Assembly (NCBI GenBank): GCA_027603945.1
Contig: JADIIU010000073.1
Coordinates: 1-64,000, forward strand
Direction: 5' to 3'
From: Terramyces sp. JEL0728
Lineage: Eukaryota; Chytridiomycota; Chytridiomycetes; Rhizophydiales; Terramycetaceae
DNA length: 64,000 nt
Below are positions 1 to 64,000 of the stretch, piece after piece. A program made the translations under genes and the position numbers. Position 1 is the stretch's first letter. Each line of letters opens with the position of its first letter. The notes beneath the pieces are model-generated. The model was not told the origin of the DNA. It ran no database searches and saw only the letters and a list, made by a program, of their open reading frames with translations.

Positions 1-1730
1 TGGAGTCTGCTCGTGTTGGTTGTTGCCCTCATCAACAACCCATCTCAAGCCATCAACGCACTTTGGGTATTCTTATTGGTAGTAGCTTGGGGTATTTTAT
101 TGGCTTTCACTGCCCGCCCACTATTCGTTTATTTGATCAACAACTCTGAAGCAGAAAATGGTGCTACCCAGTTCAATGTGTTTGTGGTCTTTATGGTGAT
201 GTCGATTTCAGCATTCTTTACCCAAGCAGCTGGAGTTGACGCCATTTTTGGTGCTTTCTTGGTTGGTTTGATTACTCCGCACGACAAAGGGTTTGCAATT
301 GCAATGACCGAAAAGATTGAAGATTTGGTTCTGATTCTATTCCTCCCGCTCTATTTCGCATATTCTGGTCTCAACACCAAGCTTGGGAACTTTAAATGAT
401 GGACAAACTTGGGGAGTCATTTTATTGATTATTGTAACTGCTTGTGGGGGCAAGATTTTGGGATGTACGATGGCTTCTAGAGCGGCAGGAGTAAAGTGGA
501 GAGAATCGTGGACTATTGGGTTTTTGATGAACACCAAAGGGTAATTGGATTTAAACTAGACTAGTGGAAATCATTGTATTGAATCTTGGGATTACAAGCG
601 CAAGTAATCTCTCCAAAAGTGTTTGCAATGTTCTTGATCATGGCTTTGGTCACTACTTTTATGACTGTTCCAATCGTTTCCTACATCTATCCACAGAGTA
701 TGTACCTGAACAAACCTTCCAATGAAACTATCAAAGCAGATTCTACAGCAACATTGGACTGCCATTGGTGGACAAAATGCACATTATTATATGCCTTCCA
801 ACCATGAAAGTAGTTCCTGCTGTAATGAATTTAAGCCAGATCTTGTTTTCAAGTCCTAAAGCACTGGATGTTTATGCACTAAGATTGATTGAACTTGGTG
901 ACCGTATGTCAAAAGTTATGTTGGCTCATGAATCCTCCCACACATTGCAGTCAGATCCTGTCATCAACATTCTCCGCACCTTTGGACAACTCAACAACAA
1001 ATCCATCAAGACTCTAATGTCTGTGTCCCCACACTCAAATTTCTCTACAGATATTGTGGATGCTGCAGTTACCTTGGAATCCAATTTGATTATTTTCCCA
1101 ATTGAAGCCAGTTCAAACACGTTCCCAAAAGGTTGGGCTGCATCCATTGCCAAACAATTATGGCAAGAAACTCCATGTCCTTTGGCATTCTTTGTTGATC
1201 GCGGGTTCGGCGTATCTAACTTTGCCCAAACAGAATTTGATTCAATTGCAACACCAGGCGAAAACCAAAAAGTATTCTTCCCATTCTTTGGAACAGACGA
1301 TGATGTGGAGGCAGCAATCCTTCTCAACTACATGTCTCACGCAACTGCAATTCAAATTGTCATTTTGCAATTACACGATCCGGAACCAGAATCAGCAGGC
1401 GCATTAGCGTTATCCGCTCTAGGATCTTTCCCAAATGTCACCATCGAAAAGACTGAAAATAAATCGAGTATGGCTGCCGTTAGTCGTGCTGCCGATTTTG
1501 GAAAGAAGGATTTGATTATTATTGCGTATGACAAGTACGAAGCTCCTTCTGAAAAAGACGACACTATCAAGCAATATCTTGAGTCACAAAGCGCAGCTTC
1601 TTATATGATTGTAAACAAGCCGCACTTTTTGTCAACCAATTCTGCTACAAACAACACACAAAACAGCATTTCAAGCATTCTTCGGCGCAGAGCAAAGAAA
1701 GAAGAGAAACTACCGGAAACTATTGTTTAA
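1..1730 (+). CDS. CPA2-family cation/H+ exchanger, copy 1 (5' partial, two apparent frameshifts)
   Basis: This is the C-terminal part of a monovalent cation/H+ antiporter of the CPA2 (Kha1/KefC-like) family, expected to exchange K+ or Na+ for protons across an internal or plasma membrane. The first base already lies inside the transporter domain, so the 5' part is outside the window. Relative to copy 2 there is an extra G in a GG run near 387-390 and another near 590, each shifting the frame. A 19-nt intron lies at 541-559. A second, unresolved frame change falls between about 700 and 770. The cytoplasmic tail (765-1730) is intact, starts with a VDKMHIIICLPTMK-like segment and is clearly diverged from copy 2. 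Either this copy is decaying, or the two extra Gs are sequencing errors. The family call is firm; functionality is not. Confidence 0.75.
541..559 (+). other. 19-nt spliceosomal intron (example)
   Basis: GTAATTGGATTTAAACTAG. Removing it joins AAAGG to ACTAGTGG and restores NTKGLVEIIVLNLG, the expected CPA2 helix. The identical intron occurs in copy 2 at 3097-3115. It illustrates the intron class seen throughout this window: GTA donor, TAAAC-like branch site next to the acceptor, and an AG end. Confidence 0.85.
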
Positions 1731-1969
1731 GTACCACTTATATCTTTAATAAATATTTCACTCTTGTTTTGAAATTGGTATGTTTGCTCACGTTTTTGAA
1801 ACTATTGCGAGCTTGAGACAGGTTTCGTATTGAATACCGTGTTTAATCAAGTCTCTAATATCGAAGGCTCGGTAATCTAACCGGTATATGGTACTTGAAC
1901 AGTATAATGCATAATTTTTTAGAAACACGCGATAGTCGCCAGCACGGTGAATAAACTTTAAATAAATCA

Positions 1970-4282
1970 ATGGTACAGACTGTCGCTTCTGATTCGTTTC
2001 TAACCGGAATGAATCCACTATCCCAAAACATCTCACTTTTCCTCACCCAAATGGTGATAATCGTATGTACCGCGCGAATCATCAAAGTATTTCTGCAATA
2101 TCTCCATCAACCAGCAGTCATTTCAGAAGTCGTAGGGGGGATTATTCTTGGACCTTCAGCGCTATCCAGCATACCGTCGTTCAAAAATACGATATTCCCA
2201 GACTCTTCTTTATCGTCACTAAAATTAGTTGCCGATATTGGACTGATTTTATATTTGTTTATGATTGGAATGGAACTCGATCCAGTGAAGGTTGCAAAGG
2301 AATTCCGACAATCAGCAGCGATTTCTCTAGCTGGTATTATTCTTCCGTTTGGATTGGGGGTAGGTGTAGCAAAATTGGTATATGACTTGTATGGGGATCC
2401 ATCAGTTCCGTTTACTTCGTTTGTTGTATTCTGTGGTGTTGCCATGTCTATTACTGCCTTTCCTGTCCTCGCTCGTATTTTGACAGAAAGGAAATTGCTC
2501 GGAACTCCAGTTGGAAATGCTACCTTGGCTGCAGCAGCCAGTGATGATGCTATTGCCTGGAGTCTGCTCGTGTTGGTTGTTGCCCTCATCAACAACCCAT
2601 CTCAAGCCATCAACGCACTTTGGGTATTCTTATTGGTAGTAGCTTGGGGTATTTTATTGGCTTTCACTGCCCGTCCACTATTCGTTTATTTGATCAATAA
2701 CTCTGAAGCAGAGAACGGTGCTACCCAGTTCAATGTGTTTGTGGTCTTTATGGTAATGTCGATTTCAGCATTCTTTACCCAAGCAGCTGGAGTAGATGCT
2801 ATTTTTGGTGCTTTCTTGGTTGGTTTGATTACTCCGCACGACAAAGGGTTCGCAATTGCAATGACCGAAAAGATTGAAGATTTGGTTCTGATTCTATTCC
2901 TCCCGCTCTATTTCGCATATTCTGGGTTGAATACCAAGCTTGGAACTTTAAATGATGGACAAACTTGGGGAGTCATTTTATTGATTATTGTAACTGCCTG
3001 TGGGGGCAAGATTTTGGGATGTACCATGGCTTCTAGAGTGGCAGGAGTAAAGTGGAGAGAATCATGGACTATTGGATTTTTGATGAACACCAAAGGGTAA
3101 TTGGATTTAAACTAGACTAGTGGAAATCATTGTATTGAATCTTGGATTACAAGCGCAAGTAATTTCCCCAAAAGTATTTGCAATGTTTTTGGTAACTGCT
3201 TTGGTTACCACTTTTATGACAGTCCCAATCGTATCCTACATCTATCCACAGAGTATGTACCTGAACAAACCTTCCAATGAAACTATCAAAGCAGATTCTA
3301 CAGCAACATTGGACTGCCATTGGTGGACAAAATGCACATTATTATATGCCTTCCAACCATGAAAGTAGTTCCTGCTGTAATGAATTTAAGCCAGATCTTG
3401 TTTTCAAGTCCTAAAGCACTGGATGTTTATGCACTAAGATTGATTGAACTTGGTGACCGCTTGTCAAAAGTTATGTTGGCTCATGAATCCTCCCACACTT
3501 TGCAGTCAGATCCCGTCATCAACATTCTCCGCACCTTTGGACAACTGAACAACAAGTCCATTAAAACATTTTTGGCAGTTTCGCCACGTACTAACTTTCA
3601 TGCTGAAATAGTAGATGCTGCAGTTACCTTGGAATCCAATTTGATTATTTTCCCAATTGAAGCCAGTTCAAACACGTTCCCAAAAGGTTGGGCTGCAAAT
3701 ACAGCAGTACAGCTTTGGTTCCAGGTTCCATGTCCTTTGGCATTCTTTGTCGATCGCGGGTTTGGAGTGGCAAACTTTGCTAAAACGGAATGTGATTCAA
3801 TGACTACCCCAGGTGAAAACCAAAAAATATTCTTCCCATTCTTTGGTACAGACGATGACCTTGAAGCATCAGTTGTGCTCAATTACATGGCGCACGCACC
3901 TGCAGTAAGAATTACAGTGTTGCAATTATACGATCCGGAACCAGAATCAGCAGGCGCATTAGCATTGTGCGCTCTAGGATCTTTCCCAAATGTTACCATA
4001 GAAGAATCGGAAAATAAAACCAACGCTGTAGCAGTATCCCGTTTCGCAGAGTATGGAAAGAAGGATTTGATTATTATTGCGTATGAAAAGTACGATTCAC
4101 CATCAGAAAGAGACGAATCAATCAAGAAATACCTGGATCACCGCTGTTCTGCTTCCTATATGATTGTCAACAAACCACACTATTTTGCAGTGAATAACTC
4201 TACAAATAAGGAAAACAGTATTTCAAAAATGCTAAAGCGTAAAAATAGAACAGAAGAGAAAAATTTAGGGAACAATCCCTAA
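1970..4282 (+). CDS. CPA2-family cation/H+ exchanger, copy 2 (complete)
   Basis: Complete Kha1/KefC-type antiporter. The start at 1970 is the first ATG and gives a short N-terminus, followed by about 12 hydrophobic segments (HQPAVISEVVGGIILGPSAL, then LVADIGLILYLFMIGMELD, typical of CPA2) and a soluble C-terminal tail of about 320 residues. A 19-nt intron lies at 3097-3115. Between about 3240 and 3325 the reading frame must change again to reach VDKMHIIICLPTMK; a 38- or 47-nt intron with donor GTACCT would do it, but neither fits the 19-22 nt rule, so this junction is unresolved. It is a tandem duplicate of copy 1, 239 bp downstream. Long stretches are nearly identical, whereas the tail has diverged. 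Family call high, exact splice model moderate. Confidence 0.85.
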
Positions 4283-4375
4283 TATATTTTTAATATAGTG
4301 TTTTGATTTCTTGTATCCACGGCGTTTAACGTTTATCCACTCTCGTATCCACGTCGAATTCTTTACGTTAAACCC

Positions 4376-5515
4376 ATGCAGCAATTCCAAATCAATTGGT
4401 ATACTCCTAATTGCCAAGGATTACCAGCTATTTCAGTGGCATATACAGGCGCTAATCCAACCGCGCTTTCTCCAGTTGCATCAAATATCACTACATGCTC
4501 CACATCACCCGGAACGTCCATGTCCAATTGCTGTATCAATGCAGCTAACTCTTCCTTGTTTAACGGATATTCTTCATTCGCCACCGTCCCATTATCTGAT
4601 GCAACTGTCATTAAAGATGTTACTTACTGCCAAGTAGTCAACACTACTACCACGCTCTATCTTCAAAGCGAATCCTGTATAGACAGGGTTTACATGTGTA
4701 CACCAGTAGGCTTATTCAAATACGCGAATTTTGGATGCAAGGGCACACGTAGATTGCAACAAAGCACTTTTGTATCGTCAGTCCCATTAGGATTTACAAA
4801 TGGCTGGAATGCATGCTATCCACTATCGAATTGCTTGCCAAATTACACTACTGCAGCTCAAACTATCGGGTTGTTTGCTGCATTGATTAGTGCAGTCATC
4901 TGTGTATTCCAATCACTCAGCTCGGTGCTGGCAAGGAAAGTTACCCTATTGCCATTATCAGTTGCGCTGATTGTAGAGGCTCTGTACACCATTGCCAAGA
5001 TGTTTACCGTCGTGCAAGTGGATTTCTACCTTGTCCAGATGCTCACAGCTTTAGTAATTACCATTTACAACGGGATTACTGTTGGCACTAGTTTTTTGGT
5101 AATTATTCCTGCTGCTGTCGGTATTTACTTTTATAGATTTAACGAACCGCTCCTTTGCTATTACCAATTGCTAGCTGCAGCTACTTCCCTTGGTCCTACA
5201 ATAATGATGGTCAAATCAACAAATAGGTTTGGCTGGGTCGCGGTATTAATATTACAATTGGCGCTGCTAGTTGCTTTCTATGGCGCCATCTACGCACAAA
5301 CCACAGGATTGAATATTTCGGGTGATATGGATTATGTTTCGATTGAAAATATTGTTGTACTGTTTACTACCATCGCTGGGTGGTTTACCTCTTGGTTATT
5401 CCTCATGACATTCAGAGCTGCAAACAAGGTAGAAAAGGAAGTGAAGTTTGACAAGAAGAATGTCGATGATCGAGTAACCAATTCTTTTGAGGATAAAACT
5501 GTTTATCAGGTTTAG
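4376..5515 (+). CDS. Multi-pass membrane protein with Cys-rich ectodomain
   Basis: 379 residues, intronless. Residues 1-160 are rich in Cys, Asn, Ser and Thr with many N-glycosylation sequons and no obvious cleavable signal, suggesting a luminal or extracellular domain. Six to seven hydrophobic segments follow from about residue 165 (starting TIGLFAALISAVICVFQ) to 350, then a short charged tail ending EDKTVYQV. The topology, a Cys-rich ectodomain followed by a 7TM-like core, resembles a receptor or channel. I do not recognise a family. It runs convergently into the next minus-strand gene, with only 33 bp between the stops. Confidence 0.75.
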   Translation: MQQFQINWYTPNCQGLPAISVAYTGANPTALSPVASNITTCSTSPGTSMSNCCINAANSSLFNGYSSFATVPLSDATVIKDVTYCQVVNTTTTLYLQSESCIDRVYMCTPVGLFKYANFGCKGTRRLQQSTFVSSVPLGFTNGWNACYPLSNCLPNYTTAAQTIGLFAALISAVICVFQSLSSVLARKVTLLPLSVALIVEALYTIAKMFTVVQVDFYLVQMLTALVITIYNGITVGTSFLVIIPAAVGIYFYRFNEPLLCYYQLLAAATSLGPTIMMVKSTNRFGWVAVLILQLALLVAFYGAIYAQTTGLNISGDMDYVSIENIVVLFTTIAGWFTSWLFLMTFRAANKVEKEVKFDKKNVDDRVTNSFEDKTVYQV

Positions 5516-5548
5516 TAAATTTGCGAAATAAAGGATTTATTAACAGGA

Positions 5549-6193
5549 TTATTGAGGTTGATTGTAAATTTTTGACCGGTATCCTACATACCAGTAATTC
5601 CAGCAAGTGAGGAAGAATAGAGTTCCGAATAATAGCAGTAACGATACGTATCCCAGCACGACTGTATCTATGTGGTAAATCAAGTAAATTCGGGTGAATG
5701 CCTCACAGACCAATCCTGCACCCCAAACCAAACACATGAAGCGAGTAACTGATTTAATAAGCGGATGGCTCCATAATTCATCCAGTTCTACATTTGGCTT
5801 CCCAGATAATTGCCGGTAAAACCTCCAAAGCAGGTTTTCTGTAAAAAACAATGAAGTCCAAAAGCCTGCAGCAAAGAATAGTGTTGTAATTGAATCTTTA
5901 ACAAGAATGAGCTTGGCGTCGGATGAAATTACGACGACGCCAATGCTAAACAAAATCGATAAGATTACAATGAACGCAATTGCATCGATTTTCCTGTTTA
6001 CTAAAATATAATACAGTCCGTCCAGCACTGAAGGCACTCCGGATATTATCAGTGCTATTAGAATTGAAGTTTTGGGTTCCAGGATAGTGTATAGAATTAA
6101 TGGAGCAATGAAATTGATAAGTGAGGTCCTTGCGATTTCAGTGAGCACTGGTTTTGAGGTGAATTCAATTTGGTCGAGTGGATTTCTCTTCAT
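5549..6193 (-). CDS. VC0807-like integral membrane protein
   Basis: About 214 residues starting at the ATG giving MKRNPLDQIEF; the open frame continues upstream but without an ATG. Five to six transmembrane segments are present, including IALIISGVPSVLDGLYYI followed by NRKIDAIAFIVILSILFSIG and a KDSITTLFFAAGF segment. This pattern resembles the VC0807 family, found in bacteria and some fungi, whose function is not established. It is convergent with the gene ending at 5515. No intron is visible. Confidence 0.7.
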   Translation of the reverse strand: MKRNPLDQIEFTSKPVLTEIARTSLINFIAPLILYTILEPKTSILIALIISGVPSVLDGLYYILVNRKIDAIAFIVILSILFSIGVVVISSDAKLILVKDSITTLFFAAGFWTSLFFTENLLWRFYRQLSGKPNVELDELWSHPLIKSVTRFMCLVWGAGLVCEAFTRIYLIYHIDTVVLGYVSLLLLFGTLFFLTCWNYWYVGYRSKIYNQPQ

Positions 6194-6474
6194 TGCTTTT
6201 TGGGAAAAACTTTGAGCCTGGCTGAAGCACAAGAATAATATATTTTTATGAATAATTACAATGAATTACAATAAATATGATTCTGATAACCCAACTGACC
6301 AACTTTTAGCTGAAAGTAGTGCATGTCCATTTTCAAGTACAACCCCCATTACAATGGATTCTAATATTTGGAGGTGCAAGAGTTTTTTGTAATGCAGGGC
6401 CATCTCTATTGACAGAGATACTTTATTTGCGCCAATTTGATTATCTTCCAAATCCGGCTTTTACATTGTTTCAA

Positions 6475-7383
6475 ATGTTTTGGAAGACAAAATCTGCCAT
6501 TACTGGACATCCGTCAGAATATGTCTTTGTTATTACCGGATGTGATACAGGTATTGGTCTCGAACTAGTAAAGCAATTGTCACCACAAGGATTCGTCGTA
6601 TATGCCGGCTGCTACAGTCAAACAGGATTGGAAGCTATAAACGCATTGGGATTTAGCACCGCTTTCCCAATACTATTGGATGTTACCAAGCAAGAGCAGA
6701 TTGATGATTTCGTCAAAATCGTCAAAGAAAAACACCAGTCAATCTTTTGCCTGATCAACAATGCCGGTATTCTCAATACTTTCTATTTAGAATGGGGAAC
6801 TGTTGAACAAATTCAACGAATGTTTGACGTCAATTTGTTTGGTCAAATTAGAATGTGCAAAGCGTTTGTTCCGCTGCTGCGTACAGGTAAAAACGGAAGA
6901 ATTATCAACATCTCGTCTGTTGCTAGTTTCATTCCTATGGGTGGTTTAGGCGGCTACAGTGCTTCCAAAGCTGCTTCTAGAATGTATTCCAATTGCATGC
7001 GAATGGAACTCGGCAATTTTGGCATTCATGTTATTACGGCAATGCCGGGTGGGTTCAATACCAATATCCAAGCCCAGGAAGCTACTATTAAAAAGAATTT
7101 TGATGAGGCTCCACAAGAAATCAAGGATATTTATGGACAAGAATACTGTGACAGTTTCGTTAAAGCGTGGACAGCAACCGCCAGCGCATTTCCTAAACCG
7201 GGTATTGCTGCCAAGCAATTAATTGACTGTGCGCTAAAAGACACTCCTCCATTAGATTTACCTGTCGGCACAGATGCGGTCGCATCCTGGAATACTATTC
7301 CTCTTCTCGGTACCGGATTAACTGAATACTTGTTCAAGACGTTGATGAAGCCTGCTCCATATGCTTGGAACTCCAACCAATAA
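6475..7383 (+). CDS. Short-chain dehydrogenase/reductase (retinol dehydrogenase-like)
   Basis: Classical SDR oxidoreductase using NAD(P)(H). Visible motifs are the dinucleotide-binding TGCDTGIG, NNAG (residues LINNAGIL), the catalytic Ser in NISSV and the YSASK Tyr/Lys pair, then a substrate-binding PGG segment. It most resembles the SDR9C retinol/17-beta-hydroxysteroid dehydrogenase type. The start is uncertain: the first ATG in frame is 6475, but the frame is open back to about 6319, and a 5' exon from ATG 6261 joined by a possible 19-nt intron (6319-6337) would also fit. That intron lacks the usual TAAY branch site, so I keep the conservative start. The stop lies only 15 bp before the VAC14 start. 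Confidence 0.85.
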   Translation: MFWKTKSAITGHPSEYVFVITGCDTGIGLELVKQLSPQGFVVYAGCYSQTGLEAINALGFSTAFPILLDVTKQEQIDDFVKIVKEKHQSIFCLINNAGILNTFYLEWGTVEQIQRMFDVNLFGQIRMCKAFVPLLRTGKNGRIINISSVASFIPMGGLGGYSASKAASRMYSNCMRMELGNFGIHVITAMPGGFNTNIQAQEATIKKNFDEAPQEIKDIYGQEYCDSFVKAWTATASAFPKPGIAAKQLIDCALKDTPPLDLPVGTDAVASWNTIPLLGTGLTEYLFKTLMKPAPYAWNSNQ

Positions 7384-7398
7384 AAAAGTTTAATTTTT

Positions 7399-10132
7399 AT
7401 GGCAGAATCTCAGGGATATTTTCAATCACTTCAAACAGACAAACCTCAGGGCATTCTTTCCGCACAAATAGCCAGAGGACTTAGTAAATCAAACTAACAA
7501 AGGCGACAAGTTGTATGAGAAAAGAAAGCAGGCTGCATTGGAAATTGAAAAATTGGTGCGTGATGCAGTTCAGGCTAAAGATCATACCAGAATTACATTA
7601 TTATTACAGACGCTGGTACAAGATTTCACATATTCAATTGTGCCAAATTCAAGAAACGGCGGGCTGATTGCACTGGCAGGTATATTTCACTAATTCAGCT
7701 ACCGCAATTGCTCTTGGAGGGCTAGTACAGATACATTTGAAACAGATAGTTCCTCCAATTCTCACTTGTTTTGCAGATCATGATTCTAGAGTGCGCTATT
7801 ACGCATGCGAATCAATGTACAATGTTGGAAAAGTTGCTCGACATGCACTGTTGGGATGGTTCAACGAGATATTTGATGCACTTACAAAACTGTCGATCGA
7901 CCCAGAGTTATCAGTCAAGAATGGGGCTGAATTATTGGATAGATTGATCAAGGATATTGTCTGTGAAAAACCAGTCTATTATCATCCAGAATTTGAACAA
8001 GAGTACAAAAACCTGACTGAAAATGGTAATACTTTACAGATATCTGGTGGTGGAGATCATCCATTATCCGCCAGTCCTACCCCAAACATATTCCCCCCTG
8101 TTCCAGGATCAATTCCATTACAGCCAGGAATGACTCCGTTGACTTTTAATTTACCACGCTTTATCCCGCTACTTAAAGAAAGGATTAATGTTGTAAATGC
8201 TCCAGGAAGGCTATTCCTTGTACAGTGGATACTTGTGTTGAACAGTGTGCCAGATTTGGAGTTGGTGACATTTTTACCAGAATTCTTGGATGGATTATTT
8301 GTATACCTAAGTGATACAAACGTCGATGTACGAACTGCAACATTGAATGTGCTTGGAGAGTTTTTAAAAGAAATAAGTAGTATATCTTCAATTCAAAGGG
8401 AAAACGGGCCATTGAAGTTTGTTAGTCCCGAAAAGTCAAATCCAGCAAATCCATACGATACATCAGTCGAGTTAGCTAAAGTTTTAGAAGAAAAAAGGAC
8501 TGGACAGGTTGCCAATGATCCTTACATTCCAGGACAAGGAGTGATGCTCGATTTCGGCAAGATGACAGAAACCTTGGTTAAATACCTTCCCAGCAAAGGT
8601 AAATGTGGTTAATACAGACGAGGAAACCCAAGCGACTTCACTGCGATGGGTAAATTCTTTTATTGTATTGGCAAAGTCTGCCATGCTACCGTTTACATCT
8701 CAGTTGTTAGGAGCTATATTGCCGATCCTATCTCATCAAATAGATACAATCAGATCATTGGCTATTGACGCAAACACAAACTTGTTTACCCTTGTATTGG
8801 AGTGGTCGATGCACCACTCCCCGAGTAAAATCCAAGACGACCCATTTGACATTGTAAATACTGTAGGGACTTTGCTACAATTATTCCAAGATGAGCACGA
8901 AGACACCAGGGTTGGCTCTTTGGAATGGCTATTGATGCTGCACAAGAAATATCCAAAGAAAGTAATGAATGCCGATCAAACAATATTCCAAGGATTACTA
9001 AAAACGTTATCTGATTATTCTGAAGAAGTGGTCCGAAGGGATCTGCAACTGTTGGCTCAAATTTCTCATTCTTCTGATGGTAGTATTTAATTAACTCGAG
9101 ACGAATACTTTACTAAATTCATGATCAACCTGATGAATTTATTTACAATTGATAGACGATTATTAGAAACGCGAGGCAGCCTAATCGTTCGGCAACTCTG
9201 TTTGTCTCTAAATGCGGAACGGATGTATAGAAGCTTTGGTGAAATTTTAGCACAAGAAGAAGTATCTTTTGATTGAAACTAGGACCTGGAATTTGCAAGC
9301 ACGATGGTGCAGACATTAAACCTCATTTTAATTACCGCTCCCGAATTGGCAGAAATGCGCCAAACTTTGAAAAACATAGAAAGTAGAGAAGGCTCTGCGT
9401 TGTTTTCGGCGCTGTATAGATCCTGGTGCCATAACCCAATCGCCGTCTTTTCGCTGTGTTTATTGGCACAAGCATACGAACATGCATCCAATTTGATGAC
9501 CAGCTTTGGCGAATTGGAAATAACAGTTCAGTTTCTAATTCAAACCGATAAATTAGTGCAGTTGATAGAGTCGCCGGTGTTTACCCAGCTGAGGTTACAA
9601 CTGCTAGAGCCAGACCGCTACCCGTACTTGTACAAGTGTCTGTATGGAATCCTGATGCTATTACCGCAAAGTAGCGCTTTCAGCACTTTGCGCAATCGCT
9701 TAAACAGTGTAAATACGCTGGCAATGCTGTATGCTAGCCCACCAACCCCCATGCAAAGCCCACCGCCGCCGACCCAAAGTAGGAGGTATACCTTGTTAAT
9801 CGCAGTGTTTCCAAAAAGCTGCAAACTCCTGAACCGACAAACAACATCGTATTCAAATGGGGAGATTTCCTGCAGCACTTTAGGAATATACAAGCTAGAC
9901 ATGAAAGAGCAAGACGGAATTGTAAACTGTATCTAAAATAGTATCTCGAGCCCAAACACACCAAGAAGATGAAAAAGCGTTTGCCAAAAGAGGTAGATCT
10001 GGCTCAGTGCCTCCAGCTGCAACTTCCACTTTGCCATCCTTGAGTGTTGGATTGTCTAGATTTTCTAGAGTGAGACCGCCTACGAGTGCTTCTCCGTCTT
10101 CATATGATTTACGTGACAAGCCAAAAAAGTAA
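7399..10132 (+). CDS. VAC14: VAC14, PI(3,5)P2 kinase complex scaffold
   Basis: HEAT-repeat scaffold that assembles the Fab1/PIKfyve lipid kinase and Fig4 phosphatase at the vacuole/endosome. Eight exons give 864 residues. Introns: 7484-7502, 7680-7698, 8599-8617 (19 nt each), 9080-9100, 9262-9282 (21), 9786-9805, 9922-9941 (20). Diagnostic segments are [17 protein letters not shown] near the N-terminus, [31 protein letters not shown] and the conserved C-terminal region with [20 protein letters not shown] and [19 protein letters not shown]. The last intron contains an in-frame TAG, so retention would end the protein at about the usual C-terminus, whereas splicing adds a 60-residue Ser/Thr/Pro-rich tail. 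Each intron was placed by restoring family similarity, and the summed length is a multiple of three. Confidence 0.92.
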
Positions 10133-10188
10133 AGGCGGAGGTGGATTTGGTAAATATTTATAATTCCATGAAAATAAACAAAACGTCA

Positions 10189-10195
10189 TATAAAG
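10189..10195 (+). promoter_or_regulatory. TATA box of the small peptide gene
   Basis: TATAAAG, 26-32 bp upstream of the ATG at 10221. The same arrangement is seen at other secreted-protein genes in this window. Confidence 0.5.
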
Positions 10196-10220
10196 CAACA
10201 ACATATTTCCACTTGTTAAA

Positions 10221-10397
10221 ATGAAGGTCAGTTATATTCTTTTATGCGCTTCTGTTTTCTCTGCTCCGATATATAAGAGAAACGCGACTCCACAACCTGC
10301 ACCTCAAAGAGAACACGGCGGACTTCGGGATGCATTCCTCAACATGAATTGGAAGAGACACACAAAAAGAAGTGCCCTCCCTGTTCGTAGATGGTAA
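10221..10397 (+). CDS. Small secreted peptide precursor with dibasic sites
   Basis: 58 residues. A classical signal peptide (MKVSYILLCASVFSA) is followed by a short mature region with lysine-arginine pairs: PIYKR, NMNWKRHTKR, then SALPVRRW at the C-terminus. The layout of signal peptide, spacer and KR sites resembles precursors matured by Kex2-type proteases, such as fungal pheromones or Kex2-processed repeat-free peptides. A TATA box sits about 30 bp upstream, and the stop is 24 bp from the end of the lipase gene on the other strand. No homologue is recognised; the processing is inferred from sequence only. Confidence 0.55.
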   Translation: MKVSYILLCASVFSAPIYKRNATPQPAPQREHGGLRDAFLNMNWKRHTKRSALPVRRW

Positions 10398-10421
10398 CTG
10401 TGAATAAAAACCATTTATTAA

Positions 10422-11904
10422 CTATCCTGCCTTTGAAAGAAACAAATTCTCAATACCAAAACGAGAAGTCGGCTGTTCGTTTAGAGTTGGAGACCAGGCT
10501 TGTTGCAAAATTTCAATTACTTGATCCCAGATTTTTTCCTTTGCATCTATAGCCCAAACAGTGTCTAAATGTTCATAGCCCTGCATTAAAAACTACTTAC
10601 TTCTAGAGTATAAATATCACAATGAGCTGGTAAATGGTCGCGCAGATAGTCAACATCCGATAGGTTGTCTGCCTTACCGCAAAATAACGAAATTGAAGTC
10701 GTGATGTGCTTGGTAGGGAATCGCACAGGAGGAGTTGTCGACGGTGTTTGAGTGAACGAGAGTTTGTGCAATTCACCGACATCTGTGTAAGCTGAAAATC
10801 TTCCATGCTCCATAATTTGAAACCAGTGCTATGTAAAAGAATAAATACCACAACTGACTGTACGCTTGTGGGCGAATAAAGGTTTTTGTACAATAATAGC
10901 TGCCGCTCCATCTCTCCCAAATTCTCCATTTTCCATCCAAGACAAAAACCTAAAATATTCTTTATGATCAGTCGTGTATGATCGCTGCGGCACCAAGGTA
11001 GTATTGAATTTGCAATTGTAAAAAAGCCGTTGTTCCCTAGCACATAGTATAGCCCTTGAGGTCCAAATAAACCGAGATAATTGTTCAGTACTGTGTGTTG
11101 TATCTCTGTCGTTAATTTAAGCTACCGTTTGGCTTCATTGCGGGAGCTAATCCAATTACGTGATTAATTTTGTGGTTGAGATCGTCATTCAAGGCGAGGG
11201 CGGCGATTGCTAGGTTATTTGCAACATACCTTGGGCCGATCCTTGGGAAAATCCTATATAAGACACTTTCTCCCTCTTTGTATATGATAGCACATAATCT
11301 ACAACAGCTGGTACATCAAAATTTGCAAGATGGTCAATTGAAAAATCCCAGAATTTCGCGAGATCTTGCTTGTCCTTTAAATTCAAGTGCTCGTGTTTAA
11401 AAGAATATTCCGTTCCTCTGGCATTACCCAACCATACATCAAACCCTGCATCGGCAAGTACAAAAGCTAAACTAGACTCTGGATTGGACGCAACAAACAT
11501 ATCACTTGAATTTGATAATCCGTGCCACACAATTACTGGGTAATTTGATGGTGTGGGATGAATCTGGTTTCTACTGTATGGTATACGCTGCAGGCCAATA
11601 TGGTATCCGTCTCTAGTGATTACATTATGCTCTTCACATGGATATCCCCAGTATTTGATTATGTTTGGTGCACCCTTGATTTTTAGTAGATCTGAGGTGT
11701 TCCTCAACTTTTCAACCCTAATTTTTAATGTTGATATTACATTCTCTGGGAAAGAAATCCCAAGCCCCTCCCACCTGATAATCCAGAGTGGAACTTGCAC
11801 AGACAACGTGAAAGGTGCAGATATCGTGCCGATTAGATCATAGATACTGCAGATTCGATGAAAAGCTGGATTGCCTGTTGGAATTATACAGTCCGACGCG
11901 CCAT
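10422..11904 (-). CDS. Acid lipase / steryl ester hydrolase (alpha/beta hydrolase)
   Basis: About 459 residues of the lysosomal acid lipase / yeast Tgl1-Yeh family, which hydrolyses steryl esters and triacylglycerols at membranes or lipid droplets. Visible: an N-terminal hydrophobic anchor, the AB-lipase region (VITRDGYHIGLQRIP), the oxyanion HGLSNSSD, GFDVWLGNARGTEYS, the nucleophile elbow GFSQGSAQ and the catalytic Asp/His region (FCGKADNLSDVDYL, then GYEHLDTVW). Introns of 20 nt: 11210-11229, 11106-11125, 10829-10848, 10581-10600. The start is less sure: a 7-base first exon at 11904 plus a 23-nt intron (11875-11897) keeps the frame open, and no other in-frame ATG exists upstream of the domain. 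Confidence 0.85.
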
Positions 11905-12042
11905 ATTTTTGATCTTGGCAGTGCCGGATATCCGCCGTTTAGCTCAACCACTTGCAAAATGGCAAGCTCCGCACTCTTAATAGATCTCTCAAAATGTTTA
12001 TCACGGAAAACAATATCAAAAAGACTGTAAATTATTATTAAT

Positions 12043-12876
12043 CTACAACTCAGTTTCAAGATCTGGGGCTTCAAATCCCTCTTCAGTCTACATCAAACAA
12101 TATTTACCTTGTACATTATGTTTTGGACATCTTTGAGGGCTGCATCCAAATTAGCGTCGATGCCCCCTTCGACACGGGATTGTATATAAACTTCAATCTC
12201 CCTCAATTTTCCAAAGTAGAATTCTCTTTCCTTTTCTACTTGATCGACAGTTATCTGATTATTCATCAAATACCTTAAGCTCGTTTACTTGGAGTGTAAG
12301 GTCATTTGCAACCTTTTGGTACTCATCAATTAGATCTCGATGAGTATTAGGACCGGCAGCAGCGGCAGCAGCAGTTTTTGGAGTTTTCAATAAGCGGACT
12401 GGCTTTGGTGGTTCATTAACAGAGTTGTTTGAAAGTGATTTCTGGTATGGTTTTGCAGGACTGGCAACCTTTTTCTTCAAACCTCCAGTAGTTTTTGGAT
12501 CGTAACTCCCGCCGGGATAATACTGGTCCCAGAATCTATGTAAATATCAAAAGTACTTTTTAATCCACTGAACAAACTCCAAATTGTCTTGAAATTTGCA
12601 TTTAATTAAGCGTTCCACTGGGATCGCGTTGTCAATTTTGTGTTTATCAAATACGGCTTGTAATATTTTAAAGTTTGCGACATACTCCCATTCATGTTTG
12701 GCGTTGAATTTTACTTTTGAAAGAGGGACCTTGTTGTTAATGAAAAATACGTCTCTAAAGACTGAATCCATAATCAAACAGTGGGCGGCTCCAGTTCCAA
12801 ACTGCTCCACCTTTGTGTAGTTATGCTGGGAAAGATCGTTGTACCAAGCGAGTAACTCTGTTCTAGATTCCGACAT
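12043..12876 (-). CDS. EB1/Bim1 microtubule plus-end-binding protein
   Basis: 257 residues. The N-terminal calponin-homology domain (residues 1-120: MSESRTELLAWYNDL, NFKILQAVF, FQDNLEFVQWIKKFWDQYY) binds microtubule plus ends. It is followed by a basic Ala/Pro/Ser-rich linker with an Ala run and the EB1-type coiled coil (residues about 175-235, ending YFGKLREIEVYIQ). The tail reads EEGFEAPDLETEL, so it lacks a clear terminal EEY/F motif. Introns: 12536-12556 (21 nt), 12255-12273 (19), 12088-12107 (20). The recovered junctions give family-perfect joins such as KKFWDQYYPGG and NELKITVDQVEKER. Confidence 0.93.
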
Positions 12877-13003
12877 TAGATTAGAAGGTTGCAGAACAAA
12901 AAAATCAAATTAAATTTCAGCACCAGGAATGAAAACTCAGGTATCGGTAGATGTGATCTGCAGGTACGCATTTATTATAATGAAAAGATAGTCTTGTCCG
13001 AAT

Positions 13004-14422
13004 CTAACTGGACACTTGAATGACGGTTTTCATAAATGTGGAATCACCTTCAAAGAGCTTTATGATTCCACCATGGGCATCTCTTTCTTTCGCCTTTTCA
13101 TAAGACTGGACTGTAAATTCAAATTTGGGATGCGACTTTAGCAATTGGACAACTTCAAAGTTATCTGTCCCAACAGCAACAAGCAGCGCAAATCCTTTTC
13201 CTGCATTAGGGTCAATTCTTTTGTCCGCCAGTAATAGCTTGATTGCCTCCAATTTGCCTCTCCCGCATGCTGCTGCCAGAGGGAATCCATCTCTACAATT
13301 CACATCAATGTTCAAAGGAAGTAAGAGTTCGATTACTTTGTAGTGTCCTTTTTCACACGCCAGCCGTAATGGTTCGTTGTCATCGCAAGTAGTATCAACC
13401 CTTCCGTCCTCAATCAACTGCTTTACAATTTCATAGTGGTTAAAGTTACAGGCATATTTAAATGAAGTATTCATGTTTGCGGTAGGATCAGCTCGTCCAT
13501 CTTTCAAAAGTAGTTCCACTACCTTAGAGTGCCCTTTAGCACACGCTTCTTGAATAGCAAAGTCACCTTCATCTTTCGGGTCAACCCTTGCATCTTTAAG
13601 TAGCAGATCCACTATTTCGTGGTAATCATTTGCCGCAGCTTGTCTTATACATTCATTTCGAATTGCAGAAGGGTCTACCCTTTGATCTCGAAGTAATATT
13701 CTGACAATTTCAGTATGACCAAAGGAGCATGCTTGGCGAATTGCTGCATTATCGCCTGAAAACGGAAATACATTCTTCATTGAATAAAGCTTACTGAATA
13801 TGCCCACATGTCCTCCTTTTGCTGCCATAATCAGTGGCACATTATTCTTGCATGCAGGATCGACTCTTGGATCTGCAACAAGCACATCAAATATCTGCTC
13901 GTCTCCTCCAGTCGCGACATTTATAATTGCCCGATTATCCATTTCCGAAGGGTCAATATTGAATTTGGTTTGCAGATGCATAAATAGTTTGTATAATCCA
14001 TGTTTGCAACATCCAGAATAAATCAACGAAATCTCGGAAGGAGTTAGTTTTGGCTCCAAGTAATTAAACAGCTTGTGGATGGTGTCCAATTCCAGGGTAG
14101 AGTCGTTTACAGACCAGGATAAAATGGTTGATTTCTTTTGTCCCAAGGAAGTGCCAGGGTTCAAAATTATACCTCCAACTTGGTTGTTGCATTTCTTTCC
14201 CAGCAAATATTTGAAATTGGCGTCATCCAGCATATCCGTATTGAAAAGCATTACTGTCGACGGGTCCTTACATTTAACATGCTTGATTGATTCCTTGAAC
14301 ATCTTTGGATTTAAAACTGGAAACGGAAGCGTAATTTTTATGGCATACACGAGGTTGTAGTATTCCAGAATAGTTAGATGTTTAACCACCTCCTGAATCT
14401 CCAGAGCTATTTTTTCAATCAT
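13004..14422 (-). CDS. Ankyrin-repeat protein
   Basis: About 472 residues from the first in-frame ATG (MIEKIALEIQEVVKHL); the open frame runs a further 78 bp upstream to 14500 without an ATG. The C-terminal two thirds hold eight or more ankyrin-type repeats, with recurrent motifs such as ACAKGHSKVVELLLKDGRAD and GHTEIVRILLRDQRVDP. The N-terminal 130 residues show no recognised domain. Ankyrin arrays of this type, with DxRVDP between repeats, are common and multicopy in chytrid-like and protist genomes. A partner cannot be inferred. It lies just downstream of CFAP57 on the same strand and is intronless. Confidence 0.8.
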   Translation of the reverse strand: MIEKIALEIQEVVKHLTILEYYNLVYAIKITLPFPVLNPKMFKESIKHVKCKDPSTVMLFNTDMLDDANFKYLLGKKCNNQVGGIILNPGTSLGQKKSTILSWSVNDSTLELDTIHKLFNYLEPKLTPSEISLIYSGCCKHGLYKLFMHLQTKFNIDPSEMDNRAIINVATGGDEQIFDVLVADPRVDPACKNNVPLIMAAKGGHVGIFSKLYSMKNVFPFSGDNAAIRQACSFGHTEIVRILLRDQRVDPSAIRNECIRQAAANDYHEIVDLLLKDARVDPKDEGDFAIQEACAKGHSKVVELLLKDGRADPTANMNTSFKYACNFNHYEIVKQLIEDGRVDTTCDDNEPLRLACEKGHYKVIELLLPLNIDVNCRDGFPLAAACGRGKLEAIKLLLADKRIDPNAGKGFALLVAVGTDNFEVVQLLKSHPKFEFTVQSYEKAKERDAHGGIIKLFEGDSTFMKTVIQVSS

Positions 14423-14615
14423 TTGCGATATTGCGTAACGAGTGTATTTAAGGCAAGCAAGTGTTTGGCCGGAAAAAGAATTTCCGACAAAAGACACCAA
14501 AGCGGATTTCTTAAAAAACAGGGGTTTATTTAAATCAGCGACTGCACTTGGTCTATTTACAACTCTGTAGAGACTTTACCAGGATCTCCAGATAAAGGCG
14601 GGAAAGAGCCTTTGA

Positions 14616-17600
14616 TTAAAATAATTTACCCTCCATGCCTGAATGTCCAGCAGAAAGATTAGAGCCCCTATTATTCTTCAATCCGACTTCAAGCGCCTTT
14701 TCCTTTTGCTTGATTATTTGAATATCGCGTCTTAGATGATTGATTTCAGATATCAAGACAACGTTTTCTTGCATGATTCGAACATTATCCATCTTGTGCA
14801 TAACTTGGTCCTTACTCTGCTTCTTGCGCAATGAAGTGACTGTACGTTCAAGGTACTCTCTTTGACGAGCATATTCCTGTTGAGGATCAGTATCGTTAAT
14901 TGTTTCTTCTTTAATGGAAGCTTCAATGCAGTACTTGTGGTACAACTTTTTCAAAGCAGACTTTAGTAGTTTTGGTTCTTGAATATACTGAATGCAGTCT
15001 TGTAAGTCTACTTTGAATCGCTGACGTTAATTTAAAAAGTACTCTGATTAGAGAAACTCCATTTTGAACTGCGATTCTTTCGTTTTGCACTTCCTTTTCG
15101 GAAGCACGCAGCTTTAATTTCAGATCGGCAATAGCAAGTTCCAATTCACTTGTAGCGCGATGGTAGTTTTCCAACTCAATATCCATATCTTTAATTTGCT
15201 GGGTCATTCCTTTGATATCCCTTTCTCTTGGCTCAATTTGCTTCTTTAATTCTTTGATTTTGTAATCCAAAACGAATTTGAATTTTTCCAATTCCTGGTT
15301 CTTTTTCTTCAAGTCGTAAATTCGTTTTTCCTTGTCTTGGATCGTTTCATCTCTTTCGTGAATCTAATTTAAACCAGTATTACTTCTTTTTTTAAACCAG
15401 CGATATCTTTTTCAAGGGACTTGATTACTGAGTGTAGTTTCTTTTCTTCATTGTACATTTTAGAGATTTCTCCTTTGTGTGTATCAATTTCGCCTTGGAG
15501 CGTATTGAATTTTTTTCTCATGATTCCATTTTCTCCTTTCAATCTCAGCACAATTTCTCTTTCGTCTTTCAATTTCTTTTCATAGCGGTGCCTTAATTCA
15601 ATAATTTCAGCGTCGGCATCTTGTTCAGTTTCTTTGGAAGTCTCCTCGTATTCCAGCAAATGCCTCTTGATTTCTTCTTGCAACTATATTAAATTAATAT
15701 ACTTGATCCATCTCGTTTTGCTTTTCCTGCAATCTTTGTTCAAAATGCTTGTTTAATTCTTCCAAGGCGGTATTTTTGGATTGCTGCATTTCGCGCATTT
15801 GATGTTCCCATTGGTCTTGCAGTTCAGCAGTTTTAATTTGCAATTCTTGATACTTGTCGTATTCTGCCATCAACTTTACATTTTGGCTGTTTTCCATATC
15901 AAGCAAATCCTTGGAATGTCGCTCTTTTTCCTCTGCCATTTCCTCTTCATGCCTCAATTCCTCCTTTTCCTTGTCGGTTCGCAAAACAGTCGAGGTTATT
16001 TTCAAAGTCTCGATTTCTTGCATGAATTTCTCTGTCACTTGCTTGATCTTTTCACTAAAATTCATATCTTTTAGTCTGAGCTGATACTCATTTTCCATTT
16101 TCAGCTCTTCAACTCTAGTTTTTAGTTCAGACATCATTGAGTTTTTCTCTTCCAAGTCTGATTTAGTAACAAGAATCTATATTTAGTTTGTGTGTACTTC
16201 ATCAGCGTGTATAATTTCTCGTTCTCTTTTCATGGAACGACCTTCTTTGTCGTAGATTTTGAAAATGTAGAAACTGCCGTCTTCCGAAACCGAGAATAGA
16301 TATTGATCATCGTAGCTGATAGATAACCTTGAAACAGGCGAGGAGTGCGCTTGGTGTTCTTGGAACGAACCTGCGTCATTTTGCGTAAACGGATACTTCA
16401 TTGATCGAATTGCGCCATTGGCAGTACCAACAAACATCATCTTTCCAGAATGTGACAACAAAACTTGAGTGAGCACCGTTTCCGATTCCAATTCTCTTAC
16501 AATTTGTCCATCGGCAATTTCTTTGAGTGTCTTGTCATTACCAACAGCATAGATAATTTTAGCGTCTGAAGTCATACAGCAGCAAGAGTAACTGCATGAT
16601 TTTAAAATACTTTCACTTTCTCTTTTTATACCTTGCCCTTGATGCCCGCTCATGTCTTTGAGCGACCATTCGTAAATTGCACCGTCAGTACCTGCAGTAA
16701 TGATTTTTGAATCGTCGAATGTCCAGTAAATCGAGCGTACTTTGCCATTATGTCCCTTTAGGTTGCCTAGATTTTCAAAATTCCATGTCGAGTATATTTG
16801 CACAGAGTTTCCAGATACAGCCGCAAAGTACTGCCCGCCATTAGAAAACCGACACTATATTAATAAATATCACTTCTTTGCAGCCTCTGATTGTAAATTC
16901 TCTAAATGGTCTGATATCATCAATGAGCAAATTCATGATTCGCAGCTTATCATTGAATCCAACAAGGATGTAAAGCCCACTAGGGTGTATAGCAACAGAA
17001 AAAGATTCTTCGGAGAAATACTTTACCAATTCGGATGTATTTTCAGTGTAGTTCCACACACGTACAGATCGATCAGTAGAACAAGTAACAACCAATGGTT
17101 TTCTGATGCAGGTATCCATGCCAGTAACCTGTCCATGATGAAACGGCTGAGAGAATATTTCCATTTTGCTTTCTTCGCCTTTAACGTCGGCACTGGATAG
17201 CGGACAGTAGTATATTTGCGAGTTTGTTGTTGAGCAAACAAAGTAATCTTCGGCTGGGTTTATAGCTATTTTAGCTATCGGCTGTTGTTCATCTGGTAAA
17301 CTAAATTCTCTAGCTTTTCTATATGCATCTTTGTTTACTATTTGCTGCTGTTGTTGTAGCAATGCCGCATTTTCTTCTTTATCGTACAGGGATACTCTAC
17401 CACTGTGACAGCCAATCAAGATACCTTTTGTGCTGTTTATCATTATGTTGATTGCAGATGGTAATTGACTGATGGTGTGAGTTAGTTCAAATTTCAATTC
17501 TCCATTCATTTCAAAGATCATTAGTTTGCCATCTTCAGTCCCACAGCCAATTCGTTCATCAGGCAACCAACAATGAGTCAATACATTTCGCTGTTCAATT

Positions 17601-18267
17601 TTGGGAGCTGCTACTAATTTCAATGCGTTTTCAGCGTATCTAAATATTTTAAATATTCCATTTCCTATAACTGACATTAGAGTGTTATCAGTAGGATTCA
17701 TCAGGCATTGGCAAACTGTAGTTCCAAGTAGCGATTCTTTTTGTTCTTTTGGAGTAGCGACGATTGCTGCAGCGTTCTTTTCCGCATTAACTGTTTTTGT
17801 AGAAGCGAGTATCTTGCTCTTTTCCCAAGACCAGAAATGCATTAGCCAATCCGGACCGGCAGTTTGAGTGACAATGAATTTTGAATCCGAAGAGAATGAC
17901 ATTGATATTACTTCCTATATTAGAGAAAAGTACTTTTGCATCCATGTCAGGGAAATTCATAGTCTTTCTTTTCCTCATTGTGCTTAATTCATGAAACACG
18001 ATGATTGGTTTCTTTCCTTGTTCAGCAATAGCCAGCCATTTTTTGTTTAATGACAATGCGATGCTAGTAATAGATTCTGACTTTTCAGAAAGATGGATAA
18101 ACCTTTGTAATTTGCTTTCGTGATTGTAGAGAATAATGTTTGATCCAGATGGATACATTACCGTGTGTTCATCCACAAAGGATAGGTTTCCTGTTGTCTC
18201 TGTTCGTAGACCGAATGCATGTCTTTTTAAGTTGGTTTTACCTGTATTCTAAACCTGCGATTGACAT
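14616..18267 (-). CDS. CFAP57: CFAP57, cilia- and flagella-associated WD40/coiled-coil protein
   Basis: 1170 residues, close to the usual length of the family. CFAP57 (WDR65) is an axonemal protein linked to the nexin-dynein regulatory region and inner-arm dyneins. The N-terminal half carries WD40 repeats (for example [24 protein letters not shown] blades) and the C-terminal half is a long coiled coil beginning near [11 protein letters not shown]. The start [17 protein letters not shown] matches the family. Introns: 18223-18241, 17915-17933, 16855-16873 (19 nt each), 16177-16197 (21), 15684-15702 (19), 15364-15383 (20), 15021-15042 (22). All junctions restore conserved sequence, such as [17 protein letters not shown]. 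Its presence implies a flagellate life stage. Confidence 0.93.
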
Positions 18268-18640
18268 TTTGGAAAGACGCGTCTCTTTTTTTCTATTTTT
18301 TGATTGCAGGCTTTATACTTGCTTTCTCTCGCTGTACGCATATTCTGCACAGTTAAATTGAATAATAGCGTCTCAGCATTTCTAACCTAACGATTGTTGT
18401 AAACCAATTCTGCTTCAATCTAATATGCCTGAACTGTAAGCCTCATTAGATCTCCAATAAGCTTGGTTTGAACACAATACTCTCATTGGTCAAAAATAAA
18501 ACACTCTGATTGGTCACTACCATAAATATTATATGGTAGGACTATTTTAGAACATGAGTAAATCACAATAAGATCAGCTACTATATAAAACAGCCAGCAA
18601 TTCAACTAGAGTAAAGTATAATTAATAAATTACATTTATA
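18268..18640. promoter_or_regulatory. Upstream region of CFAP57 with paired GACCAAT boxes
   Basis: No gene is seen here. On the minus strand, facing CFAP57, the motif TGACCAATNAGAGT occurs twice, with the two GACCAAT cores at 18485-18491 and 18509-18515, spaced 24 bp. These resemble CCAAT-box sites. A TATATAAAA stretch lies at 18582-18590 on the plus strand, but no gene follows it. Confidence 0.45.
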
Positions 18641-19014
18641 TTATTCTTCCTTTTGTGGATATAGCCGTTGCTTCAAATTATAGTTTTCCATATGCAAGTA
18701 ATGCATCTGGTCTCTCAACTCCATAATCTCTTGATTTTGCGCTAAATAAACAAAGGTTTACCATTGATGACTTCATTCAGCTTAATGTGGCTCTGATCAA
18801 GTGTCTGTTGTAATTGGTGTATATAATTCCTATCCACAGTTTGAGACCAAGAGATATCGGCTATTATGCGGTTGGCGTGGTCGAGTTGTGATTGCAGAGA
18901 GTGAATTGTCTCATCATCTTCTTGAAATCTGAGTGTTTGACTTGTTTCTGAATCTGAAGATATATTTGTCAGTTTGGATTCGGCAGCTACAAATGCTCTT
19001 CTCTTGCTCTTCAT
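18641..19014 (-). CDS. Small coiled-coil protein
   Basis: 117 residues encoded by two exons with a 20-nt intron at 18742-18761. A basic N-terminus (MKSKRRAFVAAESK) precedes heptad-rich helices running from about residue 33 to 110 (IHSLQSQLDHANRI, HQLQQTLDQSHIKL, IMELRDQMHYLHMEN). No family is recognised. The splice junction joins EVIN to AQNQEIMEL and keeps the heptad pattern. It lies upstream of CFAP57 on the same strand. Confidence 0.65.
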
Positions 19015-19133
19015 TTTTTAAAAAGTGAAAAAATGAGGAGCAGAAATTGTCACTTGCAACTATTGGTATTATTATTTTATACGCAGCTGCGGAAAAGAGA
19101 TTAAAAAATTGCGCTAGTTGTAATTGTATATTA

Positions 19134-19715
19134 CTATGCCCAACTGTGGAAAAGAGTTTCCAGAGAAATACAAAACAACAGGGGACTGGTACCAATATCT
19201 TGTTTACTGATTGTTTGGATTGAATACCAAATCAGTATTCCAATGTAAATGAATCCTCTAGACAAGCACAGCAAATGGTTCTTTGTGTTTTTCATTCTGA
19301 TACTATTTAAAATGTAATAATAAGCAATCAGAATGAATAGAGCAAAATCTCTACATTCGGAAACCAATGGCTCTGGATATACTTGCGCCTATTGTGAGTA
19401 TAATTGTACCTAGGTTAGTTGTACTAATACCTTGATTAGTTGTAATTATACCTGGGATACAGATACCTTTAGAAAACACAAGTCTAATACTACTTTACCA
19501 ATACTGATTATATAAAAAGAATATTTAGTTGATATTAAATCCAATGGAATAGTACTAGTAAACGCAAACTGAACATTTAAATAGTCCGACAAGAATAAAT
19601 TGATGATTTGTAATCCTGCTGCTAATTTGACTAGATTCCGTTTGGTCAGCGATTGTCCCAGGATCAACAAACTAACATAATTAAATACAAAAAACATTGT
19701 AAAAATAATATTCAT
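19134..19715 (-). CDS. Small multi-pass membrane protein with composite intron
   Basis: 167 or 172 residues, depending on whether the first 15 bases after the exon 1 end (19452-19466) are spliced out. The start ATG gives MNIIFTMFFVFNYVSLL; about four to five transmembrane segments follow, two in exon 1 and two or three in exon 2 (FALFILIAYYYILNSI, GFIYIGILIWYSIQ). Exons are separated by 63 or 78 bases, both multiples of three, containing consecutive intron-like units (see the repeat entry). No family is recognised, but the size and topology are similar to the protein at 21163-21594, so they may be distant paralogues. It shares a 67-bp divergent promoter with the Rmd1 gene. Confidence 0.6.
19389..19466 (-). 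repeat. Tandem array of intron-like cassettes
   Basis: Read on the minus strand the interval divides exactly into GT...AG units with nothing between them: 19452-19466 (15 nt), 19431-19451, 19410-19430 and 19389-19409 (21 nt each). The second and third units agree at 17 of 21 positions and share the block TACAACTAA, which looks like the branch site. Units three and four each contain an in-frame stop, so at least 63 nt must be removed to express exon 2. All other introns in the window are 19-22 nt, so this looks like one intron duplicated in tandem. Confidence 0.7.
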
Positions 19716-19782
19716 TGTCTTTTTAATGTCGTAATGAGACAATAGTTTAATAGGCAGACTAATGGGCTAAATTAATGATCTT

Positions 19783-20910
19783 ATGGATTCCTCCGTCTTA
19801 GTGTCCTCGATTCCCCATCGTAGTATTCTCATACTTTTTATGCAAAACCGAAATCATAATCAAGAACGACTCCCACAGAGAACAACAAAAACTACACAAA
19901 AATTGGTTTTATTGCCAGGAGAGGATTTATACCAACCAGATGAAGCTCAGACAGAAGCTGAAAAGCTAAACAAGCAAGACAGATCAAATCTACCAAGAGT
20001 CACTTCCTACTGTCTGGCAGAATCATTCAAACTAGAAGAAATATCAAAATATATCACTCATTCACACGGTGTGGCTACAAAACAGTACGACGAATGCTTG
20101 TACTTTTACTATGAAAACCAAGTCAAAGAACGAATGTTTGGTCTAACTCAATCGTACTGTAAACCAGAAGTACTAGACAGAGGAGAAGTATTTATATTCG
20201 ATTACGGAGTAATGGTACTCTGGAATTTCACCGAAACGGAAGAATACAGCTTCCTTCAACATATAAAATCATTTGCAAAGAATTTACAAAAAGTAGAAAT
20301 TGAAGATTTTCATTACCAATATGACTTTAACTGCACTCAACCGAGGATATTTAATGATATGATTACACTGAAAAGCAGCTCGCTATTGATTAAGCTCACT
20401 ATTTCTCATGGATTATCACAATCAGTAAAGTTATCGTTTTTTGAAAATATAATGGAAGAAACTATTGAAAATGCTGGTAATTATTTATTTACTAGTTCCA
20501 CTACCTAAAATGATGGCTGTTTATGGAACCGTGAAAATGAACAGATCGAAAATAATGAAAATTATTGGAAATTTATATACACTAAAGATGAATGTAAACC
20601 TGATATCAAACGTTCTAGGTGCTTTTTATTAACAAAAGATACACCTGAAATGTTTTGGTCTGAACCTGGATTGGAAGGGCTGTACAGTGCGATACGAGTG
20701 TACTTGGAAATATCACAACGGGCACATTTATTAAATAGTAGAGCTGATGTGCTAACTGATTTATTATCTATGCTATCCGACCACTTAAATTCTGATGAAA
20801 TGACTTTTATTACTTGGATTATTATTATTCTTATTTTGATTGCTGTTGTTATTGCTATTGCTGAAGTGTTTGTAAAAATCATTCGTTTGAATGCTGGTTT
20901 TGAAGATTAA
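19783..20910 (+). CDS. Rmd1/DUF155 (YagE) family protein
   Basis: 362 residues. The family includes yeast Rmd1 and Rmd8 and mitochondrial RMND1; members are membrane-anchored with a conserved core and a C-terminal transmembrane helix. Visible: SNLPRVTSYCLAESF, the YDECLYFYYE block, FIFDYGVMVLWNFTETEE and the tail TPEMFWSEPGLEGLY followed by the transmembrane stretch WIIIILILIAVVIAIAEVFV. Introns: 20477-20495 (19 nt) and 20619-20638 (20 nt), restoring NAVPLPKMMAVYGTVKMNR and NVLDTPEMFW. The start at 19783 is the first ATG. The exact organelle cannot be read from the sequence. Confidence 0.88.
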
Positions 20911-21162
20911 ACATTTTTATTTGAATAATAGTTGTTTGTATTCTCTGCAAGAGTTTATTTGTGATTCGGTTGTAACAGTCGCGGCTGCTTGGACACTCGC
21001 CACTCATCTATGTATTGATAGTAAAGTTGTTTCTGGTGATAGGTACCAGAACATTGTTTTTGCGAAAACCTGAAACTTGCAAAACTGTTGATTACCAGTG
21101 AGGCAAGGTAGTATACTTGAAATGGAGCCTGCTGGAATATATCATTAACAAAAACAAATTTA

Positions 21163-21594
21163 TTAAACCAACAGCCCTTGCTTTTCGTATTCATTCCCTT
21201 CAGGCACACTGTATCCCATCACCAAATTAAACAGCTTGTACAAACAAACCGAACTATCAGCCATGACTGCCAACATGAAAACAACACCCTGATTACCATC
21301 ATACACTAAATCTAAAATATAGTACAAAGCAACCAACGAAAACACACTCGACAATACATCTACAACAAAAACACTAGTAACTACCACCCGACTGTACCGT
21401 TTCGAAAGCAAGTACAAGCTGAATACCCCCAACAAAAAATCAATCCCAAGCAAGATTATCGTAACATTGATTTTATGCAAATCCAAGTGTGGTTTGCTAA
21501 TGGCGAAATAAGAGAATACGAGTGAGATTAGTGGTGACAGGATTGACGCTGATAGTGACTGTTTAAAGTAGTATTGTTTATCTGCTTGTAACAT
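21163..21594 (-). CDS. Four-TM membrane protein
   Basis: 143 residues with four predicted transmembrane segments (LSPLISLVFSYFAISK, VTIILLGIDFLLGVFSLYLL, SVFVVDVLSSVFSLVALYYI, FMLAVMADSSVCLYKLFNLV). It starts at an ATG and has no intron. No family is recognised. The protein at 19134-19715 has a similar size and topology. Confidence 0.55.
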   Translation of the reverse strand: MLQADKQYYFKQSLSASILSPLISLVFSYFAISKPHLDLHKINVTIILLGIDFLLGVFSLYLLSKRYSRVVVTSVFVVDVLSSVFSLVALYYILDLVYDGNQGVVFMLAVMADSSVCLYKLFNLVMGYSVPEGNEYEKQGLLV

Positions 21595-21801
21595 TTTTTA
21601 CAACTTTTTTAACGCGTGGATAGTAGATCTGCGTGTCGGACTTTAGATCGGAATATCACTCGCATTCCAGGATGTTTGTTTACTCTCGCATTGGTAGACA
21701 GCAAGAGGAAAGCTTAAATTATTGATCTATCGGCAAATTCGCTGATCAATATGTCTGTGAATTTGCACGCAAAGACATTGGAAGCACATTGTAAAATTTC
21801 T

Positions 21802-23828
21802 TTATTGTAATAATTCATCCAGAATCTCGATACCGGTCTTGGAAGGCTCTCTTGTACGCTTCTTTCCCTTCTTTACTGTTGGCTCTGGTTTTTCAATTTT
21901 TACTGCAAGTTCCTTGTATTGTTTCTTTAGTTGACTGGAGATTTCAGGGATATTAGACTCAAATAATGCAATAAAGATAAATGCCAAGCCAGAAGTGTTG
22001 TTTGGATTCTTTGCACAGTGACTGATGAGTTTCTTGAGGTTTAGCTGAATCAAAGCCCACACCTTCTTTGCAAACTCTGGTTTCCATTCTAATGTAGATT
22101 CTTTTGATGAAATCAAAAATTTGATTGCAAAAGTAGCAGATCTAGAGACCAAAATTGGCTCCGTGAGGTCGATACCTTGATCTAGCTTCCTTTCGGCATC
22201 TCGCTCTGCCTTCATCTTCTTGACAACATTAACCACTTCCTCTTCGGTTTCTTGAGCCACTTCATGTACCAAATCACCATTTGCACTTTTTTCAATTAAT
22301 TCTGCAACAGCATCCAAAATCGGGTTGATGTCTCCTTTGGCATTTTGGCACGTTTCCAACAATAATGTAGCGCCGTTACGGTCATGTAATAATTCATTGG
22401 CGTATAGTGTGACTTTAGAAATCAAATCAGCACTGACAGCATCTAGAAGCTGCTCTTTACGAATAGAGTCTTCTTTCTTTGATGTAACTTTTCTAACATT
22501 AAAGCTAATTTACCTAGTTTCGTCGGTTTCTTCCAATTCGTTGATTAAATAAGATGGCTGATATTTACGGCTTCTCCCACAGAGCAAATACAGAAAGACT
22601 CTGCTCCCGTATTGATCTCTAAGCAATTCATTAACCAAATGCTCAGGCGATGTCGGATTAAACAATTCCCCAATAATAGATTTTGCGAGAATGACGGTGT
22701 CATCAACGCACTCGAATAAACTAATCAAAACAGAGTGGCCGTATTGTTCTTTGGCAATAGAGTGTACAAATCCCTTGAAAGATTTGATGATTTGTTTTCT
22801 GTCTTTTGGGCCTGCGTGCAAAATACAGTATTGGGTAACACGGGACCCTTCTCTAGTGTGCAGCATATGGACAAGGTGGTCCTTTAGCAATTCAATCAAA
22901 TCCTTTGCGACGGAAGCATCGGCAAAAGTAACATAATCCAAAATTGCACGATGTAAAATAGGTGTTTTTCCGACATTGAACGAACTTTTTTCTAGTACAG
23001 AGTCAATTGCTGTTCGCAAATATTTTAAAATGTACTGCTTCTTGAGGGGCTGGGATTTCAAAAGTACTTCCAAGGTATGTGACGCTGCATTAGAATCTGT
23101 GCTTTTAAATACTGCAAATTCTGGGCCATAAAATTCTTCCATCAATGCAATTCTTTGGGCAGAGTTTGCATATTGGCTGTAAGCTTCATCTAGCACAATA
23201 CTTGCTTCCTGATATTAATAATAGCTACCTTATGTCTAATTAATTTACGAACTTTTCCATAGAAATCTGCAATGACAGCATTTCTATATTTTGGTGAGCA
23301 ATACTGCAAAACCTTTGAAACGATGAATCTCCCATATTTACTGGTAGATAGTCTTGCGTATTGTCCAGACAGTTCTTCTGCTACAGAATCACGTTGAGCA
23401 GGGGAACCATATTTAACACAACATTGGATAATTCTGCTGGCATCATGTTTAAAAATAATCTTGAATTAGCAATCTCTTACATCCAACGCTTTTCCAGACA
23501 CTAATTTCATCATTTCATCCATCAATGCTTTTCTTTCTGGTTTTGTAAGACGTTTTTGGCGAAGCTGCTCCCAAATCTTTTTAGCGTCCATAATCATTTC
23601 CGAGTTTGGCTTTGCCATCTTTCTTTCAAGAGCTTTTTGTTTTTGTTCTTGCCTTGCAACCTTTTGTTTTTCAATTTCTTCCTGCGTTTTTGATTTAACT
23701 TCTTGGTCGCCATCAATTTCGGCTTCTCCCTCTTCAAAGTCACCTTCAGTGTCAATATATCCTTCTCCTTCATCCCCGCTTCCGTCGTGTTGGTCAAATT
23801 CAAATTCTTGCTCGCTTTCGTCTGACAT
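21802..23828 (-). CDS. PUF6: PUF6-type pumilio/CPL-domain protein
   Basis: 654 residues. PUF6/PUM3 proteins are nucleolar RNA-binding proteins of 60S ribosome biogenesis. The N-terminus is very acidic (SDESEQEFEFDQHDGSGDEG), followed by lysine-rich helices and then degenerate Puf repeats (DASRIIQCCVKYGS, YGRFIVSKVLQYCS, GSRVTQYCILHAGP, YGHSVLISLFEC). The C-terminal CPL-like domain ends in a basic tail (KKGKKRTREPSK). Introns: 23460-23480 (21 nt), 23209-23228 (20), 22493-22513 (21). The start chosen is MSDESEQ; a second in-frame ATG at 23894 would add 22 residues. The promoter shared with the acyl-CoA synthetase contains a telobox-like element. Confidence 0.9.
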
Positions 23829-23893
23829 TTTCAACTTTTTTTCAATTTTCAATTTCAAAAAAAAATAACAGCGAGCCAGGCTCGGCTGGTTCA

Positions 23894-23904
23894 TTAGGGT
23901 TAGG
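23894..23904. promoter_or_regulatory. Telobox-like element in a divergent promoter
   Basis: TTAGGGTTAGG (CCTAACCCTAA on the other strand) lies between PUF6 and the acyl-CoA synthetase gene. Telomere-repeat-like boxes are known in promoters of ribosome-biogenesis genes of plants and fungi, which would suit PUF6. If the longer PUF6 start at 23894 were used, the element would abut the ATG. Confidence 0.4.
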
Positions 23905-23950
23905 TTTAATCACTTGGTGGCGAGGTTGCCAACTTTGCTCCATCCAACAA

Positions 23951-25670
23951 ATGCAGATGCTCAGAGGATTGCGCAGGCTAGCAACTAGATCGCTTGCAAT
24001 TGGAGACACATCAATGCCACTCTTAGGACAAACCATTGGGGAAAATCTTTGGCAAACCGTTAATCGTTTCCCAAACAACGATGCGTTGGTAGTAATGCAG
24101 CAGAATTACAGAGCGACATATAAAGAATTCTGGGACCAGGTAGGTGTAGCTGCGCAGAGTTTGCTCGCAATTGGCGTAAAGAAAGGAGACAGAGTTGGTA
24201 TTTGGGCTCCCAACCGCTTTGAATGGATGGTAATAGTCATTAATCAAGATTATCCAATATGCGACTGCCCGGGTAGGGGCGATTATGGTGGCAATCAATC
24301 CAGGCTATAGAGCGCACGAACTTTCTTATGCGCTCCAGCTGTCTCAAACAAGCGTATTATTCCATTCAAAATCATTCAAGGACTTGAATTATGTCCAATT
24401 ATTGTCCAGTATTAGGCACGAAGTGGCAGATCTCAAACATAACATTATCATGGACTACGACTGGAAGGACTTTCTCACGGAATCAAAAAAATCATCAAAG
24501 GAAGAAGTGAATGCAATCGAGTCGACATTAAATGAGTACGACCCTATCAATATTCAGTTTACTTCTGGAACTACTGGAAATCCAAAAGGCGCAATGCTAT
24601 CCCACCGCAACATTTTGAATAACGGCTACTTTACAGGAGAAACCCTAAAGTTGACTGAAAAAGACAGAATTTGTACTCCAGTACCGTTCTATCACTGCTT
24701 TGGAATGGTACTGAGCAACTTGGCATGCACAACACATGGCGCTACTGTAGTAGTTCCAAACGATGTCTTTAATCCTAAAGCCTCATTAGAAGCAATTCAA
24801 GCTGAAAAGTGTACCGGACTATACGGTGTTCCAACAATGATGATTGCGACCTTGGATGAACCCGATTTTGATAAATACGATTTGACTTCACTCAGAACTG
24901 GATTGATGGCTGGGTCTACTTGCCCAATCCAGTTAATGAAGGAAGTTGTGGAAAGGCTTAATATGAAGGAGGTTTCAATTGGATATGGCATGACTGAAAC
25001 TTCCCCTCTTTCAACCCAAACCAAGTTAACTGATACTATTGAAAAGCGTGTTTCTACCGTTGGACAAGTCCATCCTCATGTGCAAATTAAAGTTATCGAC
25101 CCAGAAACAAACGAAACTGTAGAACGCGGCGTTGCTGGTGAGCTATGTACCAAAGGTTTGCGTGTTTAACCAATAGGCTATAGTGTGATGCTTGGATATT
25201 ATCGAAACCAAGAAGCCACTGACAAATCAATGACTGACGGTTGGATGCATACCGGCGATTTGGCTGTAATGGATAAAGATGGATATGTGAATATTGTTGG
25301 AAGAATCAAGGACTTGATTATTCGTGGAGGTATATTAAACGTAACAGTAGGCGAAAACATCTATCCTCGAGAGATCGAAGAGCTATTGCATACACACCCT
25401 AAAGTCTCGGAAGCACAGGTGATTGGGCTTCCTAGTGAATACTATGGTGAAGAATTGTGTGTTTGGGTGAAAGCGAAACCGGGAGAAGATCCAACCGAAA
25501 AAGAACTAAAAGTATTCTGTCACGAAAACACTGCTGATTTCAAAGTTCCAAGGATATGGAAATTTGTCGATAGCTTCCCACTAACAGTAACCGGAAAAGT
25601 TCAAAAGTTCATCATGCGAAATGAAAGTTCCAAAGAGTTCCATCATCTGTTGAGACAGCGCAATCACTGA
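23951..25670 (+). CDS. Medium-chain acyl-CoA synthetase (ACSF2-like), mitochondrial
   Basis: 552 residues. ANL-superfamily enzyme that activates fatty acids to acyl-CoA with ATP. A basic, Arg-rich N-terminus ([14 protein letters not shown]) looks like a mitochondrial presequence. Visible motifs: the P-loop-like [26 protein letters not shown], the [18 protein letters not shown] hinge region and the A8 motif RGGENIYP, with the catalytic Lys in TGKVQK. Introns: 24230-24248 (19 nt), 25156-25176 (21), 25330-25350 (21). The last lacks an in-frame stop and would insert seven residues in the A8 motif if retained; splicing restores the universal RGGENIYP. Divergent from PUF6. Confidence 0.92.
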
Positions 25671-26179
25671 AATAATAAAAGATATAGCTGGTTGAGATGG
25701 ACTATTAGTGCAATTCTTGGCTGTCTTTAGGCATCTAATCAATAATGACTTGGAAGGCTTCAGAGATCTATCGTTCGGCAATCTGGTTGGCTTTACTCCC
25801 ATTGCATACAGCTAGCTACTCTGAAAGAAATGCCGATTTGAGCGCCTTAAGAGACCATGATTTGATTTCTTAAAGAGCATCTCCCCTCTGTCAAGGTGGC
25901 CGCTGATTAATCAATTGCCCATCTCGAACATCTCTACTGGTCAGTGCCACGTTTGGAGAAACCCAAATAAACTTTCCTGGGTTGCACTAAAAGAATAAAA
26001 TCGTTCCGCAATAAAGTTTCGGTCTTGTAAATTACCCTTTTTCTTTCCCTTTCGCAACGAAAGCTGCCACTGTTTGCCACCTGTCTTTGAAGTGAGCTTC
26101 GGATCCTGGAAATCTGTGAATAGAACACAGCGTGCATGTGGATGGAGATTATAAAACCCCAATAGTTTCTCAAACCATG
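25671..26179. other. Intergenic, no gene supported
   Basis: About 510 bp between the synthetase and the first Yippee gene. Only short open frames occur, for example a 43-codon plus-strand frame from ATG 25745 and a minus-strand frame at 25941-26219 that has no ATG and overlaps the Yippee exon. I see nothing convincing. Confidence 0.5.
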
Positions 26180-26499
26180 ATGGGAATAAAAATACCACAG
26201 TTGTTAAATGGACAAGCACTATGCTGTAGGAGATGTCGAGAGCGGTTCTGTCTAACGCAAGACATGATATCGAGCGATTTCAAATCTAGCAAACAGAAAG
26301 CTTATTTATTTTCTCAAATGTAACTTGTTCCTAATTTAGTGAAAACTTTCAGCTGGGGTTGGAAATGTTTTACAAGAGTGGGTTTTCTGCAACTGAAGTT
26401 TATTGTGCAGGTTGCTTGCTATTTATTGGGTGGAAATATACTATTAAAGACCAAAAGTACTTTCTGGTGGAGTCTGGAAAGGTTGTAATTAGAGAATAA
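26180..26499 (+). CDS. Yippee-family zinc-binding protein A (one intron)
   Basis: 99 residues after removal of a 20-nt intron at 26320-26339. Yippee-like fold: the first zinc pair is CCRRC, followed by DMISSDF, KAYLFSQI, then the second pair CAGC followed by LLFIGWKYTI, matching the family layout CxxC...AYLF...N...CxxC...GWKY. The family is nuclear or centrosomal; its biochemical role is poorly defined. ATG 26177 lies one codon upstream, but 26180 matches the paralogue's start. The intronless paralogue B follows 206 bp downstream with exactly the same protein length. Confidence 0.8.
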
Positions 26500-26674
26500 A
26501 GTTGTTTTGTATGTATAATGGCAAGTATTGCGTTGAATTGCTGATCATTAGACGCGTGCGCTCTCAGTTATGATGCGGATTAAATCCATGCATAGTTTTC
26601 ATTTCAATTAAAGCATCATTTGAATGCAGTTATTTCAAAGTGGCTGGTGGGGGCGGGTACTGTGGCTGATGTGT

Positions 26675-26683
26675 TATATAAAG
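26675..26683 (+). promoter_or_regulatory. TATA box of Yippee B
   Basis: TATATAAAG, 23-31 bp upstream of the ATG at 26706. Confidence 0.5.
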
Positions 26684-26705
26684 AAAGTCGATAATCTCTG
26701 GAGCA

Positions 26706-27005
26706 ATGGGTATTAGGATTCCGTATTTATTAAACGATCAACATGTATGTTGCTGCAGATGCGGAGCTCACGTATGTTGCATGGACGACTTGATTCCAAT
26801 AGAATTGAAATCTAGTAACGAACGTGCGCTCTTATTCGCTCAAATCGAAAATTGCAGATATGGATTGGAAACCTATTACAAAGGTGGATTTTCTACCACT
26901 GAAATGCTCTGTGTTGGCTGCCTCGTATTTATTGGATGGAAATATAGAATCAAGGAGAGAAATTATTACTTGATTGAAACCAGAAAAGTTATCGTCGATC
27001 ATTAA
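26706..27005 (+). CDS. Yippee-family zinc-binding protein B (intronless)
   Basis: 99 residues, a tandem paralogue of protein A (MGIRIPYLLND versus MGIKIPQLLNG). The zinc ligands are CCRC and CVGC, with ALLFAQIEN and LVFIGWKYRI. Compared with A, the sequence runs straight through LFAQIENCRYGLE where A has its 20-nt intron, so the intron was precisely lost here or gained in A. Confidence 0.8.
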   Translation: MGIRIPYLLNDQHVCCCRCGAHVCCMDDLIPIELKSSNERALLFAQIENCRYGLETYYKGGFSTTEMLCVGCLVFIGWKYRIKERNYYLIETRKVIVDH

Positions 27006-27434
27006 TATATCAAGTTACTTTTGAATCTGTTCTGATCATCTATTTGCCTGCAAGTGTCTGAACTTTGACTGATCAAGCTGAAAGACAGCTGATAGAATAA
27101 TGCCCATACACTGACGTAATTTCTTGTGTTCCATTGAATTCTACCTTAGTAAAACGATTTTGCAATGGATTTTCAAAGGATTGCAATTTGCATCATTAAA
27201 CCCGGCTATTATCCGGAAATTCGCAGAAAAAAATAAAGTCCAATTTGTTTTGAAATATCTCTTCTATGAAAATACTATCCCTAGCTTTTGTTTTCTTATC
27301 GTACGTAGCTTTTCCTTTTTTGAGTACCTTTCCGGCGGTGGCTGGATGTGGCGTGTCCCATGACCCGACAGGTCCTCATTTAATATTTCATATTTTAGGT
27401 ATAAATAGACAAAACTAGACGCTGTTTTCGCATC
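27006..27434. promoter_or_regulatory. Upstream region of the ZIP gene
   Basis: No firm gene. A TATA box (TATAAATAG, 27400-27408) lies 27-35 bp before the ZIP start. A 50-codon frame from ATG 27266 begins with a signal-like MKILSLAFVFLSYVAF stretch but has no other support. Confidence 0.5.
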
Positions 27435-28463
27435 ATGTTTCAAGTACTGTCTGTTCTTTTTGCTTCTTCTGTTACTGCCCAAGCTGCCGGCGAAACCTTT
27501 GGAAATACCACTATGTGTACCTCTGCAGTTGATGGGACCTACGATCTCAACTTTCATATTGCTGGAATCTTTATTGTTTTTGCAGTCTCTGGATTGGGAT
27601 TGTTTGGTTCGATGTATGCTGATGGTTTCAAGCTGCCAGTTGTAGGAAAGCTGTTGCAACTTTTGAAAATGTTTGGTATTGGCATTATCGCTTCAACTGC
27701 TTGGATCCACCTGCTTCCCGATGCTTTTGATCAATTCTCTAACCCCTGCCTCTCTGAATCATGGCAATCTTATGGAACCAACTATGTCGGATTGTTTGGT
27801 GTAGCTGCTTCTTTCGGGGTCCAGCTGCTCGAACTTGCTTCATCTCAACACACTCATCAACATGAACATGAATACAAGGAAAACGAAACGGTTGTTTCGG
27901 TCCAGCCTGGCGGGGAACAGTTGTTTGTTCTTGTAGATGGTAGCTCGACTCTGGACCAAAAAACTAAGCCTGACGAACACGAGCCAAAGAGATTCCAAAC
28001 CATCATCTTAGAAAGTGGCATCCTTGTGCACTCTTTGATTATTGGGTTGACTTTGGGTGTTACTCCTGACTCTGGATTCGCAACTTTATTGGTCGCGATC
28101 TGCTTCCACCAAATGTTTGAAGGGATGGCACTCGGCGTATTGATTTCAAACGCATCATTTGATATCAGAGGAAAAGCACTGTTGGGGATTATGTACCCAT
28201 TGACCACTCCAGTGGGCATTGCCATTGGAATCGCCATTCGCAACCAATTCAATGAAAATAGCGGTGGGGTTATTTTGGCTCAGGGTATTTTGGACTCTAT
28301 TTCTGCTGGGATTTTATTCTACAATGCATACGCAGAGCTATTCAGCAACGAAATCAACCACAGTCCTACATTCAAGAGATACACCAAAGGTTTCAAGGCA
28401 ATGTGCTTCATTTCCATGTACTTGGGGGCAGCAGCAATGGCCGTGGTGGGTATCTGGGCCTAA
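27435..28463 (+). CDS. ZIP-family zinc/iron transporter
   Basis: 342 residues, intronless. ZIP (SLC39/Zrt-like) proteins import Zn2+ or Fe2+ into the cytosol. A probable signal sequence and luminal N-terminus precede three transmembrane helices, then a cytoplasmic loop with a His-rich metal-binding stretch (HTHQHEHEYKE), then five more helices. The signature metal-site helices are visible as HSLIIGLTLG and HQMFEGMALG. It ends with a hydrophobic GAAAMAVVGIWA, typical of the family's C-terminal helix. TATA box upstream at 27400. Confidence 0.93.
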   Translation: MFQVLSVLFASSVTAQAAGETFGNTTMCTSAVDGTYDLNFHIAGIFIVFAVSGLGLFGSMYADGFKLPVVGKLLQLLKMFGIGIIASTAWIHLLPDAFDQFSNPCLSESWQSYGTNYVGLFGVAASFGVQLLELASSQHTHQHEHEYKENETVVSVQPGGEQLFVLVDGSSTLDQKTKPDEHEPKRFQTIILESGILVHSLIIGLTLGVTPDSGFATLLVAICFHQMFEGMALGVLISNASFDIRGKALLGIMYPLTTPVGIAIGIAIRNQFNENSGGVILAQGILDSISAGILFYNAYAELFSNEINHSPTFKRYTKGFKAMCFISMYLGAAAMAVVGIWA

Positions 28464-28896
28464 TTCTTTCAATAAATTATTGTTGTTATGACAGTTTAAT
28501 GAGCATCTCACTGAGTGCACCAACTAGTAGGAGCATGGTTTGTATTCACAAGTTATTCCAATGCACAACCCAACGGCCGATTTGCCACACATCCTTCAGT
28601 TGATGGAATCTTATGCATTGCCAACGGCTGAGTTGCATTGGCCGCCAATTCTGCATCCCAGTGTATGGAATCTGGGCCAATCTATACAGCACACATAAGT
28701 ATAGCAGTTTCAATGGTATTTCCAGTTAAAATCGGCCAAGGGCAAGTCCAAGCAAAAGAGATTTCACTATATTATTTCGGAAGGGAGATGTTTCATATAA
28801 CGCAAATAGGTCCTTAATTGGGACTGGACCGGGCCTTTTGGAAAATCATAGCGGCGAGCTTTTTGAACTTCATACTAGAAAATAATCACCCTCATA
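28464..28896. other. Intergenic, no gene supported
   Basis: About 430 bp between the ZIP gene and the arrestin-SH3 gene, both on the plus strand. Only a 66-codon frame shadowing the 3' end of ZIP is open. No promoter motif stands out. Confidence 0.5.
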
Positions 28897-31800
28897 ATGG
28901 ATTCACTATTCTCTAGAATCCAGAAATCGAATCCAAGCGAAAAACTCGATATACTGCTGGAATTACACAACCAGCAAAAGACGCCATCAGAAACAGTTCT
29001 CCATATCCTCAAGGAACCAATTCCAGTTATGTCTGGCAAGGTGGTCGTCAGAAACAATTCCAGCACTTCGATTACCATCAAGAAACTGTCTGTCGTCCTC
29101 CTAACTGGCGAAGGCTACACCGGCCATCAGCTAGATGTCGACCCAGAAACAGCAGATGTAAAGCCGCTATTTACACGGCCATTAAGAAGAAATGGTGTTA
29201 TCCTATGGGAAAAGGGCAAAAAAATACTTCCAGGAAGGTAATTGAATTTTTACGTAGACATGAATTTCCATTCAAAGTCACTTTCCCTGCCTCTGTACCT
29301 CCAACTCTTAAATTTGTAGACAGAGAAAAATGTATTACTCATCTTGTACATGTGTGCGCCAGGCTTGCAAAGGATGAATTGATTATCAAGTCATCTGAAA
29401 TTCACGTAAACCGATTAATTGGAGTCACTGAGGCGAAAGCAGTAACCAAAGCTGGTCTAGCCAGTGGCGGCAAAATATATTGCACTTTATCCACATCTGA
29501 CTGCATTTGGATTGACGACGAAATCGATATTGGGAAATTAGTGCTGGCTACTGCTGATAAAATGACTCCTCAAGTATACTTGAAGCGAGTCGATTGTAAA
29601 TTGGTGGAAAAAGTTACTCGCAATACAGATGGGGAGCCTAAAATCACAGAAAAGCAGTCGGGTCCAACTGTTACTTATCATATCGAATCTGAAAACTGCG
29701 AAATCGACTCGTCGCCGAGTAAAGAATTAGGAATCTCTTTTCCATACGATGCAGAAATGCAGCCAGATTATTCTCAAGAAAATATGGCGCTTACCCACGA
29801 AGTCGAATTCCAGATGCACTTTTCGACTTCTTTAATGGCAAATACAAATTTGGTTGCCAAAATTAGAGTGCCAGCTGTTTTATGTTACAAGTACGATCCT
29901 GAACCAGTAAGAAGAGGGTCTTTGCAAATATCAGACGCTGGCTCCATTCACGAACGAGCATCCTTGGATATTTCGTCACCCCGTAGCTCAATGGATGAAT
30001 TTAGAACGTCTCATTCCAACCGTTCATTGACCTCAATTACTTCAATTTTAAAAACAAAAAGTTCAAAAAGATCAGGCGTATTCTCTTTTGCATCCTTCTT
30101 CAAGAAAGAGAAGAGCATGCCTGAAGTCAAACCAAAGGTATCATTCAAGAATACAAACAGAAAAGCAGTTGACTATGGTGCTGCTGATTACAACTCTGAC
30201 AGCGATTCCTCAATCGACATGCATCCAGAAATTAAAGCAAAAGACTCTATGATGAAGTTGAAACGCTCTAATTCCGAAATAGTCAAGCCAAAGACTTCTA
30301 TCGAGCAACTGCAGCGTTCTAATAGTAATCCAAATTCTTTCCAACAAAGATATAGAAGCAACTCTTTTGCAGAGATTTACAACAGATTGGAAAGTATTAC
30401 TGACAAGTATGAAGAAACCCAAGATAATCATGACAATGAAACTCTAGAGCCTCCTTTGGATGTGTTTGAGGATCCAAAAGATGACGTGGCTGCAGCGAGT
30501 GCCCAGCAAGAAACAGCAACCCTCAATGTACCAAGAGATGAAGAGTACGATTCCAACATGGATGATTATCAAGGTTATAGCGAACCAAAAGCGTTTGATG
30601 CTTATGAAACTCAAGATCAATATGCAGCATATGGAACCAAGGAGTATCATGAATACGATGAAGGATATGATAGAAAAGATGTGCCAGTGGACGATGAAAA
30701 TGAATTCCAAATCCACTCTGTTGATGTTTACCAAGAAAAAATGCCATCCGCTAGAATCGAAGAATTAGAAGATGCTGAATTGATCGAAGAACAAGAAGAT
30801 GAGGAAGCAAGATATAATCAAGTTTATGGTATTCCAGAGCCTAGTGTAGTCCAACAATATGAAAATGCAAAAATCAAAAGACCAACCTCCATTGACCACG
30901 ATGTATTCTCTCACGGCTCAGATATACCTCCTTCCCTTCCTAGCAAAGACGGTAACTACCGTGATTTTGCGGGAGATGGACTTTATAGCGATATTAACGA
31001 ATCGAAACCAAACTTGCAAATTGTTACTGGCTCGAGGCTCTCTCAAGAACCTGAAGCTTCTGCCAATTCTCCAAATGAATTTGACTCGATGGATATCAAA
31101 AGACAATCTTATGCCTCTACAATATATTCCGAGCTCAGTCCATTTGTACAGTCTGCCCCAATCGTCACAGGAAGAGAACTCCCCAGGTTGGAATCTCCAC
31201 TAACCCCTTTCAGAGAAAAGCCATTTATTCAATCTGCACCGATAGTCATTGGTGGAAAAGATTCTAATCAACACTTGGATTCTCCAAATTCGCCTACATT
31301 GCAGTCACTTCGTTCATTAGAACTAAAGAAAGGCGTAATTCGCGGCCCTAAAACCAATGATTACAGAAAGACTCCAGGCAGTCCCCTAGCCATGGCTCAT
31401 CCAATGCCATCTCCGCTTCCACCTCCAAATTCACCTAGCATTGGTTCCCCAATGGTAAATGAATATGAAAATGACTATCCAACTCGACCAACCACTCCGC
31501 AAAATGATTCATACCCTGTAAGACCGGTTACTCCTCAAGAGTTTTTGAGTAGACCAAAAACACCACAGAACGACAACAGTTCGCTGAACAGACAAGAAAC
31601 TTTATTAAACAGTGCTCCGGTTATGCAAAGAAGTGATTCCAATAGGACCCCGCCTTCGCATACACTAATTGATATACCAAATGAGCCAGCTACGCCATCA
31701 TCAAAATCACAAAACACAATTCCTAGTCAAAACACTCTTACAGATAAAATCCCACCAAGACCTTCCACATTACTTCCTGTATTTAGTGCAAAATCAACTT

Positions 31801-32289
31801 ATCAACCAGCAAGACCAGATGAGTTGTATATAAAAGCAGGTCAACTTTGCCAAATCAAAGAAATTGTACATGACGGGTAAATCGTTTTTAATGTAGATGG
31901 GCATATGGCTTGAACATGCAAACAGGAAACCAGGGAATCTTTCCGTTGTCAATATTTGACGTCCAGCTAACCAGACAAGAACTGCACCAATACTATGGCA
32001 GTAAAAAAGTAGATAAGGTACAAATTTCCAGCCCACTAATAACTTGCATTTGCACCACCAGATACAGTCCAAAGAATGAAAATGAACTGGAAACCTTTCC
32101 CAATGATACCGTAACTCTAATGTAAGTGTTTTTAATGGCAGGGTTGATTATGGTAATGGCTGGGCATATGGTAAAATTAAAGACAAGGAAGGAGCAATCA
32201 AGACCAAGGGGCTGCACTGCCAAGGTGTGCCATATTTGGTAAAGTATAAAAACAGCCCTATCCTTATGTCTAATCTTGTTCATGAATAA
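28897..32289 (+). CDS. Arrestin-domain protein with C-terminal SH3 domains
   Basis: 1110 residues in four exons. Residues about 20-345 form an arrestin-like beta-sandwich pair (KVVVRNNSSTSITIKKLSVV, HEFPFKVTFPASVPPTLKF, then YHIESENCEI and an RVPAVLCYKYDPEPV end), as in alpha-arrestins that act as ubiquitin-ligase adaptors and trafficking factors. A long low-complexity region rich in Ser, Pro, Glu and Asp follows (residues 350-960), with several SPPN/TPP-like proline motifs. The C-terminus holds one clear SH3 domain (ELYIKAGQLCQIKEIVHDGW, GIFPLSIFD) and a second shorter SH3-like unit (VTLMVDYGNGWAYGKI). Introns of 20 nt: 29238-29257, 31877-31896, 32122-32141. The arrestin-SH3 combination is unusual. 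Confidence 0.8.
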
Positions 32290-32445
32290 ATATAATTTAC
32301 ATTTATATTGGGGAATTGGGTATATTTGGCTTTTAGCAAGTGGTGGTCTTTCTCGGTTGTAGTGTGAAGCAAATATCTGGTGCAGATGCTAATGCTTGGG
32401 AGCACTCGTCGTCTGATGTTTCTATAATTCGCTACAAAATTAAAA

Positions 32446-35400
32446 ATGTGGAATCTGATCTTAACTCTCCTTGTAATACTTGTCTCCTGGTACTTGTTTA
32501 CTCTCCAAAAAGTAATCAAAGTCGAATCAGTCGGATTCCTATCACTCTACAACATCACCATATCACTGAAACAAATTATCAAAATCAAAAAGCTTGTAAT
32601 CCTGCCTGGATCAAAATTCACTTTTACTTTGATTGGAACCAGGGTTTATCTAGAAAAAGAGGAAAAGGAAACGGACGTAATCAAGGATACAAAGCGATTA
32701 GTTTATCAGATTAACCAAATATGTCGGGTTCCAATTTTTGTTTTATCGTTTATAAGGGTTGAACTGTTTGATTTCCAATTGTATTTTATCGATGATTTCG
32801 AATATTGTTTACAAATTGAGGAAATAGTTATGGATACCAGGGTTGGTAACTATTGTTTACATAGAAATAATTAGTCCCGAAAAGAAAGAACTGCTGAAAA
32901 AAGCATCGGTCGCAACTGTTTCTTCTCGAGAACATACCGACCCTCAAAAAAAGACGATGGGCTACGTCCAAATCAATTCCGCAAAAGTTCAGGTTGGTAA
33001 AATCAATATTTGCGAATTCGATGCTTTGGAAATACAAATCAAGAACTTTGACGTCAATGTTACTTTAAATTACTTTAATTTGTACGCCAACCAACTGAAG
33101 GATTTACAAAAACACAAGCCGAAAGAATCGCTCATCACTAAAATCGAAACTTTATTGCTACAACTCTCGCTTGTGCAATTGGAAGCGGATATTCAACTGT
33201 TTTTTAATAGTAACAAAACAGCAGTGTTTGTAGATGATATGATGCTAATGACTGATGTGCAGTTATTCATTTCCCAAGCAAAACAGTCCTTGCGATTGAG
33301 CAATATAAGCGTGGATAAAGATATGGAAATTGCAAGAGTGGAAAAATTGGAAATTAATTCAAGTGTATCTGTGATGCAAAAAAAGGACTTTGTCAATTCT
33401 TCGTTTGAATTAATGATCGACGGTAAAATATCAATCCTGAATGGGTTTATAATGCTGCTGCCACCGACATCCGAAAAGAAGGAAAAGAACAGGAATGATT
33501 TACCAATAATGTATCTACTGGATTTGATTAAACTTAAATTGGAACTGGAATTGGTCAATATGACGATACTGATTCCTATTGTTACAAATGACATTTATTT
33601 TGAAACGGAAGATGTTGTTGATGATCAGTTTATGAAGGTAGATGTTGGCAGTACCAATTTAACTATTAAACCGATTATATTACCAAAACGATCGTCGCAG
33701 ATTGGCCCTGCTAAATTTATTGATTTAGTTTTGGAAACCAAAGGTATTTGCGTGGAAATAACGCAAAAGTGCCTGGAAATAGAGCTGATCAGAGTTTCTA
33801 CTACTATCAAGACCGATCTGTCATTTGAATGTTCTGTTATTATTCCTGGTATATATGTGGATGCAACAGAGCTGGGCGACTACAGACTTGCTTTATCAAG
33901 TGGTGCGGGTGATGGAAGCAATGACAAACAGCTGGAACTGAATGGACACTTAAACTTTGATATAGGCAAAATCCATTTGGAAACTAAAAACAAACAAGAT
34001 GAAAACATGAAATTACAAGTAAATATTAAGAAAGTAAGTGGATATGTTTTACTGCCTGAATCTACGATCCGAGTAGACGTTAATTTACCTATTCTACAAG
34101 CTGTGAAAGATCGTAGTTTTGATATTGTGAAAACCTCTGGTATTGTCATTTCTCAAAACTGTCTTGGTGCGCCTTTTATAATTACAACAAAAGATATTCA
34201 TTTGGATGTATCAATTACGAAAATTTATATCGGATTGCTCTCTGTTTTACAATTTATTAAGCCAAGCCAAGATTCGAATCCACCACGGTTTGAAATAAAG
34301 ATCCCGCACTTTATCTTCAACCTTGAATTGCCAGATCAAGTATTTGTATTGTTCAAATTCAAAAACAATCGATTGATGAATAACAGGAAGGACTGGACAA
34401 TTACATATGATGAATTGAATATTTCAGCAAAAAAGAATGAAACTGTACAGCTATCGAATATGATTGAAAACCAGCTGGAAATTATTGAAGGTGTGTGGTG
34501 ATTAATCCAGGCAAACCGATATCTTTGAATCTATCAACCAGTTTTATTCAAATCACAATTCCCCACAACTGGCCAATGTTTAACATTCTAGAAAATATGA
34601 TTAGCTTGCACAAAACAGTCAAGTTACTGTTGGTTACTCAGTTGAATGCGTCTCCAACAAAGTTTGAAAAGGGAAAGAGTACTTTTGATATGGCAAATTG
34701 TCCCAACGTGTTCCTTAAAACCAGTTCATTGCAAATACTTTTCGAAGATGACCCTTTTGAATCTAAATTGTCTCGAAACTACCAGTTGGCATTTGATGAA
34801 AACAGCTCAAGACTAAAACGAGAGAAAGAGTTTATCAAAATTGCCAAATCCAGGCTAAAGTACAAGGAGCATACGAACCACATCCCATTTGAATTGTTTG
34901 ACAAGACTACCAGGAAAGCGTACCAGTTACTGCAGGTATACGATTCTAAATCGTATATAGATGTTCTCAGGAGCCACACTACGAAATTACCACCACTGAT
35001 GGAAACAATCTTTTACAGCTTAACCCTTAAAGTTTCATTGGCAAAAGTTGAAGGCTACCTTGAAGATATGATTCATCAGATTGACATAACAACGCCTAAT
35101 ACCCTAACCTATTCTGATTTATTACCGCTTCACATCAAAGCACATTTTTGTGGGTGCCAAGTGCGCCTAAGAGATTACAGTAACCCGATACTGTATTTAC
35201 CCCAAAGCACATCGTTTTGGGAGACTAATGGGCTGTTGATTGTTGCAGACCCGATATCGCCGAAAGAATCTGAAAAAATAGTGGATATACCATTAGATTT
35301 CGGGAAAATGATCAATATCAAACGTAATGTTAATCCAACCAAACTCTACACTCAATCAGAAACAGTTGTCAACACATCTGCTCTCCAAGTATGCCTAGGG

Positions 35401-38400
35401 GCAGCCTTTGAACCCTGCGTTGCCAACTTGATTACAATTATTGACAATTTCACACTCCCAAGTGAAGATCCCAGCGAGCCGGTGGGATGGTGGGATAAGA
35501 TTAGAATTCTTTTGCATGGGTCAAATACAATCAAAATCAACAGTGGGGACTTTAATTTGCGTATATTGGGGAGTATGTCGCCGTACTTTGATCCACAAAA
35601 ACATTTTGGAGTAGAGGGAATCGAATGGAGTATGTCTAAAACCATTAATATCACGTTTGGTGGGGAAACTGAAAAAACTGAAATTATTTTCGAGTGCGGA
35701 GAGTTTAAACTCAATATCCCTAAAACAAATACGGTCTGCCTAGGCAAACTTTGTGGCGGTGTGCGGATTGGATTCACTATAGATTATCTCACCTTGCTTG
35801 GTGGTAAAATAGCCGAGCCGACAAGGAGTCATTACCAAGTTGTTTTACAGACGAAAGATGGGAAAATCAAGGACTCTTTTGAAGGATTTAGGAGCAGCAA
35901 CATCAAAGTTGTTCTAGAGATACAATCGCCGCGTAAATTCTACAGCGATTTACCGTACAGCCAAAACTGTCTGTTTCTAAATACTGAGACTCTGCATGGG
36001 ATTGAAAAGATCTTTCAAGTTTACCAATCGTTGATCACAAATTTACCCGTAAAACGTGGAAATCTATTCAATGGCGACAATCTGCTGCTAAACAAACCCA
36101 AACTTGGCCGTGTAATTAGCTTTGTACATTTAAAGACTATTTTCCAACCGTTGATGCTTAGTTATATCCTAGAATGCGAAGATTCTAATGATTTTGTAGG
36201 GCTGAGGTTACAAGCTGATCAAATGATCACAGATTATCAGTTCAGACAGTATGATGTTAAATTGGAGCGAACTTCACTTGATCGAAAGAATGTCACAAAA
36301 TGGATACGCGAATATAGTTCGCTATCTTTTATCGAAATCGAGGGACGAGTATTATCCTATTGCTCTGAAGATTCCGACCTGTATATTCCAAATAACTATG
36401 AAAACTATACAGAAAAAATGAACGATTTTTTTAATTGGATATTTACTGAAGATTCACAGTTCAAAAATCTGGATTTGCTTGAAATGACAACCTGTATTTG
36501 GGCACCAAGAGTTGATTATATGGGAATCGAGAATACCAAGCAGACGTATGAAACTGAAAAGGAGGCAACTAAAACGATTTACGAGATTCAGTATCAATTG
36601 TTCAACCAGCGCTTGAATGAGTTGAATTCGTTAATTTGGGAACATGAACAGGAAAAGCGACTATCTGAAAGTAGAGGGGCAGTGTTCTTTGATGACACTA
36701 ACGAATCAAGCTACAAATTCAATGATGTTCTCACGCTATTACTTGCAAAAAGGAAGGTGATTCTTGATAATATGGAAAGATGCAATTTCAAAATGTTTGA
36801 TAATGCTGATAAGAACGAAATTGATGTTTCGCAAGCTTTTGACAGTAAATACATTGTACATAATCTCCGCTTACTGTGGAATAGTAACGCTGTTTTAACC
36901 TAGTGCCTATCCGAAACATTATTTTCCGGTTAGTCGAGTTGCATGGTAAAAACTCTGCTTTGAAATATTGCATGTCTAATGCTGCGGCACAAGTAGCGTC
37001 TGAATTGGTGGAAACGCTAAACAAAGAGCAAACAATGAAAACTCGTCGTGAAAGTATAGTTAAAGTCAAGAAATCGTTTGATCCTGAACTTCTTCTTCAA
37101 GCGCTTTTACGAGATCTGGAAATGGGCAACAACGTGGTGCACTGTGAAGCTGGTACTTCAACTGTCATGCAGGAGGAAATCCTATCAACTACTTCACTGT
37201 TTCCCCCTGACAAGGCTAATCTTGAACTTTCCCACCCAATTGACCATGACGTGCTGGTTCGGTTCATTAACCCTCAAATCAACTTTGAAGTCGAGCAGGA
37301 TGACGTTAATGCTTGCGTAGTTTTAGCTGCTCATCGTATGCAGGTTAAATTCCTTCGATTATTGGACAAGCTTCGTGGAATTGACGATGAAGGCCAGGAT
37401 AATATTATCAAGTTTAGAAATGTCTGGTCTTTCGAAGAAACTCAATTGCTCGTGCAAGACTCTGCCGGTAAGGATAAACCTCTCTTTAGCATCGACACTA
37501 CTGATCCTTACCCGGTGTGGGTTCCAATCGAATCTTTGCTTGATCACAAAGTTGTTGCAGCCAAGTTTGGCCGTATTATTGGAAATTCATATTTGGAATT
37601 CCAAATCGACAAACCAAACCCACTGTATATTCAGCGCCACAAAGGCGAGCTGCTTGGAGAAGAGCCAGTCACGTATCATTTCACTGTGCCTAACTTGGAG
37701 ATGACCTCTACTTCAAAGCAATACCTGATTTTCTATGAATTGTTTAGGAATCTGTTGGTGTATATGGATCCGGCTAGAGGTGAGCGTGCCGATAGATTGA
37801 AAAAGACACTATTAGCACTTGAACAGGCAGATGATATAAAGTACTACCAGTATGCTCTACTTGCGCTGCAGGAAAAGGTGAATGACACTGAATTTGTCTT
37901 GAAGTATGGAAAGCATGGGAAAATGCTGTCTGAAACTGAAGTTTTGCATACTAGACAGAATCTATCAGATTATCGACAGGATTTGTTTATCCTCATGGAA
38001 GCATTAAAGAATCTGCAGATCATAGAAAAACAAAGGCAGTCATTAAACGTTGCTTGGCAGCTACTTGTAAAAATTGGCAAATATGTGTGGAATATGGATC
38101 AAGACAATTTACAACCGCTATGTAGATGGACTATGGACGAATTATCGTTTGTTTGGATCAATAACGAAGATCAATCGTCAATTAATACCCTTGAAATCGA
38201 TCATATGGAACTGGAAAATTTGACATCGTCAGCATACCGACATGTCATTTCCCCGTACAATCCACTGCTCAAAGATATCAACTTTGAAAAACATAAAATG
38301 ATCCGAGTTTATTGGAGGGAAAACGCACCTGTTGCTGGGATCCAAGTCGTTGATCATTTTGAAATTAATATCCATCCACTCTTAATTCAGGTTACGTATG

Positions 38401-39057
38401 ACTTTGGCAAACTATTTGGGCTGTACATTTTCCCACCTAAAGAAAAGAAAACTCCAGAACTGAAGAGAGAAGAGCGACGGCTTTCAATGAGGGATACTCC
38501 AGTCTCAACTCAGATTAGACAGATGCAGGCTAGAGCAAATGAAAACAAATCGTTTATTCACATCAAAGTGCCGGGTGTCCAGCATTGTTTGTCATACAAA
38601 GGGTCAAAGGAAAAGAACATTGAAGATCTGCACATGTTTACATTCAACCTACCTACTCTGGAGTACAGAAACAAGACCTGGACCTGGATGGATTTCTTGC
38701 AAGCAATCAAGAAAGGTACAATTCGCTAATGTAGACGCCCTAAGAGCAGCACTTGCCAACACTGGCGCGCTAGTAAGGGAAAAGCTATTTGTAAAAAAAG
38801 ACGAGCCTCGATCAAGCGTGGGAGAACGGTCTATTCATTCAAACGAAACTTTAGAGGCTAAAGTGGAATCACGGATATCCAAATCGACGAAATTCATCAA
38901 GAAAGCGATCCACAAGACAAAAGAAATGACAGAAACCGGGCTTGATAAATTTGACCAGTTGGTTAGAGATGAAAAGAATGAAGAAATTGCGATTTTGAAT
39001 CAGAAAGGCAAGATGTTCTTTGGGAAGCACTTTAATATTATTCAAAAGAAGCACTGA
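32446..39057 (+). CDS. FMP27: FMP27/BLTP2 (Hobbit) bridge-like lipid-transfer protein
   Basis: 2177 residues. BLTP2/Hobbit/FMP27 proteins form a long hydrophobic groove bridging ER and plasma membrane contact sites. A single N-terminal transmembrane anchor (MWNLILTLLVILVSWYLF) is followed by repeated beta-rich segments and the conserved FMP27 C-terminal region (MPIRNIIFRLVELHGKNSAL, then LEIDHMELENLTSSAYRHV and KIGKYVWNMDQDNL). Introns: 32846-32864 (19 nt), 34491-34510 (20), 36884-36903 (20), 38716-38734 (19). The family call rests on the anchor, length and C-terminal motifs; recognition of individual repeat modules is not attempted. Confidence 0.88.
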
Positions 39058-39180
39058 TTCAATTGCAGTATCACCAGCCGTTATCCACCTCTGTACAAGT
39101 GTGCTGTAAACTAACATCTCAAATAATCTTTAAAATGAAATCAAATATACTTTCTTTATTCAGTTTTAGCTTTCCTAACA

Positions 39181-39613
39181 TTAACTTTTAAAATACATTT
39201 TCAACCTCGCTTGTTGCAGCATGTACTTTTTACGCTGCAATAACTGCTCAGCTCTCATTTCTGCATTATCTGTCCACTCTGCTTTTGGCGCTTCAACCAT
39301 TTCGTCCGTCAAATATTTAGAAATATCTGCTTTTTTTGGCTGAACTTTGGGTTGCTGAGTCTGAGAAGCAGCAGGTGTTTGAATTATTGGCTACATTAAG
39401 CAAACTTACCAGTCGTCCGTTTAATATATTTTCTATCGTTTGGTTTGTGCTTCCAGTGGACTGCAAATCGTTTATGATTGATTGTCGGGAAACATTGGGG
39501 AATAAGGATTGTATTTGGTCTATTTGTTCTGTTGTTATTTGCGGTTTGAAGAACACTCTTAGCAGTACAAATAAAATTATTAGCGCAATTACAAGCGGAA
39601 TGAGATTCGACAT
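39181..39613 (-). CDS. CUE-domain ER membrane protein (Cue1-like)
   Basis: 137 residues with a 19-nt intron at 39391-39409. An N-terminal transmembrane anchor (LIPLVIALIILFVLLRVFF) precedes a CUE domain (QIDQIQSLFPNVSRQSIIND, ending TIENILNGRL), which binds ubiquitin, then a charged C-terminal helix (AEMRAEQLLQRKKYMLQQAR) resembling the E2-binding region of Cue1, the ERAD recruiter of Ubc7. The Cue1 assignment is by architecture. Confidence 0.75.
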
Positions 39614-39783
39614 TTGTGTGAAAAATAAAATTCAGTAGGGATAAACTAAAATACCATGTGGGATTGCAATTGGATATCAAATTGAGAAATTGTGTTAAGG
39701 ATAATACTACCGATTTATAATTGGAAACCAAATTAGTTGTTTGATTATGAAGCAATTGATAAGGTTAATATTTTATTTCGCAT

Positions 39784-40428
39784 TTATCCTCCCAATCTGT
39801 GCGGCAACTTTCCAGTCTTTTTAAAGTTCCTTTGTTTCTTCAACCATACCTACAATTAAATCAAATTACTCTGTAATCTTTGACTGATTGAATTCGTTCT
39901 CCAAAGTAGTCCAAATATCCAACATTATCGCCCGCGCCAACACTTCCCAAATCAGTTGGTCTGTATTTCTTTAAGCGGTTCAAGAATTGTTTCTCCATTG
40001 CGTCAAATTCCTTCAAGGTTTGAGATGAACGTAATACTCTCCATAATGGTGTTGCAATAAGGTTCCCTCCAACGAAAGATAAAGCGCCGATTATAAACAT
40101 TTGGATTGCATACGCAAATAAGGGATCAATACCCCAGATCATTTCTGTTGGGTCGAATTTTGCAATGAACAAAAAGTAAAATGATGACGCATTCAACCCC
40201 AAGAAACCTTTTGTTACTTGGATAATTACCAGTGACGACTCCCGTCCCTAATTCATATCTTTTGCGAGATTTGCGAAGGGTAAAGAAGGTTTTCCAGTCC
40301 ATTTGATTCTTGTTTTGTCCCGACGCAAATGAACGAGTGGAATATATAGGTTTGAGTGTAATTGGAGCGCATGTTAATCTGAATATTGACGGTCTGGGCT
40401 TTAGCAGTGGCGAGAATATCCTATTCAT
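39784..40428 (-). CDS. PAM17: PAM17, presequence translocase motor subunit
   Basis: 200 residues. PAM17 organises the TIM23-associated import motor in the mitochondrial inner membrane; the family is largely fungal. Visible: an Arg/Ser-rich presequence, MDWKTFFTLRKSRKRYELGTG, two membrane segments (FYFLFIAKFDPTEMIWGIDP, YAIQMFIIGALSFVGGNLIA) and the tail YFGERIQSVKDYRVWLKKQR. Introns: 40208-40229 (22 nt) and 39850-39869 (20 nt). The chosen ATG is the one that directly precedes the presequence. Confidence 0.92.
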
Positions 40429-41226
40429 GTTGAAATTTTGATTTGTTAAATTTTTTACTGGAATTTGCAATCAAACACAGAAATCCTGTGGAATCAACGA
40501 GAGCTACATGCGATTATCAGTGGAATGCCCTTTATGCATGACTGTTTACAGAGGTGGAGAAAGCAGAGTTTGATTTTCTTGCAGCAAGTGTGAGCAAGAT
40601 GTTTCTGTTCAAAGGTAGAAATTATTGTCATCTTTAAGCCACGCTATGACGATAATAATGCTGTTGGGAGTATTTAATCTTGAAAACCTATTCCAAGCTT
40701 ATATTGAAAAACACAAACGAGAAACTTTCTCTACATTATTGAATACATATTTTTGCATTTCTTGGCCCTGTCTACCTATCAATCATTCAAAATCAGTACA
40801 CAGACGCGTTGCCACATCTCAGCTGATTTCAGCAATGGGAGAGCATTTTACTGGCAAAGTCGTTTTTTACGGCATTTGGACCGTAAATGCATATTCTCGA
40901 AGCTGCGCTTCCCCTGCTCTCAAACCATTTTGAACCGGTGATTGCTGTGTCAAAGGTGCAAATTGAAAAAAAAATCTCTCCTCTCATGTGTCAAAAGTTG
41001 GTCTCGCGGCCGAAATTTCTCCATTATCACGAAATCGGGATGTTGCGCTCAGGCTGGATATTAATACAAGATGAATGCTTTTAAATTGGAAAGTATTTTT
41101 CCGATCCTTAAATTAATTGTGTCGAAAAACGAATCTTTTAGTTCTAAATTTAGCCGGATCGGGTCATCACAGATCTCATGGAGTGACCGCCAATAAATAG
41201 CCTGATTTCACCAATTGAGAAGAAAT
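40429..41226 (+). other. Unresolved region with a possible broken zinc-ribbon gene
   Basis: From ATG 40508 one frame reads MRLSVECPLCMTVYRGGESR, then a TGA, then FSCSKCEQ, then a TAG, then a 100-residue open frame to 40933. The CPLC and CSKC pairs look like a zinc ribbon. Introns of 21 nt (40568-40588) and 24 nt (40615-40638) would remove both stops, but the first also removes one Cys pair. Other frames open at 40753-40941 and 40887-41084. It may be a decayed or heavily spliced gene. Nothing else is recognised before the GPCR gene at 41227. Confidence 0.3.
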
Positions 41227-42081
41227 ATGCAACTAGAAATGACACTCTATAATGGCGTATTCGGGGTGGGTATCCCGCTTGTAATTTCGCAGTTATATTG
41301 CACTGGATGGATAATACGCAAAGTCTTAAAGGAACCTGATATAAACCTATTGCCAATGACTAAAAAGTTTCCGCTATACCTTGCATGTATAGACTTTTGT
41401 CTATCGTTATCGCTTATACTAGACCAGTCCCACTCGGTGTTTTATCGGCAGGTATGGCAAGACAACACCTGTCAAGTTTCTAGTGGTATTGTCCAGTTTT
41501 TTGGAAGTGCAAATATGCTTCTCGTCTTGGCAATATCGCTTACCTCTTATTTGGCTGTTTGCAAAAACATTACAATTGAATATGGATACTACGATTACAA
41601 ACTATTGACTTTGATTGCCGTAATAAGCTTTTCCACGGTGGTATTTATTGATTAAACCTAGCTATTTTCCTCAGGTTCGTTAGGGCCGAGCAAGTATTGG
41701 TGTTACGCCGACATTTATTCGACAGATAAACGGGCGGCAATCATCACTTGTTTTCTGCAATTCGTTGCACTAATTTTGACAATAACATTTTTCACGCTAG
41801 TGTATATAGAAATAAGTAAAACGGTATCGCCCGACCAGGAAATCGGTATCATTAAGGACGGGCAGCGAATTACAAAGTCGATACAGCATCAAACGACGAT
41901 GAAGATGATCAGTTATGTTTTCAATTATATGTTTCAATGGCTGCCGACCGTTCCGTACTTGATTGGAGTCACTGTTGATTACAGTGAAGATTGGGTGTAT
42001 GTACTGTGTGAGATTGGGTTGAATTTGGGCGGAGTTTTGAATATGCTGGCTTATATTAGAAACGAAGGATGGAAATCATGA
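41227..42081 (+). CDS. cAMP-receptor-like GPCR (7TM)
   Basis: 277 residues with a 21-nt intron at 41641-41661. Seven predicted transmembrane helices. The GPSKYWCYAD segment after TM4 and the third-helix region resemble the Dictyostelium cAMP receptor / fungal Git3-related receptors. The intron lies between TM4 and the extracellular loop, and its removal restores SSGSLGPSKYWC. The intracellular loop 3 contains the basic stretch IIKDGQRITKSIQ. The ligand is unknown. The start is the first ATG (MQLEMTLYNGVFGVG). Confidence 0.78.
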
Positions 42082-42150
42082 TAAATATATACCTAGATTA
42101 TTTATTCCGTGAATATTTGTAATGAATATGACAATTTATTCTATACAATC

Positions 42151-43707
42151 TCAATCTGCGAGATATCTGGAATTTAATACGCGTTGAATATCCCAGCGCT
42201 CATCAGCATTCTTTTCCAACAGCCCTTTGATTACCTCTTTTTCTGCAGAACCTTCAATCTTATCAAGGTTATACTTTGCATTGAGAATTTGCATTTGTAG
42301 ACGGGGTAAAAAAGAATCGTTGAATGGTAGCGTGCCAGTCAACAGCGCGTATAATACACATCCAAGTGCCCACATATCACAGTGAGGCTTTGGGAACTTT
42401 GGCAAAGAAAGAGCATCCACAGGTGGAGGCCGCAGACCTTCAGGAGCAAGATAGTGCAAGCTTCCTGTGTTGATGGAGTATTCTTTGTTGATCCTACGTG
42501 GCAAAGATATCCGGAATTGCTCGGCATTTGGATTGTACATTGAGCAACAAAAGCCTTGGCAGTCTTGGGGATGATCCTGAGAATCCAGTACCTGATGGTC
42601 CAAACCAGGGAGCAACGGTACAATTTCTTCAGAAAGACCAAAATCGGCCAGCTTGACGTTCTCTTTTGACAACAAGATGTTCTCGACTTTGATGTCGTGA
42701 TGTATTATTCCAACTTCTAAATGCAAATAAGCCACAGCAGCACACAGTTGCTTGAAAATCTTTTTCGCTAATGGCTTCTCCAATCCGGGAGATCCGTTTT
42801 GTTTAATATAGTCTAGTAATGTACAATCAGCCAGTTCGCTAACAATTATTGTGTGTGTGTCCAATTGAATCATATCTGACATTTGCAGAATATGTGTGTG
42901 GGACAATCTCGACCAGAGTGCAGTCTCCCTGTCAATCTTTTTCAAATAAGTGCATTTTTCCTCCTCCTCCTGGTCTCCAAGTGTAAAACGTCCGTGGAAC
43001 TGCGTTTCGAGTTCTGCATCTTCTGGCTTTGGTATTATTTTAACTGCAACTCTGTCTTTTGTATCTTTGCCTGGTTTAATATCCGTAGGAGTTTCCCGAC
43101 TATAGCTTTTTGAATTGATGGTGTCTGTGCTAAAACTATTCGTTTGGGGCGTTATTTCAGAAGTTGGACTTTCTGCCTTTGTTATAATTTCTGCCTCAAA
43201 TACTTGCGAATAAGCACCTTTTCCGATTGCGCGCAGTAGTTTGTAATCGCCAATGTCATCTCCAACAGCAAAATCCTCTTCAGTGTCATCCTCCATCGAA
43301 CACACGCTCGCCCTGTTAAATGTTGAAATAAAAGACGCAGCGGGCGATGGATTGATCGAAGACGGCGTTGAAGGTGTTTGGTTTGAAAATGAGGCTTTCC
43401 GTTTAATTTGGACATGGGATGGTGACCAAGAAAGAGTATTAAACGGCGAGGTGAGAGAAGTGGACATTGATGGCTGTCTGCTTAATCTAAACCCTGTCCT
43501 AAACGTTGGTCTATCTTCAGCACTGAACTCTGGCGTAGAATGAACCTGTTTCAATTCCACCTTTTCCAGCTCTGGTTGCTTTAGAGAAGTTCCAAGGGCT
43601 GATATTGCTGGCTTGCTGGAAATAGGCTTACGTCCGAAATCATCATTTGATATTTGGTCTGTATGTATTTTTAGAGACGTCGAGAGTAAAGATTTGCTTT
43701 TGTGCAT
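42151..43707 (-). CDS. Serine/threonine protein kinase with variant HHD loop
   Basis: 518 residues, intronless. The N-terminal 150 residues are Ser/Thr/Pro-rich and probably disordered. Kinase motifs: glycine loop IGKGAYSQVFEA, VAVKIIP lysine after a long insert, the catalytic loop IIHHDIKVENIL (His replaces the usual Arg of HRD), DFG as ADFGLSEE and an APE-like LAPEGL after a long activation-segment insert. The Asp and Asn of the catalytic loop are kept, so activity is plausible; lack of the HRD Arg suggests regulation without the usual activation-loop phosphate contact. The subfamily is not settled; CAMK-like is possible. Confidence 0.85.
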   Translation of the reverse strand: MHKSKSLLSTSLKIHTDQISNDDFGRKPISSKPAISALGTSLKQPELEKVELKQVHSTPEFSAEDRPTFRTGFRLSRQPSMSTSLTSPFNTLSWSPSHVQIKRKASFSNQTPSTPSSINPSPAASFISTFNRASVCSMEDDTEEDFAVGDDIGDYKLLRAIGKGAYSQVFEAEIITKAESPTSEITPQTNSFSTDTINSKSYSRETPTDIKPGKDTKDRVAVKIIPKPEDAELETQFHGRFTLGDQEEEEKCTYLKKIDRETALWSRLSHTHILQMSDMIQLDTHTIIVSELADCTLLDYIKQNGSPGLEKPLAKKIFKQLCAAVAYLHLEVGIIHHDIKVENILLSKENVKLADFGLSEEIVPLLPGLDHQVLDSQDHPQDCQGFCCSMYNPNAEQFRISLPRRINKEYSINTGSLHYLAPEGLRPPPVDALSLPKFPKPHCDMWALGCVLYALLTGTLPFNDSFLPRLQMQILNAKYNLDKIEGSAEKEVIKGLLEKNADERWDIQRVLNSRYLAD

Positions 43708-43976
43708 TTTGAATTGAAAATTTTCGAGGTGGTTCTATTGGGCTGACTCACCGTGAAACACAAAGGGGATGGTGACAGTGAACAATAGTTTAAAAAATGT
43801 GGAGGAAATTTCCAGTGAATAGTGATCTGATCCTAAGCACTTTTGCATCAATCATCATTTGACTGTGATGGTGGCTGGTGGTAACATGACTACCATCTCC
43901 AAGCCATATATGGGAAGGAACGTGCAGGTCCATGGCATACTCATTTTTTGATTTGACAATAGATTGGCGATCCGAT

Positions 43977-45241
43977 TCAATTGTGGAAAACTTTATTTGC
44001 AAGATAAACAAGAGGGTAGCGATTTTCTTCGCTATTAAATGGCTTTCGCAGTACAATGGCTGCATGCGCATTGAATGCCTTGTCGTTATGCACATCTACT
44101 TTAATCCATTCCAGCTGGTTGAGGTTATGAATCATTTCTTCGCGGACGGTTCTTTGTTTTATATCCACTTCATTGTCCGCAATTTCGTCCCGTGCGGTTT
44201 CTTCGTCTCTTACTGATTCATCCAGCTCCTCCCTTGCTGCATCACTTTGTACAATTATTTCGGCTTTTTCTGTCGTGATTAGGACAACATTCTCCTCTGT
44301 TGGATTGGCTTGGTCGATGCTTTCGACGGACGGTTGATTTACATATTCACTTGACGTTCCTTGATTAATTTCTTCTCTTGAAGCTTTCACCCAGGTGTTT
44401 TCAATCGTGAGCGAGTGCTGCCTTATACGAGCTCTTGTGGCATTAAATCCCAACCCGAGGGTGGCAACTGTAAGCCAAAGTGGTACTAGTATCGGTACTG
44501 CCACCATTTTCAATGCAGTTGGTGCGATATCGCTCGTTGTCCATGGTACAGGCTGTTTTATTTTAGATTCATCAGGAGCGACTATTTGTGGATAGTCATC
44601 ATCAATGATTTTCGCTTCATATCGATTGTAAGGATTAGTGCCAGTAATAGATGCTGTACAATATCTATGTTAATCAAGGGCTACCTGACTGATCGATCCC
44701 CAAGTATATTGGCAAAACATGCGCGTCGTTTGAATAGCGCTAGCCCTTTGAAGAAATCGTATTCAGGGTCAGCCATAACAGCTAATAATGGTTTTCCATC
44801 AATGTACATGTCTCTTACATTGAACTGATAGCCTACTCGTACCAGGGCATTGGTTTGGATGGAATTGAAAATATCGTTGAAAACACTTTGTTTCCTACTT
44901 GTCCCTAAATTTGGAGTCGCAAGGGTGACAAAATTCATTGGAGTGACATTGCTAAAGAATCCAGCATTATATAGTTTTCCAATAACATATCTCAATATCA
45001 GTCCACCCAACGAGTATCCAATAAACGAAATCTGGTCAATTGGATTCGTTTCTATAAAAGTGTGAATATCCTTGACTACTCTGTCGCCGCAAATGTCTAT
45101 CCCATCGTAAGTGAGGTTTCCTTGATTTGTTTCAATGTTGAGAAACACAAGGTCGGCATGCTTTTCTTTTAAATGAGGGATAATTGTTTCTACATGCGTA
45201 GTATTTCCCCATAGGCCATGCTGCAAAACTACTAAATGCAT
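43977..45241 (-). CDS. DUF676-type serine esterase/lipase (Rog1/Lpl1-like)
   Basis: 414 residues with a 20-nt intron at 44665-44684. Alpha/beta-hydrolase: the N-terminus MHLVVLQHGLWGN gives the oxyanion loop, the nucleophile elbow is GYSLGGL and a putative catalytic His lies near NAHAAI toward the C-terminus. A hydrophobic helix (VPILVPLWLTVATLGLGF) sits in exon 2. The family includes yeast Rog1 and Lpl1, lipases or phospholipases of lipid droplets and membranes. An acidic, Glu-rich stretch precedes the C-terminus. Substrate unknown. Confidence 0.82.
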
Positions 45242-46021
45242 CTTGGAGTTGGTATTTCCGCCAAAAAGTTTTTATATTCCACGATTTTAAGTGCCACGAA
45301 ACCCGTCGGGCGAACATCAAGTCGATCAATATGTGTTGGATACCAATGAACGTTATTTATTCCGATCACTTTGAATATGTTCCGATCAGACCAGAGCACT
45401 TTGGTAGACTGCTCACTCGTCTCCGGATATCAATCACAGGTGTCTTTGGGCAGTCCAGAATCTATCTAGCATCGCGGCCAAAATACAAACTGGGGGCGGA
45501 ATCGAGTTGAATTCTCGATGATTGGTGCTATTCAACTCGCATGTACCCATGACCGAAATGACATTCAATGGCTGTTATCCAAGGCCATTCGGTCAGAGTA
45601 CAAACCCAAGAGATACAAAGAAAAGGTAAACTCAAGAGCACATGAAACTCTCTTGTGTTAGCGACAATACTTTTTTGACAGGTGCTTTCACTGTCACCGA
45701 CTTTTTCGTATTACTACCTTCAAAAACAGAATTGGAGCTAAAGTCCAAGCTAGAAATGTCCTTATTTAACTGCCTTTGAAGAATCACTAAAGTATATTAG
45801 TTGCGGCTGAAACGGTATTCGTCGCCTCTCTGAACGCCTCGAAATTGAAAGCTTTGAGTATTTTTGCGGACCAATGAAATTCATCCTAAAGAATTTCCAA
45901 GTGCCATTACTGGTCTCGTTCCATTAATGGATCGCGAGCCCGTCAAACTACCGCCGATTTATGAAACATAATGAAAATAAATACGCTGCAATTTTTTCCA
46001 GGAGCAACTTATATTTATAGA
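45242..46021. other. Intergenic with gene-like fragments
   Basis: No complete gene. A 47-codon plus-strand frame from ATG 45518 reads MIGAIQLACTHDRNDIQWLL, and another frame near 45681 reads GAFTVTDFFVLLPSKTELEL; a 50-60-nt intron could not be made to join them in frame. This may be a decayed gene. It also contains the promoter of the tyrosinase gene. Confidence 0.3.
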
Positions 46022-47644
46022 ATGAAGTACTCTGTCGCATTTTTACTCGCTGTTATTTCTCTTACTAATGCCACTTGTGATAAAATTACTTATCGTAAAG
46101 AAGTTCATGATTTGACAGACGACGAATGGAATGTATATACTTCAACCATCCAAACCGCCATTAAACAAAACCTTTGGGACAAATTTGCGCAATTCCACAG
46201 CGACCTTGCTTCTCAAATTCACTGGTCTGCAATCTTCCTGCCATGGCACAGAATGTTTATTCGCGATGTCGAACTGAAATTGCAAGAAATCAACCCCGAT
46301 TTTTATTTCCCATACGTTGACGAATCACTTATCGGAAGCAATTTGCAAGGATCTCCAATATTCTCTAAATCCGCAGCTGCTGCACCACAACAATGCAAAA
46401 ACCGCGATGTTTCCAACTCCTATCCATTAATGGCTCCTCAACTAGTTTCTAGTTATATGAAAAAGTCTTTGGATCCAAAAAACGGTTTCCTCACTTGGCA
46501 CAACGACATTGAAATTGAACATGGCCACTTCCACATTGATATCGGCGGTATCATGTCTACCATGTCGTCTCCATCTGATCCTCTATTCTACTCTCACCAC
46601 GGCTACTATGATTTGCTTTGGGCTAACGCTCAAGTCCAATGGGGAACCGCTTATCCCCAAGTTGGTGGAACTTTAGCTCAGAGCGTTGGAGGAACCTTGG
46701 ACTGGACCTCTAAATTGCCAGGTTACCAGAATGTATACAACGATGTGTTCAACCTTCAAAACCTGTGTGTTCAATACATTCCAAAGGGACAGCCAGTTCC
46801 AAAACAACAAACCACCACTGTGCAACCAACTACTACTGTTGCTCCAACCACTTCTGCTCCAGTTACTACCACTACTGTTGCCCAAACAACCACCCAAGAT
46901 GTTGTCATTACCACCACCGTTGATGGAACCACTTCCACAATTGCTGTTACTACTCAATCTACTGATAATTCACAAGCTACTTCCACTGACAACGGTACTA
47001 CCCAATCAGCCGGCACTACCACCCAAGATCTGGCTCAAACTACCACTGCTGCTCAAACTACCACTCCTGCTCAAACTACCGCTCAAGACGTTCAAACCAC
47101 CACTGTTCCAGATACTACTCAAGATCTCCAAACTACTGCACCAGCTGCAACCACCGTGTCTGTTAGAACTATCGCAGCTGGCACCACCACTGTTCCTGCT
47201 GGAACTACCCAAGATATTGCAACTGCTGCTCCTACTACCACCAAGCCAGTTGTCATTGTCACCACAAATGCGCCTGCAACAACTGACGCTGCAACCGCAA
47301 CCACTGCTGCTGCCACTGCAACTCTCAGCTTGGTTCCAATGACCACTTGTGCTCCTCCATTGCCAGACTTTTGGATGCAAATGAACAACATTGATCCAAA
47401 GTATGCACACAATGTCACTGCAAACTGCCACCAAGTCTTGAAGCAAGTTCAAAACGGACAAACCTTTGCTCCTGTTCCATTCTACGATCCTAATCAATTG
47501 ACTATTTTGCAAAAGGCTGTTCCTTCTGACGTACCACAAGCTAACCCAATCAACTCACCGTCTAATAACTATGGTATTGCTTCCTCTGCAGTCAAAACTG
47601 TTGGTTCAGTTGCCTTCTTGTTAATAGTTCCTTTCGTTTTGTAA
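46022..47644 (+). CDS. Secreted, GPI-type tyrosinase (polyphenol oxidase)
   Basis: About 540 residues, intronless. Type-3 copper enzyme oxidising phenols to quinones (melanin or wall cross-linking). From MKYSVAFLLAVISL (signal peptide) the catalytic domain spans residues 20-260. Copper site A: His in AQFHSDL, SQIHWS, FLPWHRMFIRDVE; copper site B: HNDIEIEHGHFH and DPLFYSHHGYYDLLW. Then a mucin-like Thr-rich region (residues about 265-440) that may be O-glycosylated, a Cys-containing segment and a hydrophobic C-terminus resembling a GPI signal (VGSVAFLLIVPFVL). An upstream ATG (45971) would lengthen the N-terminus by 17 residues; I prefer the one with a standard signal peptide. No key copper ligand looks missing. 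Confidence 0.9.
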   Translation: MKYSVAFLLAVISLTNATCDKITYRKEVHDLTDDEWNVYTSTIQTAIKQNLWDKFAQFHSDLASQIHWSAIFLPWHRMFIRDVELKLQEINPDFYFPYVDESLIGSNLQGSPIFSKSAAAAPQQCKNRDVSNSYPLMAPQLVSSYMKKSLDPKNGFLTWHNDIEIEHGHFHIDIGGIMSTMSSPSDPLFYSHHGYYDLLWANAQVQWGTAYPQVGGTLAQSVGGTLDWTSKLPGYQNVYNDVFNLQNLCVQYIPKGQPVPKQQTTTVQPTTTVAPTTSAPVTTTTVAQTTTQDVVITTTVDGTTSTIAVTTQSTDNSQATSTDNGTTQSAGTTTQDLAQTTTAAQTTTPAQTTAQDVQTTTVPDTTQDLQTTAPAATTVSVRTIAAGTTTVPAGTTQDIATAAPTTTKPVVIVTTNAPATTDAATATTAAATATLSLVPMTTCAPPLPDFWMQMNNIDPKYAHNVTANCHQVLKQVQNGQTFAPVPFYDPNQLTILQKAVPSDVPQANPINSPSNNYGIASSAVKTVGSVAFLLIVPFVL

Positions 47645-47707
47645 CCTGAATAAACATTCATATAAACAATACTTTTTCTAAAATGATGGACATAATTTAT
47701 TAAATAG

Positions 47708-51577
<3,870 letters not shown>

Positions 51578-52176
51578 TATTTTTTCCAATTTTTTGGTGC
51601 TTGAGACGTTTTATACAGGGGAAAATTTATTTTTCCAGCTTTTTCCGCAGCAGTTCCCCGTTATTCCCGTCGGGTGCTGTTTCATTTCCGGACAAATACT
51701 TGAACTTAATGTAACTAAACTTTTTACGCTGGGACAAGCTGAACGCCAAATCTAGACGACAACGCGTTTTTCACTTGCGCTTTGCTTCAAGTTAATAGGA
51801 ACGAGATTAAAATACAAGTCTGCTGATGGTTTGATTTTCACACAGCCATATTGATTTGTTGCCAATCCAATTTTTAACATTGGCGAAATTAGGCACATTC
51901 CAAACTTGATTTCGAAATAACTCCAACATAAATCAGATATTCGATCTTTGTCAAACGGGAATGTTACAATTTACAAAACAGAATATCAGAATGTAGTTCA
52001 AGGTCTGAATTTGAAGGTGGCAAAATTATGTAAAACAAAATTGATATCCTGGGATGCAATCATTGCCATTTCAAAAGATAGACTATTGAATTCAATCGCG
52101 GATAGCCCCACTTGCATTTTGGAATACTCATAGATCTGTATAGAAATTTCATATTGTAAAAACAATTAATATATGT
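51578..52176. other. Intergenic, no gene supported
   Basis: About 600 bp upstream of the ABCC gene and downstream of the small zinc gene. Only frames of about 60 codons without support are open. Confidence 0.5.
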
Positions 52177-52371
52177 TTATTCAAATGTATTATTACATTC
52201 CTTACAAGCCTTATCTTGAACATATACAAATGCAGGAAAAGCAAAACAAGATAAACAGCACAATAGCGGATCTATTGTTACTTTTCCATCCTTATTTTTT
52301 ACCAAGATGATCTCTGTATCTTTATTACAATGCTTGCAGAATAATGTTTTTTTAGCTGCTTTAGTGCCCAT
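52177..52371 (-). CDS. Small zinc-ribbon protein
   Basis: 64 residues starting at an ATG (MGTKAAKKTLFCKHCNKD). Cys pairs: CKHC, CCLSC, and a CKEC near the C-terminus (DKACKECNNTFE) suggest one or two zinc ribbons. The arrangement resembles small ribosomal or transcription zinc ribbons but no family is recognised. Confidence 0.5.
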   Translation of the reverse strand: MGTKAAKKTLFCKHCNKDTEIILVKNKDGKVTIDPLLCCLSCFAFPAFVYVQDKACKECNNTFE

Positions 52372-52752
52372 TTTTTATTTTATACAAAGGGCTGCTTTTT
52401 AAACGAATTTATGTTCTTGTACAATTCACATGGTGTGGCTTGGCAATAAGGATAATTGGTACAAGTCAAAAAGTTGAAAATAAATGGAGGGATAAAGCTC
52501 ACAAGATTTTGGCCATCTCAAAGTTGGAACTTTTTATCTGTACTTGTATGTAGCATGCTGCAATGGTGCTGCGAACAACCACAGCTAACTAAAATGGAAC
52601 AATGGTGATCTTGTATGACATTCCAATTTTGGATGATATTCACTGAAACACAGAAAATATTGTACTGCATGGAACACAGAAACATTGTATTAAACAGAAA
52701 CACAGAATAAAGCTATAAATAGCGTGGTATCCAGACAGTCCAACACTAAAAA
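52372..52752 (+). promoter_or_regulatory. Upstream region of the secreted protein with ACACAGAA repeats
   Basis: Contains imperfect direct repeats of AACACAGAAANATTGTA (52645-52664 and 52671-52689, with a partial copy at 52696-52708) and a TATAAATAG box at 52715-52723, 30 bp before the ATG. Confidence 0.4.
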
Positions 52753-53184
52753 ATGAATTTCCTCAATCTCTACGCGTTTATCTCTCTAGTTCAGGCTGCA
52801 ACTGACTCAAGTTCACCTGCCCCAATGGTTCAATCAAATTCAACTATTCATGAATTCAACAATATTCCTAATCAAAAATGCAGTCCTCCTCGTCAAAATT
52901 GGGCTACCTGTGAAAAGGTGTGTGTGAAGCGTGATTGTGATGAGAATACTGGTGGAAGAGTAGTTTGCTCGTGCGCTGAATGGCAAGATAAGATTATCAA
53001 ACCAGTTACTTGTGATCAACCTGTTTTTGGAGAATGTATAAGCGGGCTTGGACTTGGTGGCATAGCCGCTAGTTGTTCTGGTGGAATTTGGAATCCTATA
53101 CTTGATGGAGCTTGTGCAACGTACTTGGCCATAGCTGCTGTTGAAGGTGGATATTGTTTTGTCAAGTATTGTCACAATTACTGA
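52753..53184 (+). CDS. Secreted cysteine-rich protein
   Basis: 143 residues, intronless. A signal peptide (MNFLNLYAFISLVQA) is followed by a Cys-rich region (QKCSPPRQNWATCEKVCVKR, DCDENTGGRVVCSC) and a hydrophobic Gly-rich C-terminal half (GECISGLGLGGIAASCSGG). About a dozen Cys suggest disulphides. No family recognised. TATA box at 52715. Confidence 0.6.
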   Translation: MNFLNLYAFISLVQAATDSSSPAPMVQSNSTIHEFNNIPNQKCSPPRQNWATCEKVCVKRDCDENTGGRVVCSCAEWQDKIIKPVTCDQPVFGECISGLGLGGIAASCSGGIWNPILDGACATYLAIAAVEGGYCFVKYCHNY

Positions 53185-53428
53185 ATTCAATAAAGCATCT
53201 TGTTTGAATTATCAGTTAAATGTATCAAGAATATCTCTTGCAAAATGATGTCTTTCTATAAGCATAGAGAATCTGATGCCAGAGTATCGTAATTGTTTAA
53301 TAGCTGCTGTGAGACTGGAATTGCTCAAAATTACTATTGAAAGCTCTACTAATTCAAACCAACTGGGATGCTATTCAAAATACTCTATGGCATCAAAGAA
53401 ACTTTCTTGTGTTACCGTACGCCGCAGG

Positions 53429-53436
53429 TATAAATA
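53429..53436 (+). promoter_or_regulatory. TATA box of the phospholipase D gene
   Basis: TATAAATA, 25-32 bp upstream of the phospholipase start at 53461. Confidence 0.45.
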
Positions 53437-53460
53437 AGGCGAGTTTCTGCCATTCGCTGA

Positions 53461-55576
53461 ATGAGTTTCTTTTCATCATTGACAGAAAAGGTCGGCCATG
53501 TATTGCATGGATCTAAAGGTACAGACAACTAATGCAGAAAAACTGGACGAACTAAGTTTCAGAGTACAAAACACTCTTGGGATTGGGGAAGAAGGGAAAA
53601 AGGACAAGCTCCACCAACAAATATCCAGCAACAATCCTCACGGCTCTTTCGCTCCGCAGCGAACCCAAGGAAACGTTAAATGGTACGTTGATGGTAAAGA
53701 TTACTTGTACTCAATTTCCGAAGCACTGCTTTCGGCTAAATCAGAAATCTGTATCGAAGGTACTCTTTATTTCATGTAGATTGGTGGTTATCTCCCGAAG
53801 TTTATTTGCGTCGTCCGCCAGCTGAAAATGAAGATTTCAGGCTGGACAGAATCTTGCAGCGTAAAGCAAACGAAGGTGTGAAGATTTATGTTGTTGTTTA
53901 TGAAGAAGTTCCTCAAGCATTGACTCTCAACTCGGAGCACACCAAAAAGTCCCTGGAAGCCTTGCATCCTACAAATATCATTGTTCAAAGACACCCTGAT
54001 CATGCACATGTACTCGAATCTACTGAATTCTGGGCTCACCATGAAAAGATTTGTATTATCGATCGTCGTTTAGCGTTTATTGGTGGTCTTGATTTGTGCT
54101 ATGGTAGATGGGATACCTCAAACCACGATGTCACTGATGCTCTTCCGCTTCCTTACTTTATTGGACAAGACTACTCTAATCCACGTATCAAGGACTTTGA
54201 AGATGTTCAAGAATATTCAAGGACTCTGATCGATAGAAATGAACTAACTCGCATGCCTTGGCATGACATTTCTATTGGAATGGTAAGCAAAGTTAATATT
54301 AGACTGGTGAACCAGTTGCTGATGTCGTTGCGCATTTCACTGAAAGATGGAACTTTATCAGAGAAGTAAAGTATCAGCATGAAGAAAATCATCATAATTT
54401 GCCTTTGCCTGAATTTGAATTGGGCAACTTTCCCGAATACAAAATGCACTGCCAAGTACTTCGCAGCAGCAGCGAATGGAGCCATGGTATTCCCACAGAA
54501 AGATCCATCCAAAATGCGTACATTGAACAAATCAGCAACTCTGAGCATTTCATTTACATTGAAAATCAATTCTTTATTACTTGCAATACAGATGATCCAG
54601 ATTACAAGATCAAGAACTTGATTGGTAAAGCTCTAGTCGAGCGTATCATTAGGGCTCACAATGAAAACACTCCGTTCCAAGTTATTGTTTCTATGCCATT
54701 GATCCCAGCCTTCCCAGCTGAGCTGTCCACAAAGGAGGCTGAAAGTGCACGACTGATTATGGCTTGGCAATACGATAGTATCTCCAGAGGCGGAAAGAGT
54801 ATCTATGATCTTTTGCGTCAAGCCAATATTGATCCTAGACAATACATCAACTTTTATTCTCTCCGTACTCGTGGTAGAATTCAATCTTGTACTGATGCAC
54901 TACGCTCACACGTTAGTGAGTTGTTGTACATTCATACCAAGCTTATGATTGTTGATGATCGCTCCGTTATTATTGGAAGTGCCAACCTCAACGACCGCTC
55001 TCAATGTGGCAGCAGAGACAGTGAAATTGCAATGTTGATTCAAGACAGCACAATGATCAACTCTACAATGAATGGCCAGCACGTAATCATTGCTAATACT
55101 AGTATTCTGTATCCAAATTCGCAAGTACTTTAAGAAGACACATCTTCCAAGAACATTTGGGGTTGATCAAACATGAAAAGAATACCCGCAACGTGGTAAA
55201 GAACATGCAATTGCCGCACTTTGAAAATGAGTATCAATTTGGTGACCATGGTGATTTAGCTGTAGTTGATCCGTTGTCAGCACAATTCAAACAAAAGTGG
55301 ACCGAAACTGCAAAAACAAACACACAAATATACAGAAAACTCTTCCACTCTGTCCCTGACGATACACTTACTACCTGGGATGAGTACAATGCCTTCTTTG
55401 ACAAGACACCAGAAAACTATGGCCATGTCCATTCCAGTGTTGATTTAGCTACTGTCGAAAAGGAAGTTGTAGGTATCCATGGGCATTTGGTTGAATTCCC
55501 TATTGATTTCTTGAATAGGGTTGATTTAATGAAGGAAAGCCTTTCTTCTAAATTGGCAATGGATTTGTTTACTTAA
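53461..55576 (+). CDS. Phospholipase D
   Basis: 678 residues, five exons. Hydrolyses phosphatidylcholine to phosphatidic acid. Both HKD-type motifs are complete: HHEKICIIDRRLAFIGG and HTKLMIVDDRSVIIGSANLNDRS. IENQFFI and the family C-terminal block ASTLRRHIFQEHLG are also present. No PX or PH domain is visible, so this is a short form compared with Spo14/PLD1. Introns: 53519-53537 (19 nt), 53760-53779, 54283-54302 and 55083-55102 (20 nt each). The first exon (MSFFSSLTEKVGHVLHGSK) was chosen because splicing it gives a continuous frame with the domain; the alternative ATG at 53498 lies in the wrong frame. Confidence 0.93.
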
Positions 55577-55961
55577 TAAAGTCGACTGGTTGCTGTGATT
55601 TTGGACTGTTCAAATCTGGACCAGTAACTCCCTCGGTGGCAATCATTGTATTATAGAGCCCTTGTGGATCTATTAGTTTGGATTTGTGGCACATTGTGGA
55701 TTCCATTAGTGCTCACAGATTCGAGTACCTATTGATAAAGCCCCAAATGTCATAAATGGTCCATGTTTTGGCAGTTTAGAAATATATAGCACAGCTACTC
55801 CTATGCAGTCGCTTATTACGTCATCGGCCTTGGTGCAGCTTACTGTAACTTAATCGCCTTTGGAACACTGCCTTTTGGTTCTTTTTGATCCTGTGGGCAA
55901 GGTCGGCGTTGCCACGTACAAAACGGGACCTTTCAAGAGAATATAAAAGAACAGGATTCTG
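55577..55961. other. Intergenic with TATA box at the 3' end
   Basis: No gene seen. TATAAAAG lies at 55942-55949, upstream of the ATG at 55977. Confidence 0.5.
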
Positions 55962-55976
55962 ATGCTTCAGTACACA

Positions 55977-56339
55977 ATGGGTGCTAGAGTATCGACCCAG
56001 AAAGCAGACTACACACTATCTTTCAAAAAGCTAGTCTACAACCTAGAACAGTACAAATACAATCAACAAGAAATAGAAATCCTGCTCATCAATATAAATA
56101 TCATTGACTTGATTGTCAACCATACCCGCCAGTCGAATAAATCCATCAACCTGGACCTGATAATCAAGACCATAGGCTTGATAAATTCCCAGTTTTGCAC
56201 GCTGGATGGAGAAATGATTTCAAGCAGAAATTTACAGACAATTAATCGGATCTTAGAGTCGATCCAGAAGCAATTTGATGAGAGTGTACTCGTCTACGCT
56301 TCACAGTACATACAGCAGTATAGAATTTTAATAAAGTAA
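55977..56339 (+). CDS. Small protein with N-myristoylation-like N-terminus
   Basis: 120 residues from MGARVSTQKAD; a second in-frame ATG lies five codons upstream (55962). Gly2 with Ser6 fits the N-myristoylation consensus. The rest is helical and charged (SFKKLVYNLEQYKYNQQEIE, LIIKTIGLINSQFCTLD). No domain or family is recognised. It is intronless and has a TATA box about 30 bp upstream. Confidence 0.45.
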   Translation: MGARVSTQKADYTLSFKKLVYNLEQYKYNQQEIEILLININIIDLIVNHTRQSNKSINLDLIIKTIGLINSQFCTLDGEMISSRNLQTINRILESIQKQFDESVLVYASQYIQQYRILIK

Positions 56340-56379
56340 AAAGTCTTTTTAATATACGCAGGAACTTTTTTTACAAACT

Positions 56380-57534
56380 ATGATCTTTCAAGCAGTCCTG
56401 CAAACTTATGTAGTGGCAGGCGTTATATTCTCACAGTCGATAGTCATTGCTAGTGCCAATGACTGTTTGAAATTAAAAGTGCAGTATAGAGATTGTCTTG
56501 GCCAACCATGTGTGGATTCATGCGCATCGTCGATACAGGCATTCATCGCGCAAGCACAGGGAATTTGCCCAGACGATTATATTAATCAATTAAAGGGCGG
56601 ATGTGGTAGACAGAGTAAAGTGTCTTCGGGTGGCGATGGGTCTGATTCTACTAGCAACACACCAGCAAACAACCCTTCCACAAGCAACCCTTCCACAAAC
56701 AACCCTTCCACAAGCAACCCTTCCACAAGCAACCCGTCATCCAATCAGCCATCAAACAATCAAGCGACCACCAATACACCAGCAAATGGCCCTACCACGA
56801 ATGATACTCCAACAACTAACCCTTCAACCAACAGTGCGCCAGCATCAAACCCCGCAACAAACAATCCTTCCACGTCAAACAACCAACCTACCACAAATGC
56901 TTCAAACAACCAACCTACAAACAATTCACCATCCAACTCTACACCAAACAATCCAACCTCTAATCAATCTACCAGTAGTAATTCTGCGTCAACAAGCAAC
57001 AATCAACCAGTAAACAATGCTCCTTCAAATAACCAACCAACCACCAATAGCTCTCCTGCAAATAACTCACCTGCTACAAACAACCAACCTACAAGCAACC
57101 AATCAACTAGCAATACTCCCACCAACAACCAGTCAAACAACCAAAACCAGTCAAACAACCAAAATCAGTCAAACAACCAACCATCAAACAACCAAAACCA
57201 GTCAAACAACCAAAATCAGTCAAACAACCAAAACCAGTCAAACAACCAAAACCAGTCAAACAACCAAAATCAGTCAAACAACCAACCATCAAACAACCAA
57301 AACCAGTCAAACAACCAAAACCAGTCAAACAACCAAAACCAGTCAAACAACCAACCATCAAACAATATCCCACAACAGACAAATGTCCATGTCACAACTG
57401 GACCATCTCCCACAAACTCAAACCCAGTGGTAGGATTGATACCGCAAATAACGGGTACAGTACCCCAAAGCACTCAAAATTCTGCTCGTAAACTTGAATC
57501 TATGTTTTTTATACTCGTGTTGTTGAATCTTTAA
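56380..57534 (+). CDS. Asn/Ser/Thr/Pro-rich repeat cell-wall protein
   Basis: 384 residues, intronless. A signal peptide (residues 1-27) precedes a small Cys-containing domain (six to eight Cys, VQYRDCLGQPCVDSCASS), then a low-complexity region from about residue 90: STSNPSTNNP units, Thr/Asn-rich linkers and about ten SNNQNQ hexapeptides interspersed with three SNNQP units (DNA about 57129-57360). The tail is hydrophobic (MFFILVLLNL), consistent with a GPI signal. Probably a wall mannoprotein. The repeat number should be variable between isolates. Confidence 0.7.
   Translation: MIFQAVLQTYVVAGVIFSQSIVIASANDCLKLKVQYRDCLGQPCVDSCASSIQAFIAQAQGICPDDYINQLKGGCGRQSKVSSGGDGSDSTSNTPANNPSTSNPSTNNPSTSNPSTSNPSSNQPSNNQATTNTPANGPTTNDTPTTNPSTNSAPASNPATNNPSTSNNQPTTNASNNQPTNNSPSNSTPNNPTSNQSTSSNSASTSNNQPVNNAPSNNQPTTNSSPANNSPATNNQPTSNQSTSNTPTNNQSNNQNQSNNQNQSNNQPSNNQNQSNNQNQSNNQNQSNNQNQSNNQNQSNNQPSNNQNQSNNQNQSNNQNQSNNQPSNNIPQQTNVHVTTGPSPTNSNPVVGLIPQITGTVPQSTQNSARKLESMFFILVLLNL
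57129..57360 (+). repeat. 18-bp coding tandem repeat (SNNQNQ)
   Basis: Near-perfect 18-bp units, TCAAACAACCAAAACCAG-like, encoding SNNQNQ, ten copies, broken at three places by 15-bp SNNQP units in the higher-order pattern 2 + P, 5 + P, 3 + P. Differences between units are mainly silent C/T changes. Confidence 0.85.
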
Positions 57535-57560
57535 ATAAATTATAAAATCATTCTGAATGT

Positions 57561-59544
57561 TTATTCCCAAATGGTAGTATCCAACTTTGGACTGATTGCT
57601 TCCATGCTTCTAACAGATAACAACGCTGCTTTCATGCCTGCTCTGGTGCTTTCCACAAGATCCTTACCGTCATTCAACCCGCATATAATTGTACCTACCA
57701 TTGAATCACCAGCACCAGTGACACTAACAACGTCAACTGATTCTTGGGGAATAAAAGTCGATTTGCCAGACGAATAAACTAAAACGCCTTTCTTGCCAAG
57801 CTTTAAAACTATATTGTCAAACTGAGATAAAAGTATTTCAGCCAACTGTTCTGGTTCATTATCGGGCTTGATATTTGAAAAAGCTGCAGGATTGATGCAC
57901 TGGGCCATTTCACGGGCTTCGTATAAATCAGGAGTAATGATATCGGCATGCAAGGTAATTATGTTTAGCGATTTGACTACACTAGTTGGCTCAAACAGCA
58001 CCTGGATTCCATTCTCTTTAGCAAATTGTGTGATTTTGTATAGTGTAGGTTGCGTTAAGTTTCCATCAATTGCAATCACTTTTGGGTTTGCGTTTTTAAT
58101 TTGGGTTTGAATAGTTTCATTTAATTCTATTTCGCTATGAATACGCATATCTGCAGCTGCAGAGACTAGTTCTCCCTTCTTATCCAAAATTGCATTGTAA
58201 ATAGCTGAAGGTGTATCCAGCACACTTATAGCAATTGTATCCTAGATTAGAAAATAGCATACTGCGCCAATTTTTGACAAGGATTCAACGATTAGAGCTC
58301 CTGATGCGTCGTTGCCAACGGCACTTATGAAAAGCGGATTCCCGCCTACTCTGCAACATGCTTCAGCCAAATTACGACCAACCCCTCCACTTGATTCGGT
58401 TCTAACACCGGGAGTTGAAGTATAAATCATCTTTTCCTTTAGCTCTTCCGTTTTAAAAGTGATATCAAGCACTGATCCACCAAAAATAACAGGTCTAGAT
58501 TTTGCTTTTGCAGTTGAATGAGCAAAAGCCTCTGGGTTGGTTCTTTTCGCCATCTCAAACGCTATTTGGCTCCCAATAACCGCATTATTTTTTATCAAGG
58601 CAATATCTACATTAACAGTTGGTTACTAGCTTCCAAAGACTTGCCATCTGTAATTTTAGAGACCTTCTCCAGCAAGAATGGAGTTACATCTTTACCGATA
58701 ACGCCTTTTTCATTTGCTTCGTTGACAGCACTTTCAATCCCCCTATTTAATTCACTCTCATCGACATAATTTCCAGGAATAGGAACAGCGATAACGATAC
58801 CTAAATTAAAACGATAAATACCACTATTGAGACCCAATTCTTTGTTTGCAAGAATCATATCCGCACATTCTCCTGCAGTTTCCAAATTTGCTTGGCATTT
58901 ATATCCAGATCTAGGCAAATAAAATGCAGGGAAATCTCTTGTAGGTCCAAAAGCGACTGTACTCACCCCTTGAGTTTCCAGATACTCAAGTGTTTTTGGA
59001 ATATCGAGAATTGATTTTACACCTGCACACACGACTGCCATTGAAGTCTTTCCCAATTCAGTTAAATCTGCAGATATATCTAGTGATGCTTCAGCTCCCC
59101 TGTGTACGCCTGGTTAATTCGTAAAGTACCTCCGATCCCGCCAGTTACAAAAACATCTATTCCAGCTTTGTGTGCTGCAATCATTGTTGCAGAAACTGTT
59201 GTAGCGCCTAGCAATCCTTTTGATGTTACCAGAGCCATATCTCGTCTGGAAGTTTTAATTGCATCCAGTCCAGTTTTCGCCAACAACTCCAAATCCGCTC
59301 TGTCCATTCCAATCTTTATCTTTCCATGAATTAAAGCAATGGTAGCTGGTACGCAGCCTTGGGATTCGACAATCTCTTCAATTTCTAACGCTGTTTTCAA
59401 GTTGAACGGATATGGCATTCCATGTGTAATGATGGTGGACTCTAGAGCTACTACTGGTTTTTTTGTCCGCAGAGCATGCTTAACTTTATCAGATAATTGA
59501 TATATTGAAGAAAGTTTGGAAAACAGCACTGAAGCTGATTTCAT
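57561..59544 (-). CDS. Bifunctional pseudouridine-5'-phosphate glycosidase / pseudouridine kinase
   Basis: 640 residues, four exons. N-terminal PsuG/IndA-type glycosidase (KPVVALESTIITHGMPYPFN, GGIGGVHRGAEAS, KTSMAVVCAGVKSILDIPKT) splits pseudouridine 5'-phosphate to uracil and ribose 5-phosphate. The C-terminal PfkB/ribokinase-like domain (PVIFGGSVLDITFK, VTGAGDSMVGTIICGL) corresponds to PsuK, phosphorylating pseudouridine. The order glycosidase-kinase and the fusion match the known bifunctional fission-yeast protein. Introns: 59110-59129 (20 nt), 58607-58626 (20), 58242-58262 (21). Salvages RNA-derived pseudouridine. Confidence 0.92.
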
Positions 59545-59862
59545 TTTTTTGGAAAACTTTCAGACACCACAGTAGACTAACTGAATAGGCGAACTGCGAT
59601 TGATATCTGTTAATCGCACTTTGTATTTCTGTTTTGTTGTGCATGCTGGAGCAATATAAAACTTGAATATCTTTGTCAGCTGGTCCCTGCCATTGCGACC
59701 AAACAGCTGCAGTATTAGTACTCGAGAAAAATAGTGAGGCGAATGACAGCTAGTCCATGCTTGTGTGGATTGCATGTCACCTTATCTATTGTGTTTGGCT
59801 CAACATATACGCGTAGCCGTAATACAAACAACAAGTAAATGGGCAATAGCTTGAAGGATTTA
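59545..59862. other. Intergenic, upstream of PsuG-PsuK
   Basis: Promoter region of the minus-strand fusion gene; only fragmentary frames. The motif TGCTTGTGTGGATTGCA (about 59757) is nearly repeated at about 60508 upstream of the first DUF4360 gene. Confidence 0.45.
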
Positions 59863-60447
59863 TTAGCATGGTTTCCATTCCATTTTGTAAGATTGCAATG
59901 CAAATCCACTCATGGTATCGACTGAAATAGACGTGTAAGGTCCAGCAGCAGACGGAGTAGCAATTCTAACCTGAGTATTAATATTCAAGTTTCTATTTGA
60001 GGTGCAGTCACTCCACAATTGGTTACTAGGAACAATATCCAAGAGCTGGAAATCTTGTTCAACTGGGCCTTTCCATTGAGATTGAACTGACGCGGTTTGG
60101 GTTTTACCTTGGAAATAAAAGGACGACTGTTCAATGACGGTTTGCCCGCTTGGAACGCTAACGTGCCCAGTGTAATCTACTCCAACTAGTCTGAATTGGT
60201 ACCCTTGCTGATAATCCAAAGCAATGTTCAGTTGGCAGTTCTTTCTACTTTCAATCAAACTGGTTCCGTTTCCCGAGGTTGCAATCAATTCGTTGAATTG
60301 CAGCTCGAATGAGTTCAAATCTGGGGTGATTACTGCTGCTGTGGATCCGGGAGTACATCCAGAGCCTCCATAGGTAATACTTTTAACAGTTACGAAAGAA
60401 GGGCTGGAGGCAAGGACAGTAGATAGGCAGAGTAGTACGAGCGACAT
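59863..60447 (-). CDS. Secreted DUF4360-like protein 1
   Basis: 194 residues, intronless. Signal peptide (MSLVLLCLSTVLAS) then a beta-rich domain with the conserved pattern SITYGGSGC, RKNCQLNIALDY, YQFRL, an aromatic WSDC and the closing Tyr/Glu-Trp-x-x-Cys (KMEWKPC). The pattern is that of DUF4360 (extracellular, unknown function). A TATA box (minus TATATAAATA, + strand 60471-60480) lies about 30 bp upstream. First of four tandem paralogues on the minus strand. Confidence 0.75.
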   Translation of the reverse strand: MSLVLLCLSTVLASSPSFVTVKSITYGGSGCTPGSTAAVITPDLNSFELQFNELIATSGNGTSLIESRKNCQLNIALDYQQGYQFRLVGVDYTGHVSVPSGQTVIEQSSFYFQGKTQTASVQSQWKGPVEQDFQLLDIVPSNQLWSDCTSNRNLNINTQVRIATPSAAGPYTSISVDTMSGFALQSYKMEWKPC

Positions 60448-61114
60448 TGATTGGACATCGACCCGCCTACTATTTATATACCAGTCGCACTGTTGGCCGC
60501 AACTTCGTGCTTGTGCGTGGATTGCACTGGATCAGTTCTGTTAATCATAGACACTAATTCAAATAACACCAAACTGGATTCGGTAACCCATCTCTCCACT
60601 TACCACTAACCGAAACTGCATCTTTCCGACACAAGTAATGCACAATCATTGAACAATCGTATTTCATGGTTTCTTTGGTCATGTTGTGTAACAACTGAAT
60701 ATAGCCAATCACCTGGGGTTAACGTGCGGGAAATTCGGCTTGGACAAGGGGAAAGAGAATTGCACATTATTAGCACTTGCTGAGCTATCTCATCGTTTTG
60801 ATTATACCGAAATCCTACCAACATAACCACAGTTGATGCACTCCCGGCCTTGGTAATGCCTTTATAAAAGGTGATTTAATTCTAGCATCTTTCCGTTACT
60901 ATGCAACTTCGGGACCCAGATGAAAGAGCACAGATCCCGAGCTGCCGCGACCCGTGAATTCTCGATTTCAACAGATATTGCTAAAATTGATCATTCAACG
61001 AAAATCCCGTTTGACAATGTTTATCTTCAAAACCTTCACTGACAGTTAAATAAGCAACGTAAACCATAATGTAAAATTACTAGAGTTTAGAAATTGAACA
61101 AGTTTATTGAATCT
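60448..61114. other. Intergenic between DUF4360 genes 1 and 2
   Basis: About 670 bp. TATA box of gene 1 at 60471-60480. A minus-strand frame at 60606-60830 is open but starts at GTG and matches nothing. The GCTTGTGCGTGGATTGCA motif lies near 60509. Confidence 0.5.
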
Positions 61115-61684
61115 CTAGCATTCTCTCCATTCAAGATAATAAATTCCATCAGAGAGAGTAACAGTGGAAGCATCTGGAGCACCGTTGTTTCCATTTTCAA
61201 ATTGAACCTGGGTTTTGATATTGATTGGGAAATTTCCTTGACAACTGCTCCACAAATTGTTGTTGGTGGCATCAACCACAACATCGATATCAGCAGTGGC
61301 ATTCTTCCAAGTTGATTGGGTGGAATATTGAGCTGTTTGGCCGGAAAAGTAGGTAGTAGTTTTTCCAACTCCAGTTTGGCCATCAAGAAGGTTAACGCTA
61401 CCTTGATAAAACCCAGTGACGAATCTGTATTGGTAACGAGTGTAATCGTAGTGGAGAGACAAGTTGATTTGACAGAACTTTCTGCTATCAGTTATACGCG
61501 AATGACTGCCGACTGTAGCAGTCATATCCTTGAATTCCAAATGAATCATATCTACGTCTGGGGAGACATATGGAGTATTCAATGCCCCACTAATACATCC
61601 GCTTCCAGCATAATTGATACTGCTCACAGTTGCATTTGGCTGGAATTGAGCAAAAATTGAAGTTGCGAGGAGAAAGAGAGACAT
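61115..61684 (-). CDS. Secreted DUF4360-like protein 2
   Basis: 189 residues, intronless. Signal peptide (MSLFLLATSIFAQ), SINYAGSGC, RKFCQINLSLHY, YQYRF and the closing YYLEWREC. The core Cys positions match paralogue 1, but the two are only moderately similar. TATA-like TATAAAG (minus) about 30 bp upstream. Confidence 0.75.
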   Translation of the reverse strand: MSLFLLATSIFAQFQPNATVSSINYAGSGCISGALNTPYVSPDVDMIHLEFKDMTATVGSHSRITDSRKFCQINLSLHYDYTRYQYRFVTGFYQGSVNLLDGQTGVGKTTTYFSGQTAQYSTQSTWKNATADIDVVVDATNNNLWSSCQGNFPINIKTQVQFENGNNGAPDASTVTLSDGIYYLEWREC

Positions 61685-62064
61685 TTAATTGTATTGAAGT
61701 GCAGCAGTCTTTATACGTTTGAATAGATTAGCCGCAATAACAGGCAATGTGCATGGATCGTATTTTACGGGTACTCGCTACTGACCATAGAAACCTTTGC
61801 GTTTGAATCTTCATCAGTTGGTTAGGGTTATAGTGAAACTTTTGTATACGATTCTGATATCGACCTACAGTTGCGCTTGAGTTTGTTGGATTTCTCTATC
61901 CTATTTGATTATCCCGAAAACTCCTGTCTGTGTCAGTGCAATAATAGACTTCTAAAGCGGGCTGATAGAACATGCGCAATTAGGATCTCAGCTTACAGCA
62001 CGTGTAGTAGCCCAATCATAAACCGAAACCAAAATTATTTATTAAAATAGTCTAAATTCTATCC
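61685..62064. other. Intergenic between DUF4360 genes 2 and 3
   Basis: No gene. A TATA-like element of gene 2 lies near 61711. A telomere-like GTTAGGGTTA lies at 61821-61830. Confidence 0.45.
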
Positions 62065-62622
62065 TTATTGGCATTTTCTCCATTCAAATTGGAAAGCTGC
62101 GGAATCTACGGTAGCATAAGAATCCGATTGGGACTGGCTTAATCGAATAGAGGATTTGATTTGAACAGGAACGCTGTTGATGCAGCTGCTCCAAACATTC
62201 CCGGTATTTGGGATGGTTTCAAACGCTTTGTAATCTTCAGATATCGGGCCATTTAATCGAACCATCATATTCACAGAATCCTTTTGCCCAGAAAAGTAGT
62301 ATTCAGTTTGTTGGACTGCAGTTTGGTTGGCTACCAGGTTCACAGCACCAGTATAATTTGCAGCAGCTAGCCTGAATTGGTATTGTCTATCGTACTTCAA
62401 GTACATTGAAATTTGACAAAACTTTCTGCTATCAGAAATTCCCGTATTGTTTCCTACAGCAGCAATCATACCGTTGAATGTAACTTGGAGTAATTCCGCG
62501 CCAGGTGAGAGGAATGGCGCAAGAGAACCAATACTACAACCAGTGCCGGCGTATGTCAATGAAGTAACATTGACGGATGGAGGGGTTTGAGTTAGAACTG
62601 AGGTAAGCAACAAAATGAGCAT
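62065..62622 (-). CDS. Secreted DUF4360-like protein 3
   Basis: 185 residues, intronless. The start is taken at the ATG giving the signal peptide MLILLLTSVLTQTP; the open frame extends 41 codons further without a signal, so the upstream start is rejected. Core: SLTYAGTGC, RKFCQISMYLKY, YQFRLAAANYTG and the end FQFEWRKCQ, one residue longer than the usual terminal Cys. Confidence 0.75.
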   Translation of the reverse strand: MLILLLTSVLTQTPPSVNVTSLTYAGTGCSIGSLAPFLSPGAELLQVTFNGMIAAVGNNTGISDSRKFCQISMYLKYDRQYQFRLAAANYTGAVNLVANQTAVQQTEYYFSGQKDSVNMMVRLNGPISEDYKAFETIPNTGNVWSSCINSVPVQIKSSIRLSQSQSDSYATVDSAAFQFEWRKCQ

Positions 62623-62772
62623 TGTGGTGAAGTTTTTTGGAGTGAAAAGCACGAGATGAGTAATCGCCAATGCAGCGTTGTTTACTTTGACCAAACAATC
62701 CCTGTCCGCTGCAGAGTAGGGATTTGAGATTACAAAATGATTCAAAGCAACATTAAATGAGATGAAATTTAT

Positions 62773-63354
62773 TTAGCACTGTCTCCATTCGAATTGATAT
62801 GACTGTAATGCAAAACCAGTTGCAGAGTTTACAGAAATGGAAGTGTATGGCCCGCTGGAGTTTGCACGAACTTCAGCATTGATTTCCAAGTTAGCAGTGT
62901 TTGAACAATCACTCCACACATTAGGGTTTGAAGACACAACGTCAGTAACAGTGTAATCGTAGTAAGCTGGTCCATTCCAGTCAGATTCGAAAGCTGCAGT
63001 GTCTTGTCTTCCTTGGAAATAATAGCTGGAGCGTTCAAGCGCAGTTTGTCCGGTTGGAACATTCAAGTGTCCTGTATACTGAACTGCAGCTAATCTGAAT
63101 TGGTAGCCTTGTTGGTAGCTGAGTTGAACAGATAACTGGCAGTTTTTTCTATTTGCAGTTGGGTCTTGGTTATTTCCATCTACAGCTTTCAAGTCGTGGA
63201 ATTCTACATGGAAAGCGGCTCTATCTGGAGTAATATATGGGTGTAATGTACCAACGTTGCAACCAGTACCAGCATATGTGATGCTTTGGATGTTGGCAAA
63301 TGTTGGTGATTGAGCGAGGACTGATGAGATTGAAAGTAAGAAAAGGGCTGCCAT
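62773..63354 (-). CDS. Secreted DUF4360-like protein 4
   Basis: 193 residues, intronless. Signal peptide (MAALFLLSISSVLA), SITYAGTGC, RKNCQLSVQLSYQQGYQFRL and the end YQFEWRQC. Closest to paralogue 1 by the shared YQQGYQFRL and TSISV segments. TATA box (minus TATAAAA, about + 63385-63391) about 30 bp upstream. Confidence 0.75.
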   Translation of the reverse strand: MAALFLLSISSVLAQSPTFANIQSITYAGTGCNVGTLHPYITPDRAAFHVEFHDLKAVDGNNQDPTANRKNCQLSVQLSYQQGYQFRLAAVQYTGHLNVPTGQTALERSSYYFQGRQDTAAFESDWNGPAYYDYTVTDVVSSNPNVWSDCSNTANLEINAEVRANSSGPYTSISVNSATGFALQSYQFEWRQC

Positions 63355-64000
63355 TGTATTGCCATTTCTTGGATATTACCTCGTTTTATATTAAAAGTCA
63401 CGCCAGATATGATGCGAGATTTCTGGAATCTCATATAGATCCCCGGTGCCCCGATTCGTGCCACCCCAAATGCAGCAACACATGAAAGGCCAAGCCCTTA
63501 GCGAAATGGGTCCAAGCATACTGAACAAGTCAATTTAACTTTGGGATATTTGCAATCTAGCATACTAGATATTCGTGAATTTCATTCCAGGTTTATTTTC
63601 AGGGATTCAATTGTTTGCCCATAAGATACATGGACGTGTAATAAGAGCTTTCTTTTCTCTCAAACATCGAATCTCAACTCCAGTTCAGAACACAGATTTA
63701 GTCTTACCAATGTTAAAAATTTTGCCAAGTTTTTTCAGATATTAATATTTATTGTGAGCCTTCCAAGTTCGCCTGCTCTATTGGCCAGTGCTGCGAGGCT
63801 AATCATTCTTTACACAAATCCAATTGATGGGATTCGAACCTAAGACCTCAGTCCATAACTGACTGAACGATATAGGTTTCCATGCGATATATATTTTAAT
63901 ATCCATGTGAATAGAATCGATATTCAATTGGAGGTTTAATAAACTAATCGAGTGTGCAGTTGCCATCTATAGATTTCACAGCAGAGTAGAGACATTAATA
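63355..64000. other. Intergenic with tRNA-like boxes
   Basis: No protein gene. On the minus strand a perfect B-box-like GGTTCGAATCC (63830-63840) is preceded by an A-box-like TCGTTCAGTCAG (63859-63870), only 18 nt apart. A normal tRNA clover-leaf cannot be drawn from the flanks. Confidence 0.4.

Follow-up and report, generated by a model that had tools for sequence, protein, structure and literature searches.

The stretch of DNA studied here raises the question of whether the nucleus of a fungus can remove introns of about 20 nt from its genes as a matter of routine. A first-pass annotation of the window, i.e. the whole stretch of 64,000 nt that was analysed, had listed 55 such introns and had called them uniform. 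The answer argued below, to which a probability of about 0.9 is given, is that these segments would be ordinary U2-type (major) spliceosomal introns cut to their apparent physical minimum.

Introns in the window and their homology support

Our own gene models, supplemented manually with three introns (541-559, 18223-18241 and 25330-25350), give a total of 57 GT..AG introns in the window, spread over 18 models and copy 1 of a CPA2 antiporter gene (Table 1). The presence of ultra-short introns with GT and AG ends is therefore confirmed, as is their size class. The earlier tally (16, 24, 13 and 2 introns of 19, 20, 21 and 22 nt) has to be replaced by 15, 23, 15, 3 and 1 introns of 19, 20, 21, 22 and 23 nt. 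A branch-site-like motif near the acceptor, already reported for many introns, was recovered as YTRAY 4-7 nt upstream of the intron end in 37 of the 57, the other 20 being without it. The single 23-nt intron (11718-11740), close to the start of its model, is doubtful, and so are three intron-like units at 19389-19451. A further 21-nt GT..AG segment at about 9080-9100, in the VAC14-like locus, was read by eye and is outside the count. The window gave no Rfam match at gathering score and no tRNA in a bacterial-code scan.

Table 1. Genes and introns of the window
Feature	Position	Strand	Introns and remarks
CPA2 antiporter copy 1, intron	541..559	+	19 nt; identical to copy-2 intron; KG/LVEII restored
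CPA2 antiporter copy 2	1970..4282	+	19-nt intron 3097-3115; Pfam Na_H_Exchanger
VAC14-like gene (presumed; w9+w10)	7399..10132	+	7484-7502, 7680-7698, 8599-8617, 9262-9282, 9786-9805, 9922-9941
Lipase-like gene (presumed)	10422..11742	-	10581-10600, 10829-10848, 11106-11125, 11210-11229; 11718-11740 doubtful
EB1-like gene	12043..12876	-	12088-12107, 12255-12273, 12536-12556; Pfam EB1 in spliced protein
CFAP57	14557..18267	-	14610-14629, 15021-15042, 15364-15383, 15684-15702, 16177-16197, 16855-16873, 17915-17933, 18223-18241
Three abutting 21-nt intron-like units (doubtful)	19389..19451	-	Gene model without family name
Gene without family name	19840..20910	+	20477-20495, 20619-20638
PUF6-like gene (presumed)	21802..23828	-	22493-22513, 23209-23228, 23460-23480
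Acyl-CoA synthetase	23951..25670	+	24230-24248, 25156-25176, 25330-25350; Pfam AMP-binding in spliced protein
Gene w23	28897..32289	+	29238-29257, 31877-31896, 32122-32141
VPS13-like gene (presumed)	32446..39057	+	32846-32864, 34491-34510, 36884-36903, 38716-38734
Gene w26	39156..39613	-	39175-39196, 39391-39409
Gene w27	39784..40428	-	39850-39869, 40208-40229
Gene w30	43977..45241	-	44665-44684
ABC transporter (presumed)	47708..51577	-	47882-47902, 49154-49174, 50625-50645
Phospholipase D (presumed)	53498..55576	+	53760-53779, 54283-54302, 55083-55102
PfkB / pseudouridine-phosphate glycosidase fusion (presumed)	57561..59544	-	58242-58262, 58607-58626, 58801-58821, 59110-59129

At ten of the 11 junctions that were tested, the alignment with most homologs is free of gaps. 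Indeed, among the best 30 homologs of CFAP57, the first seven junctions are ungapped in 18 of 19, 19 of 22, 30 of 30, 29 of 30, 30 of 30, 27 of 28 and 27 of 27 of the sequences that span them, and the eighth (14610-14629) in one of three. The claim that each junction restores a conserved block is well supported for seven of the eight CFAP57 junctions and unsupported for the last one. Among the best 30 homologs of U2AF65, encoded elsewhere in the genome, three of the four junctions are ungapped in 29 of 30, 30 of 30 and 27 of 29. In the acyl-CoA synthetase, the 21-nt intron 25330-25350 holds no stop and was missed by the finder, and it is required by homology, the best PDB alignment being unbroken across GGENIYP. 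Models w9 and w10 look like a single gene. Without its first ~30 residues, the spliced CFAP57 protein shares 93% identity with that of Boothiomyces sp. JEL0866. Protein comparisons place the source organism in the Chytridiomycota, near Boothiomyces.

Both CPA2 copies keep the frame problem noted earlier. Copy 1 is broken by two single-base insertions relative to copy 2, which shift its frame. Near position 3257, copy 2 calls for the removal of a GT..AG segment that measures 35, 38 or 47 nt, or at least 107 nt, and for which no branch motif was seen, and copy 1 shares the stretch around this junction.

The size class across the genome

In 264 kb sampled from the genome, 326 introns of 18-23 nt were found, which extrapolates to roughly 18,500 introns in the 15.0-Mb genome; relative to coding sequence, their density is 1.63 per kb. 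The finder was limited to lengths of 100 or 300 nt; with the 300-nt limit, 356 of 368 calls measured 18-23 nt and 349 measured 19-22 nt, so that a majority above 30 nt was not seen in this sample. The uniformity claimed earlier holds for the window and not for the genome, where a few percent of the introns are longer.

The same size class emerged when neither length nor motif was favoured. With a flat prior over 12-100 nt and no motifs (window plus 20 x 10 kb), the first round peaked at 19-22 nt (59 of 134 calls), with no call of 18 nt. These motif-blind short calls carry YTRAY at -5/-6 in 39 of 59 cases, against 812 of 30,309 AGs overall (binomial p 8e-47); the same motif was found in 13 of the 62 calls that were at least 30 nt long. 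When all 256 dinucleotide end pairs were tried in the window, GT..AG came first for calls of 18-22 nt (20, runner-up 14). At least 12 other pairs, mostly AT-rich, exceed GT..AG in total coding score; AA..TA and similar pairs probably do so through their higher frequency, and only the size-class count is therefore taken to speak for GT..AG. Among signal-free, frame-restoring cuts of 10-70 nt, scored with a weak codon model, GT..AG had the highest rate at 18-23 nt (67 of 2157). Unrestricted dinucleotide ends were also tried and rejected, as they located the frame breaks and not the intron edges. An in-frame stop is present in 60 of the 67 21-nt introns, a proportion from which nothing is drawn since the finder is poorly sensitive to stopless introns of 3n length.

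A finder biased towards short introns could overlook a large class of normal ones, which is considered unlikely. Longer introns do occur: homology shows introns of 114 and 67 nt in CCT genes (the CCT reference sequences being assumed here) and one of 50 nt in the gene of the 51-kDa complex I subunit, and introns of 48 and 46 nt look right in what are presumably an Argonaute-like and a KH protein gene. The length limits of the finder also leave room for such a class. However, the gaps that separate pieces of a domain in other parts of the genome are for the most part close to 20 nt. Gaps between neighbouring CCT pieces, determined manually, measure 19-22 nt in 14 of 19 cases, the other five being of 26, 34 (overlapping pieces), 55, 67 and 114 nt. 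Of 22 scripted neighbour pairs of kinase-domain pieces, 10 have an excess of 19-23 nt, and these are all 10 pairs whose pieces lie in different open frames. For the remaining 12, the excess amounts to 36-201 nt, with the same open-frame length for both pieces, and they are read as one continuous frame, although an intron is possible in seven of them, where a piece contains a stop. Together with the 356 of 368 short calls obtained with the 300-nt limit, these gaps argue for a genome dominated by the short class.

Splicing signals and spliceosome components

With the motif-using finder on which the offset statistics rest (round 0 excepted), a YTRAY branch site was placed 4-7 nt before the intron end and 13-16 nt past the donor G in 242 of the 326 sampled introns, and 84 have no YTRAY at offsets 4-7. 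The branch A mostly falls 13 or 14 nt past the donor G (nucleotides 14-15) and 5 or 6 nt short of the final G, which supports the earlier reading of a branch site almost on top of the acceptor. When the fit was less constrained, the best motif match had a donor offset of 8-11 in 11 of 158 cases. Donor and branch motifs (YTAAY) are clear in the short class, and an absence of motifs of the nucleomorph type was not observed.

The U2, SF1 and U2AF genes singled out by the first-pass annotation were all found. Indeed, (i) the U2 snRNA is full length (model positions 1-192 of 192 matched) and carries GUAGUA, complementary to the branch motif YTRAY/YTAAY of the same genome, (ii) the SF1 gene encodes an SF1-HH domain over the cut-off, and (iii) U2AF65 can be aligned almost end to end with homologs from fungi and animals, its best U2AF_lg piece scoring 251.7 bits and a second one 27.9, below the whole-protein cut-off of 310.3. 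For U1, the model search of the assembly gave no match and none of three pattern matches was recognised as U1; for U6, two sub-threshold matches were judged protein-coding and three patterns gave no match.

Spliceosomal behaviour is suggested by the GT..AG ends, the branch motif fitting the organism's own U2 snRNA, the conserved proteins that are restored exactly and a size class that recurs in the genome sample. By sequence complementarity, the U2 snRNA would pair with the YTAAY branch site. The lengths of 19-22 nt are the sum of two nearly fixed steps, from donor to branch and from branch to acceptor, a statistical pattern to which the finder's motif contributed. As U1 and U2 could not fit side by side on so short an RNA, recognition is probably sequential: the donor may be held chiefly by the exon side and GTA(A), and handed over early to U6 while the branch goes to U2/SF3b. 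The next AG would then be used, with no space for a polypyrimidine tract from branch to acceptor.

It is highly improbable that the segments are not introns and represent frame-breaking inserts due to assembly errors, gene decay, ribosome skipping or DNA removal. The two single-base differences of CPA2 copy 1 indicate that other sorts of frame break also occur. The inserts themselves, however, start with GT, end with AG, keep a fixed size and mostly carry a U2-matching branch motif; throughout the sampled part of the genome they lie within conserved genes, with 1.63 of them for each kb of coding sequence, and annotated Boothiomyces proteins are, at the protein level, 93% identical to the spliced ones. 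Excision by an endonuclease and a ligase, which the donor-to-branch distance of about 50 nt that human spliceosomes are said to need (PMC6692369) might favour, is hardly credible given the spliceosomal donor, branch and acceptor consensus, the U2 match, and the introns of 15-16 nt in Stentor and 18-23 nt in chlorarachniophyte nucleomorphs, described together with spliceosomal RNAs (PMC9505925, PMC6461891).

Within the reading as U2-type introns, the donors show a difference between short and longer introns. A G is present at +5 in all seven longer introns that were kept (46-114 nt), two of which (L010 and L013) are candidates in poorly conserved regions; the short ones mostly lack it (T in 156 and G in 52 of 326). 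Left out of these seven are an abutting intron triple in topoisomerase I (64 nt), one of two such places, the other being 19389-19451 of the window, one 26-nt call, a 24-nt CCT intron (L032), the CPA2 case and five calls of 155-298 nt judged likely spurious. For all 12 non-short finder calls plus the two CCT introns, the proportion with +5G is 9 of 14, compared with 52 of 326 in the short class (p 1e-4). Tentatively, and with less than even odds, two modes of donor recognition could coexist in one nucleus: a compact one (19-22 nt) based on GTA(A) and on pairing with the exon side, with a preference for U at +5 and a ruler of 13-14 plus 5-6 nt, and an ordinary one (46-114 nt) requiring +5G. Abutting compact introns with zero-length exons, such as the three in topoisomerase I, would in that case be excised one by one. 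Changes in U1 and U6 are conceivable too, and would account for the lack of a match to the canonical form of either.

Comparison with known systems and significance

Introns of Yarrowia, Trichomonas and Giardia are longer as a rule. These organisms, described as intron-poor, share with the chytrid a short, fixed branch-to-AG distance without a polypyrimidine tract there (PMC2483917), whereas each kb of chytrid coding sequence holds on average 1.63 introns. Since anchored short distances are reported in them, the shortness from branch to acceptor is the less unusual half, and the donor-to-branch distance, mostly 13-14 nt, is the stranger one, in view of the roughly 50 nt given for human spliceosomes (PMC6692369). 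The nucleomorph of Bigelowiella natans, with 865 introns of 18-21 nt, is similar in size class, GT donor and number of introns per genome; however, its introns are without obvious donor-side or branch motifs and its U1, U2 and U5 are shortened (PMC6461891), whereas in the chytrid both motifs are readily recognised and U2 has kept its full length. Moreover, those mini-introns belong to a relic nucleus and the present ones to a 15-Mb fungal genome. Stentor coeruleus, with 8,806 introns of 15-16 nt, resembles the chytrid in three respects: the branch A is some 5 nt away from the 3' end, the introns are AT-rich, and they belong to the nucleus of a free-living cell. Its branch A lies at nucleotides 10-11 without strong consensus and its annotated introns are all of 15-16 nt (PMC9505925), in contrast to nucleotides mostly 14-15 with YTAAY, and to 19-22 nt with some of 46-114 nt, in the chytrid.

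Among the matches listed in a literature search, no prior report of ultra-short introns in chytrids was present. Gene callers and splice aligners with a larger minimum intron would misread such genomes. The minimum size of introns is usually put down to snRNPs obstructing one another. With an estimated ~18,500 introns, a donor-to-branch gap of mostly 13-14 nt, and signals and U2AF65 retained, loss of size would be separable from loss of signals. Boothiomyces strains are kept in culture collections. The minimum intron size becomes testable in a fungus, which could offer a native system for spliceosome assembly on very little RNA.

Size class and anatomy of the short introns

The purpose-written gene finder scored coding sequence by codon pairs, with long open frames as the training set. 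A first, motif-blind round covered the window plus 20 stretches of 10 kb sampled from the genome; with GT..AG ends and a length prior that was flat from 12 to 100 nt, it called 134 introns, of which 59 were 19-22 nt and none 18 nt long. After three rounds of retraining, in which splice motifs but not length were learned, 154 of 214 introns measured 19-22 nt (49, 68, 29 and 8 of 19, 20, 21 and 22 nt, respectively) and two 23 nt. A YTRAY motif (Y=C/T, R=A/G) whose A precedes the intron end by 5 or 6 nt is present in 39 of the 59 short motif-blind calls versus 812 of 30,309 AGs at large; the same placing is also found in 13 of the 62 motif-blind calls of at least 30 nt. Among the 256 dinucleotide end pairs, compared in the window alone, GT..AG ranked first for calls of 18-22 nt (20, versus 14 for the next pair), while at least 12 other pairs had a higher total score.

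With learned signals, the 264-kb sample yields 326 introns of 18-23 nt, i.e. 1.63 per kb of coding sequence, or about 18,500 in the genome if the sample is fair. When lengths of up to 300 nt were allowed, over this sample and six further loci of 3-4 kb, 356 of 368 calls were 18-23 nt long and 12 were longer. The first-pass annotation had described uniform introns of 19-22 nt: a dominant short class is borne out, also outside the window, whereas strict genome-wide uniformity is not, as longer introns exist.

The branch site had likewise been placed close to the acceptor, and indeed 242 of the 326 short introns, as called by a finder that uses this motif, have YTRAY at a distance of 4-7 nt from their 3' end. 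In these 242, the donor-to-branch offset is 13 (n=122), 14 (92), 15 (25) or 16 (3) and the branch-to-end offset 4 (n=14), 5 (124), 6 (95) or 7 (9), figures that are partly moulded by the finder's own use of the motif. A separate motif fit on an earlier set (n=158) was concordant, save for 11 introns whose best match fell at offset 8-11. The donor tends towards AAG|GTAATT, with T, A, G and C at +5 in 156, 70, 52 and 48 of the 326 introns; acceptors are TAG (195), CAG (84), AAG (44) and GAG (3).

Homology, longer introns and abutting units

In a test that makes no use of splice signals, neighbouring pieces of one domain were chosen by eye from genome-wide protein-kinase matches. Ten of the 22 pairs show an excess of 19-23 nt (19, 20 in six pairs, 22, 23 and 23 nt). 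In the other 12, the excess is 36-201 nt and the open-frame length is identical for both pieces; this is read as a single continuous frame, but seven of the 12 have a stop within a piece, so that introns may lie in or between these pieces. Near-identical kinase match scores also occur in pairs at two places on each of contigs C18, C3, C26 and C42, which suggests recent segmental duplications.

For the CCT chaperonins, 14 of 19 gaps worked by hand are 19-22 nt long, the others being 26, 34 (pieces overlap), 55, 67 and 114 nt. By eye, the 55-nt gap divides into two introns (22 and 24 nt) and additional residues; the 67- and 114-nt gaps are longer introns, whose excision restores sequence resembling the CCT references. 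The CFAP57 junctions are gapless in nearly all spanning homologs among the best 30, except the last (one of three only), and the three of four U2AF65 junctions tested against homologs all hold. In the acyl-CoA synthetase gene, homology requires a 21-nt intron without a stop (25330-25350) that the finder overlooked.

Among the longer calls, gapless alignment over the junction confirms one of 50 nt in the complex I 51-kDa subunit, the 46- and 48-nt calls appear correct given the sequence of the families to which their hosts presumably belong, and those of 49 and 59 nt are putative introns in weakly conserved regions; five calls of 155-298 nt were judged spurious in appearance. The seven retained longer introns, both CCT ones included, all carry +5G, versus 52 of 326 short introns (p = 4e-6); with all non-short calls and the two CCT introns, the count is 9 of 14 (p = 1e-4).

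Both intron triples have zero-length exons between units, and the topoisomerase I protein shows no alignment gap over the junction once all 64 nt are excised. A search for pairs of abutting units with a branch motif hit these two places in 294 kb, versus none in five Markov shuffles.

Over the first ~1000 compared bases, most 100-base blocks of the CPA2 copies share 95-100% identity; beyond these, identity is 68-84%. Two single-base differences affect the frame of copy 1, and a junction near 3257 (copy 2 numbering), common to both, has an ambiguous splice cut.

Positions of CPA2 copies, intron triples and longer introns (L-numbers, loci)
Feature	Location	Strand	Description
CPA2 copy 1	window 1-1730		adjacent to copy 2
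CPA2 copy 2	window 1970-4282		adjacent to copy 1
Topoisomerase I triple	L020 3842-3905	+	64 nt = 22 + 21 + 21 nt GT..AG units, third by eye
Second triple	window 19389-19451	-	21-nt GT..AG units; gene model without assigned family
Minority introns	L030, L031, L015, L013, L010, L001		46-114 nt, +5G

Source genome and splicing machinery

The genome comprises 15,016,339 bases in 231 contigs, the window being 64 kb of contig C73, where reading frames of conserved genes are repeatedly interrupted. Spliced CFAP57 from the window, without its first ~30 residues, shares 93% identity with Boothiomyces sp. JEL0866 over the entire query, 79% with Globomyces (82% coverage), 70% with Kappamyces and 66% with Batrachochytrium dendrobatidis; U2AF65, encoded outside the window, shares 93% with Boothiomyces macroporosus (93% of the query covered). 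On these protein identities, the source fungus is a chytrid close to Boothiomyces, a genus of the order Rhizophydiales, and both proteins differ from the two annotated Boothiomyces ones (93% identity each). NCBI Boothiomyces proteins match the spliced forms, so that public gene models may already contain introns of this kind implicitly.

The U2, SF1 and U2AF genes, proposed earlier for inspection, are all present: U2 snRNA is full length (140 bits) and retains its GUAGUA box, an SF1 gene is found, and U2AF65 is alignable with homologs nearly throughout, its own introns measuring 20, 20, 19 and 19 nt. Compared with the present protein, the public B. macroporosus U2AF65 model is missing 11 residues, of which Globomyces has a similar version, and it begins with a ribosomal-protein-like N-terminus that appears to be a fusion. 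Canonical U1 and U6 snRNAs were not found in the whole genome by covariance model and pattern, being either missing from the assembly or diverged; two weak U6 matches lie in near-identical sequence that appears protein-coding by eye.

Comparison with known short introns and possible mechanism

Among the literature matches listed, there is no report of ultra-short introns in a chytrid. The text available from an analysis of intron lengths in 644 fungal genomes describes no such class (PMC8476143), and a 2025 paper regards a 23-nt Trichomonas intron as comparable only to those of Stentor (15 nt) and Bigelowiella (18 nt) (PMC12316389). Nucleomorph introns are described as 18-21 nt long without clear motifs, with reduced U1, U2 and U5 (PMC6461891), whereas here size appears to have shrunk with signals retained. 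In Stentor introns, which are 15-16 nt long, nt 10-11 is the site of the branch A and the tail measures 5 nt (PMC9505925); the tail of ~5 nt seems alike in both.

Human spliceosomes are said to require a donor-branch spacing of ~50 nt (PMC6692369). The geometry of the short introns and the branch/U2 complementarity are shown at sequence level. With 13-14 nt, the loop from donor to branch may represent a floor imposed by the active site. U1 and U2 would clash sterically on so short an intron, and donor recognition is therefore hypothesized to be brief, or passed to U6 before U2 settles. The loss of +5G would fit a weakened U1 contact.
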